Source of the DNA: Lactiplantibacillus songbeiensis
Lineage (GTDB): Bacteria; Bacillota; Bacilli; Lactobacillales; Lactobacillaceae
Direction: 5' to 3'
Length of the DNA: 64,000 bases
Assembly (NCBI RefSeq): GCF_005405125.1
Contig: NZ_BJDL01000023.1
Coordinates: forward strand, 1 to 64,000
The position numbers and the translations under genes were made by a program. Of this stretch, positions 1-64,000 are shown piece by piece. The number at the start of each line of letters is the position of its first letter. Position 1 is the stretch's first letter. Under the pieces are notes generated by a model that worked only from the letters and a program-made list of their open reading frames with translations, was not told the DNA's origin and did not search any database.

Positions 1-69
1 CTGAACGACTTATCACCAGTAGTGTTCGAACAACAAACTGTTAAATTATAAGTTCCAACTTTTGGGGTA

Positions 70-391
70 CGCCTCAAAATCGGTCTTCAAAGCTGGCCTT
101 GGCCTAAGTCCGAACAGACCACTCGCACTAAGGGCTGAGCATTTTAGAATCCAACCTCTCGGCTAAATAACTGAACTTTAAATAATCAATTATTAATTTT
201 TTGATTCCCATTAGTTAACGTCGGGCGGCCCAGCATTGGCTCAGTGGTGTCGTTTATCTTAGTCGGTGATTTTCCGACTTAGATAAAGTCCGGCTTTCGA
301 GACCGCACTTCGGCTCGAAACCGTGGCCACCACGTTCCAGCCGATTCTGGGCCAACCAGCGTGACAATTTAAATCAACTAGCACCAAACGT
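70..391 (+). repeat. Structured intergenic repeat, copy A
   Basis: This is one copy of the element that recurs at least eleven times in the window. The core at 223-353 has a closing stem (CCCAGCATTGGCT against AGCCGATTCTGGG, imperfect), an inner GTGGTG/CACCAC stem, and two hairpins (TTATCTTAGTCGG with CCGACTTAGATAA; TTTCGAG with CTCGAAA). The right arm ends in CACCAAACGT at 391, as in copy H. The left arm resembles copy F but its end is not recognisable. No coding potential is evident. Confidence 0.85.
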
Positions 392-509
392 GATAATTAA
401 TTTCATCAATCACTAACAACGAGAATAGCTTACTTACTGTCAAACACAACACTAAATCAAAAATTAGCTTGCTTTAACCAAACCATCGTCCAAGAACCAA
501 CCTAACGCA

Positions 510-646
510 GGGCGAACTGAATTGATGCTCAGTGGTGTCGTTTATCTTAGCTGGTGATTTTCCAGCTTAGATAAAGCCCGGCTTGTGAGACCGCCCTATG
601 GCTCGAAAACGTGGCCACCACGTTCCAGCGTCAATTCAGTTCGCCC
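510..646 (+). repeat. Structured intergenic repeat, copy B (core only, recoded closing stem)
   Basis: The core has the usual inner GTGGTG/CACCAC stem and first hairpin, but its closing stem differs from all other copies: GGGCGAACTGAATTGATGCT at 510-529 pairs with the segment ending at 646 over 20 positions with one G-T wobble. The first hairpin has switched to GCTGG/CCAGC, still paired. The second hairpin (TTGTGAG against CTCGAAA) has lost pairing. The outer inverted arms are absent. Confidence 0.8.
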
Positions 647-716
647 GAAGTGACACCCCTCAACCTAACCACAATTCAGTATTAAAGCTGACTTAACGAA
701 CAACTGCACAAGGAAC

Positions 717-754
717 AAAAAGGCCTGAGACGAATGGTCTCAGGCCTCAAAAAA
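717..754 (-). terminator. Intrinsic terminator of pplA
   Basis: On the minus strand GAGGCCTGAGACC and its complement form a stem of about 12 bp followed by a T-run, 20-60 nt after the pplA stop codon. Confidence 0.9.
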
Positions 755-775
755 TGTTTTTAACTAAATTTAATG

Positions 776-1702
776 CTATTCAGCAAAGACCATGTTGTCG
801 ATTGAGATAGTCTTGGTGTCGCCGTTTTGAGCAGCGTTTTGTAGTTGTTCAGCATACAATACGAAGGTATTGGATGATTCAGTTGCACCAGTAACGACGT
901 CAACCTTAGTTGGGTCACTGCTCTTAACCAATGACTTGTTCAAAGCTGGTTGATAAGTCTTAGGGTTAGTCTTTGAAATCTTCTTCATTTGCTTGTTGTA
1001 AGCAGCATCGTCAACTTTTGACTTGCCCTTCTTGTTAACTTGGTCAAAGGCTGACTTGGTGATCTTGTTGTTCTTAACAGTGATTGAGAAAGTATCACGG
1101 TAGCCATGTGAGTAGTTCTTTTCAGCTAACTTGTAAGTACCATCTTTCATCTTAGCGCCATTGTTAATCTTGATTGTAGCGGTGTCACCCTTTTGAGCGG
1201 CTTGGACTAATTGTTGGGCGTAGTTTTGGAACGTCTTTGATGATTCAGTAGCCCCTGAAACGACATCAATAGTTGAAACGTTCCCAGTAGCAGCAGCACC
1301 TTCCAAAGCCTTGTTTAACTTAGGTTGGTAAGTCTTAGGGTTAGTGCCAGAAACCTTCTTCATCTGCTTGTTGTAAGCAGTGTCGTCGACTTTTGACTTG
1401 CCCTTCTTGTTAACTTGGTTGTAATCTGACTTCGTAATCTTACCCTTACTATTAACGGTAATACTGAATTCAGCCTTGTAACCATGTGAATAGTTTTGTT
1501 CAGCGAGTTTATAAGTACCCGCTTTCATTTTGCTACCAGCAGTAAGTTTAGCTACCTTAGTTGTCTTCGCTGAAGATGATGATGAACTCTTCTTTGAGGA
1601 TGATGATGAACTAGAACTTGATGAACTGCTCCCACAACCTGCTAATGCTAATGCGGAAATGGCAACAACTGATGCACCTGTAATAACTGACTTAAACTTC
1701 AT
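776..1702 (-). CDS. pplA: Extracellular flavin-binding lipoprotein PplA
   Basis: PplA carries electrons from the membrane to outside acceptors in the FLEET pathway. The 308-residue protein has a type II signal peptide with lipobox ALAGC (acylated Cys23), then a Ser-rich, Lys-containing tether to about residue 50, then two near-identical FMN-binding-type repeats (about 55-180 and 182-305). Each repeat holds an ApbE flavinylation motif of the form DxxS/TGAT: DVVSGAT (146-152) and DVVTGAT (268-274), so two covalent FMNs are expected, on Thr152 and Thr274. The ribosome site AGGAGTGGG precedes the ATG. It is divergent from ndh2, the electron donor of the same pathway. The flavin transferase apbE is not in this window. 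Confidence 0.93.
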   Translation of the reverse strand: MKFKSVITGASVVAISALALAGCGSSSSSSSSSSSSKKSSSSSSAKTTKVAKLTAGSKMKAGTYKLAEQNYSHGYKAEFSITVNSKGKITKSDYNQVNKKGKSKVDDTAYNKQMKKVSGTNPKTYQPKLNKALEGAAATGNVSTIDVVSGATESSKTFQNYAQQLVQAAQKGDTATIKINNGAKMKDGTYKLAEKNYSHGYRDTFSITVKNNKITKSAFDQVNKKGKSKVDDAAYNKQMKKISKTNPKTYQPALNKSLVKSSDPTKVDVVTGATESSNTFVLYAEQLQNAAQNGDTKTISIDNMVFAE

Positions 1703-1743
1703 AATATCCCACTCCTAACCTTTTTGTATGAAAATTCACATTA

Positions 1744-1772
1744 ATCTTAACGTTTATTCCCAAGATAGTCAA
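1744..1772 (-). promoter_or_regulatory. Promoter of pplA
   Basis: TTGACT (1767-1772) and TAAGAT (1744-1749) on the minus strand are separated by 17 bp, about 45 bp before the start codon. Confidence 0.6.
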
Positions 1773-1906
1773 TCCTATTTTATAAAAATAATCGTATTCA
1801 CAGTATACACCGCCCATATTGGTGGCGCTTTATTTATCGAAAGCCTAACTGGCCGGACAGTGCTTCAATATAATGTGATTTATTATGCATTCTAATCAAT
1901 AATTCA

Positions 1907-1935
1907 TAGACAAACGCTTCCATTACTTATATAAT
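1907..1935 (+). promoter_or_regulatory. Promoter of ndh2-eetAB-dmkB
   Basis: TAGACA (1907-1912) and TATAAT (1930-1935) are separated by 17 bp. The start codon follows 54 bp after the -10 box. Confidence 0.7.
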
Positions 1936-1989
1936 TGTTAGTGGAATTATTATTTTTTAACATTATTTATTCAAGGGAGTTGTTACGCA

Positions 1990-3897
1990 ATGGCAAAGAA
2001 AAACGTTGTCGTTGTCGGCGCGGGTTTTGCTGGGGTTTACGCGACTAAGAAATTAGCCAAGCACTTTAAAAAGAATCCTGACGTTGAAATCACGTTAATT
2101 GACCGGCACTCGTACTTCACGTACATGACTGAATTACATGAAGTGGCGACGGAACGGGTTGAACCAGAGCATATTCAATATGATCTGCAACGACTATTTT
2201 CACGACGCAAGAATGTTCGTTTAGTAACCGATACCGTTAAGAGCATCGACAAAGACAAACAAACAGTTGTGACCGAAAATGGGAGCTACCAATATGATCA
2301 ATTACTAATCAGCCTTGGTGGTGAATCCAATGATTTCGGGACACCGGGGGTCAAGGAACACGGGTTTGAACTCTGGTCCTTTGAACAAGCAATGAATTTG
2401 CGGGCCCACTTGGCCGCAGTTATTCGTCGCGGGGCGGCTGAACTTGATCCAGCCAAACGTAAAGCGATGTTGACCTTCACTGTTTGTGGGTCTGGGTTTA
2501 CCGGTTCTGAATTAATCGGTGAATTAATCGAATATCGTGACGTTTTAGCACGTGATAACAAGTTGGATCCAAGCGAGATCACCTTACAATTGGTCGAAGC
2601 AGCACCAACTATTATCAACATGTTAAATCGGACGCAAGCTGGTAAAGCTGAAAAGTATATGAAGAAACATGGCGTTGATATCTTAACCAACTCCATGATT
2701 ACTGAAGTCTTTGAAGACCACGTTACCTTAAAGGGTAAGGATCCGATTCCAACTTATACGTTGATTTGGACTGCTGGGGTTCGTGCCAACAGTGTCGTTA
2801 AAAACTTTAATATGGAAACTAACCCCCGTGGTGGCCGCTTAGTTGCTAATGAATTCATGCAAGCTAAAGATGCTAAAAACGTCTTCTTAGCTGGGGATTC
2901 AATGAGCTATCAAGAACCAGGTCAACCACGGCCAGTCCCACAAATCGTCCAAGGTGCCGAAGAAACCGCAGCGACGGCGGTTCAAGGGATTATCAAGAAT
3001 ATTGATAACACGGATACTGAAATCAAACCATTCAAGGGTGCTTATCAAGCTTCCGTTGATTCAATTGGTTCCAAGTATGCGGTTGCGCAAGTCTTAGATA
3101 ACTGGAACGTTTCTGGCTTTATCGCCGTCTTATTAAAGCATGCGATTAACTGGTTATATTACGTTCAGATTTTCTCTGGCTATTACTTGTTCCAGTACTT
3201 CATGCACGAATTCTTCCGGACACGCAACCGTCGGAATGTCTTCCGCGGTTGGACTTCTCGAATGGGGAACGTCTTGTGGAGTGTGCCACTACGCTTCTTC
3301 TATGGGGCCATGTGGTTATGGGATTGCTGGACAAAGGTTCAAGGTTCCGAATCCTGGTTCACCGATAAGTTAAGATTACCATTTAGCTGGATTCAAGTTG
3401 CTGCCACGAGTGGTGCGAGCCAAGCTGCCACTAAAGCAACGAGTGGTGCCAGTGAAGCTGCCGGTGCTGCGACTAAAGCCACTAAAGGTGTCTTCAGTTT
3501 ATCTTACATGTATGGTAAGGACCCATTGATGGTCTTTGAAAAATCACCACATTGGTTCGAATCAGTCACGAAGTTCTTTGTACCGAACTTGCAAACGGCC
3601 CTCTTCATGCAGAAGTTCATGACTTGTGTTGAAATTATCATTGCCTTATGTATCTTCTTTGGCCTCTTCTCATGGTTGGCTAACGCCATTACCATTGGTT
3701 TAGTTGCCGTCTTCTGCTTGTCAGGGATGTTCTACTGGGTCAACTTGTGGATGGTCTTTGCCGCCCTTGCCTTAATGAATGGTTCCGGCCGGACATTTGG
3801 TTTGGACTACTGGGTTGTTCCGTGGATGCAAAAGCACCTCGGTCACTGGTGGTATGGCAATGTCAGCTCCCATTACGATGCTGTCAAAACCCGCTAG
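1990..3897 (+). CDS. ndh2: Type II NADH dehydrogenase of the FLEET pathway, with C-terminal membrane domain
   Basis: Oxidises cytosolic NADH and passes electrons to membrane quinone (demethylmenaquinone type) for extracellular electron transfer. The N-terminal ~400 residues are a two-dinucleotide-fold flavoprotein: FAD motif VVVGAGFAG (7-15), NADH motif CGSGFTG near 166-172, and a third FAD motif FLAGDS near 300. At 635 residues it is about 200 longer than ordinary Ndh. The extra part holds hydrophobic segments (near 370-400, 540-575 and 580-605), as in the FLEET form, and an Ala/Ser/Thr/Lys-rich linker with repeated ATSGAS and ATKAT units at about 476-502. The site AAGGGAG precedes the ATG. 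First gene of an operon with eetA, eetB and dmkB. Confidence 0.93.
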   Translation: MAKKNVVVVGAGFAGVYATKKLAKHFKKNPDVEITLIDRHSYFTYMTELHEVATERVEPEHIQYDLQRLFSRRKNVRLVTDTVKSIDKDKQTVVTENGSYQYDQLLISLGGESNDFGTPGVKEHGFELWSFEQAMNLRAHLAAVIRRGAAELDPAKRKAMLTFTVCGSGFTGSELIGELIEYRDVLARDNKLDPSEITLQLVEAAPTIINMLNRTQAGKAEKYMKKHGVDILTNSMITEVFEDHVTLKGKDPIPTYTLIWTAGVRANSVVKNFNMETNPRGGRLVANEFMQAKDAKNVFLAGDSMSYQEPGQPRPVPQIVQGAEETAATAVQGIIKNIDNTDTEIKPFKGAYQASVDSIGSKYAVAQVLDNWNVSGFIAVLLKHAINWLYYVQIFSGYYLFQYFMHEFFRTRNRRNVFRGWTSRMGNVLWSVPLRFFYGAMWLWDCWTKVQGSESWFTDKLRLPFSWIQVAATSGASQAATKATSGASEAAGAATKATKGVFSLSYMYGKDPLMVFEKSPHWFESVTKFFVPNLQTALFMQKFMTCVEIIIALCIFFGLFSWLANAITIGLVAVFCLSGMFYWVNLWMVFAALALMNGSGRTFGLDYWVVPWMQKHLGHWWYGNVSSHYDAVKTR

Positions 3898-3927
3898 ATG
3901 CGTTATAATTAATTAAATAGTTTCCCG

Positions 3928-3964
3928 ATGGTTCAAGGGTAGCTTTTACCTTGGACCATTTTTT
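3928..3964 (+). terminator. Hairpin plus T-run between ndh2 and eetA
   Basis: ATGGTTCAAGG pairs imperfectly with CCTTGGACCAT and is followed by six T. It lies inside the operon, so it may be a partial terminator that lowers eetA-eetB-dmkB expression relative to ndh2, or it may mark a separate promoter for eetA. Confidence 0.65.
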
Positions 3965-3990
3965 ATTCAAAATAACTTGGAGGTGCAACG

Positions 3991-4485
3991 ATGAAACGAT
4001 TGCGAACATCATGGCAAGTCTTTAAACGGTATCGCGCGATGATTCGGCCGTTTGATATTGTCATTATTGTCATTTTAATTATTTTATCGTTTACGCCATT
4101 GGCCATCTTCTCTTATCAACAACGTCAACAAGCGGTTCACGATGCACAGGTCGCTAAGCAATCTGCCAAAAAGACTGGCCGACATCTGCTGACCGCGGTT
4201 GTTTCACATAACGGGACTGTTTTAAAACGCGTTAATATCACTAATTTAAAACAAACGGTTCATTATACGTACCGTGACAAACATGGTGACTATAATCGCG
4301 TCACGTTTGAACCGAAACGCGTGGCGATTACCAAGGCTAATTGTTCTGATCAAGTTTGTGTTCGGCGTGGTTGGATTCATAAACCCGGACAGACTATCGT
4401 TTGTTTGCCGCATAAACTTTTAATTGAAGTCAAGTCTAGCACGGGACATACGACCTCGGGCGGAAATGGACTGGTTACGGAGTGA
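3991..4485 (+). CDS. eetA: FLEET membrane protein EetA (NusG II domain)
   Basis: EetA is a FLEET accessory protein thought to work with EetB and PplA at the membrane surface. The 164-residue protein has one membrane segment (about 22-44) and an extracellular C-terminal NusG_II-type domain with the family signature of two spaced cysteines (CSDQVC, about 113-118) followed by PGQTIVCLPHKL. The site TTGGAGGTG precedes the ATG. eetB follows after 6 bp. Its exact biochemical role is not established in the family. Confidence 0.88.
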   Translation: MKRLRTSWQVFKRYRAMIRPFDIVIIVILIILSFTPLAIFSYQQRQQAVHDAQVAKQSAKKTGRHLLTAVVSHNGTVLKRVNITNLKQTVHYTYRDKHGDYNRVTFEPKRVAITKANCSDQVCVRRGWIHKPGQTIVCLPHKLLIEVKSSTGHTTSGGNGLVTE

Positions 4486-4491
4486 TGGCTA

Positions 4492-5061
4492 TTGAATAAT
4501 TCGTTTGAACACTCAAATCGGACTCATCGTAATATTTATATTGCCCTGCTAGTTGCTCAGGGGGTCATCATTGGCATCTTAGAGCGGATGATTCCCTTCC
4601 CGTTTGCTTTTGCACCCGGGGCTAAGCTCGGCCTGGCAAATCTGATTACGATTGTCGCCATTTTTACCTTGTCATTTCGCGATGTCATTACATTGACTTG
4701 GCTGCGCTTAATTCTGACAGCCCTCGTTGGTGGCACGTTATCCACTTTTATCTATAGCTTTGGCGGAGCGTTTTTAAGTTTATTTTCAATGATATTGGTT
4801 AAGCAACTGGGACCCAAACGTGTCAGCATTATTGGGATTTCAGCGACCGGGGGCGTGATGCATAACGTTGGTCAATTGTTAGTCGCTAGCTTTATTGCTC
4901 AGACATGGACGGTCATGCTCTACTTACCGATTCTCTCGATCATTGGGCTAGCGGCCGGGATTGCCCTGGGGATTGCCGCTAATTACCTATTTACCCACGT
5001 GACGATTCTAAGTTATCTACGTTTTAATCACGAACAAGTCCCCAGTAAAAAAAAGGAGTAA
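4492..5061 (+). CDS. eetB: FLEET membrane protein EetB (Gx transporter / heptaprenyl synthase component I family)
   Basis: A 189-residue integral membrane protein with five or six hydrophobic segments and the conserved N-terminal pattern ERMIPFPF...APGAKLGLAN. Databases often label this family 'heptaprenyl diphosphate synthase component I', although in FLEET loci it is EetB. The start is TTG with GGAG nine bases upstream, so translation may be modest. It is tightly packed between eetA and dmkB (6 bp on each side), which suggests translational coupling. Confidence 0.87.
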   Translation: MNNSFEHSNRTHRNIYIALLVAQGVIIGILERMIPFPFAFAPGAKLGLANLITIVAIFTLSFRDVITLTWLRLILTALVGGTLSTFIYSFGGAFLSLFSMILVKQLGPKRVSIIGISATGGVMHNVGQLLVASFIAQTWTVMLYLPILSIIGLAAGIALGIAANYLFTHVTILSYLRFNHEQVPSKKKE

Positions 5062-5067
5062 TTTTTC

Positions 5068-6057
5068 ATGCAAGCAACGCAATTACATCCGCTATGGCGT
5101 GATTATCCCGCCCTGCAGCCCGAGTTGCAGCAGGTCATGCAACTGATGGATGACAATATCAATATTTCTGACCCGGCCATCACCGCGGCCATTTTAGATA
5201 TGATTCACAGTGGCGGTAAACTGTTAAGACCTGCTTATTGCTTGTTATTCTCGCAATTCAAGCCGACTGACCGCCACCGGATGATTGCCCTCGCCGCTTC
5301 CTTAGAAACGCTGCACACAGCAACCTTGATCCATGATGACATCATTGACGATTCTAAGCTACGGCGTCATCAGGTCAGCATCCAGCAGCAGTTCGGTAAG
5401 GATGTTGCAGTCTATGCGGGTGACTACTTATTTGTGGTCGTCTTTAAGATCTTGTCACACTACTCCAGCAGTTTTCGGAGTATCCAATTGAATTCGGCCA
5501 ATATGGAAAAGATTTTAATTGGTGAAATTCACCAAAAAGATCGGCATTTTCATACCGAAATCACTTTAGCTGACTACCAAGAACAGATTCAAGGTAAGAC
5601 GGCTGAGTTATTCGCCTTAAGTTGTTTCTTAGGTGCTTATGAATCTGGTCAAAGCGAATTGTTCGCTAACCGGGCAAACAAAGCGGGGATGGCAATTGGG
5701 ATGGCCTTTCAAATCTTAGATGATATCTTAGATTATCAGGAAACCAGTCAAGAGATTGGTAAGCCAGTCTTAGAAGACCTCGCAGAAGGTGTCTACACGT
5801 CGCCACTAATCTATGCCTTACAGACAGACTATCGACAACAACTAATGTCCCTCTTGCGTAAACAAGGCCAAATAACCCTAGCCGAGCGACAACAAGTGCA
5901 ACGCTTAGTTATTGATGCTGGTGGTGTCATCAAAGCCAAACAACTGGCCAAGAAGTATACTAACACAGCGTTACGGACACTTAAGCATCTACCAGATGTT
6001 CCAGCGCGAGCGACCTTACTACAACTTACTCAACAACTCTTAGAACGTCATAATTAA
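5068..6057 (+). CDS. dmkB: Polyprenyl diphosphate synthase (DmkB)
   Basis: Makes the long polyprenyl diphosphate tail for demethylmenaquinone. The 329-residue protein carries both Asp-rich motifs of trans-prenyl synthases: HDDIIDD (first DDxxD) and LDDILDY (second), with GGKLLRP near residue 50 as substrate site. The site AAAGGAG precedes the ATG. Its place behind eetB is typical of FLEET loci. The prenyl transferase dmkA and the early menaquinone genes are not in the window; L. plantarum is known to need an outside quinone precursor. Confidence 0.92.
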   Translation: MQATQLHPLWRDYPALQPELQQVMQLMDDNINISDPAITAAILDMIHSGGKLLRPAYCLLFSQFKPTDRHRMIALAASLETLHTATLIHDDIIDDSKLRRHQVSIQQQFGKDVAVYAGDYLFVVVFKILSHYSSSFRSIQLNSANMEKILIGEIHQKDRHFHTEITLADYQEQIQGKTAELFALSCFLGAYESGQSELFANRANKAGMAIGMAFQILDDILDYQETSQEIGKPVLEDLAEGVYTSPLIYALQTDYRQQLMSLLRKQGQITLAERQQVQRLVIDAGGVIKAKQLAKKYTNTALRTLKHLPDVPARATLLQLTQQLLERHN

Positions 6058-6064
6058 ACGCAAC

Positions 6065-6113
6065 AAAAAAGCCTATCAATGAGCAGCACTCGCTGTTCAC
6101 TGATAGGCTTTTT
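6065..6113. terminator. Terminator after dmkB (possibly two-way)
   Basis: AAAAGCCTATCA and TGATAGGCTTTT form a 12-bp stem around a GC-containing loop with A/T tracts on both sides. It ends the FLEET operon on the plus strand and could also stop transcripts leaving rplQ on the minus strand, 170 bp away. Confidence 0.85.
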
Positions 6114-6280
6114 GTGTTAGTTGACCAACTTAACCAAGTCATAAAAAAATCACTTAAGACTGTGATGTGCCATCTATGTTCAACATAAATAACTTCCGAA
6201 CTAGACTTAGTCACCTTTTGCGGTAACCACCATCATAGCGTCCGTCAACCACAATCCCAGTGATCCGTAAAACAATTTAA

Positions 6281-6664
6281 TTAGTCAACGAGTTCCAAGA
6301 CAACCATTTGTGCACCGTCGCCACGACGAGGCATAGTCTTGTAAATTCGTGTATAACCACCATTGCGGTCAGCATATTGAGGACCTAAGTCACTAAATAG
6401 CTTTTGCAAAGCAGTTTGTACAGTTACGTTGTCGCCATCTTCCTTAACATCAGCAACGATGTCCCGCATAAATGCAGCAGCTTGACGACGAGCGTGTAAA
6501 TCGCCCTTCTTAGCCAAAGAAATCATCTTATCGGTCGTTGAGCGAACTTCCTTAGCGCGAGCTTCGGTGGTTTCGATGCGGCCGTTAACGATCAATGAAC
6601 TTGTCAAATCACGAAGTAAGGCACGACGTTGTGAACTTGTACGTTGTAATTTACGGTAACTCAT
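6281..6664 (-). CDS. rplQ: 50S ribosomal protein L17
   Basis: A 127-residue L17 with the family start [23 protein letters not shown] and the ending [24 protein letters not shown]. It sits on the 50S surface near the tunnel exit. It is the last gene of the ribosomal superoperon, 21 bp after rpoA, with a GGAGG site. Confidence 0.98.
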
Positions 6665-6685
6665 GAACGGATATCCTCCCTTGTA

Positions 6686-7630
6686 TTAGTCTTCTTTGCG
6701 TAATGATAACCCGAGGTCAGCTAATTTTGCTTTAACTTCTTCGAGGGACTTGCGTCCAAGGTTGCGAACCTTCATCATATCAGCTTCAGTCTTGTTAGTT
6801 AATTCTTGAACCGTGTTGATACCAGCACGTTTCAAACAATTATATGAACGAACGGAGAGATCTAACTCCTCAATCGTCATTTCTAACATTTTTTCCTTAT
6901 GCGTTTCTTCCTTCTCAACCATCACATCAGTGTTTTTAGCTTCATCAGTGAGGTTTACGAAGATGGAAAGGTGATCAGTCAGGATTTTGGCTGACAGACT
7001 AATGGCTTCACTCGGAGTGATTGAACCATTTGTCCAAACGTCTAAGGTTAACTTGTCAAAATCATCACGTTGACCAACCCGAGTGTTCTCTACTTGGTAG
7101 TTAACACGTTCAATTGGAGAATATAATGAATCAACAGGCAAAACGCCAATTGGCATATCATCTTCACGATGTTTGTTATCCTCAGCGGATACATAACCAC
7201 GACCAGTATTAGCAGTCATACGCATATGGAAGTGTGCACCATCTGCTACTGTACAAATTGCCAAGTCAGGATTCAAGACTTCAACATCCGCATCACCAAT
7301 AATATCACCGGCAGTAACGTTTGCTGGACCTTTGACATCGATTTCCAATGTCTTAGATTCGTCTGATTCTAGCTTAAGTGCGATCTTCTTCACATTCAAA
7401 ATGATCGCCGTAACATCTTCTGTCACGCCTTCGATCGTTGAGAATTCATGAAGCACACCATCAATTTGAATACTAGTAACAGCAGCGCCAGGTAAAGAAG
7501 AAAGAAGAATCCGACGAAGTGAATTCCCTAAAGTTGTACCATAACCGCGTTCAAGCGGTTCTACAACAAACTTACCATAGTTGTCGTTTTCATCAATTTT
7601 ATGAATGTTAGGTTTTTCAAATTCAATCAT
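6686..7630 (-). CDS. rpoA: RNA polymerase alpha subunit
   Basis: Alpha dimerises to start polymerase assembly and contacts promoter UP elements and activators. Of 314 residues, the first ~230 are the assembly domain ([20 protein letters not shown] motif), followed by an acidic linker with KEETHKEK and the C-terminal domain (about 245-314) with [19 protein letters not shown], the DNA-contacting helix-hairpin part. It is full length and sits in the conventional place between rpsK and rplQ. Confidence 0.99.
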
Positions 7631-7716
7631 TCTTATCTTTTACCCCTTTCAAAACGCGTGGTGTTTAGTAGTTGTGCGTACAAAATGAAGTTTGCCCTCA
7701 AAATGAACGTCACAGA

Positions 7717-8106
7717 TTAAACACGACGGCGCTTTGGAGGACGAGACCCATTATGAGGAACTGGCGTAACATCGCGAATTGCACTAACTTCCAAACCAGT
7801 GGCTTGTAAAGCACGGATTGCAGCTTCACGACCGGAACCAGGACCTTTAACAGCGACTTCAACAGTCTTCATGCCATGTTCCATTGATGCCTTAGCAGCA
7901 GCTTCTGCGGCCATTTGAGCAGCAAAAGGTGTTGATTTACGACTACCCTTGAAACCTAATGAACCAGCTGATGACCAGGCAATCGCGTTACCTTGCATAT
8001 CAGTGATCATAACAAGTGTGTTGTTGAACGTTGAATGGATGTGAGCCACACCGGATTCAATGTTCTTTTTTACCCGACGACGACGGGTTGTCTTTCTAGT
8101 TGCCAT
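7717..8106 (-). CDS. rpsK: 30S ribosomal protein S11
   Basis: A 129-residue S11 with the family marks [18 protein letters not shown] and the C-terminal [11 protein letters not shown] tail. It lies on the 30S platform beside the E-site mRNA. A GGGAGG site precedes the ATG. Gap of 86 bp to rpoA. Confidence 0.98.
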
Positions 8107-8130
8107 AAAATTCGAGAACCTCCCTTTTTA

Positions 8131-8496
8131 TTATTTTTTACGTCCAGCGATGCTGACTTTTTTACCCTTACGAGTACGGGCATTGTTCTTCGTGTGTTGA
8201 CCACGAACGGGTAAACCACGACGATGACGCATACCACGATATGAGCCAATTTCTTGAAGTAACTTGATGTTCAAGCTAACTTCACGACGTAAGTCACCTT
8301 CAGTTTTGTAACCGTCAACGACGGCACGGATCTTATCTTCTTGTTCAGGAGTTAAGTCGCGTACACGAACGTCTTCTGAAACACCGGCTTCAGCAAGAAT
8401 CTTCTTTGCAGAAGTATTACCGATACCGAAAATGTAAGTCAAACCGATGACAATACGCTTGTCACGTGGTAAGTCAATTCCTTCAATACGAGCCAT
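8131..8496 (-). CDS. rpsM: 30S ribosomal protein S13
   Basis: A 121-residue S13 in the 30S head, contacting the P-site tRNA through its basic tail ([15 protein letters not shown]). It starts with [15 protein letters not shown] and contains the helix-hairpin [10 protein letters not shown]. Normal position between rpmJ and rpsK. Confidence 0.98.
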
Positions 8497-8525
8497 TAAA
8501 ATTTCACCTCCGACTTTAAGTTAAA

Positions 8526-8645
8526 TTATTTACCTTGGCGTTGCTTATGCTTTGGATTAGCAGAGCAGATAATCATCACGCGGCCTTTACGACGAATAAC
8601 TTTACAGTGTTCGCACATAGGCTTTACAGATGGTCTTACTTTCAT
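8526..8645 (-). CDS. rpmJ: 50S ribosomal protein L36 (zinc-binding form)
   Basis: A 39-codon gene too short for usual ORF lists: it reads [15 protein letters not shown]... and ends ...KHKQRQGK. The zinc ligands C11, C14, C27 and H32 are all present, so this is the C+ (zinc) form. An AGGAGG site lies just before the ATG. It sits between infA and rpsM, its standard place. Confidence 0.97.
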
Positions 8646-8680
8646 GAATATTTACCTCCTATAAGGTACGAAGCGTCGCC

Positions 8681-8899
8681 CTATTTGAAACGATAGGTAA
8701 TGCGACCCTTTGTTAAATCATAAGGTGACATTTCAACTGTAACCTTATCACCAGGCAGAATCCGAATGTAATGCATCCGAATCTTACCAGAAACGTGAGC
8801 TAAGATCTCAGCGCCGTTTTCAAGTTCAACCTTGAACATCGCGTTCGGCAATGTTTCTTTAATGGTGCCTTGAATTTCGATGACGTCTTCCTTTGCCAA
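8681..8899 (-). CDS. infA: Translation initiation factor IF-1
   Basis: A 72-residue OB-fold protein that occupies the 30S A site during initiation. It has the classic start [13 protein letters not shown] and the ending [15 protein letters not shown]. It lies in the spc part of the cluster between adk and rpmJ and has its own candidate promoter in the 177-bp gap upstream. Confidence 0.98.
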
Positions 8900-9020
8900 A
8901 TAGTGTCCCTCCTTATTGTATGGTTTCGTGCTACCACGATTTTGGTCCGCTTTTCGAACCAGTCGCTAATCATTTTTATGTTAAAAAAACATTAAATCAT
9001 TCAACGGCTAAACCTGAATA

Positions 9021-9049
9021 AGTTTATCACAACGCCCTCTGAAAAGCAA
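9021..9049 (-). promoter_or_regulatory. Candidate internal promoter before infA
   Basis: TTGCTT (9044-9049) and TAAACT (9021-9026) on the minus strand are 17 bp apart in the only sizeable gap of this part of the cluster. This would let infA-rpmJ-rpsM-rpsK-rpoA-rplQ be transcribed apart from the upstream ribosomal genes. Confidence 0.5.
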
Positions 9050-9076
9050 ATGACGCCGCTTTTAGACCCTTTTCGA

Positions 9077-9736
9077 TTAAAGGTTATCAAGAATCGATTT
9101 GATATCTTGATAAACATCATCAATGTCGCGATCACCATCGACATTGTGAAGCAAGTTGGCTTTTTCATAGAAATCAATCAACGGTGTATTCAACTTAACG
9201 TTGACATCTAACCGATTCTTGACTGTTGCCGGCTTGTCATCATCACGTTGATAGAAATCATGGCCGCCACAAACATCACAAGTGCCTTCTACCTTAGGCT
9301 TGTTGTATAACTTATGATAAGTTGCACCACAAGTCCGGCAGATGAACCGACCGGAAAGTCGTTCGACTAACACACTAGGTTCAACATGGATGTTAATGAC
9401 CCCGTCCAATGGCTTGTTCAAATCTTGGCCGATTTGTTGAAGCGCATGAGCTTGATCAATATTACGTGGATAACCATCAAGCAAGAAACCTTTGGCAGTA
9501 TCAGCTTCAGCTAACCGTTCTTTGACGATGCCATTAGTGACTTCGTCTGGAACCAAGTTACCTTGGTCGATATACTTTTTAGCTTCCAGCCCCATTTTGG
9601 TTTCATTCTTAATTGCTGCCCGAAAGATATCACCCGTAGAAATATGAGGAATATCAAAATCTTCAAGGATTTTCTGTGCTTGAGTACCCTTACCGGCACC
9701 TGGTAGTCCCATCAAAATTAGGTTCATTGTTCCCAT
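9077..9736 (-). CDS. adk: Adenylate kinase
   Basis: Interconverts ATP + AMP and 2 ADP. The 219-residue long form has P-loop [13 protein letters not shown]-site residues in the TGDIFRAA region, and a LID domain with four cysteines in two CxxC pairs (CRTC and CDVC), the zinc-binding type usual in Firmicutes. The start [10 protein letters not shown] is preferred over the inner Met because AGGAGG is 8 nt before the first ATG and 17 nt before the second. It follows secY as in most spc operons. Confidence 0.98.
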
Positions 9737-9795
9737 AGTTTTTTCCTCCTAAAATGCACAAATGTGTTGAGTCTCCCCAACACACTCGCTGATGA

Positions 9796-11091
9796 TTAAC
9801 GAATAAAACCGACATAGTCACGTTTCATCATTAACCCTTTAATTTGACGAATTGTTTCAAGGGCAACCCCAACAACGATCAGTAAACTCGTCCCGCCTAA
9901 ACCAATTGATTCATCTAAGCCCCAGATATCTGACGCTAACAATGGAATCAAGGAAATTAATCCTAGGTAAAGGGCACCGACTGTACTTAATCGCATTAAC
10001 AATTTTGATACCCAATCTTGAGTATCTTTACCAGGCCAAACACCTGGGATATAGCTGCCTTGCTTTTGTAAATTCTTCGATAGTTTTTCAGGATTGACCT
10101 GAACAAACGCATAGAAGAAAGTAAAAAGCACAATCAGTACGGTATATAAAATCGCACCGGGTGTCGACTGCATATTAAAGATACTTGTCAAAACGGTATA
10201 CCAAGTATCGCCACCATGACTGGATTGGAAACCTAGTAAAATTGTTTGCGGTGTTGCAATAAACGAACTCGCGAAGATAACGGGAATAACCCCGGCAACA
10301 TTCACCTTAAGTGGTAGGTAACTACTGTCAGGTGCACCAGCTGCACGCCGAGTATATTGAATTGGTACCCGATCATTAGCTTGTTCAACCCACGTTACAA
10401 ACATAACGATGGCAATGACCAAGACTAACAAACCGAGGACGAACAAAATACTCTGCCACCATTGACTCTTAGCGACATTAACAAATTGTTCTTGGTAAAT
10501 TTGATAAATCGATGTAGGTGTTCGAGCTAAAATCCCAGCAAAGATAATGATTGAAACCCCATTACCCATACCACGATCAGTGATCATATCTCCTAACCAA
10601 GTGGTAAACATCGCGCCACCGGTCAAAATGATCCCGATAGTTAAATATGTCGTCACACTTGGGTTATTAACCAACTTAAGTTGGCTCAAAGAGTTAAAAC
10701 CAGCCGTAATCCCAATCGATTGAACGAAGGCTAAGGCAATCGTTAACCAACGGGTCGCTTGATTAAGCTTCCGTCGCCCAACTTCACCTTGTTTGCCCCA
10801 TTCAACAAATTTTGGAACAATGTCCATTTGAAGCAATTGGACAATGATTTGTGCAGTAATGTAAGGGGATACCCCCATAGCAAGGATGGAATAATTTGTT
10901 AAACCGCCACCACTGAATGTATTCAGCATACTTATAAGTCCAGATGATGCAACGGATTGAAGCGCCTTTGCATTTACTCCTGGTACTGTGATATAAGAGC
11001 CAAGACGAAATACAATCAAAACGCCCAACGTGAACAGAATTTTATTCCGAATATCCTTAACTTTCAGAGCGTCCTTCATGGTAGTCAGCAA
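9796..11091 (-). CDS. secY: Protein translocase channel SecY
   Basis: Forms the SecYEG pore for secretion and membrane insertion. It has 431 residues and ten hydrophobic segments, the plug/TM2 region with SGGGLTNYSILAMGVSPYITA, and the conserved cytoplasmic loop GQWW...VQYTRR-like part (here VPIQYTRRAAG). It starts one base after the rplO stop, so the two are translationally coupled. Confidence 0.98.
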   Translation of the reverse strand: MLTTMKDALKVKDIRNKILFTLGVLIVFRLGSYITVPGVNAKALQSVASSGLISMLNTFSGGGLTNYSILAMGVSPYITAQIIVQLLQMDIVPKFVEWGKQGEVGRRKLNQATRWLTIALAFVQSIGITAGFNSLSQLKLVNNPSVTTYLTIGIILTGGAMFTTWLGDMITDRGMGNGVSIIIFAGILARTPTSIYQIYQEQFVNVAKSQWWQSILFVLGLLVLVIAIVMFVTWVEQANDRVPIQYTRRAAGAPDSSYLPLKVNVAGVIPVIFASSFIATPQTILLGFQSSHGGDTWYTVLTSIFNMQSTPGAILYTVLIVLFTFFYAFVQVNPEKLSKNLQKQGSYIPGVWPGKDTQDWVSKLLMRLSTVGALYLGLISLIPLLASDIWGLDESIGLGGTSLLIVVGVALETIRQIKGLMMKRDYVGFIR

Positions 11092-11092
11092 G

Positions 11093-11524
11093 TTAGATCA
11101 CCTCAGTTTTACCGCCAGCAGCTTCGATTGCCTTAACAGCAGATTCGGAGAACTTGCTTGCCTTGACTGTTAACTTTTTATCAAGACTACCGTTGCCAAG
11201 AATCTTGACAGCAGCACTCTTCTTAACCAAGCCGGCAGCCTTTAATGATTCAGGCGTAACTTCTGCACCATCATCAAAACGGTTCAAACCATCAAGGTTG
11301 ACAACCGCAAATTCTTTACGGTTGATATTAGTAAATCCACGTTTAGGAATCCGACGATACAATGGCATTTGGCCACCTTCGAACCCGACACGAACCTTAC
11401 CACGCGCCTTTTGGCCTTTTTGACCACGACCAGAAGTTTTACCTTGGCCACTTGAGTCACCACGACCAATACGACGACGTGAAAAACGTGAACCTTCACT
11501 TGGTGTTAATTCATGTAACTTCAT
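11093..11524 (-). CDS. rplO: 50S ribosomal protein L15
   Basis: A 143-residue late-assembly 50S protein with the long glycine/arginine-rich N-terminal extension ([22 protein letters not shown]) and the globular C-terminal part. It sits directly before secY. A GGAGGTG site precedes the ATG. Confidence 0.98.
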
Positions 11525-11555
11525 CTAGTAGGCACCTCCTCTTTTAATATTTTAA

Positions 11556-11738
11556 TTACTTAATTACTTCAACATCAATCAAATGAGCGATGAGGAAGAT
11601 TTGACCGCGAGTAGCTGCGTCATCAGGTTTAACAACTGAGCTGTTTACTCGACCTAAACCTAATTCCTTAACGATTTTACGTTGCTTAGGAAGACGATGA
11701 GCCGCACTGCGCACTAAAGTGATCTTTAATTGAGCCAT
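11556..11738 (-). CDS. rpmD: 50S ribosomal protein L30
   Basis: A 60-residue short bacterial L30: [22 protein letters not shown], then the [14 protein letters not shown] motif. It lies between rpsE and rplO in the usual order. Confidence 0.97.
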
Positions 11739-11751
11739 GTTGTTTGTCCTC

Positions 11752-12252
11752 CTATTCAGCTAAATGTTCAACTGAAACGCCACGTAAAGCAGCGATCTGT
11801 TCAGCCTTCTTCAAACTCTTCAAGCCTTCAAACGTTGCGCGAACAACGTTAACTGGCGTATTGGAGCCAAGACGCTTACTAGTAACATCATCAATACCAG
11901 CCAATTCCATGACGGCACGAACAGCGCCACCAGCAGCAACTCCAGAACCTTCAACGGCTGGCTTCAACAAGATGCGTCCGCCACCGAAAACTCCGAGAGC
12001 TTCATGAGGAATGGTTGTACCGACCATAGGTACAGTGATCAAGTTCTTTTTAGCAGCTTCGGATGCTTTCCGAATTGCTTCTGGAACTTCTTGAGCCTTA
12101 CCAGTACCGAAACCAACGTGTCCTTTGTGGTCACCAACGATTACCAATGCGGCAAAACGAAGACGACGACCACCTTTAACAACTTTAGTAATCCGGTTAA
12201 TGGCAACAACATTATCGTCAAGATCTAATTTTGATGGATCAATGAAAGTCAT
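11752..12252 (-). CDS. rpsE: 30S ribosomal protein S5
   Basis: A 166-residue S5 that shapes the mRNA entry channel and decoding accuracy. It has the double-stranded RNA-binding N domain ([21 protein letters not shown]) and the C domain with [20 protein letters not shown]. Arrangement and length are normal. Confidence 0.98.
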
Positions 12253-12272
12253 GTGGTATTATTCCTCCTTTG

Positions 12273-12629
12273 TTAGAATTTAAGTCCGTTTTCACGGGCG
12301 GCTTCAGCTAAAGCTTGAACACGGCCGTGATATAAGTAACCGCCACGATCGAAAACTACATCAGCAATTTTCTTTTCGGCAGCTCGCTTTGCAACAATTT
12401 CGCCAACTGAAGCAGCTTTTTCACTCTTGGTGTTGCCAGTTACTTCGCTATCTAATGTTGAGGCACTTGCTAGCGTTACACCCTCTACATCATCAATAAT
12501 TTGAGCGTAGATGTTTTTGTTTGAACGATAAACATTTAAGCGTGGGCGCTCAGCAGTACCAGAAATCTTACCGCGGACACGAGCGTGACGACGTTGACGT
12601 GTCTTATTCTTATCTGGTTTTGAAATCAC
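12273..12629 (-). CDS. rplR: 50S ribosomal protein L18
   Basis: L18 (118 residues) binds 5S rRNA with L5; the family start [22 protein letters not shown] is clear. The start chosen is the GTG at 12629: the site GAGGTG is 6 nt before it, whereas the longer reading to 12638 would begin inside that site. Confidence 0.95.
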
Positions 12630-12672
12630 AATAGTCACCTCTAATATATAGTATGGACAGCACTAAGCTGCA

Positions 12673-13209
12673 TTATTTACCAGTTTTACCTTCCTTACGA
12701 CGAACATATTCATCGACGTAACGAATCCCTTTACCTTTGTAAGGTTCAGGTGAACGAACGGCCCGAACTTCAGCAGCAAAGTCACCAACAGCTTGCTTAC
12801 CAATACCAGAGATATTGATGTGCGTGTTGTCAGGAACTTCGATCGTTAAGTTCTTAGGCGTTTCGAATTCAACAGGATGTGAGTAACCAACGCTTAATAC
12901 TAACTTTTTGCCTTGCAATTGGGCACGGTAACCAACACCGACCAATTGAAGGTTCTTAGTAAAGCCTTTAGTAACTCCTTCAACCATGTTGTTGACATTG
13001 GCACGAGTAGTCCCGTGTAATGCCTTCATCTTAAAGTCATCAGTTGGACGAGTGAAGTTAACTTCGCTGCCTTCAACTGACATCGTGATGTCACTAGCGA
13101 TGTTCCGCGTCAAAGTACCTTTAGGACCTTTAACCGTAACGACTTCGCCGGCTTGTGACACTTCTACCCCAGCAGGTAGATTAATTGTTTTATAACCAAT
13201 ACGACTCAC
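12673..13209 (-). CDS. rplF: 50S ribosomal protein L6
   Basis: A 178-residue L6 with its two duplicated domains and the C-terminal signature [22 protein letters not shown]. It lies near the factor-binding site of the 50S. It begins MSRIGYKTI with a GGAGGTG site. Confidence 0.98.
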
Positions 13210-13238
13210 TTACTTGCACCTCCTGTCTTAATTATTTA

Positions 13239-13634
13239 TTACCAAACGTAAGCTAAAACTTCGCCGCCAAGCTTCTTAGCGCGAGCTTCTTTATCAGTAA
13301 CTACGCCTTCTGAAGTTGAAAGAATAGCAATACCTAAGCCGTTTAAAACCTTAGGAACAGCGTCAGCTTTGACATATGAACGTAAACCAGGCTTTGAAAT
13401 ACGTTTCAAACCACTAATTACACGTTCGTTGTCTTTACCATACTTCAAGAAGACACGGATGATGCCCTGTTTGTCATCATCGATATATTCAACGTCGCGA
13501 ACAAAACCTTCATTCTTTAAAATTTCGGCAATGTTGCGTTTGATTTTTGATGCAGGAACTTCTAATGAATCGTGGCGTACCATGTTAGCGTTACGGATAC
13601 GAGTCAAGAAATCTGCGATTGGATCAGTCATCAT
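13239..13634 (-). CDS. rpsH: 30S ribosomal protein S8
   Basis: A 131-residue S8, a primary binder of central-domain 16S rRNA and in other bacteria the repressor of the spc operon. It starts (M)[15 protein letters not shown] and ends with [33 protein letters not shown] is 10 nt before the first of two adjacent ATG codons, which is the chosen start. Confidence 0.97.
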
Positions 13635-13667
13635 GAAAGTTTAACCTCCTTTAACTTGGGTTCGTTT

Positions 13668-13853
13668 TTACCAGCTGGCCTTTTTCATGCCAGGGATTTG
13701 ACCTTTGTGGGCCAGTTCGCGTAAACAGATACGGCACAAGTGGAATTTACGGTAAACTGAATGTGGACGACCACAACGTTCGCAACGAGTATAGTTTTGA
13801 ACAGCAAACTTCGCACCACGTTGTTGTTTAACAATAAGTGATTTTTTAGCCAA
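13668..13853 (-). CDS. rpsN: 30S ribosomal protein S14, zinc type (S14Z)
   Basis: A 61-residue short S14 with two CxxC pairs (CERC and CRIC) that bind zinc, in contrast to the ~90-residue zinc-free paralogue. It sits in the 30S head between rplE and rpsH, the normal place of the zinc form. Confidence 0.97.
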
Positions 13854-13873
13854 CTTCGATTAACCCCCTTCGG

Positions 13874-14416
13874 TTATTTAGCAAATGGCATGCCAAATTG
13901 AGTCAACAACTCACGTGATTCTTCATCACTATCAGCTGTCGTAACAATTACAATGTCCAAACCGCGGACACGGTTAACATTATCATAGTTGATTTCTGGG
14001 AAGATCAATTGTTCACGGACACCCAATGTGTAGTTACCGCGACCATCAAATGAACGAGTACTTACACCATGGAAATCACGAACACGTGGTAATGAAACGT
14101 TGATCAACTTGTCTAAGAAGTCATACATACGTTCACCACGTAAGTCGACTTTGGCACCGATTGCCATACCTTCACGAAGACGGAAACCAGCGATAGATTT
14201 CTTTGCTCGCGTAACCAAAGGTTTTTGGCCGGAGATCAAAGTCAATTCTTCAACTGCTTCGTCTAAGTTCTTAGCGTTAGTAACTGCATCACCAACACCC
14301 ATGTTTAAAACAATCTTAGCCATCTTAGGTACTTGCATTACTGAAGTGTAATTAAACTTATCCACTAATGCTGGGACGATTTCTTTTTCATATTGAGCTT
14401 TTAAACGGTTTTCCAT
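13874..14416 (-). CDS. rplE: 50S ribosomal protein L5
   Basis: A 180-residue L5, binder of 5S rRNA and the central protuberance. It contains the family segment [24 protein letters not shown] and ends with [29 protein letters not shown] site precedes the ATG. Confidence 0.98.
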
Positions 14417-14447
14417 GAAACTTGCTTCCTCCTTTCAGTCAGTAATA

Positions 14448-14759
14448 TTAGTTTTCTAAAGCGTTGCCGGACTTCTTTGCGAAGCGGACACGCTTGCCAT
14501 CTTCACGACGGACACCTAAACGAGTAGGTTCGTTGGTTGATGGGTCAAGGAACATAACGTTGGAAGCATCGATTGGTGCTTCGACATCAACGATACCGCC
14601 TTGAGGGTTAACGTTCGTAGGTTTTTGGTGTTTTTTGATCTTGTTAACACCTTCAACAACGACACGGTTCTTGGCAGAGATAACCTTTTTAATGGTACCT
14701 TCTTGACCACGATCCTTACCGCTGATTACACGAACTTTATCACCAGTTTTAATCAACAT
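14448..14759 (-). CDS. rplX: 50S ribosomal protein L24
   Basis: L24 (103 residues) starts 50S assembly; the KOW motif [21 protein letters not shown] is at the N-terminus. The ATG at 14759 is chosen: the GGAGG site is 11 nt before it, while the longer frame would start on a GTG that overlaps the site itself. Confidence 0.95.
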
Positions 14760-14792
14760 TAGGTTGCGCACCTCCTTATTTACGGTGTGTGA

Positions 14793-15161
14793 CTACAGAA
14801 CTTCTGGAGCTAATGAAACGATACGCATGAAGTCTTTATCACGTAATTCACGAGCGACCGGGCCAAAGATACGAGTACCTTGAGGGGTCTTGTCATCACG
14901 GATAATAACCGCAGCATTTTCATCGAATTTGATATATGAACCGTCAGCACGGTGCATACCAGATTTAGTCCGAACGATTACGGCCTTAACAACATCATGA
15001 GCTTTGACAACACCACCGGGTGTTGCTTGTTTGACAGTAGCAACGATGATATCACCAATGTTCGCAGTTTTACGACCAGATCCACCTAAAACTTTAATAG
15101 TTAGGATTTCACGGGCACCGGAGTTGTCAGCAACTTTTAAACGACTTTCTTGTTGGATCAC
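14793..15161 (-). CDS. rplN: 50S ribosomal protein L14
   Basis: A 122-residue L14, contacting L19 and the 30S interface. It has the classic [19 protein letters not shown] start and the [20 protein letters not shown] signature. Normal order between rpsQ and rplX. Confidence 0.98.
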
Positions 15162-15203
15162 AGTAAGTGTCCTCCCTTCATTTAATATTAATCAGCTAAT
15201 AAA

Positions 15204-15473
15204 CTAGATAATAACAGCTTTTTGAACGACGTCAAGTAAGCGGAAACGCTTTGTAGCTGATAAAGGACGAGTTTCCATGATCCGGACGATATCGCCAATA
15301 TGGGCTTCATTATTTTCATCATGAGCCTTGTATTTCTTTGAATAACGAACACGTTTGCCGTAAACAGGATGATTCTTGTATGTTTCACGAACAACGACGA
15401 TGGTCTTATCCATCTTATCTGAAACAACGCGTCCTTGGATAACCTTGCGGCTGTTACGAGTATCTTCACTCAT
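15204..15473 (-). CDS. rpsQ: 30S ribosomal protein S17
   Basis: An 89-residue OB-fold S17 that binds 16S helix 11. It has the family pattern [26 protein letters not shown] and [20 protein letters not shown]. It follows rpmC with a GGAGG site. Confidence 0.98.
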
Positions 15474-15495
15474 TCGAGATTGCCTCCTTTATACT

Positions 15496-15702
15496 CTACT
15501 TGTTTAACTCTTGTTCACGCAACGCAGTTTTAATACGTGCGATATTCTTACGAACTTGCTTTAAACGAGCGGTGTTTTCGAGCTGACCAGTGGCCAATTG
15601 AAAACGCAAGTTGAAAAGTTCGTCTTTGTAAGACTTTTCTTTTTCGAGCATTTCAGTAGTGGACAATGCTTTAATTTCCTTAGCCTTCATCTGATTCGCC
15701 AC
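15496..15702 (-). CDS. rpmC: 50S ribosomal protein L29
   Basis: A 68-residue helical L29 at the tunnel exit, with the family signature [13 protein letters not shown]. Its start lies 23 bp inside the end of rplP in another frame, so translation is coupled. Confidence 0.97.
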
Positions 15703-16114
15703 CTACTTCCTCGCGCTTAATAATCTTCGTTCTTACAGGTAACTTCGTGCCGGCTAAGCGTAAAGCTTCGCGAGCAACTTCTTCAGAAACGCCACCGACT
15801 TCAAACATAACCTTGTTACGTTTTACTGGGGCAACCCAACCTGCAGGAGTACCTTTCCCATTACCCATCCGCACGCCGACACCTTTTTCAGTGTAGGACT
15901 TGTGAGGGAAAATTTTGATCCATACTTTACCGCCACGCTTCATGTAACGGTTCATAGCAACACGAGCAGCTTCGATCTGCCGGTTACTGATCCAGTGTGA
16001 TTCCAGTGTTTGTAAACCATATTCACCGAAAGCAACTGACTTACCGCCTTTGGCTTCACCGCGCATTTTACCACGATGAACACGACGGAATTTTACCCGT
16101 TTAGGTACTAGCAT
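15680..16114 (-). CDS. rplP: 50S ribosomal protein L16
   Basis: A 144-residue L16 near the A-site tRNA elbow. It begins [19 protein letters not shown] and contains [22 protein letters not shown]-like sequence. It starts right behind rpsC (2-bp gap) and overlaps rpmC by 23 bp. Confidence 0.98.
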
Positions 16115-16116
16115 GC

Positions 16117-16773
16117 TTATTTTCCTCCTTTATCTGCAGATTTCTTTTCTGGCAAGATTTCGCCACGGTAGATCCATGTCTTAACGCCAAGTTGACCATA
16201 CGTGGTAGTAGCTTCTACCCAAGCGTAATCAATGTCAGCCCGTAACGTATGCAATGGAACCGTACCGTCTGAGTAAGTTTCAACACGTGACATGTCGGCC
16301 CCATTTAAACGGCCAGCAACTTGTGTCTTAATACCCTTAGCGCCTGAACGCATTGTACGTTGCATAGCACCACGCATGGCACGACGGAAAGCAACACGGC
16401 CTTCCAATTGACGTGCAATACTTTCACCAACTAATTTAGCATCTAAATCAGGTTTCTTGATTTCGATGATGTTGATGTGTACTCGCTTACCAGTTAATTC
16501 ATTTAATTCTTTACGAAGTGCTTCAACTTCAGAACCACCCTTACCAATAACCATCCCTGGTTTAGCGGTATGGATTGAAATGTTTACGCGATTTGCAGCG
16601 CGTTCGATTTCAACGGTGGAGACGGAAGCGTCGGCAAGTCGTTTTTCAATATACTTACGGATACGTAAATCTTCGTTTAAGTAAGTTGCAAAATCTTTTT
16701 CAGCATACCATTTTGCTTCCCAGTCGCGAATGATTCCTACACGTAATCCGGTTGGATTTACTTTTTGACCCAC
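16117..16773 (-). CDS. rpsC: 30S ribosomal protein S3
   Basis: A 218-residue S3 of the mRNA entry site. It shows [19 protein letters not shown], the KH domain with [18 protein letters not shown], and the C-terminal domain with [17 protein letters not shown]. Length and order are typical. Confidence 0.98.
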
Positions 16774-16785
16774 GCGTTATCCCTC

Positions 16786-17133
16786 CTATTTTTCAGTAAC
16801 TGTGATCGTAATGTGGCTAGTCCGCTTGTTGATTGGTGAAGCAGAACCTTTTGCCCGTGGACGGAACCGTTTTAAGGTTGGTCCTTCGTTAACAAAAGCT
16901 TCGCTAACGACCAAATCTTCACGATCTAAGTCAAAGTTGTTTTCAGCGTTGGCAACTGCTGAAAGTAGTACTTTTTCAACTACTGGTGATCCACCCCGTG
17001 GAGTGAACTTTAAGATTGCTAATGCTTCGGCAACGCTTTTACCTCTGATAAGATCGACAACTAGGCGGACCTTACGAGCGGCGATACGAACAGTTTTTGC
17101 AGTTGCGCGTGCAGATGTTACTTGTTCAGCCAT
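16786..17133 (-). CDS. rplV: 50S ribosomal protein L22
   Basis: A 115-residue L22 whose long beta-hairpin (here with [21 protein letters not shown]) lines the exit tunnel and is a known site of macrolide-resistance changes. No insertion or deletion is obvious in the loop. Confidence 0.98.
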
Positions 17134-17151
17134 TCTTTATCCTCCTAACTT

Positions 17152-17427
17152 TTACTTAGTTGTCTTATCGTCTGTACCATGACCATGGAAAGTCCGTGTA
17201 GGTACAAATTCACCTAACTTATGACCGACCATATCGTCTTGGATATAAACTGGGACATGCTTGCGACCATCATAAACAGCGATTGTGTACCCAATGAAAC
17301 TAGGGAAAATTGTTGAACGACGTGACCACGTCTTAATGACAGATTTCTTGTCAGAATCAGATTGTGCATCGATTTTCTTCAATAAATGCGCATCTGCGAA
17401 AGGTCCCTTCTTTAAACTACGACCCAT
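17152..17427 (-). CDS. rpsS: 30S ribosomal protein S19
   Basis: A 91-residue S19 in the 30S head. It starts [19 protein letters not shown] and has the [19 protein letters not shown] and [16 protein letters not shown] motifs. Normal order between rplB and rplV. Confidence 0.98.
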
Positions 17428-17467
17428 CTTGTGACCTCCTCTCGAGAGTTACAGTGAATTTCGACTA

Positions 17468-18307
17468 TTAATGTTTGCCTGGACGACGACCACGAACGAT
17501 AAGCTTGTTTGAACGAGCCTTCTTGTTCCGAGTCTTCTTCCCAAGGGTTTTCTTACCCCATGGCGACATTGGTGATGGATGACCGATTGGAGCCTTACCT
17601 TCACCACCACCATGAGGGTGATCGTTAGGGTTCATTACAGAACCACGAACCGTTGGACGTTTACCTTGCCAACGCGTACGACCGGCTTTACCAGAATTGA
17701 TCAATTCATGTTGTTCATTACCAACAGTACCAATAGTAGCACGGCCAGTTAAGAGAACTAAACGAACTTCACCAGATGACAAACGCACAATGGCATATTT
17801 GCCTTCCTTACCAAGTAATTGAGCAGACGCACCAGCAGAACGTGCTAATTGGCCACCCTTACCAGGCTTCAATTCGATATTGTGAATAACAGTACCAACA
17901 GGAATGTTAGCTAATGGTAAGGCATTCCCAACCTTGATATCAGCTTCGACACCAGATTGAACTTGCATCCCAACTTCCAAACCTTTTGGTGCTAAGATAT
18001 ATGATTTTACCCCATCACCGTAAACTACTAAAGCAATGTTAGCAGTCCGATTAGGATCATATTCAATCGCTTTAACCGTAGCTGGAACTTCATCTTTAAT
18101 CCGCTTGAAGTCAACTAAACGGTATTGTTGTTTATGACCGCCACCACGATGACGAACAGTGATGTGACCATAACTGTTACGACCGGCTGTATGACTTTGT
18201 GAGTCTAATAATGACTTTTCAGGTTTTGTCTTAGTGATTTCAGCAAAATCTGAAGCAGTCATATTACGACGGCCGTTAGTGGTTGGTTTATACTTCTTAA
18301 TACCCAC
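17468..18307 (-). CDS. rplB: 50S ribosomal protein L2
   Basis: A 279-residue L2 needed for subunit joining and peptidyl transfer. The C-terminal signature [21 protein letters not shown] includes the conserved histidine near the catalytic centre. Full length. Confidence 0.99.
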
Positions 18308-18331
18308 TAGAGTTACCTCCTATAAATAGAT

Positions 18332-18628
18332 TTAGTCTTGATCTTTGTCGTTAAACAATTTAATTTCGTTTGAATCAGGAGTTAAGGTAACAACGGCCTT
18401 ACGACGCTTCTTAGTGTAGCCAGCGTAACGACCTTGACGCTTAAGTTTCCCTTTAACGTTCATAATGTTGACTTTAACGACTTTAACATCGAAGATTTCT
18501 TCGATAGCTTTTTTAACTTGTGTCTTTGTCGCCTGTACGTTCACATCAAATGTGTAGCGCTTGTCGTCCAAGTTAGCCATTGATGCTTCAGTGATTACAG
18601 GACGTAAAATTACATCGCGTGCTTCCAT
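18332..18628 (-). CDS. rplW: 50S ribosomal protein L23
   Basis: A 98-residue L23, docking site for trigger factor and SRP at the tunnel exit. It has the family core [15 protein letters not shown] and [16 protein letters not shown]. Its start overlaps the rplD stop by one base (coupled translation). Confidence 0.98.
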
Positions 18629-19251
18629 TATGCGAGCGCCTCCCCTAATTGATCGAGGGCTTTTTGGGTAACGACTAATTTGTCGCTGTTAGCAACATCT
18701 AAGACGTTCACACCATTAGCTTTGATGATCTTAACATTTGGTAAGTTACGACCTGCCAAAGCAGCCTTTTCGTTGTCGGCTTCAACTAAAACCAAAGTCT
18801 TAGTATCCACATTGAGGTTATTTAATACGTTAGCAAATTCCTTAGTCTTTGGTTGGTCGAAAGCTAAAGTTTCAACGGCGACTAAGCTATTGTCCAATAC
18901 TTTTTGTGAAAGGACGGACTTCAAAGCTAAGCGCATAACCTTCTTAGGTAATTTGTAGCTGTACGAACGTGGAGTTGGTCCGAAGACAATCCCACCTTTA
19001 CGCCATTGTGGCGAACGGATTGAACCTTGACGCGCACGACCGGTACCCTTTTGACGCCATGGTTTCTTACCACCACCGCGACGAGCACTACGGTTCTTAA
19101 CTGCGTGTGTCCCTTGGCGTAATGATGCTCGTTGCATCAAGATTGCGTCAAAGACGACGTTTTCGTTTGGTTCAACACCAAATACGGCATCGTTTAAGGT
19201 GACGTCACCATTTTGCGTACCGTCTTGTTTGAATAATGCTACGCTAGTCAT
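18628..19251 (-). CDS. rplD: 50S ribosomal protein L4
   Basis: A 207-residue L4, with the tunnel loop region [26 protein letters not shown]. In E. coli it represses its own S10 operon; no such site can be claimed here. Normal length and order. Confidence 0.98.
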
Positions 19252-19269
19252 GTATTATGTCCTCCTTCC

Positions 19270-19899
19270 TTATTTACTCTTTACAGATGTTTTAATCGTA
19301 ACGAATGATTTGTTAACGCCAGGAACGTTCCCTTTGATCAACAATACGTTATTTTCAACGTCGGCCCGAACAACTTGCAAGTTTTGCATTGTCCGTTGGT
19401 GATTACCCATCCGACCTGGTAATTTCTTACCTTTGAAGACCCGGTTGATAATAGCACCTAATGAACCTGGGCGACGATGGTAACGAGACCCATGGGCCAT
19501 TGGTCCACGACTTTGTCCGTCTTTATGAATATTACCTTGGTAACCATGACCTTTAGTGATACCCGTAACGTCAACGGCGTCTCCGGCTGCAAAGATATCA
19601 GCCTTGAGTTCGTCACCTACTGTGTATTCTCCAAGCTCAACATTACGAATTTCACGAATGAAGCGCTTAGGAGTCGTTTTTGCTTTTGCTGCATGACCTT
19701 GAGCAGGTTTGTTAGTCAAGACTTCACGCTTATCGCCAGTACCTAATTGGATTGCTTCGTAACCGTCATTTTCAACGGTCTTAACTTGCAACACAACGTT
19801 AGGTTGAACTTCGATAACTGTCACTGGGATTAATTCCCCGGCTTCAGTGAAGACTTGCGTCATTCCTACCTTTTTCCCTAAGATTCCTTTAGTGGTCAT
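19270..19899 (-). CDS. rplC: 50S ribosomal protein L3
   Basis: A 209-residue L3 that starts 50S assembly. It begins [17 protein letters not shown] and has the loop near the peptidyl-transferase centre with [23 protein letters not shown]. Full length. Confidence 0.98.
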
Positions 19900-19932
19900 G
19901 AGTACACCTCCAATTAATTGATATATTTTGTA

Positions 19933-20241
19933 TTAAAGCTTGATTTCAATATCTACACCGCTAGGCAAGTCTAATTTCATTAATGAATCGACTGTCTTTG
20001 GCGTTGGGTTAACGATATCGATTAACCGCTTGTGAGTCCGCATTTCGAATTGTTCACGTGAGTCCTTAAACTTATGTGGTGAACGTAGGACCGTGTAAAT
20101 CGTCCGATCAGTTGGTAAGGGAATTGGACCAGAAATAGTAGCACCAGTTCTCTTTGCCGTTTCGACAATCTTATCAGCTGATTGATCAAGAATACGGTGT
20201 TCGTATGCCTTTAAACGGATACGAATTTTTTGCTTTGCCAT
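19933..20241 (-). CDS. rpsJ: 30S ribosomal protein S10
   Basis: S10 (102 residues) works in the 30S head and also, as NusE, in transcription antitermination. It begins [22 protein letters not shown]. It is the first gene of the ribosomal superoperon; AAGGAGGTC precedes the ATG. A leader of about 165 nt lies between the promoter and this start. Confidence 0.98.
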
Positions 20242-20411
20242 TGTTGTGACCTCCTTCGTCTATTTTAAAAATAAGACTAGCTCCGTGAAAATTACCGCCA
20301 CGTCCCATGACAATGTGGCCGGGCGTGTCGCAACCTTTCACATCAAAGCTAACTACGACTACTTGATGCCGGGGGGTACAATACTCCCCTTCTAAATACC
20401 AAGCACAATCT
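20242..20411 (-). promoter_or_regulatory. Untranslated leader of the S10 superoperon
   Basis: About 165 nt from the predicted transcription start to rpsJ. It can form GGGGAG...CCCCC and GCCAC...GTGGC hairpins. No T-run terminator is seen. It may hold an autoregulatory site for a ribosomal protein, but I cannot assign a known leader class. Confidence 0.4.
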
Positions 20412-20440
20412 ATAATAACTGAAAAGCTTTGTAATATCAA
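20412..20440 (-). promoter_or_regulatory. Promoter of the S10-spc-alpha superoperon
   Basis: TTGATA (20435-20440) and TATTAT (20412-20417) on the minus strand are exactly 17 bp apart, the only strong sigma-A match upstream of rpsJ. Confidence 0.75.
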
Positions 20441-20529
20441 GTGTTTCCACACTTTTTTAGAACCATCGTTGTAAACCGTGTTACCTTTTTTGAACCAGCA
20501 CCAATAAATGTAACATAAATTCAATTGAA

Positions 20530-20985
20530 ATAGTAGTCCTTTCAGACTTTTATTTCTAGATTAGCGGTTAGCACGCATGGATTCACGCATACGTTTTAAA
20601 AATCACTGACCTACTGTGGCAACTCATTGCCAATTGGCTCAATCATTCCTGTTTGTCATAACGCACGACGTTATTTGCAATAATACGCTCGTTTAACGTG
20701 AGTTGCAAGCAGAACCACATCTTAATTTTAAAATACCGCGTGATTCGGTTAAGCAACGCCCACATGCTTTTTAATACCCCTGCCCTGCCGACTGTCATCC
20801 TTAATTTGTTTGCAAGGTCATCTTACTCGCGTAGGGGCTCAAGTTTAATTCAACGTTACTGTTTTTCAGTCACTCATCAAACGACCCATACGCTCTATTA
20901 TAATAGAAGTAATTGACTTTAAAGCGATAGCGAAAGACGCCTGAGACCCTACTCAGCCGTCTTTAAGCTAGCATTATCTAATGAG
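20530..20985. other. Gap between the S10 promoter and the fusA terminator
   Basis: I see no gene here. The short reading frames have no good ribosome site and no recognisable product. The segment TATTATAATA at about 20896 is an AT-rich palindrome that could serve as a -10 element in either direction, but no convincing -35 partner is present. Confidence 0.5.
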
Positions 20986-20992
20986 CATACAA

Positions 20993-21026
20993 AAAAAGAT
21001 GCTGAGTCTAAGACTCAACATCTTCT
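20993..21026 (-). terminator. Terminator of the str operon
   Basis: On the minus strand AAGATGTTGAGTC and GACTCAGCATCTT form a 13-bp stem with a 3-nt loop, followed by seven T, just after the fusA stop. Confidence 0.92.
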
Positions 21027-21038
21027 TTTTAATCAAGA

Positions 21039-23138
21039 TTAATCTTCGACAGGAGTGCCGCCATTTTTCTTGATAATATCAGCTTGAACTGACTTAGGTA
21101 CCTTTTCGTAATGATCAAAGCTCATTGTGAAGGTCCCACGGCCTTGCGTTGCAGAACGTAAAGTCGTTGCATAACCGAACATTTCAGCTAACGGTACAAA
21201 GGCATGGACTTCTTGAGCGTTCCCACGTTCTTCCATCCCTTCGATTGTCCCACGACGAGCGGTAACATGACCCATAACATCACCTAAGTAATCTTCTGGG
21301 GCCACGATATCAACCTTCATGATTGGTTCCAAAATAACAGGACCAGCACTCTTAGTGGCATTCCGTAAAGCTAATGAAGCGGCAATCTTGAAGGCTGCTT
21401 CACTAGAATCGACATCATGGTAAGACCCATCATAGAGTTTTGCCTTAACATCAACCAATGGATAGCCAGCTAACACACCGTTGGCCATAGCTTCCTTCAA
21501 ACCTTGTTCAACTGAAGGAATGTATTCACGAGGAACAACCCCACCGACGATGGCATCTTCGAATTCGAAGCCTTTACCTTCTTCGTTAGGTGTAAATTCA
21601 ACCCAAACATCCCCATATTGACCTTTACCACCAGATTGGTGAACGAACTTACCTTGGACCTTAGTTGCTTTCGTGAAGGTTTCACGATAAGAAACTTGAG
21701 GTGCACCAACAGTTGCTTCAACGTTGAATTCACGACGCATCCGGTCAACGATGATGTCCAAATGTAATTCACCCATCCCAGCAATTAAAGTTTCACCAGT
21801 TTCTTGGTTAGTTTCAGCCTTGAAAGTAGGATCTTCTTCAGAAAGCTTTTGTAAGGCAACGTTCATCTTATCTTGGTCAGCCTTAGTCTTAGGTTCAACG
21901 GCAACCTGGATAACGGGATCAGGGAATTCCATTGATTCCAAATGATATGGATGTTCAATGGAAGTCAATGAGTCCCCAGTAGTCGTGTTCTTCAAACCAA
22001 TCGCAGCGGCGATATCACCAGAGAAGACTTCTGGGATTTCTTTCCGTTGGTTAGAATGCATTTGAAGTAAACGACCAACACGTTCACGTTTGTCTTTGGT
22101 AGCGTTCAAGACATATGAACCAGATTCCAAAGTCCCTTGATAAACTCGGATGAAAGTCAAACGACCAACGAATGGGTCAGTAGCAACCTTAAATGCTAAG
22201 GCAGCGAAAGGCTTATCATCACCGGCAACCAAGTCAACATCTTCATCAGTTTCAGGATCAGTGGCTTTATAAGGCTTAACATCAAGTGGTGATGGTAAGT
22301 AGTCAACAACTGAGTCCATCAACATTTGAACACCCTTGTTCTTGAAAGCTGAACCAGCTAAAACTGGGAAGAATTCAAGTGCTAAGGTACCCTTACGAAT
22401 AGCGGCTTTGATTTCTTCTTTAGAAATTTCTTCACCACTAAGGTATTTTTCCATGATTTCATCATCGATATCAGCTAAAGCTTCGATCAAATCATCACGA
22501 GCAGCTTGGGCTTCTTCTTTGTATTCATCAGGAACGTCAACCGTATCCCATTCCGTACCAAGCTTATCTTCATCATAAAGATCAGCTTTCATTTCGATTA
22601 AGTCAATGACCCCTTCGAAATTGTCTTCGGCACCAATTGGTAATTGGATAGCATGAGCGTTAGCTTGTAAACGATCATGGATCGTGCTTACAGAGTACTT
22701 GAAGTCCGCACCAATTTTATCCATCTTGTTAACGAAAACGACACGAGGAACGTTATACGTTGATGCTTGACGCCAAACTGTTTCAGTTTGGGGTTCAACA
22801 CCAGCTTGAGCATCTAAGACGGCAATCGCACCATCCAAAACCCGAAGTGACCGTTCAACTTCAACCGTGAAGTCAACGTGTCCTGGGGTATCGATAATGT
22901 TGATACGGTGGTTTTTCCACTGTGCAGTCGTTGCAGCAGAGGTAATGGTAATCCCACGTTCTTGTTCTTGGGCCATCCAGTCCATTTGTGAAGCACCATC
23001 ATGGGTTTCACCAATTTTATGGATTTTACCTGTGTAGTACAAGATACGTTCGGTAGTGGTAGTCTTACCAGCATCGATATGGGCCATAATACCAATGTTA
23101 CGAGTCTTATCGAGTGAAAATTCTCTTGTATTAGCCAT
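21039..23138 (-). CDS. fusA: Elongation factor G
   Basis: A 699-residue translocation GTPase. G1 [13 protein letters not shown]2/[10 protein letters not shown]3 DTPGHVDF and G4 NKMDKIGA are all present, followed by domains II-V. It is the last gene of the str operon; tuf is not next to it, as is usual in lactobacilli. GAGAGGAG precedes the ATG, and a 142-bp gap separates it from rpsG. Confidence 0.99.
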
Positions 23139-23280
23139 TAGTAAAGTGTTTCTCCTCTCAAAATTAAATAGAAGTTATCAAAAACTTTTCTTAAAAAAAT
23201 GACTACTATATGCTCACATATAATAGCCACCTTGTTGTTACGTTTAGTCAAAGGAACCCTTTAACCAAACCATGAAGATA

Positions 23281-23751
23281 TTACCAACGATAATGCGCAA
23301 AGGCACGGTTGGCTTCAGCCATACGGTGAGTATCTTCCCGCTTCTTAACTGAGGCACCAGTATTGTTGGCAGCATCCATGATTTCACGAGCTAACCGGTC
23401 GGACATGGTATGTTCGCCACGTAAACGTGCATATTGAACGATCCAACGAAGGCCCAAAGTCGTTTTACGATCTGGACGAACTTCGATAGGAACTTGATAG
23501 TTAGAACCACCGACACGGCGAGCTTTAACTTCAAGTACTGGCATAACGTTCTTCATTGCTTCTTCGAAGACATCTAAAGGTTCGTTACCAGTTTGTTCTT
23601 TAATTTGATCAAACGCATCATACAAGATAGTTGATGCAGTCCCGCGTTTACCATCTAACATTAGGTGGTTAATTAAACGCGTTACTAACTTAGAATCGTA
23701 CATTGGATCTGGCAAAACTTCGCGCTTTGCTGGTTGTCCTTTTCTTGGCAT
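23281..23751 (-). CDS. rpsG: 30S ribosomal protein S7
   Basis: A 156-residue S7 that nucleates the 30S head. It starts [18 protein letters not shown] and ends with [21 protein letters not shown]. It is 13 bp after rpsL. Confidence 0.99.
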
Positions 23752-23764
23752 TTAACTTACCTCC

Positions 23765-24178
23765 CTATTCTTTTGGCTTCTTAGTACCGTACTTGGAACG
23801 GCCTTGGCGACGATCTTCGACACCGGCAGTATCCAAAGTACCACGGATAACATGGTAACGTACACCAGGTAAATCCTTTACACGACCACCACGAATTAAA
23901 ACAACACTATGTTCTTGGAGGTTATGGCCAATACCAGGAATGTAAGCTGTAACTTCGATTAAGTTAGATAAACGAACACGTGCGTACTTCCGCAAAGCTG
24001 AGTTAGGCTTCTTTGGAGTCATGGTACCGACACGAGTCGCAACCCCACGTTTTTGTGGCGCTGGGTTCTTAGTTGCAACCTTCTTGTAACTGTTATACCC
24101 GAAGTTTAACGCTGGGGCATTTGATTTTGATACTTTAGACTTACGGCCTTTACGAATCAATTGATTAATTGTTGGCAT
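23765..24178 (-). CDS. rpsL: 30S ribosomal protein S12
   Basis: A 137-residue S12 of the decoding centre. The loops [19 protein letters not shown] and [17 protein letters not shown] hold the wild-type lysines (PKKPNS; VKDLPG) whose changes give streptomycin resistance elsewhere. First gene of the str operon. Confidence 0.99.
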
Positions 24179-24351
24179 GTTCTAAAGTGTCCTCCTTCCA
24201 AAAATGTCTGAGTTTTTAAGTCCACACATCCAGGTGGTTCTTTTTTTGATAAAAAAGAAGCCCGAATGGCGGCGATATTGTGCGCTAGAGCCGACCAGTC
24301 AGCATGTCTGTATTCCTATACAGGAATCTGTCTGCAAAAAGCACCTTTACT

Positions 24352-24380
24352 AGAATAGCATGATGCTTTAGGTGTGTCAA
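24352..24380 (-). promoter_or_regulatory. Promoter of rpsL-rpsG-fusA
   Basis: A consensus TTGACA (24375-24380) is 17 bp from TATTCT (24352-24357) on the minus strand. The leader of about 165 nt contains the palindrome ATTCCTGTATAGGAAT and an A/T-rich hairpin near 24240-24262 but no clear terminator. Confidence 0.8.
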
Positions 24381-24449
24381 CAAATGAAATCAAGTTTTCT
24401 TTGCGTAGTTACCTAATAGTTAGCGCAACTTTAGAAAGGTGGTCTCACT

Positions 24450-25133
24450 TTGTTTCTACTCATCAGTTATTATTTTAGTATCGGCGCTTGTCTCGGCTCA
24501 TTCATTACTTGCATGGCCGAGCGCGTCAGTTATCAACAACCAGTCTTTAAGTCAACCGCGCGATCACAATGTCCCTATTGTAAACAAAACTTACGGGTTT
24601 GGCAACTCCTGCCATTAATAGGTGTCCTACTTCAACGCGGCCGCTGTTGGGATTGTCATCACCGCATCAACTTACGCTCCACATTAGTTGAACTGCTATG
24701 TGGCACCCTGTTGGCAGTCACCCTACCAACCGTTAGTTTGAGCTTAGTCCCATTACTGCTTGGTTACGGGGTGCTCTTATTCAACAGCCTCACCGATTAT
24801 TTAACCTTTAGTGTCTATCCACTGACCTTAGTCTTACCAGCAAGCATTGGGTTGTGGCTACAACCACCCCAACTAAATGGACCGTTCTATCTGCTACTTG
24901 GCTTACTGCTAAGTTTGTATCTTCTCGCCAAATTCACGCACAAGTTTGGTCTGGGTGATGTGGATATCTTAATCATGCTGACTTTGCTAGCAACTCCAGC
25001 CGTTGTCTTAACGAGTCTGACGATTGCTGCTGTCGGCGCATTAGTCATTTTACTACTGGATCGACGACGTACCCATCTGCCATTCGTTCCCTTCTTAACC
25101 TGGGGATTTATCCTGTGTACACAGTTGGTGTGA
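24450..25133 (+). CDS. comC: Type IV prepilin-like leader peptidase (ComC/PilD family)
   Basis: Cleaves and processes pilin-like leaders of the competence pseudopilus at the membrane. The 227-residue protein has the family entry SIGACLGSFITCMAER, two CxxC pairs in the cytosolic loop (CPYC, CWDC) and about seven membrane segments. The aspartates expected of this aspartyl protease are at LTDYLTF and LGDVDIL. It starts with TTG after GAAAGGTGG. It stands alone, divergent from rpsL; the pilin genes are not nearby. Confidence 0.9.
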   Translation: MFLLISYYFSIGACLGSFITCMAERVSYQQPVFKSTARSQCPYCKQNLRVWQLLPLIGVLLQRGRCWDCHHRINLRSTLVELLCGTLLAVTLPTVSLSLVPLLLGYGVLLFNSLTDYLTFSVYPLTLVLPASIGLWLQPPQLNGPFYLLLGLLLSLYLLAKFTHKFGLGDVDILIMLTLLATPAVVLTSLTIAAVGALVILLLDRRRTHLPFVPFLTWGFILCTQLV

Positions 25134-25299
25134 CTTCATACAATTTGGATTATCGATAACTCAGCTTCTATCCGCACAGTCATCAAAAAAACACAATGAC
25201 CATAGATAGTATTAACTTGAAATGTAAATTGCCAGTTGCCATTTTATCCCCACCCGTTTTTTAAACTCAAACACTAATTAAAAAAATAGTTTGCACTCA

Positions 25300-25455
25300 G
25301 TTAACGTCGGGCGGGCCAGCATTGGCTCAGTGGTGTCATTTGACTTAGTCGATGGGTTTCCGACTTAGTCAAAGCCCGGCTTTTGAGACCGCCCTTCGGC
25401 TCAAAAACGCGGCCACCACGTTCCAGCCAATGCTGGCCCAACCAGAGTGGTAACC
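25300..25455 (+). repeat. Structured intergenic repeat, copy C
   Basis: Core at 25309-25439. The closing stem is perfect here: GGGCCAGCATTGGCT-type pairing with AGCCAATGCTGGCCC, where other copies read AGAATTGGCT/AGCCGATTCT. The first hairpin uses TTGACT/AGTCAA and the second TTTTGAG/CTCAAAA, both changed on the two arms together. The left arm is missing or decayed. Confidence 0.85.
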
Positions 25456-25483
25456 TTAGATTCAAAACAGCATTAATGACGAC

Positions 25484-25519
25484 ACAAAAAGGACGACCAT
25501 CACTGGTCGCCCTTTTCAA
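25484..25519 (-). terminator. Terminator of rpoBC
   Basis: On the minus strand AAAGGGCGACCAGTGATGGTCGTCCTTTTT forms a GC-rich hairpin with a T-run, 15 bp after the rpoC stop. The stem arms are GGGCGACC and GGTCGTCC. Confidence 0.9.
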
Positions 25520-25531
25520 CATACTTAGCAA

Positions 25532-28500
25532 TTACTTGCTAGCATCTTGTTCTTGCATTTGTTTTTCAAGGTCGCTAATTGAGTAAACCCCATCAGCCAC
25601 GTTGCCAACTTCCTTAGGCTTGATATGCCGATAATTAGGCATCCCAGTCCCAGCAGGAATAATCTTACCAATGATGACATTTTCCTTAAGACCGATCAAT
25701 GGATCGTTCTTACCACGAATAGCCGCATCAGTTAAGACCCGAGTTGTTTCCTGGAATGAAGCCGCTGATAAGAAACTGTTCGTTTCCAAGGCAGCCTTGG
25801 TAATCCCAAGAATAACTGGCCGTGACGTTGCTGGAATTCCACCAGCGATTAACGTTTTGTAGTTTTCATCCTTAAAGTCAGCAATATCCATCAAGGTCCC
25901 AGGTAAGACATCAGTGTCACCTGGATCCATGATCCGAACTTTACGGAGCATTTGACGAATCATGATTTCCACGTGCTTATCGCCAATTTCAACCCCTTGC
26001 ATCCGATAAACCCGTTGGACTTCACGGAGCAAGTAGTTTTCAGTTGATAAGACATCGCGAACCTGAATTAATTGCTTAGGATCGATTGACCCAACGTTCA
26101 ACGCAGCCCCACGGTGAATAAAGTCTCCTTCACTAACTGCCATACGAGCAGTCAATGGTAAGGTATACGTCCGGGTATCAGTTTCACCCTTAATCGTAAC
26201 TTCCTTCGTCCGTTCAGCTGGGTTTTCTTCGATTGATTCAACTGTCCCAGTAACTTCAGTGATTTCGGCACGCCCTTTAGGATTCCGTGACTCAACAATT
26301 TCTTGAACACGAGGTAACCCTTGGGTGATATCGTCTCCGGCAACCCCACCAGTATGGAAAGTCCGCATGGTTAATTGGGTACCAGGTTCACCGATTGATT
26401 GTGCAGCCACAGTCCCAACGGCTTCACCGACTTCAACTTCGTCACCGGTAGCCATGTTACGACCATAACAATGTTCACAAACCCCATGCTTGGTATTGCA
26501 AGTAAAGGCAGAACGAATGGTGACTTCGGTAACACCGGCGTCAACAATCTTAGCAGCCAATTCTTCATCAATCATGACGTTGTTGCCAACAATTTCTTCA
26601 TGTGTTTCAGGGTCAAAGACGGTCTTCATCGTGTAACGACCAAGAATCCGGTCATACAATGGCTCGATGACTTCGTTGCCGTCCATGATGGCTTCGATCC
26701 GCAAACCGCGATCCGTGCCACAATCCTTTTCACGCACAATAACATCTTGGGCCACATCGACAAGTCGACGAGTCAAGTAACCAGAGTTGGCAGTCTTCAA
26801 GGCCGTATCGGTCATCCCTTTACGAGCCCCATGGGTTGAAATAAACATTTCCAAGACAGACAAACCTTCACGGAAGTTTGACAGGATTGGTAATTCCATG
26901 ATCTTCCCATTAGGAGCGGCCATCAAACCACGCATCCCAGCTAACTGAGTAAAGTTAGAAATGTTACCACGCGCACCAGAATCACTCATCATGAAGATTG
27001 GGTTGTCTGGACTGAAACTATCGATCAGCTTCTGTTGAATCTGATCCTTAGCGTCGTTCCAAACACCAATAACCCGTTCATAACGTTCGTCATCGGTAAT
27101 TAACCCACGACGGAATTGTTTTGAAATTGTGTTAACTTGCTTATGAGCTTCATCGATAATCGCTGGCTTTTCTTTCAAGTCAGTAATATCGGCAACCCCA
27201 ACCGTCAAACCAGACTTAGTTGAAATGTTGTACCCTAAGTCCTTCATCCGGTCAAGCAAGAGTGACGTTGCCGTCACATGATATTGTTTGTAAACTTCAG
27301 CGATAATGTCGGCTAAGAAGCCTTTCTTAAATGGCATGATAAGCTCCTGCGCATCTAAGAATTGATGAATATCTTCACCAGGCTTCAAGAAGTACTTGGC
27401 CGGTGTCCCATTAATCAAGTTATCATTAGTAGGTTCGTTCAAGTAAGCAAATTTACCAGGTAAGATGTTGTTAAAGATTGCTTTACCAACCGTCGTTACC
27501 AAGACCGTTTGCCGTTGTTCGTCAGTGAATGGCTTGTCAGGCATTGATGAAACTTGAATCCCAACCCGGCTGTGCATGTGCACATAACCAGCTTGATAAG
27601 CTTTTTGAGCTTCGTTCAAGTCTTTAAAGATCATGCCTTCACCTTCACGACCAACTTCTTCAGTCGTCAAGTAGTAGTTACCGATAACCATATCTTGAGA
27701 TGGGGTAACCACTGGCTTCCCATCCTTAGGTGCCAAGATATGATGCGCCGCTAACATCAGCAAGCGGGCTTCGGCTTGGGCTTCATCTGATAAAGGTAAA
27801 TGGATGGCCATTTGGTCCCCATCGAAATCGGCATTGTAAGCTTCACAAGCCAATGGATGTAACCGCATCGCTTTACCACTAACCAAGACAGGTTCGAACG
27901 CTTGAATCCCTAAACGGTGAAGCGTAGGGGCCCGGTTTAAGAGCACTGGATGTTCTTTGATGACATCTTCTAAGACGCCCCAAACATCGTCATCTTCACG
28001 TTCGATCTTCCGCTTAGCATTCTTGATGTTCGATGCTAATTCGCGTTTAACCAATTCTTTCATGATGAATGGCTTAAAGAGTTCCAACGCCATTGGACGT
28101 GGTAACCCCATTTGGTTCATCTTCAAGAATGGGCCAACATCGATAACTGAACGACCAGAATAGTCAACCCGCTTACCAAGTAAGTTTTGACGGAACCGAC
28201 CTTGTTTCCCTTTTAACATATGTGAAAGGGACTTCAATGGCCGATTACCAGGCCCAGCAACAGGACGGCCACGACGACCGTTATCAATCAAAGCATCAAC
28301 GGCTTCTTGAAGCATCCGTTTTTCGTTTTGCACGATAATTCCAGGCGCATTTAAGTCTAATAAACGCTTCAACCGGTTGTTACGGTTAATAACCCGACGG
28401 TACAAATCGTTCAAGTCAGAAGTGGCGAAACGCCCACCTTCCAATTGAACCATTGGCCGTAAGTCCGGGGGAATGACCGGAATAGCATCCATTACCATCC

Positions 28501-29173
28501 AAGCCGGTTCGTTACCAGAGGTTACGAAGGCTTCAATGATATCAAGACGCCGGACGGCCCGCGTCCGTTTTTGACCAGAAGCTTCTTTCAAAGCTTCCTT
28601 TAAATCACGTGCTTCTTTTTCAAGATCCACGTCATTTAATAACCGTTTGATGGCTTCAGCACCCATTTCAGCATCGAATTCGTTGCCGTATTGGGCTTTC
28701 TTTTCACGGTATTCCCGTTCAGAAAGCAATTGCTTCTTTTCCATTGGTGTATTACCAGGTTCGATAACCACGTATGAAGCGAAGTAAATGATTTCTTCAA
28801 GTGCACGGGGGCTCATGTCTAAGACTAAGCCCATCCGGCTAGGAATCCCTTTGAAGTACCAGATATGTGTCACTGGTGCGGCGAGTTCGATATGCCCCAT
28901 CCGTTCACGACGGACTTTACTACGGGTAACTTCGACCCCACAACGGTCACAGACAATCCCCTTATAACGGATCCGTTTGTATTTACCACAAGCACATTCC
29001 CAATCCTTAGTAGGACCGAAAATCCGTTCGTCAAACAGACCGTCTTTTTCAGGTTTCAATGTCCGATAGTTAATGGTTTCCGGCTTTTTAACTTCGCCAT
29101 ATGACCAGCTGCGAATCTTGTCTGGGGATGCCAGACCGATTTGCATGCTCTCAAACTTGTTGACATCGATCAA
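25532..29173 (-). CDS. rpoC: RNA polymerase beta' subunit
   Basis: A 1213-residue beta' subunit with the zinc-ribbon [20 protein letters not shown] near residues 60-80, the catalytic NADFDGDQM that holds magnesium, and the trigger-loop/bridge-helix region with SDSGARGN and [16 protein letters not shown]. Full length. It follows rpoB by 17 bp in the same unit. Confidence 0.99.
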
Positions 29174-29190
29174 AGGACCGACCTCCCTTT

Positions 29191-32100
29191 TTATTGATTA
29201 TCTTGGTGCGCGTTAGTCGTTGCGTCGGCAGCTGGCTTTTCAGCTTTAGCGGCTTGATCAGCGGCTTTTTCTTTTTGTTCTTTTTCTTGCTGGAATTTGC
29301 TTAAAGCATCAACGTTAACGACATCATCATCGTCATCGTCCATATCCCGCAATTCGATTTCTTTGTCTTCAGCATCCAAGACCTTCATATCAAGGCCAAG
29401 TGCTTGTAATTCCTTAACCAAGACCCGGAATGATTCGGGAACCCCTGGCTTAGGAATTGGTTCGCCCTTAACGATAGCTTCGTAGGTCTTAACCCGACCA
29501 ACCACGTCATCGGACTTGTAAGTCAAGATTTCTTGCAAGGTATAAGCAGCCCCATAAGCTTCCAAGGCCCAAACTTCCATTTCACCGAAACGTTGGCCCC
29601 CAAATTGCGCTTTCCCACCAAGTGGTTGTTGTGTAACTAAGGAGTATGGTCCGATTGAACGAGCATGGATCTTATCATCAACCATGTGACTAAGCTTCAT
29701 ATAATGCATGACCCCGACAGCCACTCGTTTGTCGAATGGTTCACCGGTCCGACCATCATAGACAATCGACTTACCGTCTTCATCAATACCAGCTTCACGA
29801 ACAGCCTTCCAAATATCAGAATCACGAGCCCCATCAAAGACTGGTGTGGCCATGTGGATGCCTAACTTACGAGCAGCCATCCCTAAATGCAATTCCAAAA
29901 CTTGTCCGATGTTCATACGTGAAGGCACACCCATTGGGCTCAACATGATATCAATTGGGGTCCCATCTGGCATGTATGGCATATCTTCTTGTGGCACAAC
30001 GATAGAAACAGTCCCCTTGTTACCATGACGACCGGCCATCTTGTCACCAACTTGAATCTTCCGCTTTTGTGCAATGTAAACGCGGACCATCATGTTGACA
30101 CCAGGTGAAAGTTCATCCCCGTTTTCACGAGTAAAGATCTTCACATCCTGGATGATACCGCCGCCACCATGAGGAACCCGCAGTGACGTATCCCGAACTT
30201 CGCGGGCTTTTTCACCGAAGATAGCGTGTAACAAACGTTCTTCAGCTGATAATTCAGTAACCCCTTTAGGCGTTACCTTACCAACTAAGATGTCACCGTC
30301 TTTAACTTCAGCACCAACGCGGATGATTCCATCTTCGTCAAGGTTCTTTAAAGCGTCTTCCCCAACGTTAGGAATTTCACGGGTCATTTCTTCAGGTCCG
30401 AGCTTGGTGTCACGCGCTTCTGATTCATATTCTTCAATATGGATTGACGTGTAGACATCTTCACGAACCAAACGTTCATTAATAATGATGGCATCTTCGA
30501 AGTTATAACCGTTCCAAGTCATGAAGGCAACTAATGGGTTTTGCCCTAAAGCTAATTCCCCACCTTCCATGGCTGGACCATCGGCTAAGACTTCGTCGTT
30601 ATCAACGTGATCGCCAACTTTGACGATTGGCCGTTGGTTGTAGTTCTTACCACCGTTTGAACGACGGAACTTCATTAATTTATAGTTATCAAGTGAACCA
30701 TCGTCACGCCGAACCCGGATTTCACGAGCATCAACGTATTCAACAGTCCCTTCATGCCGGTTGATCAAAGCGATCCCCGAGTCATGGGCGGCCTTATATT
30801 CAATCCCAGTCCCGATTAATGGGGCATGTGGATCAACTAACGGCACGGCCTGACGTTGCATGTTGGCACCCATCAAGGCCCGGTTGGAGTCATCGTTTTC
30901 CAAGAAAGGAATACATGCCGTGGCAACGGCAACCACTTGTTTAGGTGAAACGTCCATGTAATCGACATTTTCGATTGACGTTTCCAAGTTTTCTTCCTTA
31001 TCCCGAGCTAAAACGGTGTCTTCAACGAAGGAACCATCGTCATTTAATGGCGAGTTCGCTTGGGCAATGACAAATTGGTCTTCTTCATCAGCCGCCAAGT
31101 AGTCAATCTTGTTCGTAACCTTATGGGTGGTCCAATCGACACGACGATAAGGCGTTTCGATGAACCCATAACGGTTAACTTTGGCATATGATGACAAACT
31201 GTTGATCAACCCGATGTTAGGACCTTCAGGCGTTTCGATTGGGCACATCCGCCCATAATGGGTATAGTGCACGTCTCGAACTTCATAACCGGCCCGGTCA
31301 CGAGTCAAACCACCAGGTCCTAAGGCTGATAAACGCCGCTTATGCGTTAATTCACCTAAGGGGTTGGTTTGATCCATGAATTGAGACAATTGTGATGACC
31401 CAAAGAATTCCTTGATTGAAGCGACCACTGGCCGAATATTAATCAATTGTTGTGGCGTTACGGTTGCGGCGTCTTGAATTGACATCCGTTCACGAACAAC
31501 CCGTTCCATCCGGGATAACCCGATCCGGAATTGGTTTTGCAACAATTCACCAACGGAACGAATCCGCCGGTTACCCAAGTGATCAATATCATCAGTTGAG
31601 CCGATACCTTCGCGCAAATCAAAGAAGTAGTTAATTGCCGAAATAATATCAGCTGGCAAGATATGCTTGTACTTGATATCAATGTTGGCATTACCAATCA
31701 CATTAACGACTTTTTCAGGATCGTTTTCTGAATAGACTTTAACGACTTGTAAGACCATTGGGTTGGTGACAACCGCTTCATCAGAAGGAGTATACGTAAT
31801 CGTCTTGAAATCGTCACGTTCCAAGTATGGTGCTAACTTAGCCATGACGTTCTTGTCAATCACATCACCCTTTTGCGCAATAACTTCACCAGTATCAGGG
31901 TCAGCTAAGGTTTCAGCTAAGGTTAGATCCATTAAGCGGGTCTTCATACTTAACTTCTTGTTCACCTTGTAACGCCCAACTGGGGCAAAATCATAACGCT
32001 TTGGATCAAAGAAGCGCGCTGTCAATAAACTCCGTGAGCTATCAGCAGTCTTAGGTTCACCAGGACGTAGTCGTTCGTAAATGTCCTTTAACGATTCTTC

Positions 32101-32802
32101 AACACGGGAATCGTCGGTATTCTTATGCACATCTTTTTCCAACGTTAACATCAAACTGTCAGTTTCGCCCAACATGTCGATGATGTCATCATCAGAACCA
32201 AAGCCTAAAGCCCGAACTAATTCGGTCAACGGAATCTTCCGCGTCCGGTCAATCCGAACGTATGAAATGCTCTTGGCATCCGTTTCAAGTTCTAACCAAG
32301 CGCCTCGGTTAGGAATAACCGTGGTGCCATAGCTAGGACGCCCATTTTTATCTAATTCTTCATTAAAGTAAACGCCGGGTGAACGAACCAATTGTGAAAC
32401 AATGACCCGTTCGGCACCATTAATAATAAACGTCCCTTGTTCGGTCATTAATGGGAAGTCGCCAAAGAACACGTCTTGTGACTTAATTTCACCAGTTTCA
32501 TGGTTGGTTAGTCGTAAAGTCACGTGTAATGGTGCTGAATAGTTCGCATCATGTTCACGGGCTTCATCGACGGTGTACTTTGGTTCTAGTAATTGATAGT
32601 CGACAAATTCAAGTGAAAGTTTCCCTGCAAAATCATCGATTGGCAAAATATCTTCAAACATTTCCCGGAGACCTTCATCCAAGAACCATTGGTAAGAATC
32701 GGTTTGGATTTCGATCAAGTTAGGCAAATCAAGAACTTCCTTGATACGCGCATAACTTCTACGGGTACGGTGTTTACCGTATTTAACTAAATGTCCGGCC
32801 AA
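29191..32802 (-). CDS. rpoB: RNA polymerase beta subunit
   Basis: A 1203-residue catalytic subunit. The rifampicin region reads [31 protein letters not shown], wild type. The TTG at 32802 is chosen as start because it gives (M)[19 protein letters not shown], in register with the B. subtilis start [20 protein letters not shown], and has AAGGGGTG six bases upstream. A longer frame to a GTG at 32811 would start inside that site. The C-terminal tail is long, acidic and then Ala/Lys-rich ([18 protein letters not shown]), a poorly conserved extension. Confidence 0.97.
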
Positions 32803-32855
32803 GTTGTTCACCCCTTCTTATTATTCCGTGACTCGCCACTTCGATTCAAATATTA

Positions 32856-32872
32856 CATTTGTGTTACAAATG
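32856..32872. promoter_or_regulatory. Perfect 17-bp palindrome in the rpoB leader
   Basis: CATTTGTGTTACAAATG is a 7-bp inverted repeat around GTT. As DNA it has the form of a repressor operator; as RNA it is a small hairpin located between the leader terminator and rpoB. Confidence 0.5.
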
Positions 32873-32896
32873 CAGTTTGACCCGAATTTTGGGCAT

Positions 32897-32936
32897 AAAA
32901 AAACCAAAAATAGTCATTTAAGTTGGCTATTTTTGG
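32897..32936 (-). terminator. Intrinsic terminator inside the rpoBC leader
   Basis: On the minus strand CCAAAAATAG and CTATTTTTGG form a 10-bp stem followed by seven T. It lies about 65 nt after the predicted start of transcription and 95 bp before rpoB, so it is either an attenuator or a terminator of the TetR gene with a second, weaker promoter beyond it. Confidence 0.8.
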
Positions 32937-33006
32937 ATTTATATTAACAAATCGCGCAGACAATAGATTGCGCATTTGTTCGAGTTCACGGTTACAGACA
33001 AGTTAT

Positions 33007-33035
33007 AATATACAACTAAACTAGTTCAGTGTCAA
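33007..33035 (-). promoter_or_regulatory. Promoter of rpoBC
   Basis: TTGACA (33030-33035) and TATATT (33007-33012) on the minus strand, 17 bp apart, begin 13 bp after the stop codon of the TetR gene. Confidence 0.8.
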
Positions 33036-33047
33036 TAATTATCCTCG

Positions 33048-33647
33048 TTATTTCGAGTCAATCGCGACGCCAAATAAAATCATCTTAAGTAATGTTTGAA
33101 TCTGAGTCCGCTCATCAGCTTGCGGATCACCAATTCGATGGAAGCTATTGAACAACGGGCTCAAACTCGTTAAGTAAAAGTTAGCGGCCATCGCCGGGGT
33201 CACCCCATCCTGCAAGTGTAGCTCCGGTTGCGCAAAGCAACGCTGTAATGGTTGCACATAGTCACTCATAAAGATGCCACCTAATTCACGCATATGCGTT
33301 GGTGATAACTCTTTAAAACTCGTGTGAATCAATGTGAACACATCAGCCGGATGCTTGTGTGTTAATAGTAATGAAACTTCTGTCAATTGTTCTAACGGCG
33401 ATTCCTGCGACTGCGTCAAGATATCGGTAATCCCCTGTCGAACCTCATCGCCGACCGTGGTAATGACTGCTAGGAAAATGACTTCCTTATCCTTAAAGTG
33501 ATGATAAAGAGCCGGCTGCGTAATCCCGATGGCCTTGGCAATGTCTCGTGTACTTGTCGCCGCATAGCCATGCTTTAAAAATAACTCGCGAGCCGCATCT
33601 AAAATGGCCTGATGGGTTTTCGCCAGCTGTTCCGCACGCGTTACCAT
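33048..33647 (-). CDS. TetR/AcrR family transcriptional regulator
   Basis: A 199-residue regulator. The helix-turn-helix lies at about 10-55 with the family core ARELFLKHGYAATSTRDIAKAIGITQPALYHHF; the remainder is a divergent ligand domain, so the inducer cannot be named. The ATG at 33647 is chosen: GGAGG is 9 nt before it. It is directly upstream of the rpoBC promoter, on the same strand, with no partner gene. Whether it acts on rpoB is unknown. Confidence 0.9.
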   Translation of the reverse strand: MVTRAEQLAKTHQAILDAARELFLKHGYAATSTRDIAKAIGITQPALYHHFKDKEVIFLAVITTVGDEVRQGITDILTQSQESPLEQLTEVSLLLTHKHPADVFTLIHTSFKELSPTHMRELGGIFMSDYVQPLQRCFAQPELHLQDGVTPAMAANFYLTSLSPLFNSFHRIGDPQADERTQIQTLLKMILFGVAIDSK

Positions 33648-33750
33648 GCACATCACCCTCCTTCCAAAGTTTCCCTAGTATAATTTACACCATTTTGTCG
33701 ACGAGCGCGAGGGGGTGTTTGATGAATGGGCTAAATAAAATATGGTCTTT

Positions 33751-33920
33751 ACGTAGTTGAATCAGATTGCCACTCTGGTTGGTCCAGAATCGGCTGGAAC
33801 GTGGTGGTCGTGTTTGGAAGCCAAAAGTGCGGTCTTCCGATCCGGGCTTTATCTAAGTCGGAAAATCACCGACCAAGATAAACGACACCACTGAGCCAAT
33901 TCTGGCCCGCCCGCCGTTAA
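33751..33920 (-). repeat. Structured intergenic repeat, copy D (inverted orientation)
   Basis: Core at 33781-33913 on the minus strand. The closing stem (GGCCAGAATTGGCT / AGCCGATTCTGGACC), inner stem and first hairpin are kept; the second hairpin pairs imperfectly (CGGAAG/CTTCCA). Decayed left-arm sequence with GGGTTCTAAAATACTCAG continues to about 34000. Confidence 0.8.
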
Positions 33921-34064
33921 CTTGCAAAACTTGAAAAATTAACGATTAATTATTTTCAGTTCAGTCATTTAGCCGAGAGATTGGGTTCTAAAATACTCAG
34001 ACGTGCCGTCAGCTTTGAGCAATAACCAACTGATAACCCTATCCAGCATCGACAGCTATCAATA

Positions 34065-34105
34065 CAAAAAAGTCCAACGTCACCACATTAGGCAACATTG
34101 GACTT
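34065..34105 (-). terminator. Terminator of ctsR-clpC
   Basis: On the minus strand AAGTCCAA and TTGGACTT pair around a longer loop with additional partial pairing and are followed by a T-run, 15 bp after the clpC stop. Confidence 0.85.
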
Positions 34106-34119
34106 AGTCTGATTAACCT

Positions 34120-36633
34120 TTATTTCGAAGAAACGGTCGAACGACCATCTGACGAACTTGGTTGATTTTTAACATTAATGGTAATAACACCCTTGCTGGC
34201 ACCAATCGTGACTTGATCGTCAACTTTGATTTCACCAGTTAATAAGGATTCACTTAAGCGATCTTCAACTTCAGCTTGGAGGGCCCGCCGAATCGGCCGT
34301 GCCCCGTATTCTGGATCAAAACCAGCTTTAGCTACGACGTCAATTGCCGCTGGCGTAATCTTAATCTTAATACCTTGTTGGGCAACCCGGTCAACAATTT
34401 CTTGCGCCATCAACTTCACGATTTCGTGGAGTTCTTCACGGTTCAAGGAATGGAAGACGATGGTTTCGTCAATCCGGTTCAAGAATTCTGGACGGAAAGC
34501 CTTCCGCAGTTCTTCTCGAATCGTGGTTGAAACAGCTTGGTAATCATTAGCCTTATCAACCGCACCGAACCCAACAGACTTTTCATCCCGTAAGGTCGTC
34601 GCACCTAAGTTAGACGTCATGATTAAGATCGTATTCCGGAAGTCCACTTTACGGCCTTTTGAATCCGTCAAGTAACCGTCATCCAAGACTTGCAATAAAA
34701 TATTGAAGACATCAGGGTGTGCTTTTTCAACTTCATCGAAGAGGACCACAGAGTAAGGCTTTTGACGGACCTTTTCTGTTAATTGGCCCCCTTCGTCATA
34801 GCCGACATAGCCTGGCGCTGAACCAATCAAACGACTGGTTGAGTAACGTTCCATGTATTCAGACATATCAATCCGAATCATGTTGTCTTCGGAACCAAAC
34901 ATCGCTTCAGCCAACGCTTTCGCCAGTTCGGTCTTCCCAACCCCAGTCGGTCCAAGAAACATAAAGGACCCGATTGGCCGACTTGGATCTTTCAACCCAC
35001 TCCGAGCCCGTCGAATCGCGCGAGCTACCGCTGAAACGGCTTCTGGTTGACCAACGACTCGTTCATGCAAAATCTTTTCCAAGTTCACTAACCGTTCGCT
35101 TTCAGATTTTTGCAATTGCGTTAACGGTACGCCAGTCCATTCAGCAACGACTTGAGCGATATCTTCGCCAGTCACTTCTAGACTATACTTAGGCGCATCG
35201 CCAGCAGCGGCTTCTGCATCGTGGTTAGCTTGCTGGGTCTCTAACCGTTGCTTGAGTTTCATTTCTTGTTTACGGATTTCAGCCGCTTGTTCGAAATCTT
35301 GATCCTCAATGGCTGTTTCCTTTTGTTGCCGCAAAGTGGATAACTTATCCCGGTTCTTGGACAGCTTGGTTGGCTTGTCCATCTGATCAATCCGAACCTT
35401 CGCAGCGGCTTCATCCATTAAATCAATCGCCTTATCAGGTAAGAAACGGTCGCTAATGTAACGACTAGATAAGGTTACCGCTTGGCTAACAGCTTCATCG
35501 GTGATATTAACATGATGATGGACTTCATAGCGAGGCCGTAAACCGGTTAAAATTTCAACCGCTTCGTCATTAGTTGGTTCATCAACCATGACAGTGGCAA
35601 ACCGCCGTTCTAACGCGGCATCGGATTCAATATACTTTTGGTATTCATTTAAAGTGGTTGCCCCAATAGTTTGGAGTTCGCCACGTGCTAACGCTGGCTT
35701 CAAGATATTGGAGGCATCAATCGCCCCTTCAGCACCACCAGCACCAATTAAGGTATGCAATTCATCAATAAATAAGATGACATGCCCATCATTGTAGATT
35801 TCGTCGATCACTTTCTTCAAGCGATCTTCAAATTCACCACGATACTTGGTTCCAGCAACTAATGACCCCATATCTAGCATCATTAAGCGTTTGTCAGCCA
35901 TATCACTTGGCACATCGCCAGCGATAATCTTTTGGGCTAACCCTTCCGCAATCGCTGTCTTCCCAACACCGGGTTCACCGATTAAAACCGGATTGTTCTT
36001 CGTCCGGCGTGACAAGATCTGAATGACCCGCTTAACTTCCTTAGCACGACCAACAACCGGATCCATTTGTTTTTCACTGGCTAATTGCGTTAAATCACGC
36101 GCTAATGAATCCAAAGTTGGGGTGCCTTCTGTGCGCTTGCCATTGCCACCACGGGCCGGACCATTACCTTTACGCTTGTTCATGGCATCACTGACACCCA
36201 ACTTGCGTAAAACAACTTTGCGAGTTTGACCCAAATCTAAGTTTAAGTTCATTAAAATACGCGAGGAAAGGATACTCTCATCGGATAACATGGCTAACAG
36301 CAAATGTTCGGTCCCAATCTTATTGGCACCTAACCGCTTCGCTTCATCACCCGCCACAGATAAGATCTCCTTGGCTTTTGGTGAATATGGCAAATACGTG
36401 TCTTTACCAACATTGCTTAAAGTCCCGTAGCCAGTAAAGCGTTCGATTTCTTCACGAATATCGTCTTCCGTCACCGCGTATTGTTGTAAAACTTTATTAG
36501 CAATCCCATTCTTTTCAATGGCTAAAGCCAATAATAGATGTTCCGTGCCCACGGCTTGATGTTTAAAATACTTGGCCTGTTCTTGGGCCAAGACTAAGAC
36601 ACTTTTGGCACTGGGGGTAAATAGGTTATCCAT
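34120..36633 (-). CDS. clpC: ATP-dependent Clp protease ATPase subunit ClpC
   Basis: A 837-residue Hsp100 unfoldase for ClpP. The N-terminal double repeat (1-145), AAA module 1 with Walker [15 protein letters not shown] and Walker B FIDELHTL, the UVR-bearing middle domain (about 410-470), and AAA module 2 with [16 protein letters not shown] and the ClpP-type loop region are present. Second gene of the ctsR operon, 17 bp after ctsR. The mcsA/mcsB genes found between them in Bacillus are absent, as in other lactobacilli. Confidence 0.98.
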
Positions 36634-36650
36634 TGCGTTTCCTCGCTTTC

Positions 36651-37118
36651 TTAGCTTTCATAGCGCAGATGGTTCAAAATTCCAATAATAATCCGCGCGC
36701 GTAAACTGTTCTCTAAATCATGATCGTCAACCCCTAAGGTATTGCGATCAGTTGCGACTAATATCAATTGCGCCTCGCGCTGACTTAAAACCTCATCTTC
36801 GTAGAGACTTTGAACAACCGCGTAGGCATCCCGCTGGGTGATTGAATCCCCAATCACTTGAATCAAGGTATCCAACACGTCAGCATCATCGACTAGGTTA
36901 ACCTTTTCAATCCGAATATACCCGCCACCGCCACGCTTACTTTCAACTAAGTAGCCATTTTGAATGGTAAAACGAGTCTTAATCACATAGTTAATCTGCG
37001 AAGGTACCACGTTGAATAAATCCGCGATCTCAGACCGCCGAATTTCAACCTGCTCAGCGTCCGCCAAAATACTTTTTAAATATTTTTCGATGATATCGGA
37101 GATATTTTGACTTTGCAT
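36651..37118 (-). CDS. ctsR: Class III stress-gene repressor CtsR
   Basis: A 155-residue repressor of clp genes. It has the N-terminal winged helix with RRSEIADLFNVVPSQINYVIKTRF and the tetraglycine-type wing (RGGGGYIRIEK) that senses temperature. The ATG at 37118 is chosen; the longer frame starts on a GTG inside the AAAGGGTG site. It controls itself and clpC through the operator at 37141-37157. Confidence 0.97.
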   Translation of the reverse strand: MQSQNISDIIEKYLKSILADAEQVEIRRSEIADLFNVVPSQINYVIKTRFTIQNGYLVESKRGGGGYIRIEKVNLVDDADVLDTLIQVIGDSITQRDAYAVVQSLYEDEVLSQREAQLILVATDRNTLGVDDHDLENSLRARIIIGILNHLRYES

Positions 37119-37140
37119 CTGAATCACCCTTTACATTATC

Positions 37141-37157
37141 TTTGACTAATATTGACT
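37141..37157 (-). promoter_or_regulatory. CtsR operator
   Basis: On the minus strand AGTCAAT-ATT-AGTCAAA: two heptads in direct repeat with a 3-bp spacer, the known CtsR arrangement. It overlaps the expected transcription start, right behind the -10 box. Confidence 0.9.
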
Positions 37158-37160
37158 ATT

Positions 37161-37188
37161 ATTATACGAGGATAATCACAAATTGCAA
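37161..37188 (-). promoter_or_regulatory. Promoter of ctsR-clpC
   Basis: TTGCAA (37183-37188) and TATAAT (37161-37166), 16 bp apart, on the minus strand and immediately before the CtsR box. Confidence 0.8.
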
Positions 37189-37500
37189 AGAATAATACCT
37201 AAATGACGGCGGGAACCAACGCCCCACGGTTGTTTCAGCATAGCACGCCCCCGGCAAGCTTTCAATTGTTTGGACCAGGATTTTCGCAAATAAATGAGAA
37301 TTACATTAGGGAATTCGTAACCGAGTCAATATAACTAAATTTATCCACCGAATGGCCCAGTAACGACTGTGTTTAACCACTTACTGACCAGCCATCCAGT
37401 TATCATTGTGTGACGGGTCATCGTCAAGATTTATCAAGATACTTAATTAAGTGACTCATTGCCTTAATCAAATCATCATTTAAATAAGGTCTTAAAAAGG
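37189..37500. other. Gap without recognisable gene
   Basis: About 310 bp between the ctsR promoter and the tRNA terminator. I see no frame with a start, site and plausible product, and no copy of the structured repeat. Confidence 0.5.
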
Positions 37501-37502
37501 CA

Positions 37503-37530
37503 CAAAAAAAGCGTGACTGTATTCAGCCAC
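37503..37530 (-). terminator. Terminator of the tRNA operon
   Basis: On the minus strand GTGGCTG and CAGTCAC pair around AATA and are followed by GC and seven T, 20 bp after the last tRNA. Confidence 0.85.
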
Positions 37531-37549
37531 ACCAACCGTCTTTATTTAT

Positions 37550-37622
37550 CGGGAAAACAGGATTTGAACCTGCGACCCCTACGTCCCGAACGTAGTGCTC
37601 TACCAAGCTGAGCTACTTCCCG
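37550..37622 (-). tRNA. tRNA-Pro (CGG)
   Basis: A 73-nt cloverleaf: acceptor CGGGAAG with CTTTTCCCG-side pairing, anticodon stem CTACG/CGTAG, loop TTCGGGA giving anticodon CGG. CCA is not encoded. Confidence 0.95.
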
Positions 37623-37678
37623 TTAAAAAGATTAAATAAAAAGCCCTAGTTCAGAAAACTAAGACTGTTGTAATCGAT

Positions 37679-37751
37679 CGGGAAGACAGGATTCGAACCT
37701 GCGACCCCCTGGTCCCAAACCAGGTGCTCTACCAAGCTGAGCTACTTCCCG
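37679..37751 (-). tRNA. tRNA-Pro (TGG)
   Basis: A 73-nt cloverleaf nearly identical to its neighbour; anticodon stem CCTGG/CCAGG, loop TTTGGGA, anticodon TGG. The pair probably arose by duplication. Confidence 0.96.
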
Positions 37752-37758
37752 ATACCAA

Positions 37759-37832
37759 TGCACCCAGTAGGAGTCGAACCTACAACCTTCTGATTCGTAG
37801 TCAGACACTCTATCCAATTGCGCTATGGGTGC
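37759..37832 (-). tRNA. tRNA-Arg (ACG)
   Basis: A 74-nt cloverleaf: acceptor GCACCCA/TGGGTGC, anticodon loop CTACGAA, anticodon ACG (A34 read as inosine after TadA editing). Confidence 0.96.
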
Positions 37833-37841
37833 AAATTAAAA

Positions 37842-37927
37842 TGCCGAGGACCGGGATCGAACCGGTACGGTTATCACTAACCGCAGGATTTTAAGTCCTG
37901 TGCGTCTGCCAATTCCGCCACCCCGGC
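37842..37927 (-). tRNA. tRNA-Leu (TAA)
   Basis: An 86-nt class II tRNA with a long variable arm; anticodon stem CAGGA/TCCTG, loop CTTAAAA, anticodon TAA; acceptor GCCGGGG with CCTCGGC. Confidence 0.96.
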
Positions 37928-37935
37928 AAATTAAA

Positions 37936-38007
37936 AGCGGAAGACGGGATTCGAACCCGCGACCCCCACCATGGCAAGGTGATGTTCTACCACTGAACTA
38001 CTTCCGC
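37936..38007 (-). tRNA. tRNA-Gly (GCC)
   Basis: A 72-nt cloverleaf: acceptor GCGGAAG/CTTCCGC, anticodon loop TTGCCAT, anticodon GCC. Confidence 0.96.
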
Positions 38008-38032
38008 AAATTAAAAGCTATTAAGTTGTAAA

Positions 38033-38105
38033 TGCCGACTAGAGGATTCGAACCTCCGACCTCCTCATTACTAGTGAGATGCTCTGCCAACTGAGCTAAG
38101 TCGGC
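38033..38105 (-). tRNA. tRNA-Thr (AGT)
   Basis: A 73-nt cloverleaf: acceptor GCCGACT/AGTCGGC, anticodon loop CTAGTAA, anticodon AGT. An A34 threonine tRNA needs inosine editing or reads ACU directly. Confidence 0.94.
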
Positions 38106-38112
38106 ATGATAG

Positions 38113-38194
38113 TGCGGGTGAAGGGACTCGAACCCCCACGTCGTAAGACACTAGAACCTAAATCTAGCGCGTCTGCCAGTTCCGCCACACCCGC
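38113..38194 (-). tRNA. tRNA-Leu (TAG)
   Basis: An 82-nt class II tRNA: acceptor GCGGGTG/CACCCGC, anticodon stem CTAGA/TCTAG, loop TTTAGGT, anticodon TAG. First gene of the cluster. Confidence 0.96.
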
Positions 38195-38261
38195 ATGATC
38201 TTATTCATGCCGTTGTCGCGACTAACAACCTTACTTAATTACGCCTTTTGACAACTATTTA

Positions 38262-38290
38262 ACTTTATCATGATGTTAAATGCTTGTCAA
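38262..38290 (-). promoter_or_regulatory. Promoter of the tRNA operon
   Basis: TTGACA (38285-38290) and TAAAGT (38262-38267) on the minus strand, 17 bp apart, about 60 bp before the first tRNA. Confidence 0.75.
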
Positions 38291-38697
38291 CGTTTTTTTT
38301 AATTTTCTGGATAAACATGCTTTTTCAATGAATAAAAACTCATGTTTTTTCCGACAAGAAATATTATAGCACTGCTTTTGAATTTAGCAAACCCTTTTTC
38401 TAAAAAAAATTGAATTAAGCCTAAAGGACTGTCAGATTTCTTGCAACAACGGGCTTTTGCTGATGATGATTTTGAATTATGACTAGCTGCTAAGTGCTGA
38501 CAACCGGCCTCAGTTAACAGTCCCGTTCACCTCACCAACCGTGATCGTGCCCCTTCCAACCTCATACCAGCTTTATCAGCCACCTTTTCTCAGCGTGCCG
38601 TTACAATCAGTTGCGACACTAATATTAACGTCAAACTGATTAATTATTCAACCTTGCCCGCTGACGATTTAATCCAGCATGACTTTATAAGTCTGCT
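38291..38697. other. Gap without recognisable gene
   Basis: An AT-rich first half and a less AT-rich second half; no frame or RNA is recognisable. It runs up to repeat copy E. Confidence 0.5.
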
Positions 38698-38698
38698 T

Positions 38699-39086
38699 AT
38701 GCTTGGGGCTAGTTGGTTTAAATTGCCACTCTGGTTGGCCCAGAATCAGCTGGAACGTAGTGGCCGCGTTTTCTAGCCACAGTGCGGTCTTGAAAGCCGG
38801 GCTTTAGCTAAGTCGGAAAATCACCGACCAAGATAAACGACACCACTGAGCGAACTCTGGTCCGCCCAGCGTTAGTTAATCAAGATTAATGATTATCTAT
38901 TGTCGACCACAAATTTAGCCGAAAAGTTAGTTACTAAAATGCTCAGCTGTGGCGTTGGCCATCGTGCGAGTGTTCTGCTCGGCCTTAGAGTTTTGAAGGC
39001 CTCAACCTTAACTTCAAAATAACCCATGGCGTTCCAACATTTTAGCAACCAACCGTCAGGCGGCAATTTCAACTAACGCCGAGCAT
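38699..39086 (-). repeat. Structured intergenic repeat, copy E (longest form, inverted)
   Basis: The longest copy, about 388 bp. Both outer arms are present: GCTTGGGGCTAGTTGG at the left and CAACTAACGCCGAGC at the right are imperfect inverted repeats, and the right arm also holds CCAACCGTCAGGCGGCAATTTC, the complement of the usual left arm. The core at 38736-38876 is decayed: the second hairpin and closing stem have mismatches. This looks like an old copy. Confidence 0.8.
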
Positions 39087-39106
39087 ATATCAACTGATTT
39101 AAGCGT

Positions 39107-39137
39107 AAAAAAAGATCGCCAATGAAGGCGATCTTTC
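39107..39137 (-). terminator. Terminator of serS
   Basis: On the minus strand AAAGATCGCC and GGCGATCTTT form a 10-bp stem around TTCATT, followed by seven T; 11 bp after the serS stop. Confidence 0.92.
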
Positions 39138-39147
39138 AAGTTAAGCA

Positions 39148-40425
39148 TTAAGCTTGTTTTTCAATTTTAGTTTTACCATGCATGTAAGGTACCAAAACAT
39201 CTGGGATCGTAATTGACCCATCTTCGTTTTGGTAGTTTTCCATAATCGCAGCAACCGTCCGACCAACTGCTAAGCCACTCCCGTTCAACGTATGAACGAA
39301 TTGAAGCTTGCCGTCGTCATCTCGGTATTGGATATGGGCCCGGCGTGCTTGGAAATCAGTACAGTTCGAGCAACTTGAGATTTCACGATACTTGTCTTGT
39401 TCTGGGAACCAAACTTCCAAGTCATGCGTCATCGCAGCAGTAAAGCTCATGTCACCCGTGGTTAATGTAATCACGTGATATGGCAAATCGAGCTTCTTCA
39501 ATAATGATTCTGCATTATTGGTCAACTTTTCAAGTTCATCCCATGAATCTTCTGGCTTCGTGAACTTAACCATTTCAACCTTATTGAATTGGTGCAACCG
39601 GATCAACCCTTTAGTATCACGACCGGCACTCCCGGCTTCTTCACGGAAGGCTGGTGATAAGGCCGTAAAGTAAACGGGTAACTTTTCAGCTGGAATCACT
39701 TCGTCACGGTAGTAGTTGACCAATGGCACTTCGGCTGTTGGAATCAAGCTTAAGTCCTGCGTCGTAATCCGGAAAGCGTCATCCTTAAACTTAGGGAATT
39801 GGCCGGTTCCATACATTGATTCATCAGTTACCATATATGGTGGCAAAACTTCTGTATACCCTTCGGCTTCATGTTGATCCAAGAAGAAGTTATAGACAGC
39901 GCGTTCCAACTTAGCGCCATCACCGATGTAGTATAAGAAACGGCTACCAGAAACTTTAGCTCCGCGTTCGAAGTCCAAGATACCTAAGTCTTCGCCAAGT
40001 TCCCAATGGGCTTTAGGTTCAAAATCAAACTTCCGTGGTGTCCCGATGCGACGTAATTCAACCGCATCTTCTTCTTTTAAGCTAATTGGCACATCTGGAT
40101 GCGGCACATTCGGCAAATGGGCTGCCATATCTTGCACTTGGGCATCGGCTTTGCGACGATCATCATCTAACGTCTTGATTTCGGCACTAACTTGTTGCAT
40201 TTCAGCGATTTGGGCACTGGCGTCTTCTTTATTCCGCTTTAATTGTGAAATTTCACCAGAAACTTGGTTCCGCGTCGACTTCAACTGTTCACTCTTGGCA
40301 ATCAAGTCCCGGCGATCAGCATCGGCTTTGATCAAGTCATCAATCTGACTAGCAGCCACACCCCGGTGACCCAGCTGTTCTTTGAAGAAATCTGGTTTTT
40401 GACGAATCATTTTAACATCTAACAT
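39148..40425 (-). CDS. serS: Seryl-tRNA synthetase
   Basis: Charges tRNA-Ser. The 425-residue class II enzyme has an N-terminal coiled-coil arm (about 25-105, binds the long variable arm of tRNA-Ser) and the catalytic domain with motif 2 [21 protein letters not shown] and motif 3 [19 protein letters not shown]. The ATG at 40425 ([11 protein letters not shown]) has AAGGAGG upstream; a longer in-frame extension upstream runs into the T-box leader and is not translated. Controlled by the T-box. Confidence 0.98.
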
Positions 40426-40454
40426 GAAAAAATCCTCCTTGACTAGCGATAAAT

Positions 40455-40680
40455 TTAGATAAAAAAACAGTCTCTCCTCCCAATTGGGACGAAGAGACTG
40501 CAATTCGCGGTACCACCCAAGTTCAGGATCATCATGATCCCACCCTTAAACGGATAACGGCTCTGCCGTGCAGTATTACCTGCCCACTTTGTCGCGTCGG
40601 AGTTTCGACACCCGGTTCACACCATCCACCGGTTCTCTGACTGTCTACTTAAAACGCGCCGTGTTTAATATTCTTCTATA
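40455..40680 (-). promoter_or_regulatory. T-box riboswitch controlling serS
   Basis: The leader holds the T-box sequence GGGTGGTACCGCG (about 40507-40519) and then a terminator at 40462-40500: CAGTCTCTTCGTCCC with GGGAGGAGAGACTG plus seven T. Uncharged tRNA-Ser would pair with the T-box bulge and favour the antiterminator. ACTCC in the region 40600-40612 is a possible UCC specifier, not proved. Confidence 0.95.
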
Positions 40681-40708
40681 CTATAAGGCATGTGCCACAA
40701 AAAGGCAA
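40680..40708 (-). promoter_or_regulatory. Promoter of serS
   Basis: TTGCCT (40703-40708) and TATAGT (40680-40685) on the minus strand are 17 bp apart and abut the stop codon of the upstream kinase gene. Confidence 0.65.
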
Positions 40709-41344
40709 CTAGCTTAAGCTGGCAACCTTATCATCGATCAACTGGATCACGTGTTGACGTGCATCGGCATCGGCGACGAAATCTAACTTATCACCATCGA
40801 TTTGCATCTTCGGACTGTGATCATAGTTGGCATACCACTGGTCATACCGGTCATTCAGCGTCTGATAATACTTATATAACGCTGGGTCTTGATCGATTTG
40901 TTCATAAGAACGGCCCCGCTTTTGGATTCGTTTTAACATCGTTTCAAACGAAATATTAATATGAATCAATAAGTCAGGACTCTTTTGATGCGGTGCTTCC
41001 GGCAATTCTTGCATCATGTTATTTAATAAGGAATCGTAAATATCAACTTCCGTACTCGTGGCCCGGCCTAAATCACCATTTAAATGGAATAAGAGTGAGT
41101 CTTCGAAGATTGAGCGATCGAGGACATCTAGGTCGTTGGCAAAAGCGGACTTGATACTACCTAAGCGTTTATTCAAAAAGTAGATTTGTAATAAAAACGC
41201 GTATTTTTTCGGGTCCTTATAGAATAATGGCAAAATAGGATTGTCATCGACTGATTCGTAGAACGCTTTGGAACCAAAATGGTCCGCTACCAAATGCGTC
41301 AAACTAGTCTTGCCGGCACCGATTGTTCCTGACATTACAAGCAT
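40709..41344 (-). CDS. Deoxynucleoside kinase (dAdo/dGuo kinase family)
   Basis: Salvages deoxynucleosides by 5'-phosphorylation. The 211-residue protein has Walker A GTIGAGKTSL, the DRS motif LDRSIFED and the lid segment with KRIQKRGRSYEQ, as in the dAK/dGK family of lactobacilli. Many lactobacilli carry two such genes in tandem; only one is here. GGAGAG precedes the ATG. An inverted repeat at 41364-41411 overlaps its promoter. Confidence 0.92.
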   Translation of the reverse strand: MLVMSGTIGAGKTSLTHLVADHFGSKAFYESVDDNPILPLFYKDPKKYAFLLQIYFLNKRLGSIKSAFANDLDVLDRSIFEDSLLFHLNGDLGRATSTEVDIYDSLLNNMMQELPEAPHQKSPDLLIHINISFETMLKRIQKRGRSYEQIDQDPALYKYYQTLNDRYDQWYANYDHSPKMQIDGDKLDFVADADARQHVIQLIDDKVASLS

Positions 41345-41363
41345 GGGGTTCTCTCCTTTTTAA

Positions 41364-41411
41364 CGTACAATATTGTCTAGTTTCATTTAAAGCAACACTA
41401 CATATTGTACG
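41364..41411 (-). promoter_or_regulatory. Promoter region of the kinase with a 10-bp inverted repeat
   Basis: CGTACAATAT (41364-41373) and ATATTGTACG (41402-41411) are perfect inverted repeats 28 bp apart. Between and over them lie TTGCTT and TATTGT with a 17-bp spacer on the minus strand. The repeat may be a divided operator or an mRNA hairpin. Confidence 0.5.
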
Positions 41412-41454
41412 CACCCCGTCACCAAAATGCAATATCTGGTTGATATTTCCTAAA

Positions 41455-42225
41455 TTACTTAGCGGCCTTTTCACGGGCTTTTAGCAAACTAACATATTGT
41501 TCGAGGGTTAAGTTGTGGGTCGTCATAAAGGCCGCACTCTTTTTACCTACATAACGGAAATGCCATGATTCATAATCAATCCCAGTTGACTTGGCGCCGC
41601 TCTTTGGAAATCGCAAAACAAACCCATAGTCTGGCGCATGCTTAATTAACCATTGTTGCCCTTTAGCTTTATCAGAACTGGATAAGAGCTGACTGTTATG
41701 GGCATTGAACCAACTGGTATTCATCACATCCGCGGCTAAGCCGGTCTGATGTTCACTCGCCCGTGGAATCGCCACGTATTCTTTCGTCAACTTCAAGGCC
41801 TGCTTTTCAGTCTTACCCTGTGCCTCATAATTCTCAATTGATTCATTCCAGACTTCTTTTTGATATTGGACAGACCGATAACCGGAGACTAAGGTGGCTG
41901 GATAACCGGCTCTTTCAGCGCCATTTAAAAAGGCGGTTAAGGGACTGACGATTGATTTGCGGACCGTGACCCCACCGACCGTTGCTTTATGAAACGTTAA
42001 TTCATTATATTTGTGCCACTTATTGACCACGATCAGATTAGCATCGGTCGACTTAACACCCTTCGGTAACGCCTTAATCAGCTTTTGTTGTTTACTTTGG
42101 GTGGCGGTGGTCTTCACCGCACTCGTCTGATGGCCTTTGCTGCTAGCATTAGATGCCGAACAGCCGCCGAGCATCCCAGCCAATGACACTAAGGCCAAGC
42201 TCTTCAAAATCACATTCTTTAACAT
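41455..42225 (-). CDS. D-Ala-D-Ala carboxypeptidase lipoprotein (VanY/peptidase M15B family)
   Basis: Trims peptidoglycan stem peptides outside the cell. The 256-residue protein begins MLKNVILKSLALVSLAGMLGGC, a lipoprotein signal with a LGGC lipobox, then a Ser/Thr/Lys tether. The catalytic domain (about 80-250) has zinc residues in SEHQTGLAADVM (His and Asp) and in ESWHFRYVG (Glu and His), plus SGYRSVQYQ. The ATG at 42225 follows GAGAGAAG. It stands alone; a role in vancomycin resistance is not implied. Confidence 0.92.
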   Translation of the reverse strand: MLKNVILKSLALVSLAGMLGGCSASNASSKGHQTSAVKTTATQSKQQKLIKALPKGVKSTDANLIVVNKWHKYNELTFHKATVGGVTVRKSIVSPLTAFLNGAERAGYPATLVSGYRSVQYQKEVWNESIENYEAQGKTEKQALKLTKEYVAIPRASEHQTGLAADVMNTSWFNAHNSQLLSSSDKAKGQQWLIKHAPDYGFVLRFPKSGAKSTGIDYESWHFRYVGKKSAAFMTTHNLTLEQYVSLLKAREKAAK

Positions 42226-42246
42226 TATCTTCTCTCTGCCTTTCAA

Positions 42247-42480
42247 CTTTCAGCGTAGCATACTCACACAACCGCATTCAGCTAATCACAATTATTTTGA
42301 AGTTACTTAACTATTCTGTAATATTTTTTGATTAACGTCAACTTAAGCTCAGATTACAATCATAATAAAAGACGAATTCACACCGTTAATGTGGTAACTT
42401 TCTTTAATTACCCTAACGCTGAGCTTGTTGCTGTTTGGTGCTATGGATGATTAGCAGTTTTCTCCAGGCTCCACAAGGTA
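42247..42480. other. Gap without recognisable gene
   Basis: AT-rich spacer between the carboxypeptidase and the permease terminator. It must hold the carboxypeptidase promoter, but I see no clear -35/-10 pair. Confidence 0.4.
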
Positions 42481-42481
42481 C

Positions 42482-42517
42482 AAAAAAGCGACTAAGCAAA
42501 TTGCCCAGTCACTTTTA
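42482..42517 (-). terminator. Terminator of the lysine permease gene
   Basis: On the minus strand AAGTGACT and AGTCGCTT pair with one G-U and are followed by six T. Confidence 0.8.
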
Positions 42518-42523
42518 AACTGA

Positions 42524-43972
42524 TTATTGATCTAAATGATGTTTGCTTAAATCAACTTTATCTAACGGAATCAGCTTTGTATGATACCGAATCTTGTAAT
42601 AGAAGAACAGGATAATAAACAACGGGATACTCATGTAAGTGACCCCGATGGCTTGCCAATCCCAAGTCGCAAAGGAATGCAAGTCTTGGCCGATGATAAC
42701 GACCATACATAAGAAGAACGCGAACAATGGGCCAAATGGGAATAATTTGGCATGATACCGCAATTCACTCACATGGTGGCCTTGCTTAATAAACGCTTGG
42801 CGGAATCGCAGATGTGAGATGGCAATCCCTAACCAAGCAATAAACCCGGTTAACCCACTCGCTGAAACTAAGAACAAGTAGATGCGATCACCGAACAAGC
42901 TTGAAAGGAAAGTTAACAAGCCAATGACCGTCGTCCCGAATAACGCCATAATTGGGATTCCACGGCGGTTGACGCGCCCAAAGGCTTTCGGAGCATACCC
43001 TTGTAAGGATAAGGAATATAACATCCGGGTTGAGGCGTACATCCCCGAGTTAGCGGCTGACAAGACGGATGTCAAGATAACGGCATTCATCACACTCGCC
43101 GCGGCGGCTAGCCCAGCCCGCTTGAAGACTAACGTAAAGGGACTGATGGCGATATCCGATGCTGAAGATCCCAATAGGTCTTTAGACGTATACGGAATAA
43201 TCGCCGCAATGACGAAAATCGCTAAAATATAAAATAGTAAGATCCGCCAGAAGACTTGTTTGATGGCTGCTGGAATACTCTTTTCCGGCGTCGCTGATTC
43301 TCCAGCGGTAATCCCTATCAATTCGGTCCCTTGAAATGAGAACCCCGCCACAACGAAGACGCTTAAGATTGTAGGAATGCCACCGACAAACGGCGCCTTT
43401 TTCATTGTAAAGTTACTTAAGCCAGTCGCATGACCGCCCATAATCCCGAAGATGGTCAGTACCCCAACGACTAAGAAAATTAACACGGTCACCACTTTAA
43501 TCAAGGATAACCAATATTCGGTTTCACCAAATGACCGTACAGAAAGGGCATTGATTGTAAAGATCAAGACTAAGGCAATCAGACTAAAGACCCAGCCCGG
43601 AATTTCCGGCAGCCAGAATTGCATGACAATCGCGGCCGTACTAATATCGACCGCTAACGTAATCGCCCAATTAAACCAATAGTTCCAGCCCATCGCAAAG
43701 CCCAACGCCGGATCAACGAATTGGGTCGAATAGGTAGAAAATGAGCCTGAAACGGGCAAGTAGGTCGCCATTTCACCTAAACTGGTCATCAAGAAATAAA
43801 CCATGATTCCAATCCCAACATATGCTAACAAAGCCCCACCTGGACCAGCCGTTGAAATTGCGGAACCGGATGCCACAAACAAGCCGGTTCCAATACTACC
43901 ACCTAAAGCAATCATGGAGAGATGGCGCGTCTGTAACGAGCGCTTCACTTCATGCTGTTGTTCTTCTGCCAA
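42524..43972 (-). CDS. lysP: Lysine-specific permease (APC family)
   Basis: A 482-residue, 12-segment amino acid/proton symporter. The N-terminus has KRSLQTRHLSMIALGGSIGTGLFVASG, the signature of the LysP/AAT group, and GFSFQGTELIGITAGE in the middle. Substrate is inferred from the lysine riboswitch upstream, which is stronger evidence than protein similarity alone. The TTG at 43972 has GGAGG seven bases before it; the longer frame would begin inside the site. Single-gene unit. Confidence 0.92.
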   Translation of the reverse strand: MAEEQQHEVKRSLQTRHLSMIALGGSIGTGLFVASGSAISTAGPGGALLAYVGIGIMVYFLMTSLGEMATYLPVSGSFSTYSTQFVDPALGFAMGWNYWFNWAITLAVDISTAAIVMQFWLPEIPGWVFSLIALVLIFTINALSVRSFGETEYWLSLIKVVTVLIFLVVGVLTIFGIMGGHATGLSNFTMKKAPFVGGIPTILSVFVVAGFSFQGTELIGITAGESATPEKSIPAAIKQVFWRILLFYILAIFVIAAIIPYTSKDLLGSSASDIAISPFTLVFKRAGLAAAASVMNAVILTSVLSAANSGMYASTRMLYSLSLQGYAPKAFGRVNRRGIPIMALFGTTVIGLLTFLSSLFGDRIYLFLVSASGLTGFIAWLGIAISHLRFRQAFIKQGHHVSELRYHAKLFPFGPLFAFFLCMVVIIGQDLHSFATWDWQAIGVTYMSIPLFIILFFYYKIRYHTKLIPLDKVDLSKHHLDQ

Positions 43973-44043
43973 AGCAGCTACCTCCAAAAAATTTTGATTT
44001 ATATCTAAAAGTGTTCACACCGATTCAGTGACCAGTGACCAAA

Positions 44044-44079
44044 ATAAAAAGTCCCTTTGCAAACTGCGCAAAAAGACTT
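44044..44079 (-). terminator. Riboswitch-controlled terminator before lysP
   Basis: On the minus strand AAGTC-TTTTTGC and GCAAAGG-GACTT pair and are followed by TTTATTTT. It is the expression platform of the lysine riboswitch. Confidence 0.85.
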
Positions 44080-44099
44080 AATCAGATGGTTACCTAATG

Positions 44100-44292
44100 C
44101 TGATTTCATCGTCGATAGCGCCCCGCAGCGAAACTCCCGCTGCGACAGTCCTTGATTTATTCAACCAAGGCCCAACCTTAACTCGGGTGACCCGGGTTAA
44201 GATTTCGGCGATTGCCCCGTTCATTCAAGTTCATCGCTGGTCACTCCAGCTCCCTTGAATTACTATTGTTAATCGCGTCCTCTTCTTTCGAT
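44100..44292 (-). promoter_or_regulatory. Lysine riboswitch (L box)
   Basis: The five-helix aptamer is recognisable in order: AGAGGACGCG, AGTAATTCAAGGGAGC, GGGGCAATCGCCGAAAT, GGGCCTTGGTTGAATAAATC and AAGGACTGTC, then GGCGCTATCGACG. These match the B. subtilis lysC leader elements (for example GGGGAGCGTCGCCGAA and GAATAAATGTAAGGCTGTC). High lysine would favour the terminator at 44044-44079 and shut off the permease gene. Confidence 0.95.
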
Positions 44293-44332
44293 ATACTCAA
44301 CCATTATACAAAACCAACTGTGGTTTGACAAC

Positions 44333-44980
44333 CTATTGTCGACGATTTAAAAACTGTTGATCGTGAGTCGGCGTCACGATTTGCAAGGCATTTAAGGCTT
44401 GCAACTGAACAACCCCAGTATCAATCCGATAACCACTGACATGACCGCCAAAACGGTGATCTTCATTTAGAAAATGTAAATGAAAGCCGGTTTGGGTCAC
44501 GCCATGATAAAAGCTCGGTACATAATATCCGACCAAGGTCCCGGTAACGTTATGCGCCTCGAACTGGCGTTGGGCCGTTTGATCGGTCACCGCTGCGGAA
44601 CGATTGACCGCCAACTGCATGGTTGCAAACGTCCCAGTCACTCGTAGCGCGACTAACACATTCTGATACGGATACAGCGAAAGTAGTTGCTGTTCAAAAA
44701 CATGTTGATCAACATTTTCAAAAGTTTGCTCAATCGTTGGCTGGTTAGCATGTACCATCGCAAATGGGACTTTGACCGTGCCAGCTAAGGCTTGGGTCTT
44801 CCCGTTAGCTTGCGATTGATACGCTTGCCCATCTAAGATCGTCACATCGCCTGCTAACTGATCAGCGGCGCCAATCCCAGTATCACCGTGTGTTAATAAC
44901 TGTGCTAACGTCTGATTACCCGCCACTACGCCTGCTTTTAGCGCAGCAACGGTACTATGTTGATATAATGTTGTTGCCAT
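44333..44980 (-). CDS. alsD: Alpha-acetolactate decarboxylase
   Basis: Turns acetolactate to acetoin, which consumes pyruvate and protons. The 215-residue protein has HGDTGIGAADQLAGDVTILDG and the zinc site GFHLHFLNEDHRFGGHVSGY with its three histidines. It is slightly shorter than the usual ~235-240. It follows alsS by 21 bp, so the two make one pathway unit. Confidence 0.95.
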   Translation of the reverse strand: MATTLYQHSTVAALKAGVVAGNQTLAQLLTHGDTGIGAADQLAGDVTILDGQAYQSQANGKTQALAGTVKVPFAMVHANQPTIEQTFENVDQHVFEQQLLSLYPYQNVLVALRVTGTFATMQLAVNRSAAVTDQTAQRQFEAHNVTGTLVGYYVPSFYHGVTQTGFHLHFLNEDHRFGGHVSGYRIDTGVVQLQALNALQIVTPTHDQQFLNRRQ

Positions 44981-45001
44981 AAATTAGCCTTCTTTTCAAT
45001 T

Positions 45002-46684
45002 TTAATAAAATTGATCAGGTAGCATCGTTTGGCCGAGTGCCTGATTATCGGAATAATCAATCGGAATATCGACAATGACTGGCCCATCCGTTGCAAATGC
45101 TTGATCCATCACTTTTTCCAAATCTTGTGGTTGATCGACACGTAAACCAGTCGCGCCAAAACTCTCCGCATACTTCACGAAGTCAACCGGGCCAAAGCTG
45201 ACCGCAGCGTCTTGACCATACTTCATCTCTTCTTGGAACTTAACCATATCATAGTTACCATCATTCCAAATCAATTGAACGATGTTTAAATTCAAGCGTA
45301 CTGCCGTTTCTAGTTCTTGCCCAGAAAAGAGGAAGCCACCATCGCCTGCAACTGAAACGATTTGCGTATTTGGGCGCACTAACGCTGCCGCAATCGCCCA
45401 AGGTAACGCCACGCCTAAAGTCTGCATCCCGTTACTGAACAACAAGTGCCGAGGTTCATAACTCCGGAAATGCCGGGCCATCCAGATGTAGAAGCTCCCA
45501 ACATCCACGGTCACCGTCATCTCGTCAGTCACCCGCTTTTGCAAAGCTGAAATCACGGATAATGGATGGTTTAAGCCAGACTTTTCATCAATATTTGGCA
45601 CGAAATCACGCGTTTGCAACCGTTCTTGCAAGTCACCCAAATAAGTCTTCGCGTCATCACTAATATCATACCCTTGCATATAGGGTAACAAAAAGTCGAG
45701 GGTTTGGGCAATATCCCCAACTAATTCAGTCTCTGGTTGGAAGTTATGGTCCAGTTCAGCCCGCATGGCATCGATAACCACGATCCGGGCTTTGCCTTCC
45801 GCATTCCAGTTCCGTGGTTCATATTCGATTGGATCATAACCAATCGCAATCACTAAGTCAGACTTCTTTAAGAGCATATCCCCTGGTTGGTTCCGGAATA
45901 AGCCGACGCGGCCAAAGAAATGTTGAGCTTCTAGGTCACGTGAAATAACCCCGGCTGCTTGGAACGTTTCAACAACTGGCAAGTTCGCTGCTGTCACTAA
46001 ATTCCGAATGGCTTTGGTTACTTCTGGTGAAGAAGCCCGCATCCCTACTAATAAGACGGGTAACTTAGCAGCTTTGATCTTTTGTGCCAATAACGTGGCT
46101 TCGACTGGACTAGCTGGGCCAAGCTTCGGCGCTTGCATCGGTTGAATCACCGAACTGCGTACTAATGAGTCCGTCACATCTTGAGGGATGCTGACAAAGC
46201 TGGCCCCTTGTTTAGCAGCTACGGCTTCTTGATACGCATTCGCTAAGACTTCTGACACATTTTCTGGTTCTTGAACTTCAGCGCTATACTTCGTAATCGG
46301 TTCGAACAACGCCGCGTTATCCATACTTTGATGGGTCAAACGTAATAGATCGGCCCGTTGAACTTGTCCAGAAATGGCCAAGACCGGGTCACCTTCAGCT
46401 GTCGCCGTAACTAAACCCGTAGCTAAATTACTAGCCCCAGGACCAGAAGTTGTCATCACAACCCCTGGCTTCCCAGTAATCCGGCCAATACCGGCCGCAA
46501 TAAAGGCCGCGTTTTGTTCGTGACGCGTCACGATCAACTTGGGGGCTTTCGGATTCACTGGATGTTCCAGCCGTTCAAAGACCCGATCAATCTTGGCGCC
46601 GGGAATCCCGAACACATACTTAACGTTGTGGTTAACTAAACTGTCGACGATCGCGTCGGCACCATAATACTTTTTATCTGCCAT
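45002..46684 (-). CDS. alsS: Catabolic acetolactate synthase
   Basis: Condenses two pyruvates to acetolactate with ThDP. The 560-residue protein has the glutamate-containing [12 protein letters not shown], the ThDP/Mg motif [18 protein letters not shown]...WNDG, and the catabolic-type start [27 protein letters not shown]. No regulatory ACT subunit gene is nearby, in line with the FAD-independent form. CAGGAGCG precedes the ATG. Confidence 0.97.
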
Positions 46685-46872
46685 TTTTTTGTTCGCTCCT
46701 GTTTGTGAAAATTATTGTTAGAATACCATAGATAGACGTGTAATAACAGCGTTTCCGTTCTTGTGAAAAAGGTTATCTGCTTGGGCTAAACCACTAAAAC
46801 GTGTTCCCCCTTGCTTTTGCCGTGACAGGTTGCCGTAACCGCATACAATTTCAGCTAACTTTGTAGTGTCAC

Positions 46873-47397
46873 TCACTTATTCCCCCGCATGTGGGCTAAT
46901 AAGTCATTCAACAACCCCATTTTATCGGCCGTTTGATCATTCCAATCTAAGACTGGAATCTGTGGCACCACTAGTAACTCCTTAATTAAGGTGGCTATTT
47001 TTTGTTGACTCAAAAAATCCAGCCACCGTTGATCGGCTTGTGAAAAAATCGCATTGACGACTTTCGTCCCTTCATCGGCCACTGGTTCCACATCTTTAAA
47101 GACTTGATCAAAGTAGCCGTGATCTGGAAAGGTATGCAACGGTCCTTCAATCGCCAAGACCACGTCTTTAATGGTGATTTTTTCAGGTGAACGCGATAGG
47201 CGGACCCCGCCATTGTTGCCACTCGTTGAGGCCACCAATTCAGCCACGACCAACTTACGAATAATCTTGCGTAAATAAGTGGCTGAACCACCAATACGGT
47301 CATGGATGGCCGCTGACGTCAATGGAATATCGGGGCGTTGCGTCGCCAACAACACGAGAATACAAGCGGCCTGTTCAAAAGATTTAGCCAGCTGCAT
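46873..47397 (-). CDS. Rrf2 family transcriptional regulator
   Basis: A 174-residue protein with a winged helix: QLAKSFEQAACILVLLATQ, then AIHDRIGGSATYLRKIIRKLVVAELVASTSGNNGGVRLSRSPEKITIKDVVLAIEG, the Rrf2 core. No cysteine cluster, so no Fe-S sensing is expected. The ATG at 47397 has GGGAGGCG before it and overlaps the end of the acetyltransferase gene by 14 bp (coupled). Target unknown; the nearest genes downstream are alsS and alsD. Confidence 0.9.
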   Translation of the reverse strand: MQLAKSFEQAACILVLLATQRPDIPLTSAAIHDRIGGSATYLRKIIRKLVVAELVASTSGNNGGVRLSRSPEKITIKDVVLAIEGPLHTFPDHGYFDQVFKDVEPVADEGTKVVNAIFSQADQRWLDFLSQQKIATLIKELLVVPQIPVLDWNDQTADKMGLLNDLLAHMRGNK

Positions 47398-47959
47398 GGT
47401 CGTCGCCTCCCACTGTGGCTTGTGGTGCCAACTGTTCAAAGAAGAGTTCCGTTTGACCAGCCCCAAATTGCGCATAGCTTGGATGTGTGACTTGATCGTA
47501 CTGCTCAAAACCGGCATGCTCTAAAATATGCCGTGAAGCAACATTGGATGCTAAACAACTGGCCGTGATACGCGCCAACTGTAAATCTTGAAATCCATAA
47601 CGTCGCAATAAATGCACCGCCGCTGTCATATAGCCTTGATGCCAGTAGTTGGCATTTAACATATACCCCATATCCATTTGGCGTGGTGCCGGTTCGCCTT
47701 GATTATTCATCCGCTCATACAACCCAACACTGCCGATAACTTTATCAGTTGCCACCAAAACCATCGCAAAAACTTGCGGTTGCTGTAACTGCCGCCCTAA
47801 TAAATACTGTGCTTCCATCATATCATTGACCGGTGTAAAACCAGCATTGACCGCAATATCGCGATTTTGCACCATTTCAAAATAGTCGGCCACGTCGGTC
47901 ACTTGAAATGGGCGGAGTCGGATTTGTTCATTATGTAAATTCGTGGTCACCATTAACAT
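47384..47959 (-). CDS. GNAT N-acetyltransferase (RimJ/RimL type)
   Basis: A 191-residue acetyltransferase: IRLRPFQVTDVADYFEMVQN start, IGSVGLYERMN strand, GYMLNANYWHQGYMTAAVHLLRRYGF acetyl-CoA pocket, and ASNVASRHILEHAGFEQ. Substrate unknown. First gene of a two-gene unit with the Rrf2 regulator. Confidence 0.9.
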   Translation of the reverse strand: MLMVTTNLHNEQIRLRPFQVTDVADYFEMVQNRDIAVNAGFTPVNDMMEAQYLLGRQLQQPQVFAMVLVATDKVIGSVGLYERMNNQGEPAPRQMDMGYMLNANYWHQGYMTAAVHLLRRYGFQDLQLARITASCLASNVASRHILEHAGFEQYDQVTHPSYAQFGAGQTELFFEQLAPQATVGGDDHAAG

Positions 47960-48022
47960 ATCGGTCCCACCTTTCTTACGTTATAATGATCCTGTATCAA
48001 CAATATCAATTGAGGTGATTGC

Positions 48023-48823
48023 ATGCAAGTGATTCAACAAAAATTAGCCGCACCGCATGTCGAACTGGTCGGCTTATTGCGTGATCCAGATCAAAATGCC
48101 CATTTAACCAAGCTCCCCGCGATCATTATCGTTCCCGGTGGCTCGTATACCCATATTCCGCGTGAACAGGCTGAAAGTTTGGCCCTAGCTTTTGCTGGGC
48201 ACGGCTATCAAGCCTTTTATTTACGGTATTCCTTTGTCAATGAGCATGTTCCGCTCGGCTTAAACCCGGTTTGGGACTTAGGACGGGCTATTCAACAACT
48301 CCATCAACATGCCGAGGCATGGCAACTAGACCCTGATCAAATTACAGCGGCCGGCTTTAGCGTTGGCGGTCATATCGTGGCCCTATACAACGACTACTGG
48401 CACGATCAAGTCGCTGAAAAACTGCAAGCGCCAGTAGCTGAGTTAACACTGGCTAATACGATTTTAAGCTATCCAGTCATTAGTCCATTGCTTGGCTTCC
48501 CTAAAGATGCGGCTACTCTAGCTAAATGGACGACTGAGCCGCAACAATTAGCGGCTGAACAACACGTTAATGCGAATAACCGGCCAACCTTTATTTGGGG
48601 CACCACCGATGATCCCATCGTTCCGGCCCAAAATGCCTTAGCTTATGCGACTGCCTTGGCTACCGCTAATATTACTTATGAACTACATCTTTTCCAACAT
48701 GGTCCCCATGGCTTAGCGTTGGCTAACTCACAGACCGCTTGGAAACCAGACGCCAAACAGCCCCACGCCGCGCATTGGTTGACCTTGGCCTTAGAATGGT
48801 TAACTGCTCAACGCGAGGGCTAG
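48023..48823 (+). CDS. Alpha/beta hydrolase (esterase, acetyl-xylan-esterase-like family)
   Basis: A 266-residue hydrolase: oxyanion segment VPGGSYTH, nucleophile elbow GFSVGGH (Ser), acid TTDDPIVP (Asp) and HGPHGL (His). Small-molecule ester is the likely substrate; no signal peptide. A TATAAT at 47982-47987 may belong to its promoter. Divergent from the acetyltransferase gene. Confidence 0.9.
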   Translation: MQVIQQKLAAPHVELVGLLRDPDQNAHLTKLPAIIIVPGGSYTHIPREQAESLALAFAGHGYQAFYLRYSFVNEHVPLGLNPVWDLGRAIQQLHQHAEAWQLDPDQITAAGFSVGGHIVALYNDYWHDQVAEKLQAPVAELTLANTILSYPVISPLLGFPKDAATLAKWTTEPQQLAAEQHVNANNRPTFIWGTTDDPIVPAQNALAYATALATANITYELHLFQHGPHGLALANSQTAWKPDAKQPHAAHWLTLALEWLTAQREG

Positions 48824-48838
48824 CAAGTGTCAACTACT

Positions 48839-49195
48839 ACGCTTGGTACTAGTTGAAATTGTCGCCTGCCGGTTGGTTCCTAAAACGCTGGAACGCCATG
48901 GGCCATTTTGAAGCCAAAGTTCGGTCTTCCAAACTGGCCTTGGCCTAAGTCCGAGCATTTTAGGAACCAACCTCTCGGCTAAATTTGTTGATTGAACATT
49001 TTATAAATATCGACTAACTAACGGCGGGCGGGCCAGAATTGGCTCAGTGGTGTCGTTTGACTTAGCCGGTGATTTTTCCGGGTTAGTCAAAGCCCGGCTT
49101 GTGAGACCGCTCTTCGGCTCACAAACGTGGCCACCACGTTCCAGCCGATTCTGGACCAACCAGAGTGGCAATTTAAACCAACTAGCACCAAGCGT
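48839..49195 (+). repeat. Structured intergenic repeat, copy F (357 bp, both arms)
   Basis: Left arm ACGCTTGGTACTAGTTG and right arm CCAACTAGCACCAAGCGT are inverted repeats. The left part also has a TTGGTTCCTAAAACG ... CATTTTAGGAACCAA-type hairpin in decayed form. The core has the first hairpin TTGACT/AGTCAA and the second TTGTGAG/CTCACAA. A 10-bp imperfect direct repeat flanks it: GTCAACTACT (48829-48838) and GTCATCTACT (49196-49205). Confidence 0.9.
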
Positions 49196-49248
49196 GTCAT
49201 CTACTATATAAGGTCACTTTCCAAATTTACTTGATCATCATAGGCACA

Positions 49249-49284
49249 AAAAAGGTCGTTACTGTCTTTTCAGCAACGACCTTT
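49249..49284 (-). terminator. Terminator of the PAP2 phosphatase gene
   Basis: On the minus strand AAAGGTCGTT and AACGACCTTT pair around a 13-14 nt loop, followed by a T-run. Confidence 0.9.
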
Positions 49285-49288
49285 TAAT

Positions 49289-49969
49289 TTATAAGTACGA
49301 CCGGTAAAACAGTCGCCATTTTAATAATTTCCGGGCATATAAAACGTATAGCCATTCCATCACTTCTAGCCAAACCCAGCCTAGTAACAGCGCCCCGACT
49401 GTATCAGTCGGATAATGGGCCTGCAAGTAGACCCGCGACAACATGACTAGAATCAGCCAAGCCACACTAGCTGCTTGCAACGCATCGGCCCAACGATAAC
49501 TAGGTAACTCCGGCACAACCAAAATAACCACTACGGAAACTAACATAAACGTTCCTAAAACGTGACCACTCGGATAACTATAGCCCGTATCTGACGCCAG
49601 ATGTCCTAATGGCCGGGCTCGTGCCACTAAATGCTTAAAAATAAACTCGAAGATATTCCCACCAGCAAGTAATGCCAGTGCCCAGAACGCTTGAATTTTA
49701 TATTTAAACCCATACAGCACAAAGGCCAATATGACCATCCACACGATATCGCGCCCTGGTGAAGCTAGCCACGAAATCACGGTGAACACGCCCGTAAAGA
49801 ACCCGTTTTGCCAGACTGTCACAATGGACGTTACCCCGGCATCAAGTAGATCAATGCCAACCGCACCATCACTAATAAAATAGCTCAGATAGGCAAATAG
49901 AATGACTGCAATGACAAATTTGACCGGCCGACTACGCGACTTATCGATCATCAAGACAAGAACCCCCAT
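49289..49969 (-). CDS. Membrane PAP2 family phosphatase
   Basis: Probably dephosphorylates a lipid phosphate such as undecaprenyl diphosphate. The 226-residue protein has about six membrane segments and the three phosphatase motifs: KHLVARARP, PSGH in YSYPSGHVLG, and SRVYLQAHYPTD. The exact start is open: the first ATG (49969) has no good site; the TTG or ATG at 49954/49951 has GGGGG upstream and would be 5-6 residues shorter. Confidence 0.9.
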   Translation of the reverse strand: MGVLVLMIDKSRSRPVKFVIAVILFAYLSYFISDGAVGIDLLDAGVTSIVTVWQNGFFTGVFTVISWLASPGRDIVWMVILAFVLYGFKYKIQAFWALALLAGGNIFEFIFKHLVARARPLGHLASDTGYSYPSGHVLGTFMLVSVVVILVVPELPSYRWADALQAASVAWLILVMLSRVYLQAHYPTDTVGALLLGWVWLEVMEWLYVLYARKLLKWRLFYRSYL

Positions 49970-50150
49970 TAATTTAGCAATTATGGAAATTATACCATAA
50001 CCCCCGCCGTCACCGTAGTATCGCCATCAATTTGTTAGTGAACATTAAAATATCTCAAAGATATCAAAAATTTATCGTTTATTAATATAAAAACAGTTAT
50101 TATTGGTTTGACCTTAGAAATTTTCGGTATTTTTTTCAAACTCAATTAAG

Positions 50151-50179
50151 TTTCAGATAATGGGGAAAAATGCTAAACT
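50151..50179 (+). promoter_or_regulatory. Candidate promoter of the LCP gene
   Basis: TTTCAG (50151-50156) and TAAACT (50174-50179) with 17 bp between. The -35 is weak. Confidence 0.4.
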
Positions 50180-50216
50180 ATGGGTAGTCTTTACATAACC
50201 AATGGAGGAAATGTTC

Positions 50217-51233
50217 ATGGAAGATATGCCAAGCAGATCACAGATGCATCAACAGGAAAGCCCAAACGGCGGCGGTCCCAAGAAGAAACATCCCGTTCGT
50301 AATATTATTTTAATTGTTATCGCCGTGTTAATCGTGGGGATTGGTGCCTTTGCAGCACGGACGTACTTTAACGCAAAAAACGCCGCTAAAATCGTCTATC
50401 AAAGCAGTGGCATTAAGAAGTCTCGGAATACCAGTGCCGTCTTAAACGGTAAGAAGCCGGTTTCCATCTTGTTACTCGGGACTGATACTGGGGCCCTCGG
50501 TCGAGATTATAAAGGCCGAACTGATACGATCATTGTGGCAACTATTAACCCGTCGACTAAAACGACCACGTTAATGAGCTTGCCACGAGATTCAGAAGTC
50601 GCAATCTCTGGTTTTGAACAAGATTTCCCAGCTAAATTAAACGCAGCCTATGCTTATGGGAGTGCCGGGACAACCATCAAGACGGTTCAAAAATGGTTGA
50701 ATGTGCCAATTGACTACTACGCTTTGATCAACATGGGTGGTATGAAGAAAGTTGTTGATGAAATCGGCGGCGTGGATATTTCGCCAATCCGGACCTTTAG
50801 CTATGAAGGTTATCATTTCGTCAAGGGCAACAAAGTGCATATGAACGGCGCCAAAGCCTTAGCCTACTCACGGATGCGTTATGACGATCCATTAGGTGAT
50901 TACGGTCGGCAACAACGGCAACGGCAATTGATTACTGCCATTATTAGTGAAAGTGCCAACGCCACTAACTTGATGAAGCAAGGATTCATGAAGTCCATTG
51001 CCAAACAAACGCGGACTGATTTAACTTTTGGTAACTTAACGAGCATTGTCACGAATTACCGAACTGCCACTAAGAACATCGTCTCTGACCATGCCCAAGG
51101 TAGCGGTAAGATGCTTGATGGCCAATCATTTGAAGTCGTCCCACAATCTGAAAAGCAACGGGTTACAAACGTCTTACGGAAGTCACTTGATCTAAAAGCA
51201 GCGACGACCGGTGAGAAATACGCTAACAAATAA
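50217..51233 (+). CDS. LytR-CpsA-Psr (LCP) family cell-wall ligase
   Basis: Likely attaches teichoic acid or polysaccharide to peptidoglycan outside the membrane. The 338-residue protein has a cytosolic basic N-terminus, one membrane anchor (about 27-47), and the LCP domain with LLLGTD, RTDTIIVATINPSTKTTTLMSLPRDSEV (Arg/Asp lipid-phosphate site) and AYSRMRYDDPLGDYGRQQRQRQL. The ATG at 50217 is chosen since GGAGG is 8 nt before it; the longer frame starts inside that site. Monocistronic. Confidence 0.94.
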   Translation: MEDMPSRSQMHQQESPNGGGPKKKHPVRNIILIVIAVLIVGIGAFAARTYFNAKNAAKIVYQSSGIKKSRNTSAVLNGKKPVSILLLGTDTGALGRDYKGRTDTIIVATINPSTKTTTLMSLPRDSEVAISGFEQDFPAKLNAAYAYGSAGTTIKTVQKWLNVPIDYYALINMGGMKKVVDEIGGVDISPIRTFSYEGYHFVKGNKVHMNGAKALAYSRMRYDDPLGDYGRQQRQRQLITAIISESANATNLMKQGFMKSIAKQTRTDLTFGNLTSIVTNYRTATKNIVSDHAQGSGKMLDGQSFEVVPQSEKQRVTNVLRKSLDLKAATTGEKYANK

Positions 51234-51253
51234 TCACTAAATAACGCCAAAGT

Positions 51254-51298
51254 AAAAGCATCGCGGACGAATAAAAGTCCCGATGCTTTTATTTTTTG
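51254..51298 (+). terminator. Terminator of the LCP gene
   Basis: AAAAGCATCG and CGATGCTTTT make a 10-bp stem extended inside by GGAC/GTCC, followed by TTTTTT. Confidence 0.9.
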
Positions 51299-51307
51299 CG
51301 TACTCAA

Positions 51308-51559
51308 TGTTTGGCGCTATTCAAAATTGCCGCCTGCCGGTTGGTTTGTGGTCGACAGTAGATCATCATTAATTATCGTTAACTAACGCCGGGCAGGCCA
51401 GAATTGGCTCAGTGGTGTCGTTTATCTTGGTCGGTGGTTTTCCGACTTAGATAAAGCCCGGCTTTCGAGACCACCCTTCGGCTCGAAAACATGGTCACCA
51501 CGTTCCAGCCGATTCTGGCCCAACCAGAGTGACAATTTAAGCCAATTAGCACCAAGTAT
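51308..51559 (+). repeat. Structured intergenic repeat, copy G
   Basis: Left arm ATGTTTGGCGCTATTC and right arm CCAATTAGCACCAAGTAT are decayed inverted repeats. The core (51391-51521) has a well-paired closing stem and both hairpins (TTTCGAG/CTCGAAA). The hairpin part of the left arm is deleted, so the copy is about 250 bp. Confidence 0.85.
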
Positions 51560-51562
51560 GGC

Positions 51563-52018
51563 TTATAACAATTTAAATCGTCGCCATTGTAACAAACAAA
51601 AGGCAATTAACCGGTTAAATAACTCCGCAACCAGAAAACCGACTGCAATCGCCCCAGTAATCGTCACGACTTGTAACGTAAAGCCGATTGCGGCTCGATA
51701 ATTACCCAATGCAAAGTTACGAACCATCTGATAGGCTTGGCTCCCCGGCACAAATGAGACCAGACTGGGAATATTAAAGATTATCGAGGGCATTTTCTTA
51801 TAATGTGCTGCTAAATTACTTAACACGCCAATCCCGACTGAACCAATAAAGCTACCTAAAACGACCCCACCATCAAATACTTGCACGATTAAGTAGGCAC
51901 CCCAGGTTAGCGTGCCAATCCAACCGGCAATATTGAGGGCACGCCGAGGGATATTAATAATTAGTCCAAAACCAAGGACGGCAATATAGGCTAATACGAG
52001 CTGACCGAACCAATTCAT
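51563..52018 (-). CDS. ThrE-type exporter, C-terminal half (YjjB-like, ThrE_2 domain)
   Basis: A 151-residue membrane protein with four or five hydrophobic segments and GSFIGSVGIGVLSNLAAHYKKMPSIIFNIPSLVSFVPGS, the ThrE_2 signature. It needs the N-terminal half at 53633-54379 to make a threonine/serine-exporter-like complex. The ATG at 52018 has AGGGGACG before it. The TnpB element separates it from its partner, so it may now lack the original promoter. Confidence 0.88.
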   Translation of the reverse strand: MNWFGQLVLAYIAVLGFGLIINIPRRALNIAGWIGTLTWGAYLIVQVFDGGVVLGSFIGSVGIGVLSNLAAHYKKMPSIIFNIPSLVSFVPGSQAYQMVRNFALGNYRAAIGFTLQVVTITGAIAVGFLVAELFNRLIAFCLLQWRRFKLL

Positions 52019-52079
52019 AGCGTCCCCTGCTATGCAAAACATGGAGAAATGTAGAAAAACATTACTGATTTCCACATTT

Positions 52080-52217
52080 GGAAAGGTTGCATATTTCCTT
52101 TCTTTTATTTTGCTTACTACCGTTATAACGTTGGTATTCCAGTATTTCTAGTTAGAAATACCACATTGACCAGCTATGATAGTTTAAGGGCTAAGCCAAC
52201 CCCTTCGTTTTTATTTT
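52080..52217 (-). ncRNA. Right end of the TnpB element, probable omega-RNA region
   Basis: Behind the tnpB stop the minus strand has an AAGGG...CCCTT hairpin (52186-52205) and a 9-bp perfect hairpin GTATTTCTA-AC-TAGAAATAC (52142-52161). In IS200/IS605-type elements this is where the guide RNA (omega-RNA) of TnpB ends and where its guide is taken from the flanking DNA. The exact end of the element is not determined. Confidence 0.5.
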
Positions 52218-53369
52218 TTAGATCAAAGCTAATAGATTGGCCACGGCGTTTTCGTCACGCTCAAGTTTAGCCCCACAATGGTAACAGTCATATTCATTAT
52301 GTCGAGTACCATGCCAGCGATTGCCTTGTAAACCAACTTTGTCTTCGCCTTGCTTAGTGAAGCCACAAACTGAACAACGCTGTGTGGATGGATAAAGTCG
52401 ATCTGCTAGGACCAACCTTTTTCCATACCATTGGCATTTATAAGTCAGTAGCTGACGGAAATAACCAAACATCGAGCGATGCAGACCTTTCGATGCGACA
52501 TGGGTCATCTGCATTTCCTTCACGGCTAGGTCCTCAATCACAATCGTGTCAAATTGAGTAACCAGCATGGTCGTAAACTTATGCATCAGGTCATGCTGGC
52601 AATCAGCAACTTTACGATAGTCTCGTTGCAACTTGTTTTTCGTTGCAAGATAGGCTTTCGTTTTAGTTGCTTGTTTCCCATTAACTTGACGTTTACGTGC
52701 CAATTGACGTTGATAGAACTTAATCCGGCTGTATAAACGCATCAACTTGAAGGGCAGTGTTTTTAACACACCTAACGTATAGTTTAAGTGACCGACATTC
52801 ACATCTACAGCTGTCACTTGATTTGTCTTAACTTTCGGCTTAATTGTCACTTCAAGATTCAGGCAGGCCCAATAGATACCATTTTCACGATAAATACTAA
52901 CAGACTTTAACTTACCGCTTAAATCCACCTGTTTATTGAAGCGAATGTCGTACCAATCCTTGACACCACGTGGCTTATCCAACCGTAATTTACCCGCGAC
53001 TAACTTAGAACGGTCAGTTTTGAAGCCTTGGCGCGGTGCTCGCTTGGACTTGAATTTTGGTCGCCCCCAATCAGGTTGAGCTTGATCAAAAAAATTCTGC
53101 CAGGCGGTTCCTAAATCAGCAACCGCTAATTGCAAGGTCCGAGCTGATAAGCCATATTGCCAATCGGCTTTGTTTGCTACTAATTCATTGCGTACCAATC
53201 GTGGATTAGGTTTCGAATTATCGTCAGCATTTAAGCAATAGGCTTCGTATAAGTCATTCCAGGTTGCCAGTGCATTGTTCCAGCAATAGCGTCGATAATT
53301 ACATAAATCATTGAGTACCATCTGCATATGATTGTTAGGAGATAATCTGACCTTCTGGGTTCTAATCAT
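52218..53369 (-). mobile_element. tnpB: TnpB (IS200/IS605-type OrfB), RNA-guided nuclease, no TnpA
   Basis: A 383-residue protein of the TnpB family, ancestor of Cas12. RuvC residues appear intact: Asp189 in TAVDVNVGHLN, Glu279 in IVIEDLAVKEM and Asp372 in ERDENAVANLL. The zinc-finger pairs CSVCG and CYHCG are present. The start at 53369 (MIRTQKVRLSPN) has GAGGTG nine bases before it. There is no tnpA in the vicinity, so mobility depends on a transposase elsewhere. The element lies between two genes that normally adjoin. Confidence 0.9.
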
Positions 53370-53632
53370 ACTAATAAGCACCTCAACATCGATAAAAGTT
53401 AGCGTAAACAATCATTCATTACGTTACTCAATCAATATAGCATAATAACTCGAAGCTAATCCTGATTTTACACAATCTATACCTACTTTACACGATTAAT
53501 ACAAAGGTAGCTGGCCATTGTGGTGATCAATCCATACTATCCAACTCCATGTTTGCTTTCTTTAGATAATATGAGCATTTTTCTATAAAACACCATGTTT
53601 TACTATATTTTAGCTAACAGTTATCGTCCTCC

Positions 53633-54379
53633 TTAAAAAAGTGTGATGACCACGGCAATGCCAAAACCAAGCGCCGCGGCACTAATCATCGCTTCAACAG
53701 CCCGCGCCGGACCACTCACAAAATTACCGGCTAAAATATCACGTACTGCATTCGTCAATGGCACTCCGGGGACTAGCGGCATTAATGCCCCGATAATAAT
53801 ATCGTCGACATTCGTCCCCCACCCCCATTGAACCAACCATTCCGCCGCAACTCCAATCACTAGTGCAGCGACTAATTCGCTCAAAAATTTAATTTTTAAA
53901 TAACGGTTCAATAAGTAAAAGACTAAGTAACCGACAACCCCAATCACAACGGTCGGCCAAGTATTCTCGACTTCGTGCCGAAACATGATCATCAACGGCC
54001 CACTGACTAATGCCGCTCCAACCAATTGTAGCCAGAGTGGAAATGACCGTGACGCTTGATCTAATTGATTGAGTCGCCGATGTAAGGTGGGCAAATCAAT
54101 GGTCTGATCGGCGAAAGCCCGTGAGAGCTGATTAACTTGCGCGACTTTCTCCAAATCAATCGTCCGCTTATTGACCGCAGCAATCTGAGTCGCATTCCGC
54201 CCTTGAATCGACATCATCACACCAGTAATTGTCACGTAAGTATTGGCTTGCACGACGCCAGCATTTTGGGCAATGCGAATCATCGTATCATCGACCCGTG
54301 AAATCTCAGAACCATTTTCAACCATGATTTTACCGGCTTTTAAACAAGTCGCAATAATTAATTCATCCGTGGTCATCAT
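53633..54379 (-). CDS. ThrE-type exporter, N-terminal half (YjjP-like)
   Basis: A 248-residue protein: cytosolic part (1-115) with LKAGKIMVENGSEISRVDDTMIRIA and TYVTITGVMMSI, then about five membrane segments, with GALMPLVPGVPLTNAVRDILAGNFVSG, typical of the ThrE family N-terminal half. Directly behind its stop codon is an orphan AAGGAGGACG site (about 53622-53635), where the partner gene would be expected to start. Export of threonine/serine, or in related pairs of succinate, is possible; the substrate is open. Confidence 0.9.
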   Translation of the reverse strand: MMTTDELIIATCLKAGKIMVENGSEISRVDDTMIRIAQNAGVVQANTYVTITGVMMSIQGRNATQIAAVNKRTIDLEKVAQVNQLSRAFADQTIDLPTLHRRLNQLDQASRSFPLWLQLVGAALVSGPLMIMFRHEVENTWPTVVIGVVGYLVFYLLNRYLKIKFLSELVAALVIGVAAEWLVQWGWGTNVDDIIIGALMPLVPGVPLTNAVRDILAGNFVSGPARAVEAMISAAALGFGIAVVITLF

Positions 54380-54462
54380 CCGACTGGCCCCCTACTTTTT
54401 AATACTTTAACTTTAAGCTAAAAACGGTCAGTCGCCTACCCTAAATCATTAAAAAACGCAAA

Positions 54463-54505
54463 AAAAATCGGCCAACGAAGTTTCCTTCGTCAGTCGATTT
54501 TCCGA
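54463..54505 (-). terminator. Terminator of the cold-shock gene
   Basis: On the minus strand AAATCG...ACGAAG and CTTCGT...CGATTT pair, followed by a run of eight T. Confidence 0.9.
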
Positions 54506-54544
54506 AACTCCTATAAAGTAGGAGTTAGCCGTTTAAGCTGTTAA

Positions 54545-54745
54545 TTAGTCTTTTGTAACGTTAACTGCTTGTGGGCCACGATCGCTTTCTTCAACGTCGA
54601 ATGATACAGCTTGGCCTTCTTCAAGAGTCTTGAAGCCGTCTTCTTGGATAGCTGAGAAATGTACGAATACATCGCTACCGTTTTCGCGAGTGATAAAACC
54701 AAAGCCTTTATCGGCGTTAAACCATTTAACTGTTCCATGTTCCAT
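54545..54745 (-). CDS. csp: Cold-shock protein (CspA family)
   Basis: A 66-residue OB-fold RNA chaperone. RNP1 KGFGFIT and RNP2 DVFVHFSAI are intact; it starts [14 protein letters not shown]. The ATG at 54745 has AGGAGG before it; upstream codons in frame belong to the leader. A leader of about 115 nt precedes it, as is usual for csp mRNAs. Which of the L. plantarum paralogues it is cannot be said from sequence alone. Confidence 0.96.
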
Positions 54746-54867
54746 AATAAAAAATCCTCCTAGTGCTTTTTTGCACATATAAATTGATGTATATCATGAT
54801 TCGGTGCAAATGGGGATAGTTTATTGAAACGATCTGACCAAAATTACCTAACCAAGCTACAAGAGTA

Positions 54868-54876
54868 ATTGTAGCA
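54868..54876 (-). promoter_or_regulatory. Extended -10 promoter of the cold-shock gene
   Basis: ATGCTACAAT on the minus strand: a TACAAT -10 with an upstream TG, suited to promoters with a poor -35. It defines a 115-nt leader that could form the cold-sensing structure of csp mRNAs. Confidence 0.5.
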
Positions 54877-55000
54877 TATTGTTATTGAAAAGGATAGTGA
54901 ATCCGACGAATTCCCTAAAATTCTTTATAACTGGATAAAAAAAGCGGAATATAAACGCTACTTTTACGCAGTTTGTTCAGGATGGTATGAATGATTGATG

Positions 55001-55648
55001 CTACTTAACAAATATATTATGGGCCGCTTTGTAACTTACCGGAATCTGTTCCCCGGTGGCTTTCACTTCGATTGTCACTGGTCCTTCAAACGGATCATGC
55101 TTAATCACGGTGACGTCCTGACCAATCTTCAATTGAATGTCGTGTAAATAAACCAGCAAATCATGATTATCAATGAAGCGTTCAATCACAACCGCTTGAC
55201 CATCTTCCGTATCAGCTAACGCCGTATGACTGTCTTCCGTATAATGACCATCCTTATCAGGAATTGCCCCACCATGTGGGCAATGAGTCGGATGATCCAA
55301 GAAGTCTTCCAGTGAATCCACTAAGCGTTCACTCGTCACATGTTCCAAAACTTCCGCTTCTGTATGCACGTCCGGTAAGTCATAACCCAGCTTATCAACT
55401 AAGAAATCTTCCCAGATTCGATGCTTACGAACCAAAGTCTCCGCATAGCGAATGCCTTTTTTGGTTAATGAAATCCCAGCGTAAGGGGTATGCTTGGCTA
55501 ACCCTTCTTGCACCAGCTTACCGACCATTTCCGTTACGGAACCAGCCGCAATGTCCAAGCTAAGCGCAATCTGCTTATTGGACACCTTCTTCTTTGTACC
55601 GCCAAGTTCGAAAATAATTTTTAAATAATCTTCCTTCATGGGGGTCAT
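55001..55648 (-). CDS. DtxR/MntR-family metal-dependent repressor
   Basis: A 215-residue regulator: N-terminal winged helix with EDYLKIIFELGG and VSNKQIALSLDIAAGSVTEMVGKL, dimer/metal domain with RKHRIWEDFLVDKLGYDLPDVHTEAEVLEHVTSERLVDSLEDFLDHPTHCPHGGAIP (His/Glu/Cys ligands), and a C-terminal FeoA/SH3 domain (about 140-215). Manganese or iron control of uptake genes is the family role; no transporter gene is adjacent. GAGGTG precedes the ATG. Confidence 0.93.
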   Translation of the reverse strand: MTPMKEDYLKIIFELGGTKKKVSNKQIALSLDIAAGSVTEMVGKLVQEGLAKHTPYAGISLTKKGIRYAETLVRKHRIWEDFLVDKLGYDLPDVHTEAEVLEHVTSERLVDSLEDFLDHPTHCPHGGAIPDKDGHYTEDSHTALADTEDGQAVVIERFIDNHDLLVYLHDIQLKIGQDVTVIKHDPFEGPVTIEVKATGEQIPVSYKAAHNIFVK

Positions 55649-55783
55649 GAATATTCGTCACCTCAACTAATTAATCTAAATCGTCATTTTTAATGATAGT
55701 GCAATTATCGTACTACATTTACACTTTTTTTGCTACTGATACCGCATTTGGTACTGGCCAAGATAAAGCTTGTCACTCTAGTT

Positions 55784-56100
55784 ACGTTTGGTGCTAGTTG
55801 AAATTGCTGCCTGCCGGTTGGTTCCTAAAATGCTGGAACGCTGTGGGCCATTTTAGGAACCAACCTCTCGGCTAAATAACCGAACTGAAAATAAACAATT
55901 GTTAACTTTTTAACAGCTGTTAATTAACGTCGGGCGGACCAGAATTGGCTCAGTGGTGTCGTTTATCTTAGTCGGTGATTTCCCGACTTAGATAAAGCCC
56001 GGCTTTCGAGACCGCTCTGTGGCTCGAAAACGCGGCCACCACGTTCCAGCCGATTCTGGCCCAACCAGAGTGGCAATTTAAACCAACTAGCACCAAACGT
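55784..56100 (+). repeat. Structured intergenic repeat, copy H (best inverted ends)
   Basis: ACGTTTGGTGCTAGTTG (55784-55800) and CAACTAGCACCAAACGT (56084-56100) are perfect 17-bp inverted repeats. A hairpin of TTGGTTCCTAAAATG with CATTTTAGGAACCAA follows the left end. The core (about 55932-56062) has closing stem and both hairpins. A 9-bp direct repeat flanks it with one mismatch: ACTCTAGTT (55775-55783) and ACTCTGGTT (56101-56109). Confidence 0.93.
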
Positions 56101-56109
56101 ACTCTGGTT

Positions 56110-56382
56110 GACTAAATTTATTTTAGCCAATCAGCAGACGGCCATCTTGACTGACACCAAATACTTACAACTGACATTTCTAAATTGCCTAACGCTGTCC
56201 ATAACTGGACCAGCTAATTTAATTATTAAACCGCCTGACTAATTACGTTAGCACGCTTGCAGCTTAGTAATCATCGTGCCATAATTAAATTGTAGCGCAA
56301 ACCAGTCACTTTTGGTTGCAACCGTTTTAAATTTCTTGAATTTTACCGGTAGCTTGCGTCAATACTAAGGAGGAACCGCATC
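56110..56382. other. Gap upstream of the orphan small protein
   Basis: No gene is seen. An inverted repeat GGTTGCAACC near 56313-56322 lies upstream of the orphan gene and may be an operator. Confidence 0.4.
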
Positions 56383-56727
56383 GTGAATGATGATGCTCAA
56401 TTATCCATTACCCAATTAAATGATTCTTTGCAACACAAAGCTGTTGAAGCCTTTGCTGCGTTTTATCAACGTCTTTTTGATGCTAATAATCTCGAACTTA
56501 TGTCCAATTATCCGGTCGTCAACTATATGACTGACATCAACGAACATTTGAACTTATCTCGCTTTATGACTAAAGATCAACGTATCTCAGATAGTGTTGA
56601 CTTTTCCTACCAAGATTACTTAAGCTTGATTGACAAGTTAGACCAGCCCTACTTTGAAAGTGGCAATCCCGCTCAGACCTGGGACGAATGGTATGCTAGT
56701 CACTTCGCTCAAGTATCCAAATCTTAA
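56383..56727 (+). CDS. Small soluble protein of unknown function
   Basis: I do not recognise this 114-residue protein. It starts with GTG after GGAGG (9-nt spacing), which supports real translation, and ends in a good terminator. It is acidic, without membrane segment or cysteine, with predicted helices and aromatic-rich stretches (FAAFYQRLF, FSYQDYLSLIDKL, TWDEWYASHF). It stands alone between repeat copy H and the Crp/Fnr gene and may be specific to lactobacilli. Confidence 0.75.
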   Translation: MNDDAQLSITQLNDSLQHKAVEAFAAFYQRLFDANNLELMSNYPVVNYMTDINEHLNLSRFMTKDQRISDSVDFSYQDYLSLIDKLDQPYFESGNPAQTWDEWYASHFAQVSKS

Positions 56728-56734
56728 TTTTTTT

Positions 56735-56770
56735 AATGAGGTCGAGCCAGTTAGGTTCGGCCTCATTTTT
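56735..56770. terminator. Two-way terminator between the orphan gene and crp/fnr
   Basis: AATGAGGTCGAGCC pairs with GGTTCGGCCTCATT and has A/T tracts on both sides; it serves the convergent genes. Confidence 0.85.
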
Positions 56771-57413
56771 CGGTTATCGTAATCTGACGCCCTTTAATTT
56801 CAAGCAGTCCTTCGGCAACCAGCTGGCGTAGTTGGCGACTCAATGTTTCCGGCGTAATGCCTAAAAAGCTCGCTAGCTCTTTTTTCTTCTCAGGTAGTTC
56901 AAACGGATTTGCCTGTTGTTCTTGAGCGACTTGCTGTAAGTAAACTAAAATACGGTTTTTCGACTTTAAATTACCTGTGAGCGCACTGACCGACTCTAAG
57001 GCCGTTAGCCGATCCCCCAAAATATTCAACAAATTCAACGCCACTTGTGGAACCCGCTGCATCAAGTCCTGAAAGTCAGCGCGACCAATTGAACAAATCC
57101 ACGTATCTTCAACCGCTTCAGCATAATTAAAATGTTGTCGCCGCACGAACAACGCGGCCTCACTATCAATAGCCCCTGGCCGCAGCATATAGAGCACCTT
57201 TTCTTTACCATTAGCATTCAGTTGATAGACCTTCACCCGGCCTTGATCCACAATCAACATCCGTTCTAACGGTGTCGTTGGTGCATACAACTGGGTGCCA
57301 CGCTTGACCAACTGCTGGTGAACCGAAATTTTGACCAGTTCCTCAATATCCGTATCCGCTAACCCCTTAAAGATTGGCGCTGCTTGCACACATTTAAAGG
57401 CCGAATGTGACAT
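56763..57413 (-). CDS. Crp/Fnr family regulator (FLP-like)
   Basis: A 216-residue regulator with an N-terminal cyclic-nucleotide-type beta barrel (15-120), long dimer helix and helix-turn-helix ELASFLGITPETLSRQLRQL (about 165-190) with the E-SR recognition residues of FNR-type proteins. It has two cysteines, Cys8 and Cys107, placed like the redox pair of L. casei FLP, and no Fe-S cluster set. A perfect FNR box is 15 bp from its start, so self-control is likely. Confidence 0.9.
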   Translation of the reverse strand: MSHSAFKCVQAAPIFKGLADTDIEELVKISVHQQLVKRGTQLYAPTTPLERMLIVDQGRVKVYQLNANGKEKVLYMLRPGAIDSEAALFVRRQHFNYAEAVEDTWICSIGRADFQDLMQRVPQVALNLLNILGDRLTALESVSALTGNLKSKNRILVYLQQVAQEQQANPFELPEKKKELASFLGITPETLSRQLRQLVAEGLLEIKGRQITITEK

Positions 57414-57427
57414 TTTATCACCTTTTC

Positions 57428-57441
57428 TTGATAATTATCAA
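57428..57441. promoter_or_regulatory. Perfect FNR box between divergent genes
   Basis: TTGATAATTATCAA matches the FNR consensus TTGAT-N4-ATCAA without error. Its centre is about 39-40 bp before the likely start of the rightward gene (TATACA at 57462-57467), close to the class II activator position. Confidence 0.85.
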
Positions 57442-57500
57442 TTTTTTAAATTCACATCTAGTATACACTAACTTTATCAACTAACGGAGGCTTTGAACTT

Positions 57501-58058
57501 ATGAAAATCTATCGTGCAGAACTTGTTCCACTAAACGCTAATGCAATTGGTACAGCCGCTCATGGTCAGGCAGTGTTAATCGAAAACGGCGCTAACTTGA
57601 CGATCAACTTAGAGTTATTCGATACCCCAGCAAATATCCAACATTGGGAACATTTCCACGGCTTTCCAGATAATCGGCCAGCCGAAATCGCCACTAGCGC
57701 CCAAGATGTAAATCACGATGGTTTCGTTGACTTACCTGAAACCGGCGCTGTTTCTGGCACAACGATGGTGCCACTCGACAACGCGCCACACAAAATGAAC
57801 ATTCCCCATGATGACTATCCTGTTGCCGACGCTAATGGTCACTTTGCTTATACTAAAGTCGTGCCATTGACTGAATTAGATGCAAAATTCAAGGCCACTT
57901 TCAATGACAGTGACTTAGCACTAGACAAACGTGTCATTTATGTTCACGGGGTGACCGATGATGTCGTCTTACCAGACACGGTCGCCGGCGCAGTCGGTCA
58001 TTATTCAACACATGTGACATTGCCAATTGCGGTTGGCAAGATCGAATTAGTTAACTAA
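57501..58058 (+). CDS. Unknown soluble protein, possibly metal-binding, FNR-regulated
   Basis: A 185-residue protein I cannot name with confidence. It has a His-rich HWEHFHGF near 48-55, a calcium-loop-like DVNHDGFVDLPE near 73-84, and a C-terminal VIYVHGVTDDVVLPDTV. The overall pattern recalls CHRD or superoxide-dismutase-like beta folds, without a signal peptide. CGGAGG precedes the ATG. Divergent from the Crp/Fnr gene over a shared FNR box, so it is probably its main target. Confidence 0.8.
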   Translation: MKIYRAELVPLNANAIGTAAHGQAVLIENGANLTINLELFDTPANIQHWEHFHGFPDNRPAEIATSAQDVNHDGFVDLPETGAVSGTTMVPLDNAPHKMNIPHDDYPVADANGHFAYTKVVPLTELDAKFKATFNDSDLALDKRVIYVHGVTDDVVLPDTVAGAVGHYSTHVTLPIAVGKIELVN

Positions 58059-58096
58059 ACCAGAGCGGCAACTTAATCTGTTCCTAATTACGATTA

Positions 58097-58155
58097 AGAA
58101 GCGCCAGGCAACGACTCAAATCATGAATTTGAGTCGTTGCCTGGCGCTTCTTTTC
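58097..58155 (+). terminator. Very strong terminator with 25-bp perfect stem
   Basis: 58097-58121 and 58127-58151 are perfectly complementary (begins AGAAGCGCCAGGCAACGACT) with a 5-nt loop and T-run; it follows the FNR-regulated gene. Confidence 0.92.
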
Positions 58156-58570
58156 TATTTAAATAGTTGAAACGTGTTCGCCCTGACTGCGCCTGCCGGT
58201 TGGTTTCTAAAAGTTACTGATTACAATGACTTAACGTCAAATTATAAATATCCAGTAATTAACGGAGGGCGGGTCAGAATTGGCTCAGTGGTGTCGTTTA
58301 TCTTGGTCGGCGATTTTCCGACTTAGATAAAGCCCGGCTTGGAAGACCGCACCTTGGCTTCCAAACGTGGCCACCACGTTCCAGCCGATTCTGGGCCAAC
58401 CAGAGTGGCAATTTAAACCAACTAACACCAAGCGTCCTTCTTTCTATCTTGCTAGTCGAAACGTGTTCGGACCAACTGAAGACTGCGCTTGCTACGCTAT
58501 CAGCACAATGCCAAAACCGCATTTTCTATGTTGCTAGTCGAAACGTGTTCGCCCTGACTGCACCTTCCGC
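58151..58570 (+). repeat. Three direct repeats around TAGTYGAAACGTGTTCG
   Basis: Units at about 58151-58190, 58440-58480 and 58520-58560 share TTTCTATNTT...TAGTYGAAACGTGTTCG, then CCCTGACTGC (first and third) or a variant of it. The last two also share CGCTTGCTACGCT. Copy I lies between the first two. Confidence 0.7.
58188..58435 (+). repeat. Structured intergenic repeat, copy I
   Basis: Right arm CAACTAACACCAAGCGT is kept; the left is reduced to GCGCCTGCCGGTTGG. Both hairpins are present; the second is TTGGAAG/CTTCCAA, changed on both arms. The copy sits between two members of another repeat (TAGTYGAAACGTGTTCG). Confidence 0.85.
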
Positions 58571-58627
58571 TTGCTACGCTAAGTCAACCATGCGGAAAAT
58601 CACCGCATAATTGACTTAGCTAGGCAA
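58571..58627. repeat. Lone hairpin related to the first hairpin of the structured repeat
   Basis: GCTAAGTCAA and TTGACTTAGC, then ATGCGG/CCGCAT, close over the loop GGAAAATCACC, which is the loop of the structured repeat read on the other strand. The stem is a different sequence, still paired. Confidence 0.65.
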
Positions 58628-58662
58628 TGCTCAGATGCAACCCGTCAGCGCTCTCACTCTAC

Positions 58663-58900
58663 AAAAAAGACCCAAGCTTTCCCGCATCACTTGGGTCCTA
58701 CTGGTAAGAATCATCACCGGGCAACGGAACACTACTTCTAGAATTCGATTACACGTTGTTTTATGCACGATCACTACCTGGTCTAAGCCAGGCATCTCTC
58801 AGCGCTGTTCCGCGCTCTGTTGTAAATCTCTTTGCAAAGTTAAACTTCAAAACACGACCAACATGACAACAGTCAATCCAGCCATAAGATCGATTGACAA
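58663..58900 (-). ncRNA. Candidate non-coding RNA with intrinsic terminator
   Basis: The region has no coding frame on the minus strand but carries successive hairpins: AGCGC-GGAACA-GCGCT (about 58801-58816), CCTGG-CTTAGA-CCAGG (58778-58793) and the terminator GACCCAAG...CTTGGGTC followed by six T (58663-58697). A possible promoter is TTGACT near 58870. It may instead be the long 3' end of the MerR mRNA. It does not match tmRNA, SRP or RNase P RNA as far as I can tell; a 6S-type RNA is not excluded. Confidence 0.45.
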
Positions 58901-58999
58901 GCGGAAAACTTGATTGTCCGAGTGACTTACCGACTCTTACCGCCTTAAATTTACCATTAATCAACCGGTTTCACAAGCCAGAAGCTAGTGCACCCTAAC

Positions 59000-59452
59000 T
59001 TATTTCACCGGATAAACCCGATAATGAGGCTCGCCATCCGCAATGTAGCAGTACAAACACTGTGTTTGTGCGTCATCAAAATAACCCAGATTCAACATAT
59101 GATGCCCCTCGCGTTCTTCAATCCCTTGAAACGCATTAATCATAAAGATCCGCATCATTTCCATCTGCTTCGAATGATCCCTGGCCTTTTGTGTGGCCGC
59201 AGCTAACGTAAAGCCTTCATCGAGCATCGCTTTAATAAAGTGAACCCGCATTAACGTCCCGTATGAAAACCGGTGCGCACTATTTTTTTCAGTGGTCGCT
59301 TCACTATGAATATAACTTTTTTGTTCCCAATAACGGAGTTGCGTCTGTGAGACCCCCGTTGTCTTAGCCAAATCACTAATGCCAACGGTGAATTTATGCT
59401 TGTTAATTTGCGATTTTAATTTTTTAAAGAATACCTCGTCTTGATTGTCCAC
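59000..59452 (-). CDS. MerR-family regulator
   Basis: A 150-residue regulator: MerR DNA-binding domain with GISDLAKTTGVSQTQLRYWEQKSYI, then HRFSYGTLMRVHFIKAMLDEGFTLAAA, a coiled region, and an unusual short C-terminus with CLYC and a beta-like end HYRVYPVK. It is divergent from the MFS pump gene with back-to-back promoters, so it probably controls that pump. Confidence 0.9.
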   Translation of the reverse strand: MDNQDEVFFKKLKSQINKHKFTVGISDLAKTTGVSQTQLRYWEQKSYIHSEATTEKNSAHRFSYGTLMRVHFIKAMLDEGFTLAAATQKARDHSKQMEMMRIFMINAFQGIEEREGHHMLNLGYFDDAQTQCLYCYIADGEPHYRVYPVK

Positions 59453-59485
59453 GAAATAACCTCTTTTCTTAGATTTCCAATATTC

Positions 59486-59513
59486 AGTATATATTTTTTT
59501 ACATTAATGTCAA
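59486..59513 (-). promoter_or_regulatory. Promoter of the MerR gene
   Basis: TTGACA (59508-59513) and TATACT (59486-59491) on the minus strand, 16 bp apart. Its -35 forms an inverted repeat with the -35 of the divergent pump promoter. Confidence 0.75.
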
Positions 59514-59518
59514 GTTTG

Positions 59519-59547
59519 TTGACAAAAGCATTAAATCAGCTTATATT
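59519..59547 (+). promoter_or_regulatory. Promoter of the MFS pump operon
   Basis: TTGACA (59519-59524) and TATATT (59542-59547), 17 bp apart. Together with the minus-strand promoter it makes TGTCAA-GTTTG-TTGACA (59508-59524). Confidence 0.8.
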
Positions 59548-59581
59548 AGATATCGTAGTTTTTTAGAGAGAAGGGATTTAC

Positions 59582-61054
59582 TTGTCAACCACAGTTGATA
59601 CCAATGGGAAACCGTACAAACGCGGCTTGCTCATTGCCATTTTACTTATCGGGACTTTTTGTACAGTCCTTAACCAAACAATTTTAACGACGGCCTTTCC
59701 GACTTTGATGAAGGCTTTCGATATTACAACGTCCACTGTCCAATGGCTAACGACCGGTTTCTTACTAGTCAATGGGATTATGATCCCAGTTAGTGCCTGG
59801 CTCAGTACTCGTTTCAGTACCAAATGGTTATATTTATCAGCAATGACCATTTTCGAAATTGGGACCATCATTTGTTTTACCGCACCTAGCTTTCAATTTC
59901 TACTCGCTGGACGATTAATCCAAGCGATGGGTGTTGGGGTTACCATGCCATTATTACAAACAATCATGTTAACCATCTTCCCCGCTAACAAACGGGGCGC
60001 TGCCATGGGGATGGCCGGCATCGTCATCGGCCTCGCCCCAGCGATCGGCCCAACTTTATCTGGGTGGGTCATTGATAACTTAAGCTGGCGTGATTTGTTC
60101 GGTTTAATTATTCCAATCGTCGCGATTGTCTTAATCGCCGGCCTGTTCTTCATGGCTGATGTCTTAGAAACCTCCAAACCTAAACTCGACTTCCTATCAT
60201 TAGGTATGTCTACGTTAGGTTTTGGGAGCTTACTTTACGGCTTCTCTTCAGTTGGGGATGACGGTTGGACGTCTGCTAAAGTCTTGACCACCTTAATTAT
60301 TGGAGTCGTCATGATTGTCTTATTCGTCTGGCGTCAATTAACCATGGAAAAACCATTCTTGGAATTCCGCGTCTTCAAACACTCTGAATTCACGATTGCG
60401 GCCGTTTTAAGTTCCGTAACCAATATGGCCATGGTCGGCGCCGAAATGGTCATTCCATTGTACTTGCAAATCATTCATGGGTTCTCCGCATTCCAGTCTG
60501 GGTTAACTTTGCTAGCCGGGGCCTTAATGATGGGAATCATGAGTCCGATTACTGGACGGGCTTTTGACCGCTTTGGGGCTAAACGCCTGACCACGCTCGG
60601 AATGTTCTTATTAACTGCCGGAACGATTCCTTTCATCTTCATCACCCGTGATACGGCCACGATTTATATCGTTGTCTTATACGCTTTACGGATGTTCGGG
60701 ATTTCGATGGTCATGATGCCTGCCACGACTGCTGGGATGAATGCCTTGCCTGTTGATATGATGGGTCATGGGACTGCCGTCAATAACACGATTCGTCAAG
60801 TGGCTAGTTCTATTGGGACTGCTATCTTAACGTCGGTCCTATCTAACGTTACGACGTCACAAGCCCCAGCTCACAGTTTGATCAAGCGCAATCCGCTCGG
60901 CTACAAAGACGAATACTTCGCCGCCACTTTAAATGGGTATCACGCGGCTTTCTACGTAGCGGTGGCCTTCTGTCTTGTTGGGCTCGTTGTCGCCTTCTTC
61001 ATGAAAGACAAACAACATTCCGTTAAACCGGCTACAAAGGGGGCTAACAACTAA
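59582..61054 (+). CDS. MFS multidrug exporter (DHA2/EmrB-QacA, 14 segments)
   Basis: A 490-residue proton-driven exporter with about 14 hydrophobic segments, motif C-like GIVIGLAPAIGPTLSGWVI and motif D1-like LNQTILTTAFPTL. It starts with TTG after AGAAGGG. The stop overlaps the next start by one base, so the DUF4811 protein is coupled to it. Substrate unknown; lactobacilli keep the MFS-DUF4811 pair together. Confidence 0.93.
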   Translation: MSTTVDTNGKPYKRGLLIAILLIGTFCTVLNQTILTTAFPTLMKAFDITTSTVQWLTTGFLLVNGIMIPVSAWLSTRFSTKWLYLSAMTIFEIGTIICFTAPSFQFLLAGRLIQAMGVGVTMPLLQTIMLTIFPANKRGAAMGMAGIVIGLAPAIGPTLSGWVIDNLSWRDLFGLIIPIVAIVLIAGLFFMADVLETSKPKLDFLSLGMSTLGFGSLLYGFSSVGDDGWTSAKVLTTLIIGVVMIVLFVWRQLTMEKPFLEFRVFKHSEFTIAAVLSSVTNMAMVGAEMVIPLYLQIIHGFSAFQSGLTLLAGALMMGIMSPITGRAFDRFGAKRLTTLGMFLLTAGTIPFIFITRDTATIYIVVLYALRMFGISMVMMPATTAGMNALPVDMMGHGTAVNNTIRQVASSIGTAILTSVLSNVTTSQAPAHSLIKRNPLGYKDEYFAATLNGYHAAFYVAVAFCLVGLVVAFFMKDKQHSVKPATKGANN

Positions 61055-61773
61055 TGATTCTCGTCTTATTAGTAATTAGTACGATTGCGTTATTCTTAAC
61101 CTTCGTCTATATGCACCAATCGGCCACTCGTTTGCTTTTAACTGCCATCTTTGGGATTGCTTTAGTCGTTTCACTAGTCTTAGTCGTTCGTAATGATAGT
61201 GCCCACTATGGCATGGAACAAGTCACCACGACAAAAACCACGCCTTTGAAATCCGCTGGTAGTAACCAAATGGACCTGCTAATGTACCAATCAGTGGGGA
61301 CCGCGGATAAACATCGGGTCTACATTTATAAACAGACTACTGGTCAAAAGAAAATCAGCCATACCACGGCTAGCACTAAGATCACTAACCAAGTCAAACG
61401 AACCACTGGGACGACTAAGTTAGTGACTAAAACGACGCGTTGGACTTATAAGAGTAACGCAGCTAAGTTCTGGTTTGGCATTGCTGACAATGATCACGAA
61501 TTGATCAGCCGTCACAATACCTTCTATATTAAAAAGCATTGGGTCGTTTTAAGTACGACGCAAGCTAAAAAGCTCAGCACCCTCGCTAAACAACAAGCCA
61601 AGACCTTGAAGTCACGAGCAAAAGTTTACGTGGGTAATGAAGTTAAGGCTGCAATGATGAAAAATCCATCACTGTCAAAATCCCAATTAGCCAAGCTTGA
61701 AAAGGCCGCTGCCGCTAAGTTCCAGGCACAAGCCATGCAAAGTATGATTCAACAAGTCAAAACGAGTCACTAA
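61054..61773 (+). CDS. DUF4811 membrane-anchored protein
   Basis: A 239-residue protein: two hydrophobic segments (1-18 and 25-46) followed by an outer or cytosolic Thr/Lys-rich domain with repeated TTKxTT-like strings and a helical Lys/Ala-rich C-terminus (QLAKLEKAAAAKFQAQAMQ). It matches the DUF4811 family, known beside DHA2 pumps. Likely a pump partner; no activity is established. Confidence 0.88.
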   Translation: MILVLLVISTIALFLTFVYMHQSATRLLLTAIFGIALVVSLVLVVRNDSAHYGMEQVTTTKTTPLKSAGSNQMDLLMYQSVGTADKHRVYIYKQTTGQKKISHTTASTKITNQVKRTTGTTKLVTKTTRWTYKSNAAKFWFGIADNDHELISRHNTFYIKKHWVVLSTTQAKKLSTLAKQQAKTLKSRAKVYVGNEVKAAMMKNPSLSKSQLAKLEKAAAAKFQAQAMQSMIQQVKTSH

Positions 61774-61786
61774 ATAACTGTGACCT

Positions 61787-61842
61787 AACGTCAAAAGAGC
61801 CATTCGCAATCGAAACTGATTGCGAATGGCTCTTTTGACGTT
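61787..61842. terminator. Two-way terminator with 25-bp perfect stem
   Basis: 61787-61811 and 61818-61842 are perfectly complementary around GAAACT, with AAAA/TTTT inside the arms. It separates the pump operon from the convergent MerR fusion gene. Confidence 0.88.
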
Positions 61843-61845
61843 AAT

Positions 61846-62562
61846 TTATGCTTTAAACTGTTCAATACAAAAATGACGTTCATGACAATTAGGGCAGGTC
61901 AAGCGCCGGGTCTTTAACGTATGCCGGGCCCAAAAGCCTTGCCAAAAAGTCGGCCTAAAAACTGCCTGACAATGTGGGCATCGATAATTAACTGTGCCGA
62001 AGTAATAATAGACTAACCCTGCCGCACCGATGATCGCCATCAGCACCGCGATGCCCAACGGCCACCATTGACCACGGACAATTCCCCAAACTAAAGTGGT
62101 TAGTTCTAAAACATCTAGCAAACCACCACCAACTAATAACCGCCAATGCACCCGCTGTAACCCCTGTTGATTGGTCATTAACTGTGTTATGTCCGTAATG
62201 GATTTGATTGGTACGCTAGTCAACTCGTTCAAACCAGCTTGTAGTTGATTGATTCGTGCCAGTTGTTGCGTGGCTAATGCTTGTTGAGCTTGTAGCTTTG
62301 CTACCTGCACTTGTAGGAGACCGTGTAAAACGGCCGTGGCTTCATCACTAGCCAAGACGGCCTGGATTGACTTCAAAGATAAGCCCAGTCCCTTTAACAG
62401 CAAAATCAACTTTAGCCGATCCAAATCGGCCGCCGTATATAATCGCCGTCCACCAGTAGTCGTCGCGGTCGGCCGTAACAGCTGACGTTGATCATAATAC
62501 TGAATCGTGCGCACTGAAACTTGGGCCAACTTAGCCAACTCACCAGTCGTATATTCAGACAT
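61846..62562 (-). CDS. MerR regulator fused to two membrane segments and a zinc ribbon
   Basis: A 238-residue protein with an unusual order: MerR domain (1-70: YTTGELAKLAQVSVRTIQYYDQRQLLRP), helical coiled region (75-130, Gln/Ala/Leu-rich), two hydrophobic segments (about 143-161 and 168-188), then a C-terminal zinc ribbon with CPHC and CPNC about 34 apart. A DNA-binding domain tethered to the membrane is implied. The ATG at 62562 has GGAGGTG before it. Target and ligand are unknown. Confidence 0.88.
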   Translation of the reverse strand: MSEYTTGELAKLAQVSVRTIQYYDQRQLLRPTATTTGGRRLYTAADLDRLKLILLLKGLGLSLKSIQAVLASDEATAVLHGLLQVQVAKLQAQQALATQQLARINQLQAGLNELTSVPIKSITDITQLMTNQQGLQRVHWRLLVGGGLLDVLELTTLVWGIVRGQWWPLGIAVLMAIIGAAGLVYYYFGTVNYRCPHCQAVFRPTFWQGFWARHTLKTRRLTCPNCHERHFCIEQFKA

Positions 62563-62577
62563 AACTTTCACCTCCAT

Positions 62578-62833
62578 GGTTAGTTATAACGAATGACGTA
62601 ACGTCACGAGCAAGACTTTTCTTTTATTATTGCGAAAAAAGTGTCACTTGCCAAGTCCAATTATTTCCTGGGTAATGAAAAACAGTGCCCCCGATTAACC
62701 TGGATTGAAACTGGTGCTGGCGGCTACCTTAATTCAATTAGTACCAATCCAGATTAATCTAAATTAATCGCCTAATTTACTGAGCATTTTATAGCTCGCT
62801 TAAACTGGGCGTTAATTTTCTGTGCTTTAATAG
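62578..62833. other. Gap without recognisable gene
   Basis: About 250 bp upstream of the MerR fusion gene. The palindromic ACGTAACGT near 62595 lies close upstream of that gene and could be part of an operator. Confidence 0.4.
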
Positions 62834-62842
62834 ATACTTGGT

Positions 62843-63105
62843 ACGCCTGGTGCTAGTTGAAATTACCGCCTGCCGGTTGAATAGCTGAACTTTAAATAAT
62901 CAATCGTTAATTTTTTAATTTCCGTTAGTTAACGGCGGGCGGTCCAGAATTGGCTCAGTGGTGTCGTTTATCTTGGTCGGTGATTTTCCGACTTAGATAA
63001 AGCCCGGCTTGCGAGACCGATCTTTGGCTCGCAAACGCGGCCACCACGTTCCAGCCGATTCTGGGCCAACCAGAGTGACGATTTAAGCCAACTAGCACCA
63101 AGCGT
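62843..63105 (+). repeat. Structured intergenic repeat, copy J (perfect 9-bp flanking duplication)
   Basis: Left arm ACGCCTGGTGCTAGTTG and right arm CCAACTAGCACCAAGCGT. Both hairpins are kept; the second is TTGCGAG/CTCGCAA. ATACTTGGT occurs directly on both sides (62834-62842 and 63106-63114), an exact 9-bp target duplication. Confidence 0.93.
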
Positions 63106-63124
63106 ATACTTGGTGGTAATTAAC

Positions 63125-63275
63125 GACGTCGGGCTAGAATTGGCTCAGTAGTGTCGTTTATCTTAGTCGTGGTTTTCGACTTAGATAACCCCCGGCTTGC
63201 GAGACGGCACTTTGGCTCGCAAACACGGCCACCACGTTCCAGCCGATTCTAGACCAACCAGTGTGGCAAGCTAAC
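63125..63275 (+). repeat. Structured intergenic repeat, copy K
   Basis: Begins about 20 bp after copy J, same strand. The closing stem is CTAGAATTGGCT/AGCCGATTCTAG: the base change of the left arm is matched on the right. The first hairpin is shortened symmetrically near the loop. The outer arms are mostly absent. Confidence 0.85.
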
Positions 63276-63292
63276 ATCATTCTTTTTTAATA

Positions 63293-63336
63293 CAAAAGCG
63301 CGGTCTAACCGAAGAATTCCAGTTAAACCGCGTCAC
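63293..63336 (-). terminator. Terminator of the mini MerR-like gene
   Basis: On the minus strand CGCGGTTTAAC and GTTAGACCGCG pair and are followed by a short T-run. Confidence 0.8.
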
Positions 63337-63360
63337 TTATTTACAGATCCTAATATTGAA

Positions 63361-63579
63361 CTAACTGACCGCACACTGTTCGCAAAGTGGCATCAAGTCT
63401 TTTAAGTCCTCAACGGATGAGCCATTTTCTAAGAAGCAATTGACCATATCTAGCCAATATTGATCGTCGGCACTAAACGTTGCATGTTCATCTTTACAAG
63501 GTAATAAACCTGCCTTGGTGTAAGCCACGATTTTATCAGCAGCGACCCCGCTTTGGGCTGCTAATTGTTCCAGAGTCAT
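63361..63579 (-). CDS. Mini MerR-like DNA-binding protein
   Basis: A 72-residue protein resembling only the MerR headpiece: LEQLAAQSGVAADKIVAYTKAGLLPC, then FSADDQYWLDMVNCFLENGSSVEDLKDLM, with four cysteines, two of them in a C-terminal CEQC. It lacks the dimer helix and effector domain, so it is either a natural short form or a truncated gene. GTGAGAG precedes the ATG and a terminator follows, which favours a working gene. Confidence 0.75.
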   Translation of the reverse strand: MTLEQLAAQSGVAADKIVAYTKAGLLPCKDEHATFSADDQYWLDMVNCFLENGSSVEDLKDLMPLCEQCAVS

Positions 63580-63771
63580 TTTCTCTCACCATTTGTCCTT
63601 TCAAAATTTCAATGAGCTTATGTTACGCCCGCTGCTTACGAAATGCAAGCAATAATTTTCTGGCAAGTTTATTAAAATGATATGATAATAATCTTCACTG
63701 TTTTCACCAAAAAGTGTACACTATTATTTATTGGCTTTAAAAATTTCGAATGTGAGGTGACCCCAACAATC

Positions 63772-64000
63772 ATGAATGCTGACCTAACTTTTCGTAGTGG
63801 ATTAAAAGACGTCATTCCAACCCTTTTCGGCTACATCGGGGTTGGCTTGGCAATGGGAATCGTAGCCAATACGAGCCACCTATCAGTGCTTGTTGTTTTA
63901 CTGATGTCGCTCATCGTCTACGCGGGTTCCGCCCAGTTTATTATCATTAGTATGCTGCTAGCTGGTAGTCCAATATCCGCCATCGTCCTCTCAACGTTTC
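63772..64000 (+). CDS. azlC: AzlC-family branched-chain amino acid permease (partial)
   Basis: The first 76 codons of a membrane protein that runs past the window end: MNADLTFRSGLKDVIPTLFG, then YIGVGLAMGIVAN and VYAGSAQFIIISMLLAG, the AzlC entry signature. Export of branched-chain amino acids with an AzlD partner is the family role. GAGGTG is about 13 nt before the ATG, a somewhat long spacing. Confidence 0.88.
   Translation, partial: MNADLTFRSGLKDVIPTLFGYIGVGLAMGIVANTSHLSVLVVLLMSLIVYAGSAQFIIISMLLAGSPISAIVLSTF

Follow-up and report, generated by a model that had tools for sequence, protein, structure and literature searches.

The locus

The window analysed here, a 64-kb stretch of the Lactiplantibacillus songbeiensis genome, holds eleven structured intergenic elements, copies A to K, all of which were confirmed at the positions given in an initial annotation. 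Each contains a core of about 150 nt, in which an outer stem of free sequence (P1) is followed by an asymmetric internal loop, stem P2, and a three-way junction that carries hairpins P3 and P4. The four-way junction first proposed gives way to this fold, which has one branch point (P2, P3, and P4), with P1 stacking on P2 via the internal loop. All eleven copies lie outside the listed open reading frames (ORFs) of at least 100 aa, as originally described; in a wider sample, 21/131 cores overlap a predicted ORF (at least 70 aa) by more than 40 bases. A second divergent core, or a remnant of one, lies on the left side of several window copies and was absent from the first description. The features are as follows (TIR, terminal inverted repeat).

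1 to 76, minus strand: insertion sequence (IS) end (terminus TGAGGCGTACCCCAAAAGTTGGAAC), in the P4 loop of the copy A left core
77 to 391, plus strand: copy A; left-core remnant 77 to 162 (minus), right core 217 to 364 (plus), right TIR 376 to 391
504 to 653, plus strand: copy B; single second-type core, outer stem wholly different in sequence and still paired
25303 to 25450, plus strand: copy C; single core, no recognisable ends
33770 to 34016, minus strand: copy D; right core 33770 to 33918 (minus), left-core fragment 33973 to 34016 (plus)
38699 to 39086, minus strand: copy E; 388 bp, TIR at each end, right core 38726 to 38873 (minus), left core 38919 to 39061 (plus)
48839 to 49195, plus strand: copy F; 357 bp, both ends with TIRs, left core 48864 to 48978 (minus), right core 49020 to 49168 (plus); Lactiplantibacillus dongliensis locus without a copy
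51308 to 51559, plus strand: copy G; right core 51385 to 51532, right TIR 51544 to 51559; also at the L. dongliensis locus
55784 to 56100, plus strand: copy H; 317 bp, both ends with TIRs, left core lacking its hairpins, right core 55926 to 56073; L. dongliensis locus without a copy
58188 to 58435, plus strand: copy I; right core 58261 to 58408, right TIR 58420 to 58435, no recognisable left TIR; L. dongliensis locus without a copy
62843 to 63105, plus strand: copy J; 263 bp, both ends, no left core; L. dongliensis locus without a copy
63121 to 63266, plus strand: copy K; single core without a TIR; L. dongliensis locus without a copy

The insertion sequence ending at 1 to 76 is presumably IS3/IS150-like. 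Copy J lies between exact 9-bp target duplications (ATACTTGGT, at 62834 to 62842 and 63106 to 63114); the flanks of copy F are GTCAACTACT/GTCATCTACT and those of copy H are ACTCTAGTT/ACTCTGGTT.

Two motifs reported as common to all copies are each exact in 9 of 11, the left one, CAGTGGTGTCG, having one mismatch each in C and K and the right one, CCACCACGTTCC, one mismatch each in E and G. With 2 mismatches allowed, CAGTGGTGTCG alone is not above chance (18 matches against a shuffle mean of 12.0, with 8/100 shuffles equally high), and CCACCACGTTCC is (17 matches, shuffle mean 4.1, 0/100 shuffles equally high). The loop GGTGATTTTCC, described as almost unchanged, is exact only in 5/11 copies (A, B, D, E, and J).

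Fold and covariation of the core

Covariation lends strong support to the proposal that the copies form a single family sharing one fold. In the main alignment, 48/49 pairs change on both sides, and 96.1% of cells are paired, compared with 68.8% after shuffling and 30 to 44% when slid. Across 20 other stretches, 50 mostly new matches (at least 2 rows duplicate cores of the main set) again gave 48/49 covarying pairs, with 94.3% of cells paired, and the figure for the cores of the organism's own genome is 98.1%. These alignments were fitted to the model and keep all rows, including weak ones. Loop and G·U counts were taken from 85 rows, after removal of 9 of 98 rows that were weak, partial, or antisense and of 4 duplicates. 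The internal loop is nearly invariant, with CA in 80/85 cores and the opposite GTTCC in 79/85, and a bulged A in P4 is nearly fixed (81/85). G·U exceeds A·C in cells (173 versus 39) and in pairs (30 versus 5), an asymmetry in the aligned sequences that points to one folded strand, either RNA or single-stranded DNA. The folding z score of copy J is −5.9 as RNA and −5.2 as DNA.

Covariation of this kind might arise without selection if template switching during replication copied one arm of a quasi-palindrome onto the other. Several pairs do change together at a single locus (copy G and L097:5441), and some internal deletions seem, by eye, to stop at hairpin bases, suggesting hairpin formation in replicating DNA. 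Template switching would, however, remove G·U pairs, and one pair is G·U in 124/150 rows of the own genome; it also leaves unexplained why the CA/GTTCC loop and the bulged A are almost fixed and why P1 pairing persists over about 100 nt of variable sequence. We consider this origin improbable.

Copy number and distribution

The initial annotation named further copies, related genomes, and Rfam as checks. Over its 3.03 Mb, the genome holds at least 150 strong cores, so that the reported density of one per 6 kb describes a dense region; the true count is perhaps about 180, because 136 strong cores were counted in sampled stretches for which the list of at least 150 has 111 (by two methods). The core was found in 79/251 Lactobacillaceae genomes and 15/40 genera, Lactiplantibacillus plantarum being among the species, and ten diverged genomes carry 13 to 91 copies each (first model). 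Two Lactiplantibacillus species gave no match with either model. Searched against Rfam 15 at gathering score, the elements matched no described RNA family, and the best permissive matches were far below threshold.

The sister species L. dongliensis (about 90% identity) was compared over 43.7 to 64 kb of the window; copies F, H, I, J, and K are absent there and G is present. Its empty loci are diverged intergenic DNA, with one clear target copy only at H. Of 26 loci compared overall, 8 lack a core in L. dongliensis, a comparison in which sharing is over-represented since the counterparts come mostly from loci fetched for holding a core. Cores at the 14 shared loci are 88 to 100% identical between species. 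Among 54 changed pairs at these loci, pairing is broken in 23, kept by one change in 17, and kept by two in 14; 3 of 17 rows (L095, L113, and L124), in which the match is antisense or in another orientation, were left out, and a single second-type core, aligned to a type-1 reference, accounts for 6 of the 23 broken pairs.

Gene context

Orientation relative to neighbouring genes showed no bias, the upstream gene being codirectional for 71/131 cores and the downstream gene for 61/131 (137 cores less 6 lying at the ends of stretches). In a home-made scan of 136 of the 137 cores, terminator-like sites followed on the same strand in 11 and on the opposite strand in 24, against 69/265 after gene ends and 16/400 in random windows. 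No promoter-like site was found in copy F, the sole copy scanned, but as shuffles yield just 0.7, this negative carries little weight.

These results bear on two host-centred readings. In the first, the core acts as a functional RNA, either in cis or on its own, that serves the host or the element, and mobility only spreads it. It would fit the extreme covariation, the nearly invariant internal loop, the excess of G·U over A·C on one strand, the presence in 15/40 genera, and the retention of cores after TIR loss. The unbiased orientation and the few same-strand terminator-like sites argue against it, as do the loss of pairing in 23/54 changed pairs at shared loci and the fact that a doublet's two functional strands are opposite strands; we regard it as unlikely. 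The second, a BIME-like extragenic element maintained by the host (a protein or topology site, or mRNA end protection), draws on intergenic placement, high copy number, and the interspecies identity of cores at the shared loci. With 5 of 6 compared window copies missing from L. dongliensis (about 90% identity), placement unbiased, and two species of the genus without a match to either model, it is very improbable.

Terminal repeats and mobility

Cores occur singly and as divergent doublets. Adjacent core matches within 1.5 kb number 103: 79 divergent, 5 convergent, and 19 tandem, some of the tandem matches being pieces of one broken core. In Lactiplantibacillus, an undeleted copy of about 390 to 406 bp consists of a TIR, an outward-facing left core, a short AT-rich spacer, an outward-facing right core, and a second TIR. 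Both ends are present in 45/137 right-core copies under the mismatch limits used, and such copies measure 230 to 406 bp (median, 388 bp). The left TIR occurs 117 times in the own genome at up to 3 mismatches, and its backwards control 0 times. Target duplications flank 21 of the 45 two-ended copies (2,000 shuffles: mean, 0.8; maximum, 5), with lengths of 7 to 9 bp plus one of 10 and one of 12. Of 121 type-1 right cores classed in the genome, 59 have no recognisable right TIR and 62 have one, with mean identities of 0.88 and 0.90, respectively. Twenty TIRs lying away from listed cores mark further copies, several internally deleted; no autonomous IS was obvious at them by core, TIR, and eye, the frames there being unannotated.

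The class-1 end ACGCTTGGTGCTAGTT conforms to the consensus of IS982 ends, AC(N)6T(N)5TT, as does the plantarum-type left end of L080. IS982-like left ends (up to 5 mismatches in 20) are present in 5/13 plantarum-type doublets and in 0/2,400 shuffled left flanks. Plantarum-type ends starting near TTAAAACG were dropped, IS982-like ends lying further out in some copies. A sister genome (G014) carries a 958-bp IS that has the same 17 to 18 terminal bases as the elements, together with a 7-bp duplication, ATCAATT. Its transposase, of 289 aa, is intact and reaches 222 bits against the IS982 model (cutoff, 130); the own genome holds a decayed relative with nine stops. The full Lactiplantibacillus copies are thus MITEs with IS982-family ends. 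The initial statement that no named family is known holds for Rfam and for the papers searched; the kind, in Lactiplantibacillus, is a known one, with IS982-family ends and target duplications.

The reading that we favour, at a probability of roughly 0.8, is a structured noncoding repeat family whose Lactiplantibacillus copies are MITEs moved in trans by an IS982-family transposase. Such a transposase would recognise the TIRs, move the element in trans, and duplicate mostly 7 to 9 bp of target. Judged from sequence, the IS982 transposase is the probable mover. Less firmly, the core may fold as one single strand whose 3′ end points toward the nearer element end, and the fold may be kept because it is useful to the element's spread and not needed by the host.

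IS982 transposase was not found in the element-bearing genomes G007, G009 to G012, G015, and G018, so the partner does not accompany the elements in every genome today. No core lies inside the IS982 element examined (L287/L289). Outside Lactiplantibacillus, IS982 ends were found in 0/10 doublets of one other genus (up to 4 mismatches in 16), single cores of the other sampled genera have sharp edges and no common ends by eye, and 11 further doublets with diverged cores have no IS982 ends; IS982 therefore cannot explain the whole family. Plasmid and phage records, which may lack ones near the own genome, held nothing matching copy F, and the plasmid records likewise held nothing matching the two IS ends. 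Tentatively, and at less than even odds, the core may be an independent selfish unit in 15 Lactobacillaceae genera. Its usual vehicle would be a bare core or a divergent doublet, moving by a route not yet described. Propagation or protection would depend on a folded single strand, of RNA or DNA, in which a putative protein would read the CA/GTTCC loop and bulged A. In Lactiplantibacillus the unit would have acquired IS982 ends and then multiplied, reaching at least 150 copies in the present genome.

A REPIN-like route, in which an HUH (Y1) transposase copies a REP-like unit through a folded single-stranded intermediate and singles are decayed divergent doublets, accords with the singles and the 79/103 divergent adjacent matches, the single-strand fold on the outward strand, the sharp-edged cores without TIRs in other genera, and an IS that targets a hairpin loop, as ISs do with REPs. 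Y1 (PF01797), however, was not matched in 8/19 element-bearing Lactiplantibacillus genomes, for which reason a Y1/RAYT partner was rejected as necessary, and it is present in G001 and G002, both of which yielded no element. The core of about 150 nt also exceeds the 20 to 40 bp of REPs (PMC3733652), and the target duplications point to a DDE enzyme. We think this route quite unlikely.

The IS that enters cores did so in the P4 loop at 15/15 junctions found, mostly in the left core.

Relation to known elements and significance

Among described systems, MITECca01 of Cardinium cOegib, an IS982-related element of about 240 bp likely derived from a parental IS, is likewise short, lacks a transposase gene, and has inverted repeats that closely resemble those of an IS982-family element (PMC9769881). 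It is likened here by description and differs in that the TIR alone is common with the IS in our elements, whose interior is one or two structured cores. IS982-family ISs, including ISLpl4 of L. plantarum, have the same end consensus, AC(N)6T(N)5TT, and direct repeats of variable length, 8 being listed for ISLpl4 (PMC7335449); unlike the present elements, they are about 1 kb long and carry a transposase gene. REPINs, and REPs with RAYT, are also structured, nonautonomous extragenic units found singly or as inverted doublets (PMC3116915), whereas REPs are tied to tyrosine transposases and our elements have IS982 ends and mostly 7- to 9-bp duplications, with Y1 often not found. By description, pneumococcal BOX, RUP, and SPRITE are similar as numerous, structured, probably parasitic intergenic repeats of a Gram-positive genome (PMC3049150), and so is QMITE2 of Coxiella burnetii, with TIRs of 23 to 29 bp, direct repeats of 7 to 9 bp, and a predicted structured transcript (PMC10969869). 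QMITE2 belongs to another genus, and a term search of its review gave no mention of covariation (PMC10969869). IS1397, ISKpn1, and ISPsy8 likewise insert in repeated extragenic palindromes, ISPsy8 at the axis of a predicted hairpin (PMC1525189), whereas the target here is the P4 loop of the core family. The family was not described in the open-licence literature searched, nor in PMC2267715, where a term search gave L. johnsonii as the only lactobacillus.

Covariation this strong, with many copies per genome and L. plantarum included, is thus present without an Rfam family. The IS that homes on the P4 loop offers a natural probe for the existence of the hairpin in cells. The usual picture of a MITE is of IS ends enclosing filler. 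In these elements it is the filler that is conserved and constrained most, so that the possible dependence of a transposon on an internal folded single strand can be tested directly.

All eleven intergenic copies (A to K) that the initial annotation had placed in the window were recovered at their positions. Their alignment bore out the common fold proposed for them, with a consensus of 49 pairs, 15 of which vary on both sides within the window. The claimed four-way junction was not recovered: the consensus has one branch point and is a three-way junction closed by a long stem. The core, a unit of about 150 nt, runs in order from stem P1 through an internal loop (CA/GTTCC) to stem P2 and hairpins P3 and P4. 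For the core of copy J, RNA (z = -5.9) and DNA (z = -5.2) folding parameters gave essentially the same structure. Of the two sequence motifs described as shared, the right-hand one was well above expectation (17 matches at two mismatches versus 4.1; 0 of 100 shuffles as high); the left-hand one is present in the copies but alone is not above chance (18 versus 12.0; 8 of 100 shuffles as high).

A covariance model built from the eleven copies (R1) detected further cores elsewhere in the Lactiplantibacillus songbeiensis genome, which contains at least 150, all with E-values, rough for such models, of 1.8e-33 or better. In the stretches examined, a profile search found 136 strong cores where the R1 match list had 111, so that a fair guess for the total is about 180.

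The fold of the core is constrained. The 98 diverged matches, 94 of them distinct, have 96.1% of cells paired, versus 68.8% after shuffling and 30 to 44% with partners slid by 1 to 3 columns; fitting the alignments to the model favours pairing, and the slid controls were nonetheless far lower. Changes on both sides occur in 48 of the 49 pairs. In a second sample, drawn from 20 other stretches and made up of 50 matches that are for the most part new, 94.3% of cells are paired and again 48 of 49 pairs changed on both sides; the figure for the 150 own-genome matches is 98.1% of cells. The asymmetric internal loop hardly varies, in contrast to the freely varying scaffold around it: its CA occurs in 80 and its GTTCC in 79 of 85 diverged rows, and the own-genome counts are 149 and 144 of 150. 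P4 has a bulged A in 81 of the 85 diverged rows. Non-Watson-Crick cells in the diverged rows are G.U in 173 cases and A.C in 39 (30 versus 5 pairs; sign test, 2e-5), an excess that is weaker in the own genome (127 versus 51 cells; 24 versus 14 pairs). A G.U on one strand reads as A.C on the opposite one, so the excess points to the strand whose 3' end faces the nearer element end as the one that folds; RNA and single-stranded DNA are alike compatible with this.

With single representatives of species compared, R1 matched 22 of 60 genomes (own included) in 4 of 34 genera; matches occur in 19 of 21 Lactiplantibacillus genomes and in 0 of 23 genomes from other families. With a second model, from diverged copies, 79 of 251 Lactobacillaceae genomes were positive, representing 15 of 40 genera, and many of the positive genomes have at least 12 cores each. 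Among the matches listed, motif-bearing Lactiplantibacillus were L. dongliensis, nangangensis, daoliensis, pingfangensis, daowaiensis, garii, fabifermentans, and plantarum EGD-AQ4, and those of other genera were Levilactobacillus tangyuanensis, Levilactobacillus humaensis, and Liquorilactobacillus uvarum. The model confirmed cores in these records except that of L. dongliensis (in part only for humaensis); L. dongliensis cores were confirmed through genome G008 in the 60-genome R1 scan. Copy F had no match in plasmid and phage records.

Copies bearing ends have terminal inverted repeats (TIRs) starting ACGCTTGGTGCTAGTT. Under the limits used, both ends were found in 45 of 137 right-core copies, which measure 230 to 406 bp (median, 388 bp). 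Direct repeats of 7 to 9 bp (one of 10, one of 12) flank 21 of these 45, versus a mean of 0.8 and a maximum of 5 in 2,000 shuffles; an exact repeat of 9 bp, ATACTTGGT, flanks copy J. The L. dongliensis counterpart of window positions 43.7 to 64 kb (about 90% identical) contains G and lacks F, H, I, J, and K, which are among the 8 of 26 comparable loci where that species has no core. Its empty H locus reads as a single ACTCTGGT, where element H has ACTCTAGTT on one side and ACTCTGGTT on the other; at the remaining empty window loci, divergence prevents the target from being read. At shared loci L095:1801, L096:4490, L113:1802, and L124:6044, the best core match is reversed between the species. 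In internally deleted copies (L233, L230, L221, L223, and L224) little beyond the two ends remains; by eye, the deletions apparently end at hairpin bases, which suggests that hairpins form during replication.

Many copies carry a second core at the left on the opposite strand. Neighbouring core matches within 1.5 kb (n = 103) are divergent in 79 cases, convergent in 5, and tandem in 19, some of the tandem pairs consisting of a single left core broken in two. In 20 further stretches, pairs within 800 bp are divergent in 13 cases (ten in one other genus, g16, and three in Lactiplantibacillus), convergent in 0, and tandem in 1; the remaining genera have single cores in the stretches sampled. At L120:11756-12746, an apparent acetyltransferase gene, identified by eye, lies between a divergent pair of single cores separated by about 700 bp.

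TIRs were counted at up to 3 mismatches: 117 in the own genome, 100 in L. dongliensis (G008), 10 in L. nangangensis (G014), 4 in G009, none in G011 or G020, and 0 in a backwards control. Twenty own-genome TIR sites outside the R1 core list were further element copies only, several internally deleted. Two of the 30 TIR loci retrieved from G008, G009, and G014 form the termini of a 958-bp insertion sequence (IS) in G014; its terminal 17 to 18 bases are identical to the element ends. This IS encodes a 289-aa transposase that matches the IS982 model at 222 bits (cut-off, 130). A 7-bp duplication, ATCAATT, borders one copy, and a relative in G008 has TAAGCCT on either side. The IS982 end consensus AC(N)6T(N)5TT (PMC7335449) is matched by the class-1 ends, those of window-type elements, and by one plantarum-type end; the same source describes IS982 direct repeats as varying in length and lists 8 for the L. 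plantarum element ISLpl4. IS982-like left ends occur in 5 of 13 plantarum-type doublets and in none of 11 other diverged doublets. IS982 relatives turned up in 16 of 37 genomes, with none found in some of the element-bearing ones. The own genome has a decayed copy with nine stops; intact copies, if any, may lie in collapsed contigs. Because an IS982-related MITE is already known from Cardinium (PMC9769881), the IS982-ended elements here are a new family of a known kind.

The 958-bp IS itself contains no core. Among 121 type-1 (common) right cores classed, a recognisable right TIR is present in 62 and missing in 59; TIR-less cores are nearly as alike as TIR-bearing ones (0.88 versus 0.90), and their sequence edges coincide with the core edges. 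The other genera sampled likewise have core edges and no visible IS982-like ends. From these three observations we infer that the core is an older and wider unit than its IS982 partnership.

A different IS, which from its end we take to be IS3/IS150-like, ends at window positions 1 to 76. All 15 ends found for it in the own genome (pattern, up to 2 mismatches) are no more than 80 bases from a contig end (L236 to L250), and at 15 of 15 junctions the adjoining host sequence is the P4 loop of a core, read as a left core in 13, a second type in 2, and the common right type in 0. A search of 36 relatives did not find this end. Insertion into REPs is known for other ISs, one of which enters a predicted hairpin at its axis (PMC1525189). 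The window also contains the following.

Other features of the window
928-1066 and 1303-1441, 139-bp direct repeat, 83% identical, inside an FMN-binding-domain gene
20252-20354, S10-type ribosomal leader
37549-38194, cluster of seven tRNA genes
44108-44292, Lysine riboswitch
52026-53638, IS605-type TnpB element with OrfB_IS605 and Cas12f1-like_TNB domains; missing at the L. dongliensis counterpart locus, with related copies elsewhere in that species
58151-58202, 58440-58491, and 58522-58573, second repeat family (TTTCTATNTTGCTAGTCGAAACGTGTTCG ... CGCTTGCTACGCTA), by eye unrelated to the core elements; similar sequence near cores in L092 and L098

Cores show no gene orientation bias (co-directional upstream gene, 71/131; downstream, 61/131). 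Terminator-like sites follow 11 of 136 cores on the same strand and 24 of 136 on the opposite strand, compared with 69 of 265 gene ends and 16 of 400 random windows. The lack of bias and the few same-strand terminators argue against the core being an ordinary RNA gene or mRNA element. Scanning copy F alone for promoters gave 0 sites, a result of little weight given the 0.7 expected by chance. At 14 loci shared with L. dongliensis, 54 of 686 pairs differ: 17 are kept by one change, 14 are kept by two, and 23 are broken, 6 of these in a single core with a poor fit to the reference. With 23 of 54 broken, host-level selection on pairing at fixed loci is not visibly strong. Some copies at shared loci differ by a swap of spacer type or by several compensated pairs together (copy G, window positions 51308 to 51559, versus L067; L097:5441), which suggests conversion between copies. 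We infer that the fold is retained because it helps the element to spread, the recognised form being a folded single strand.
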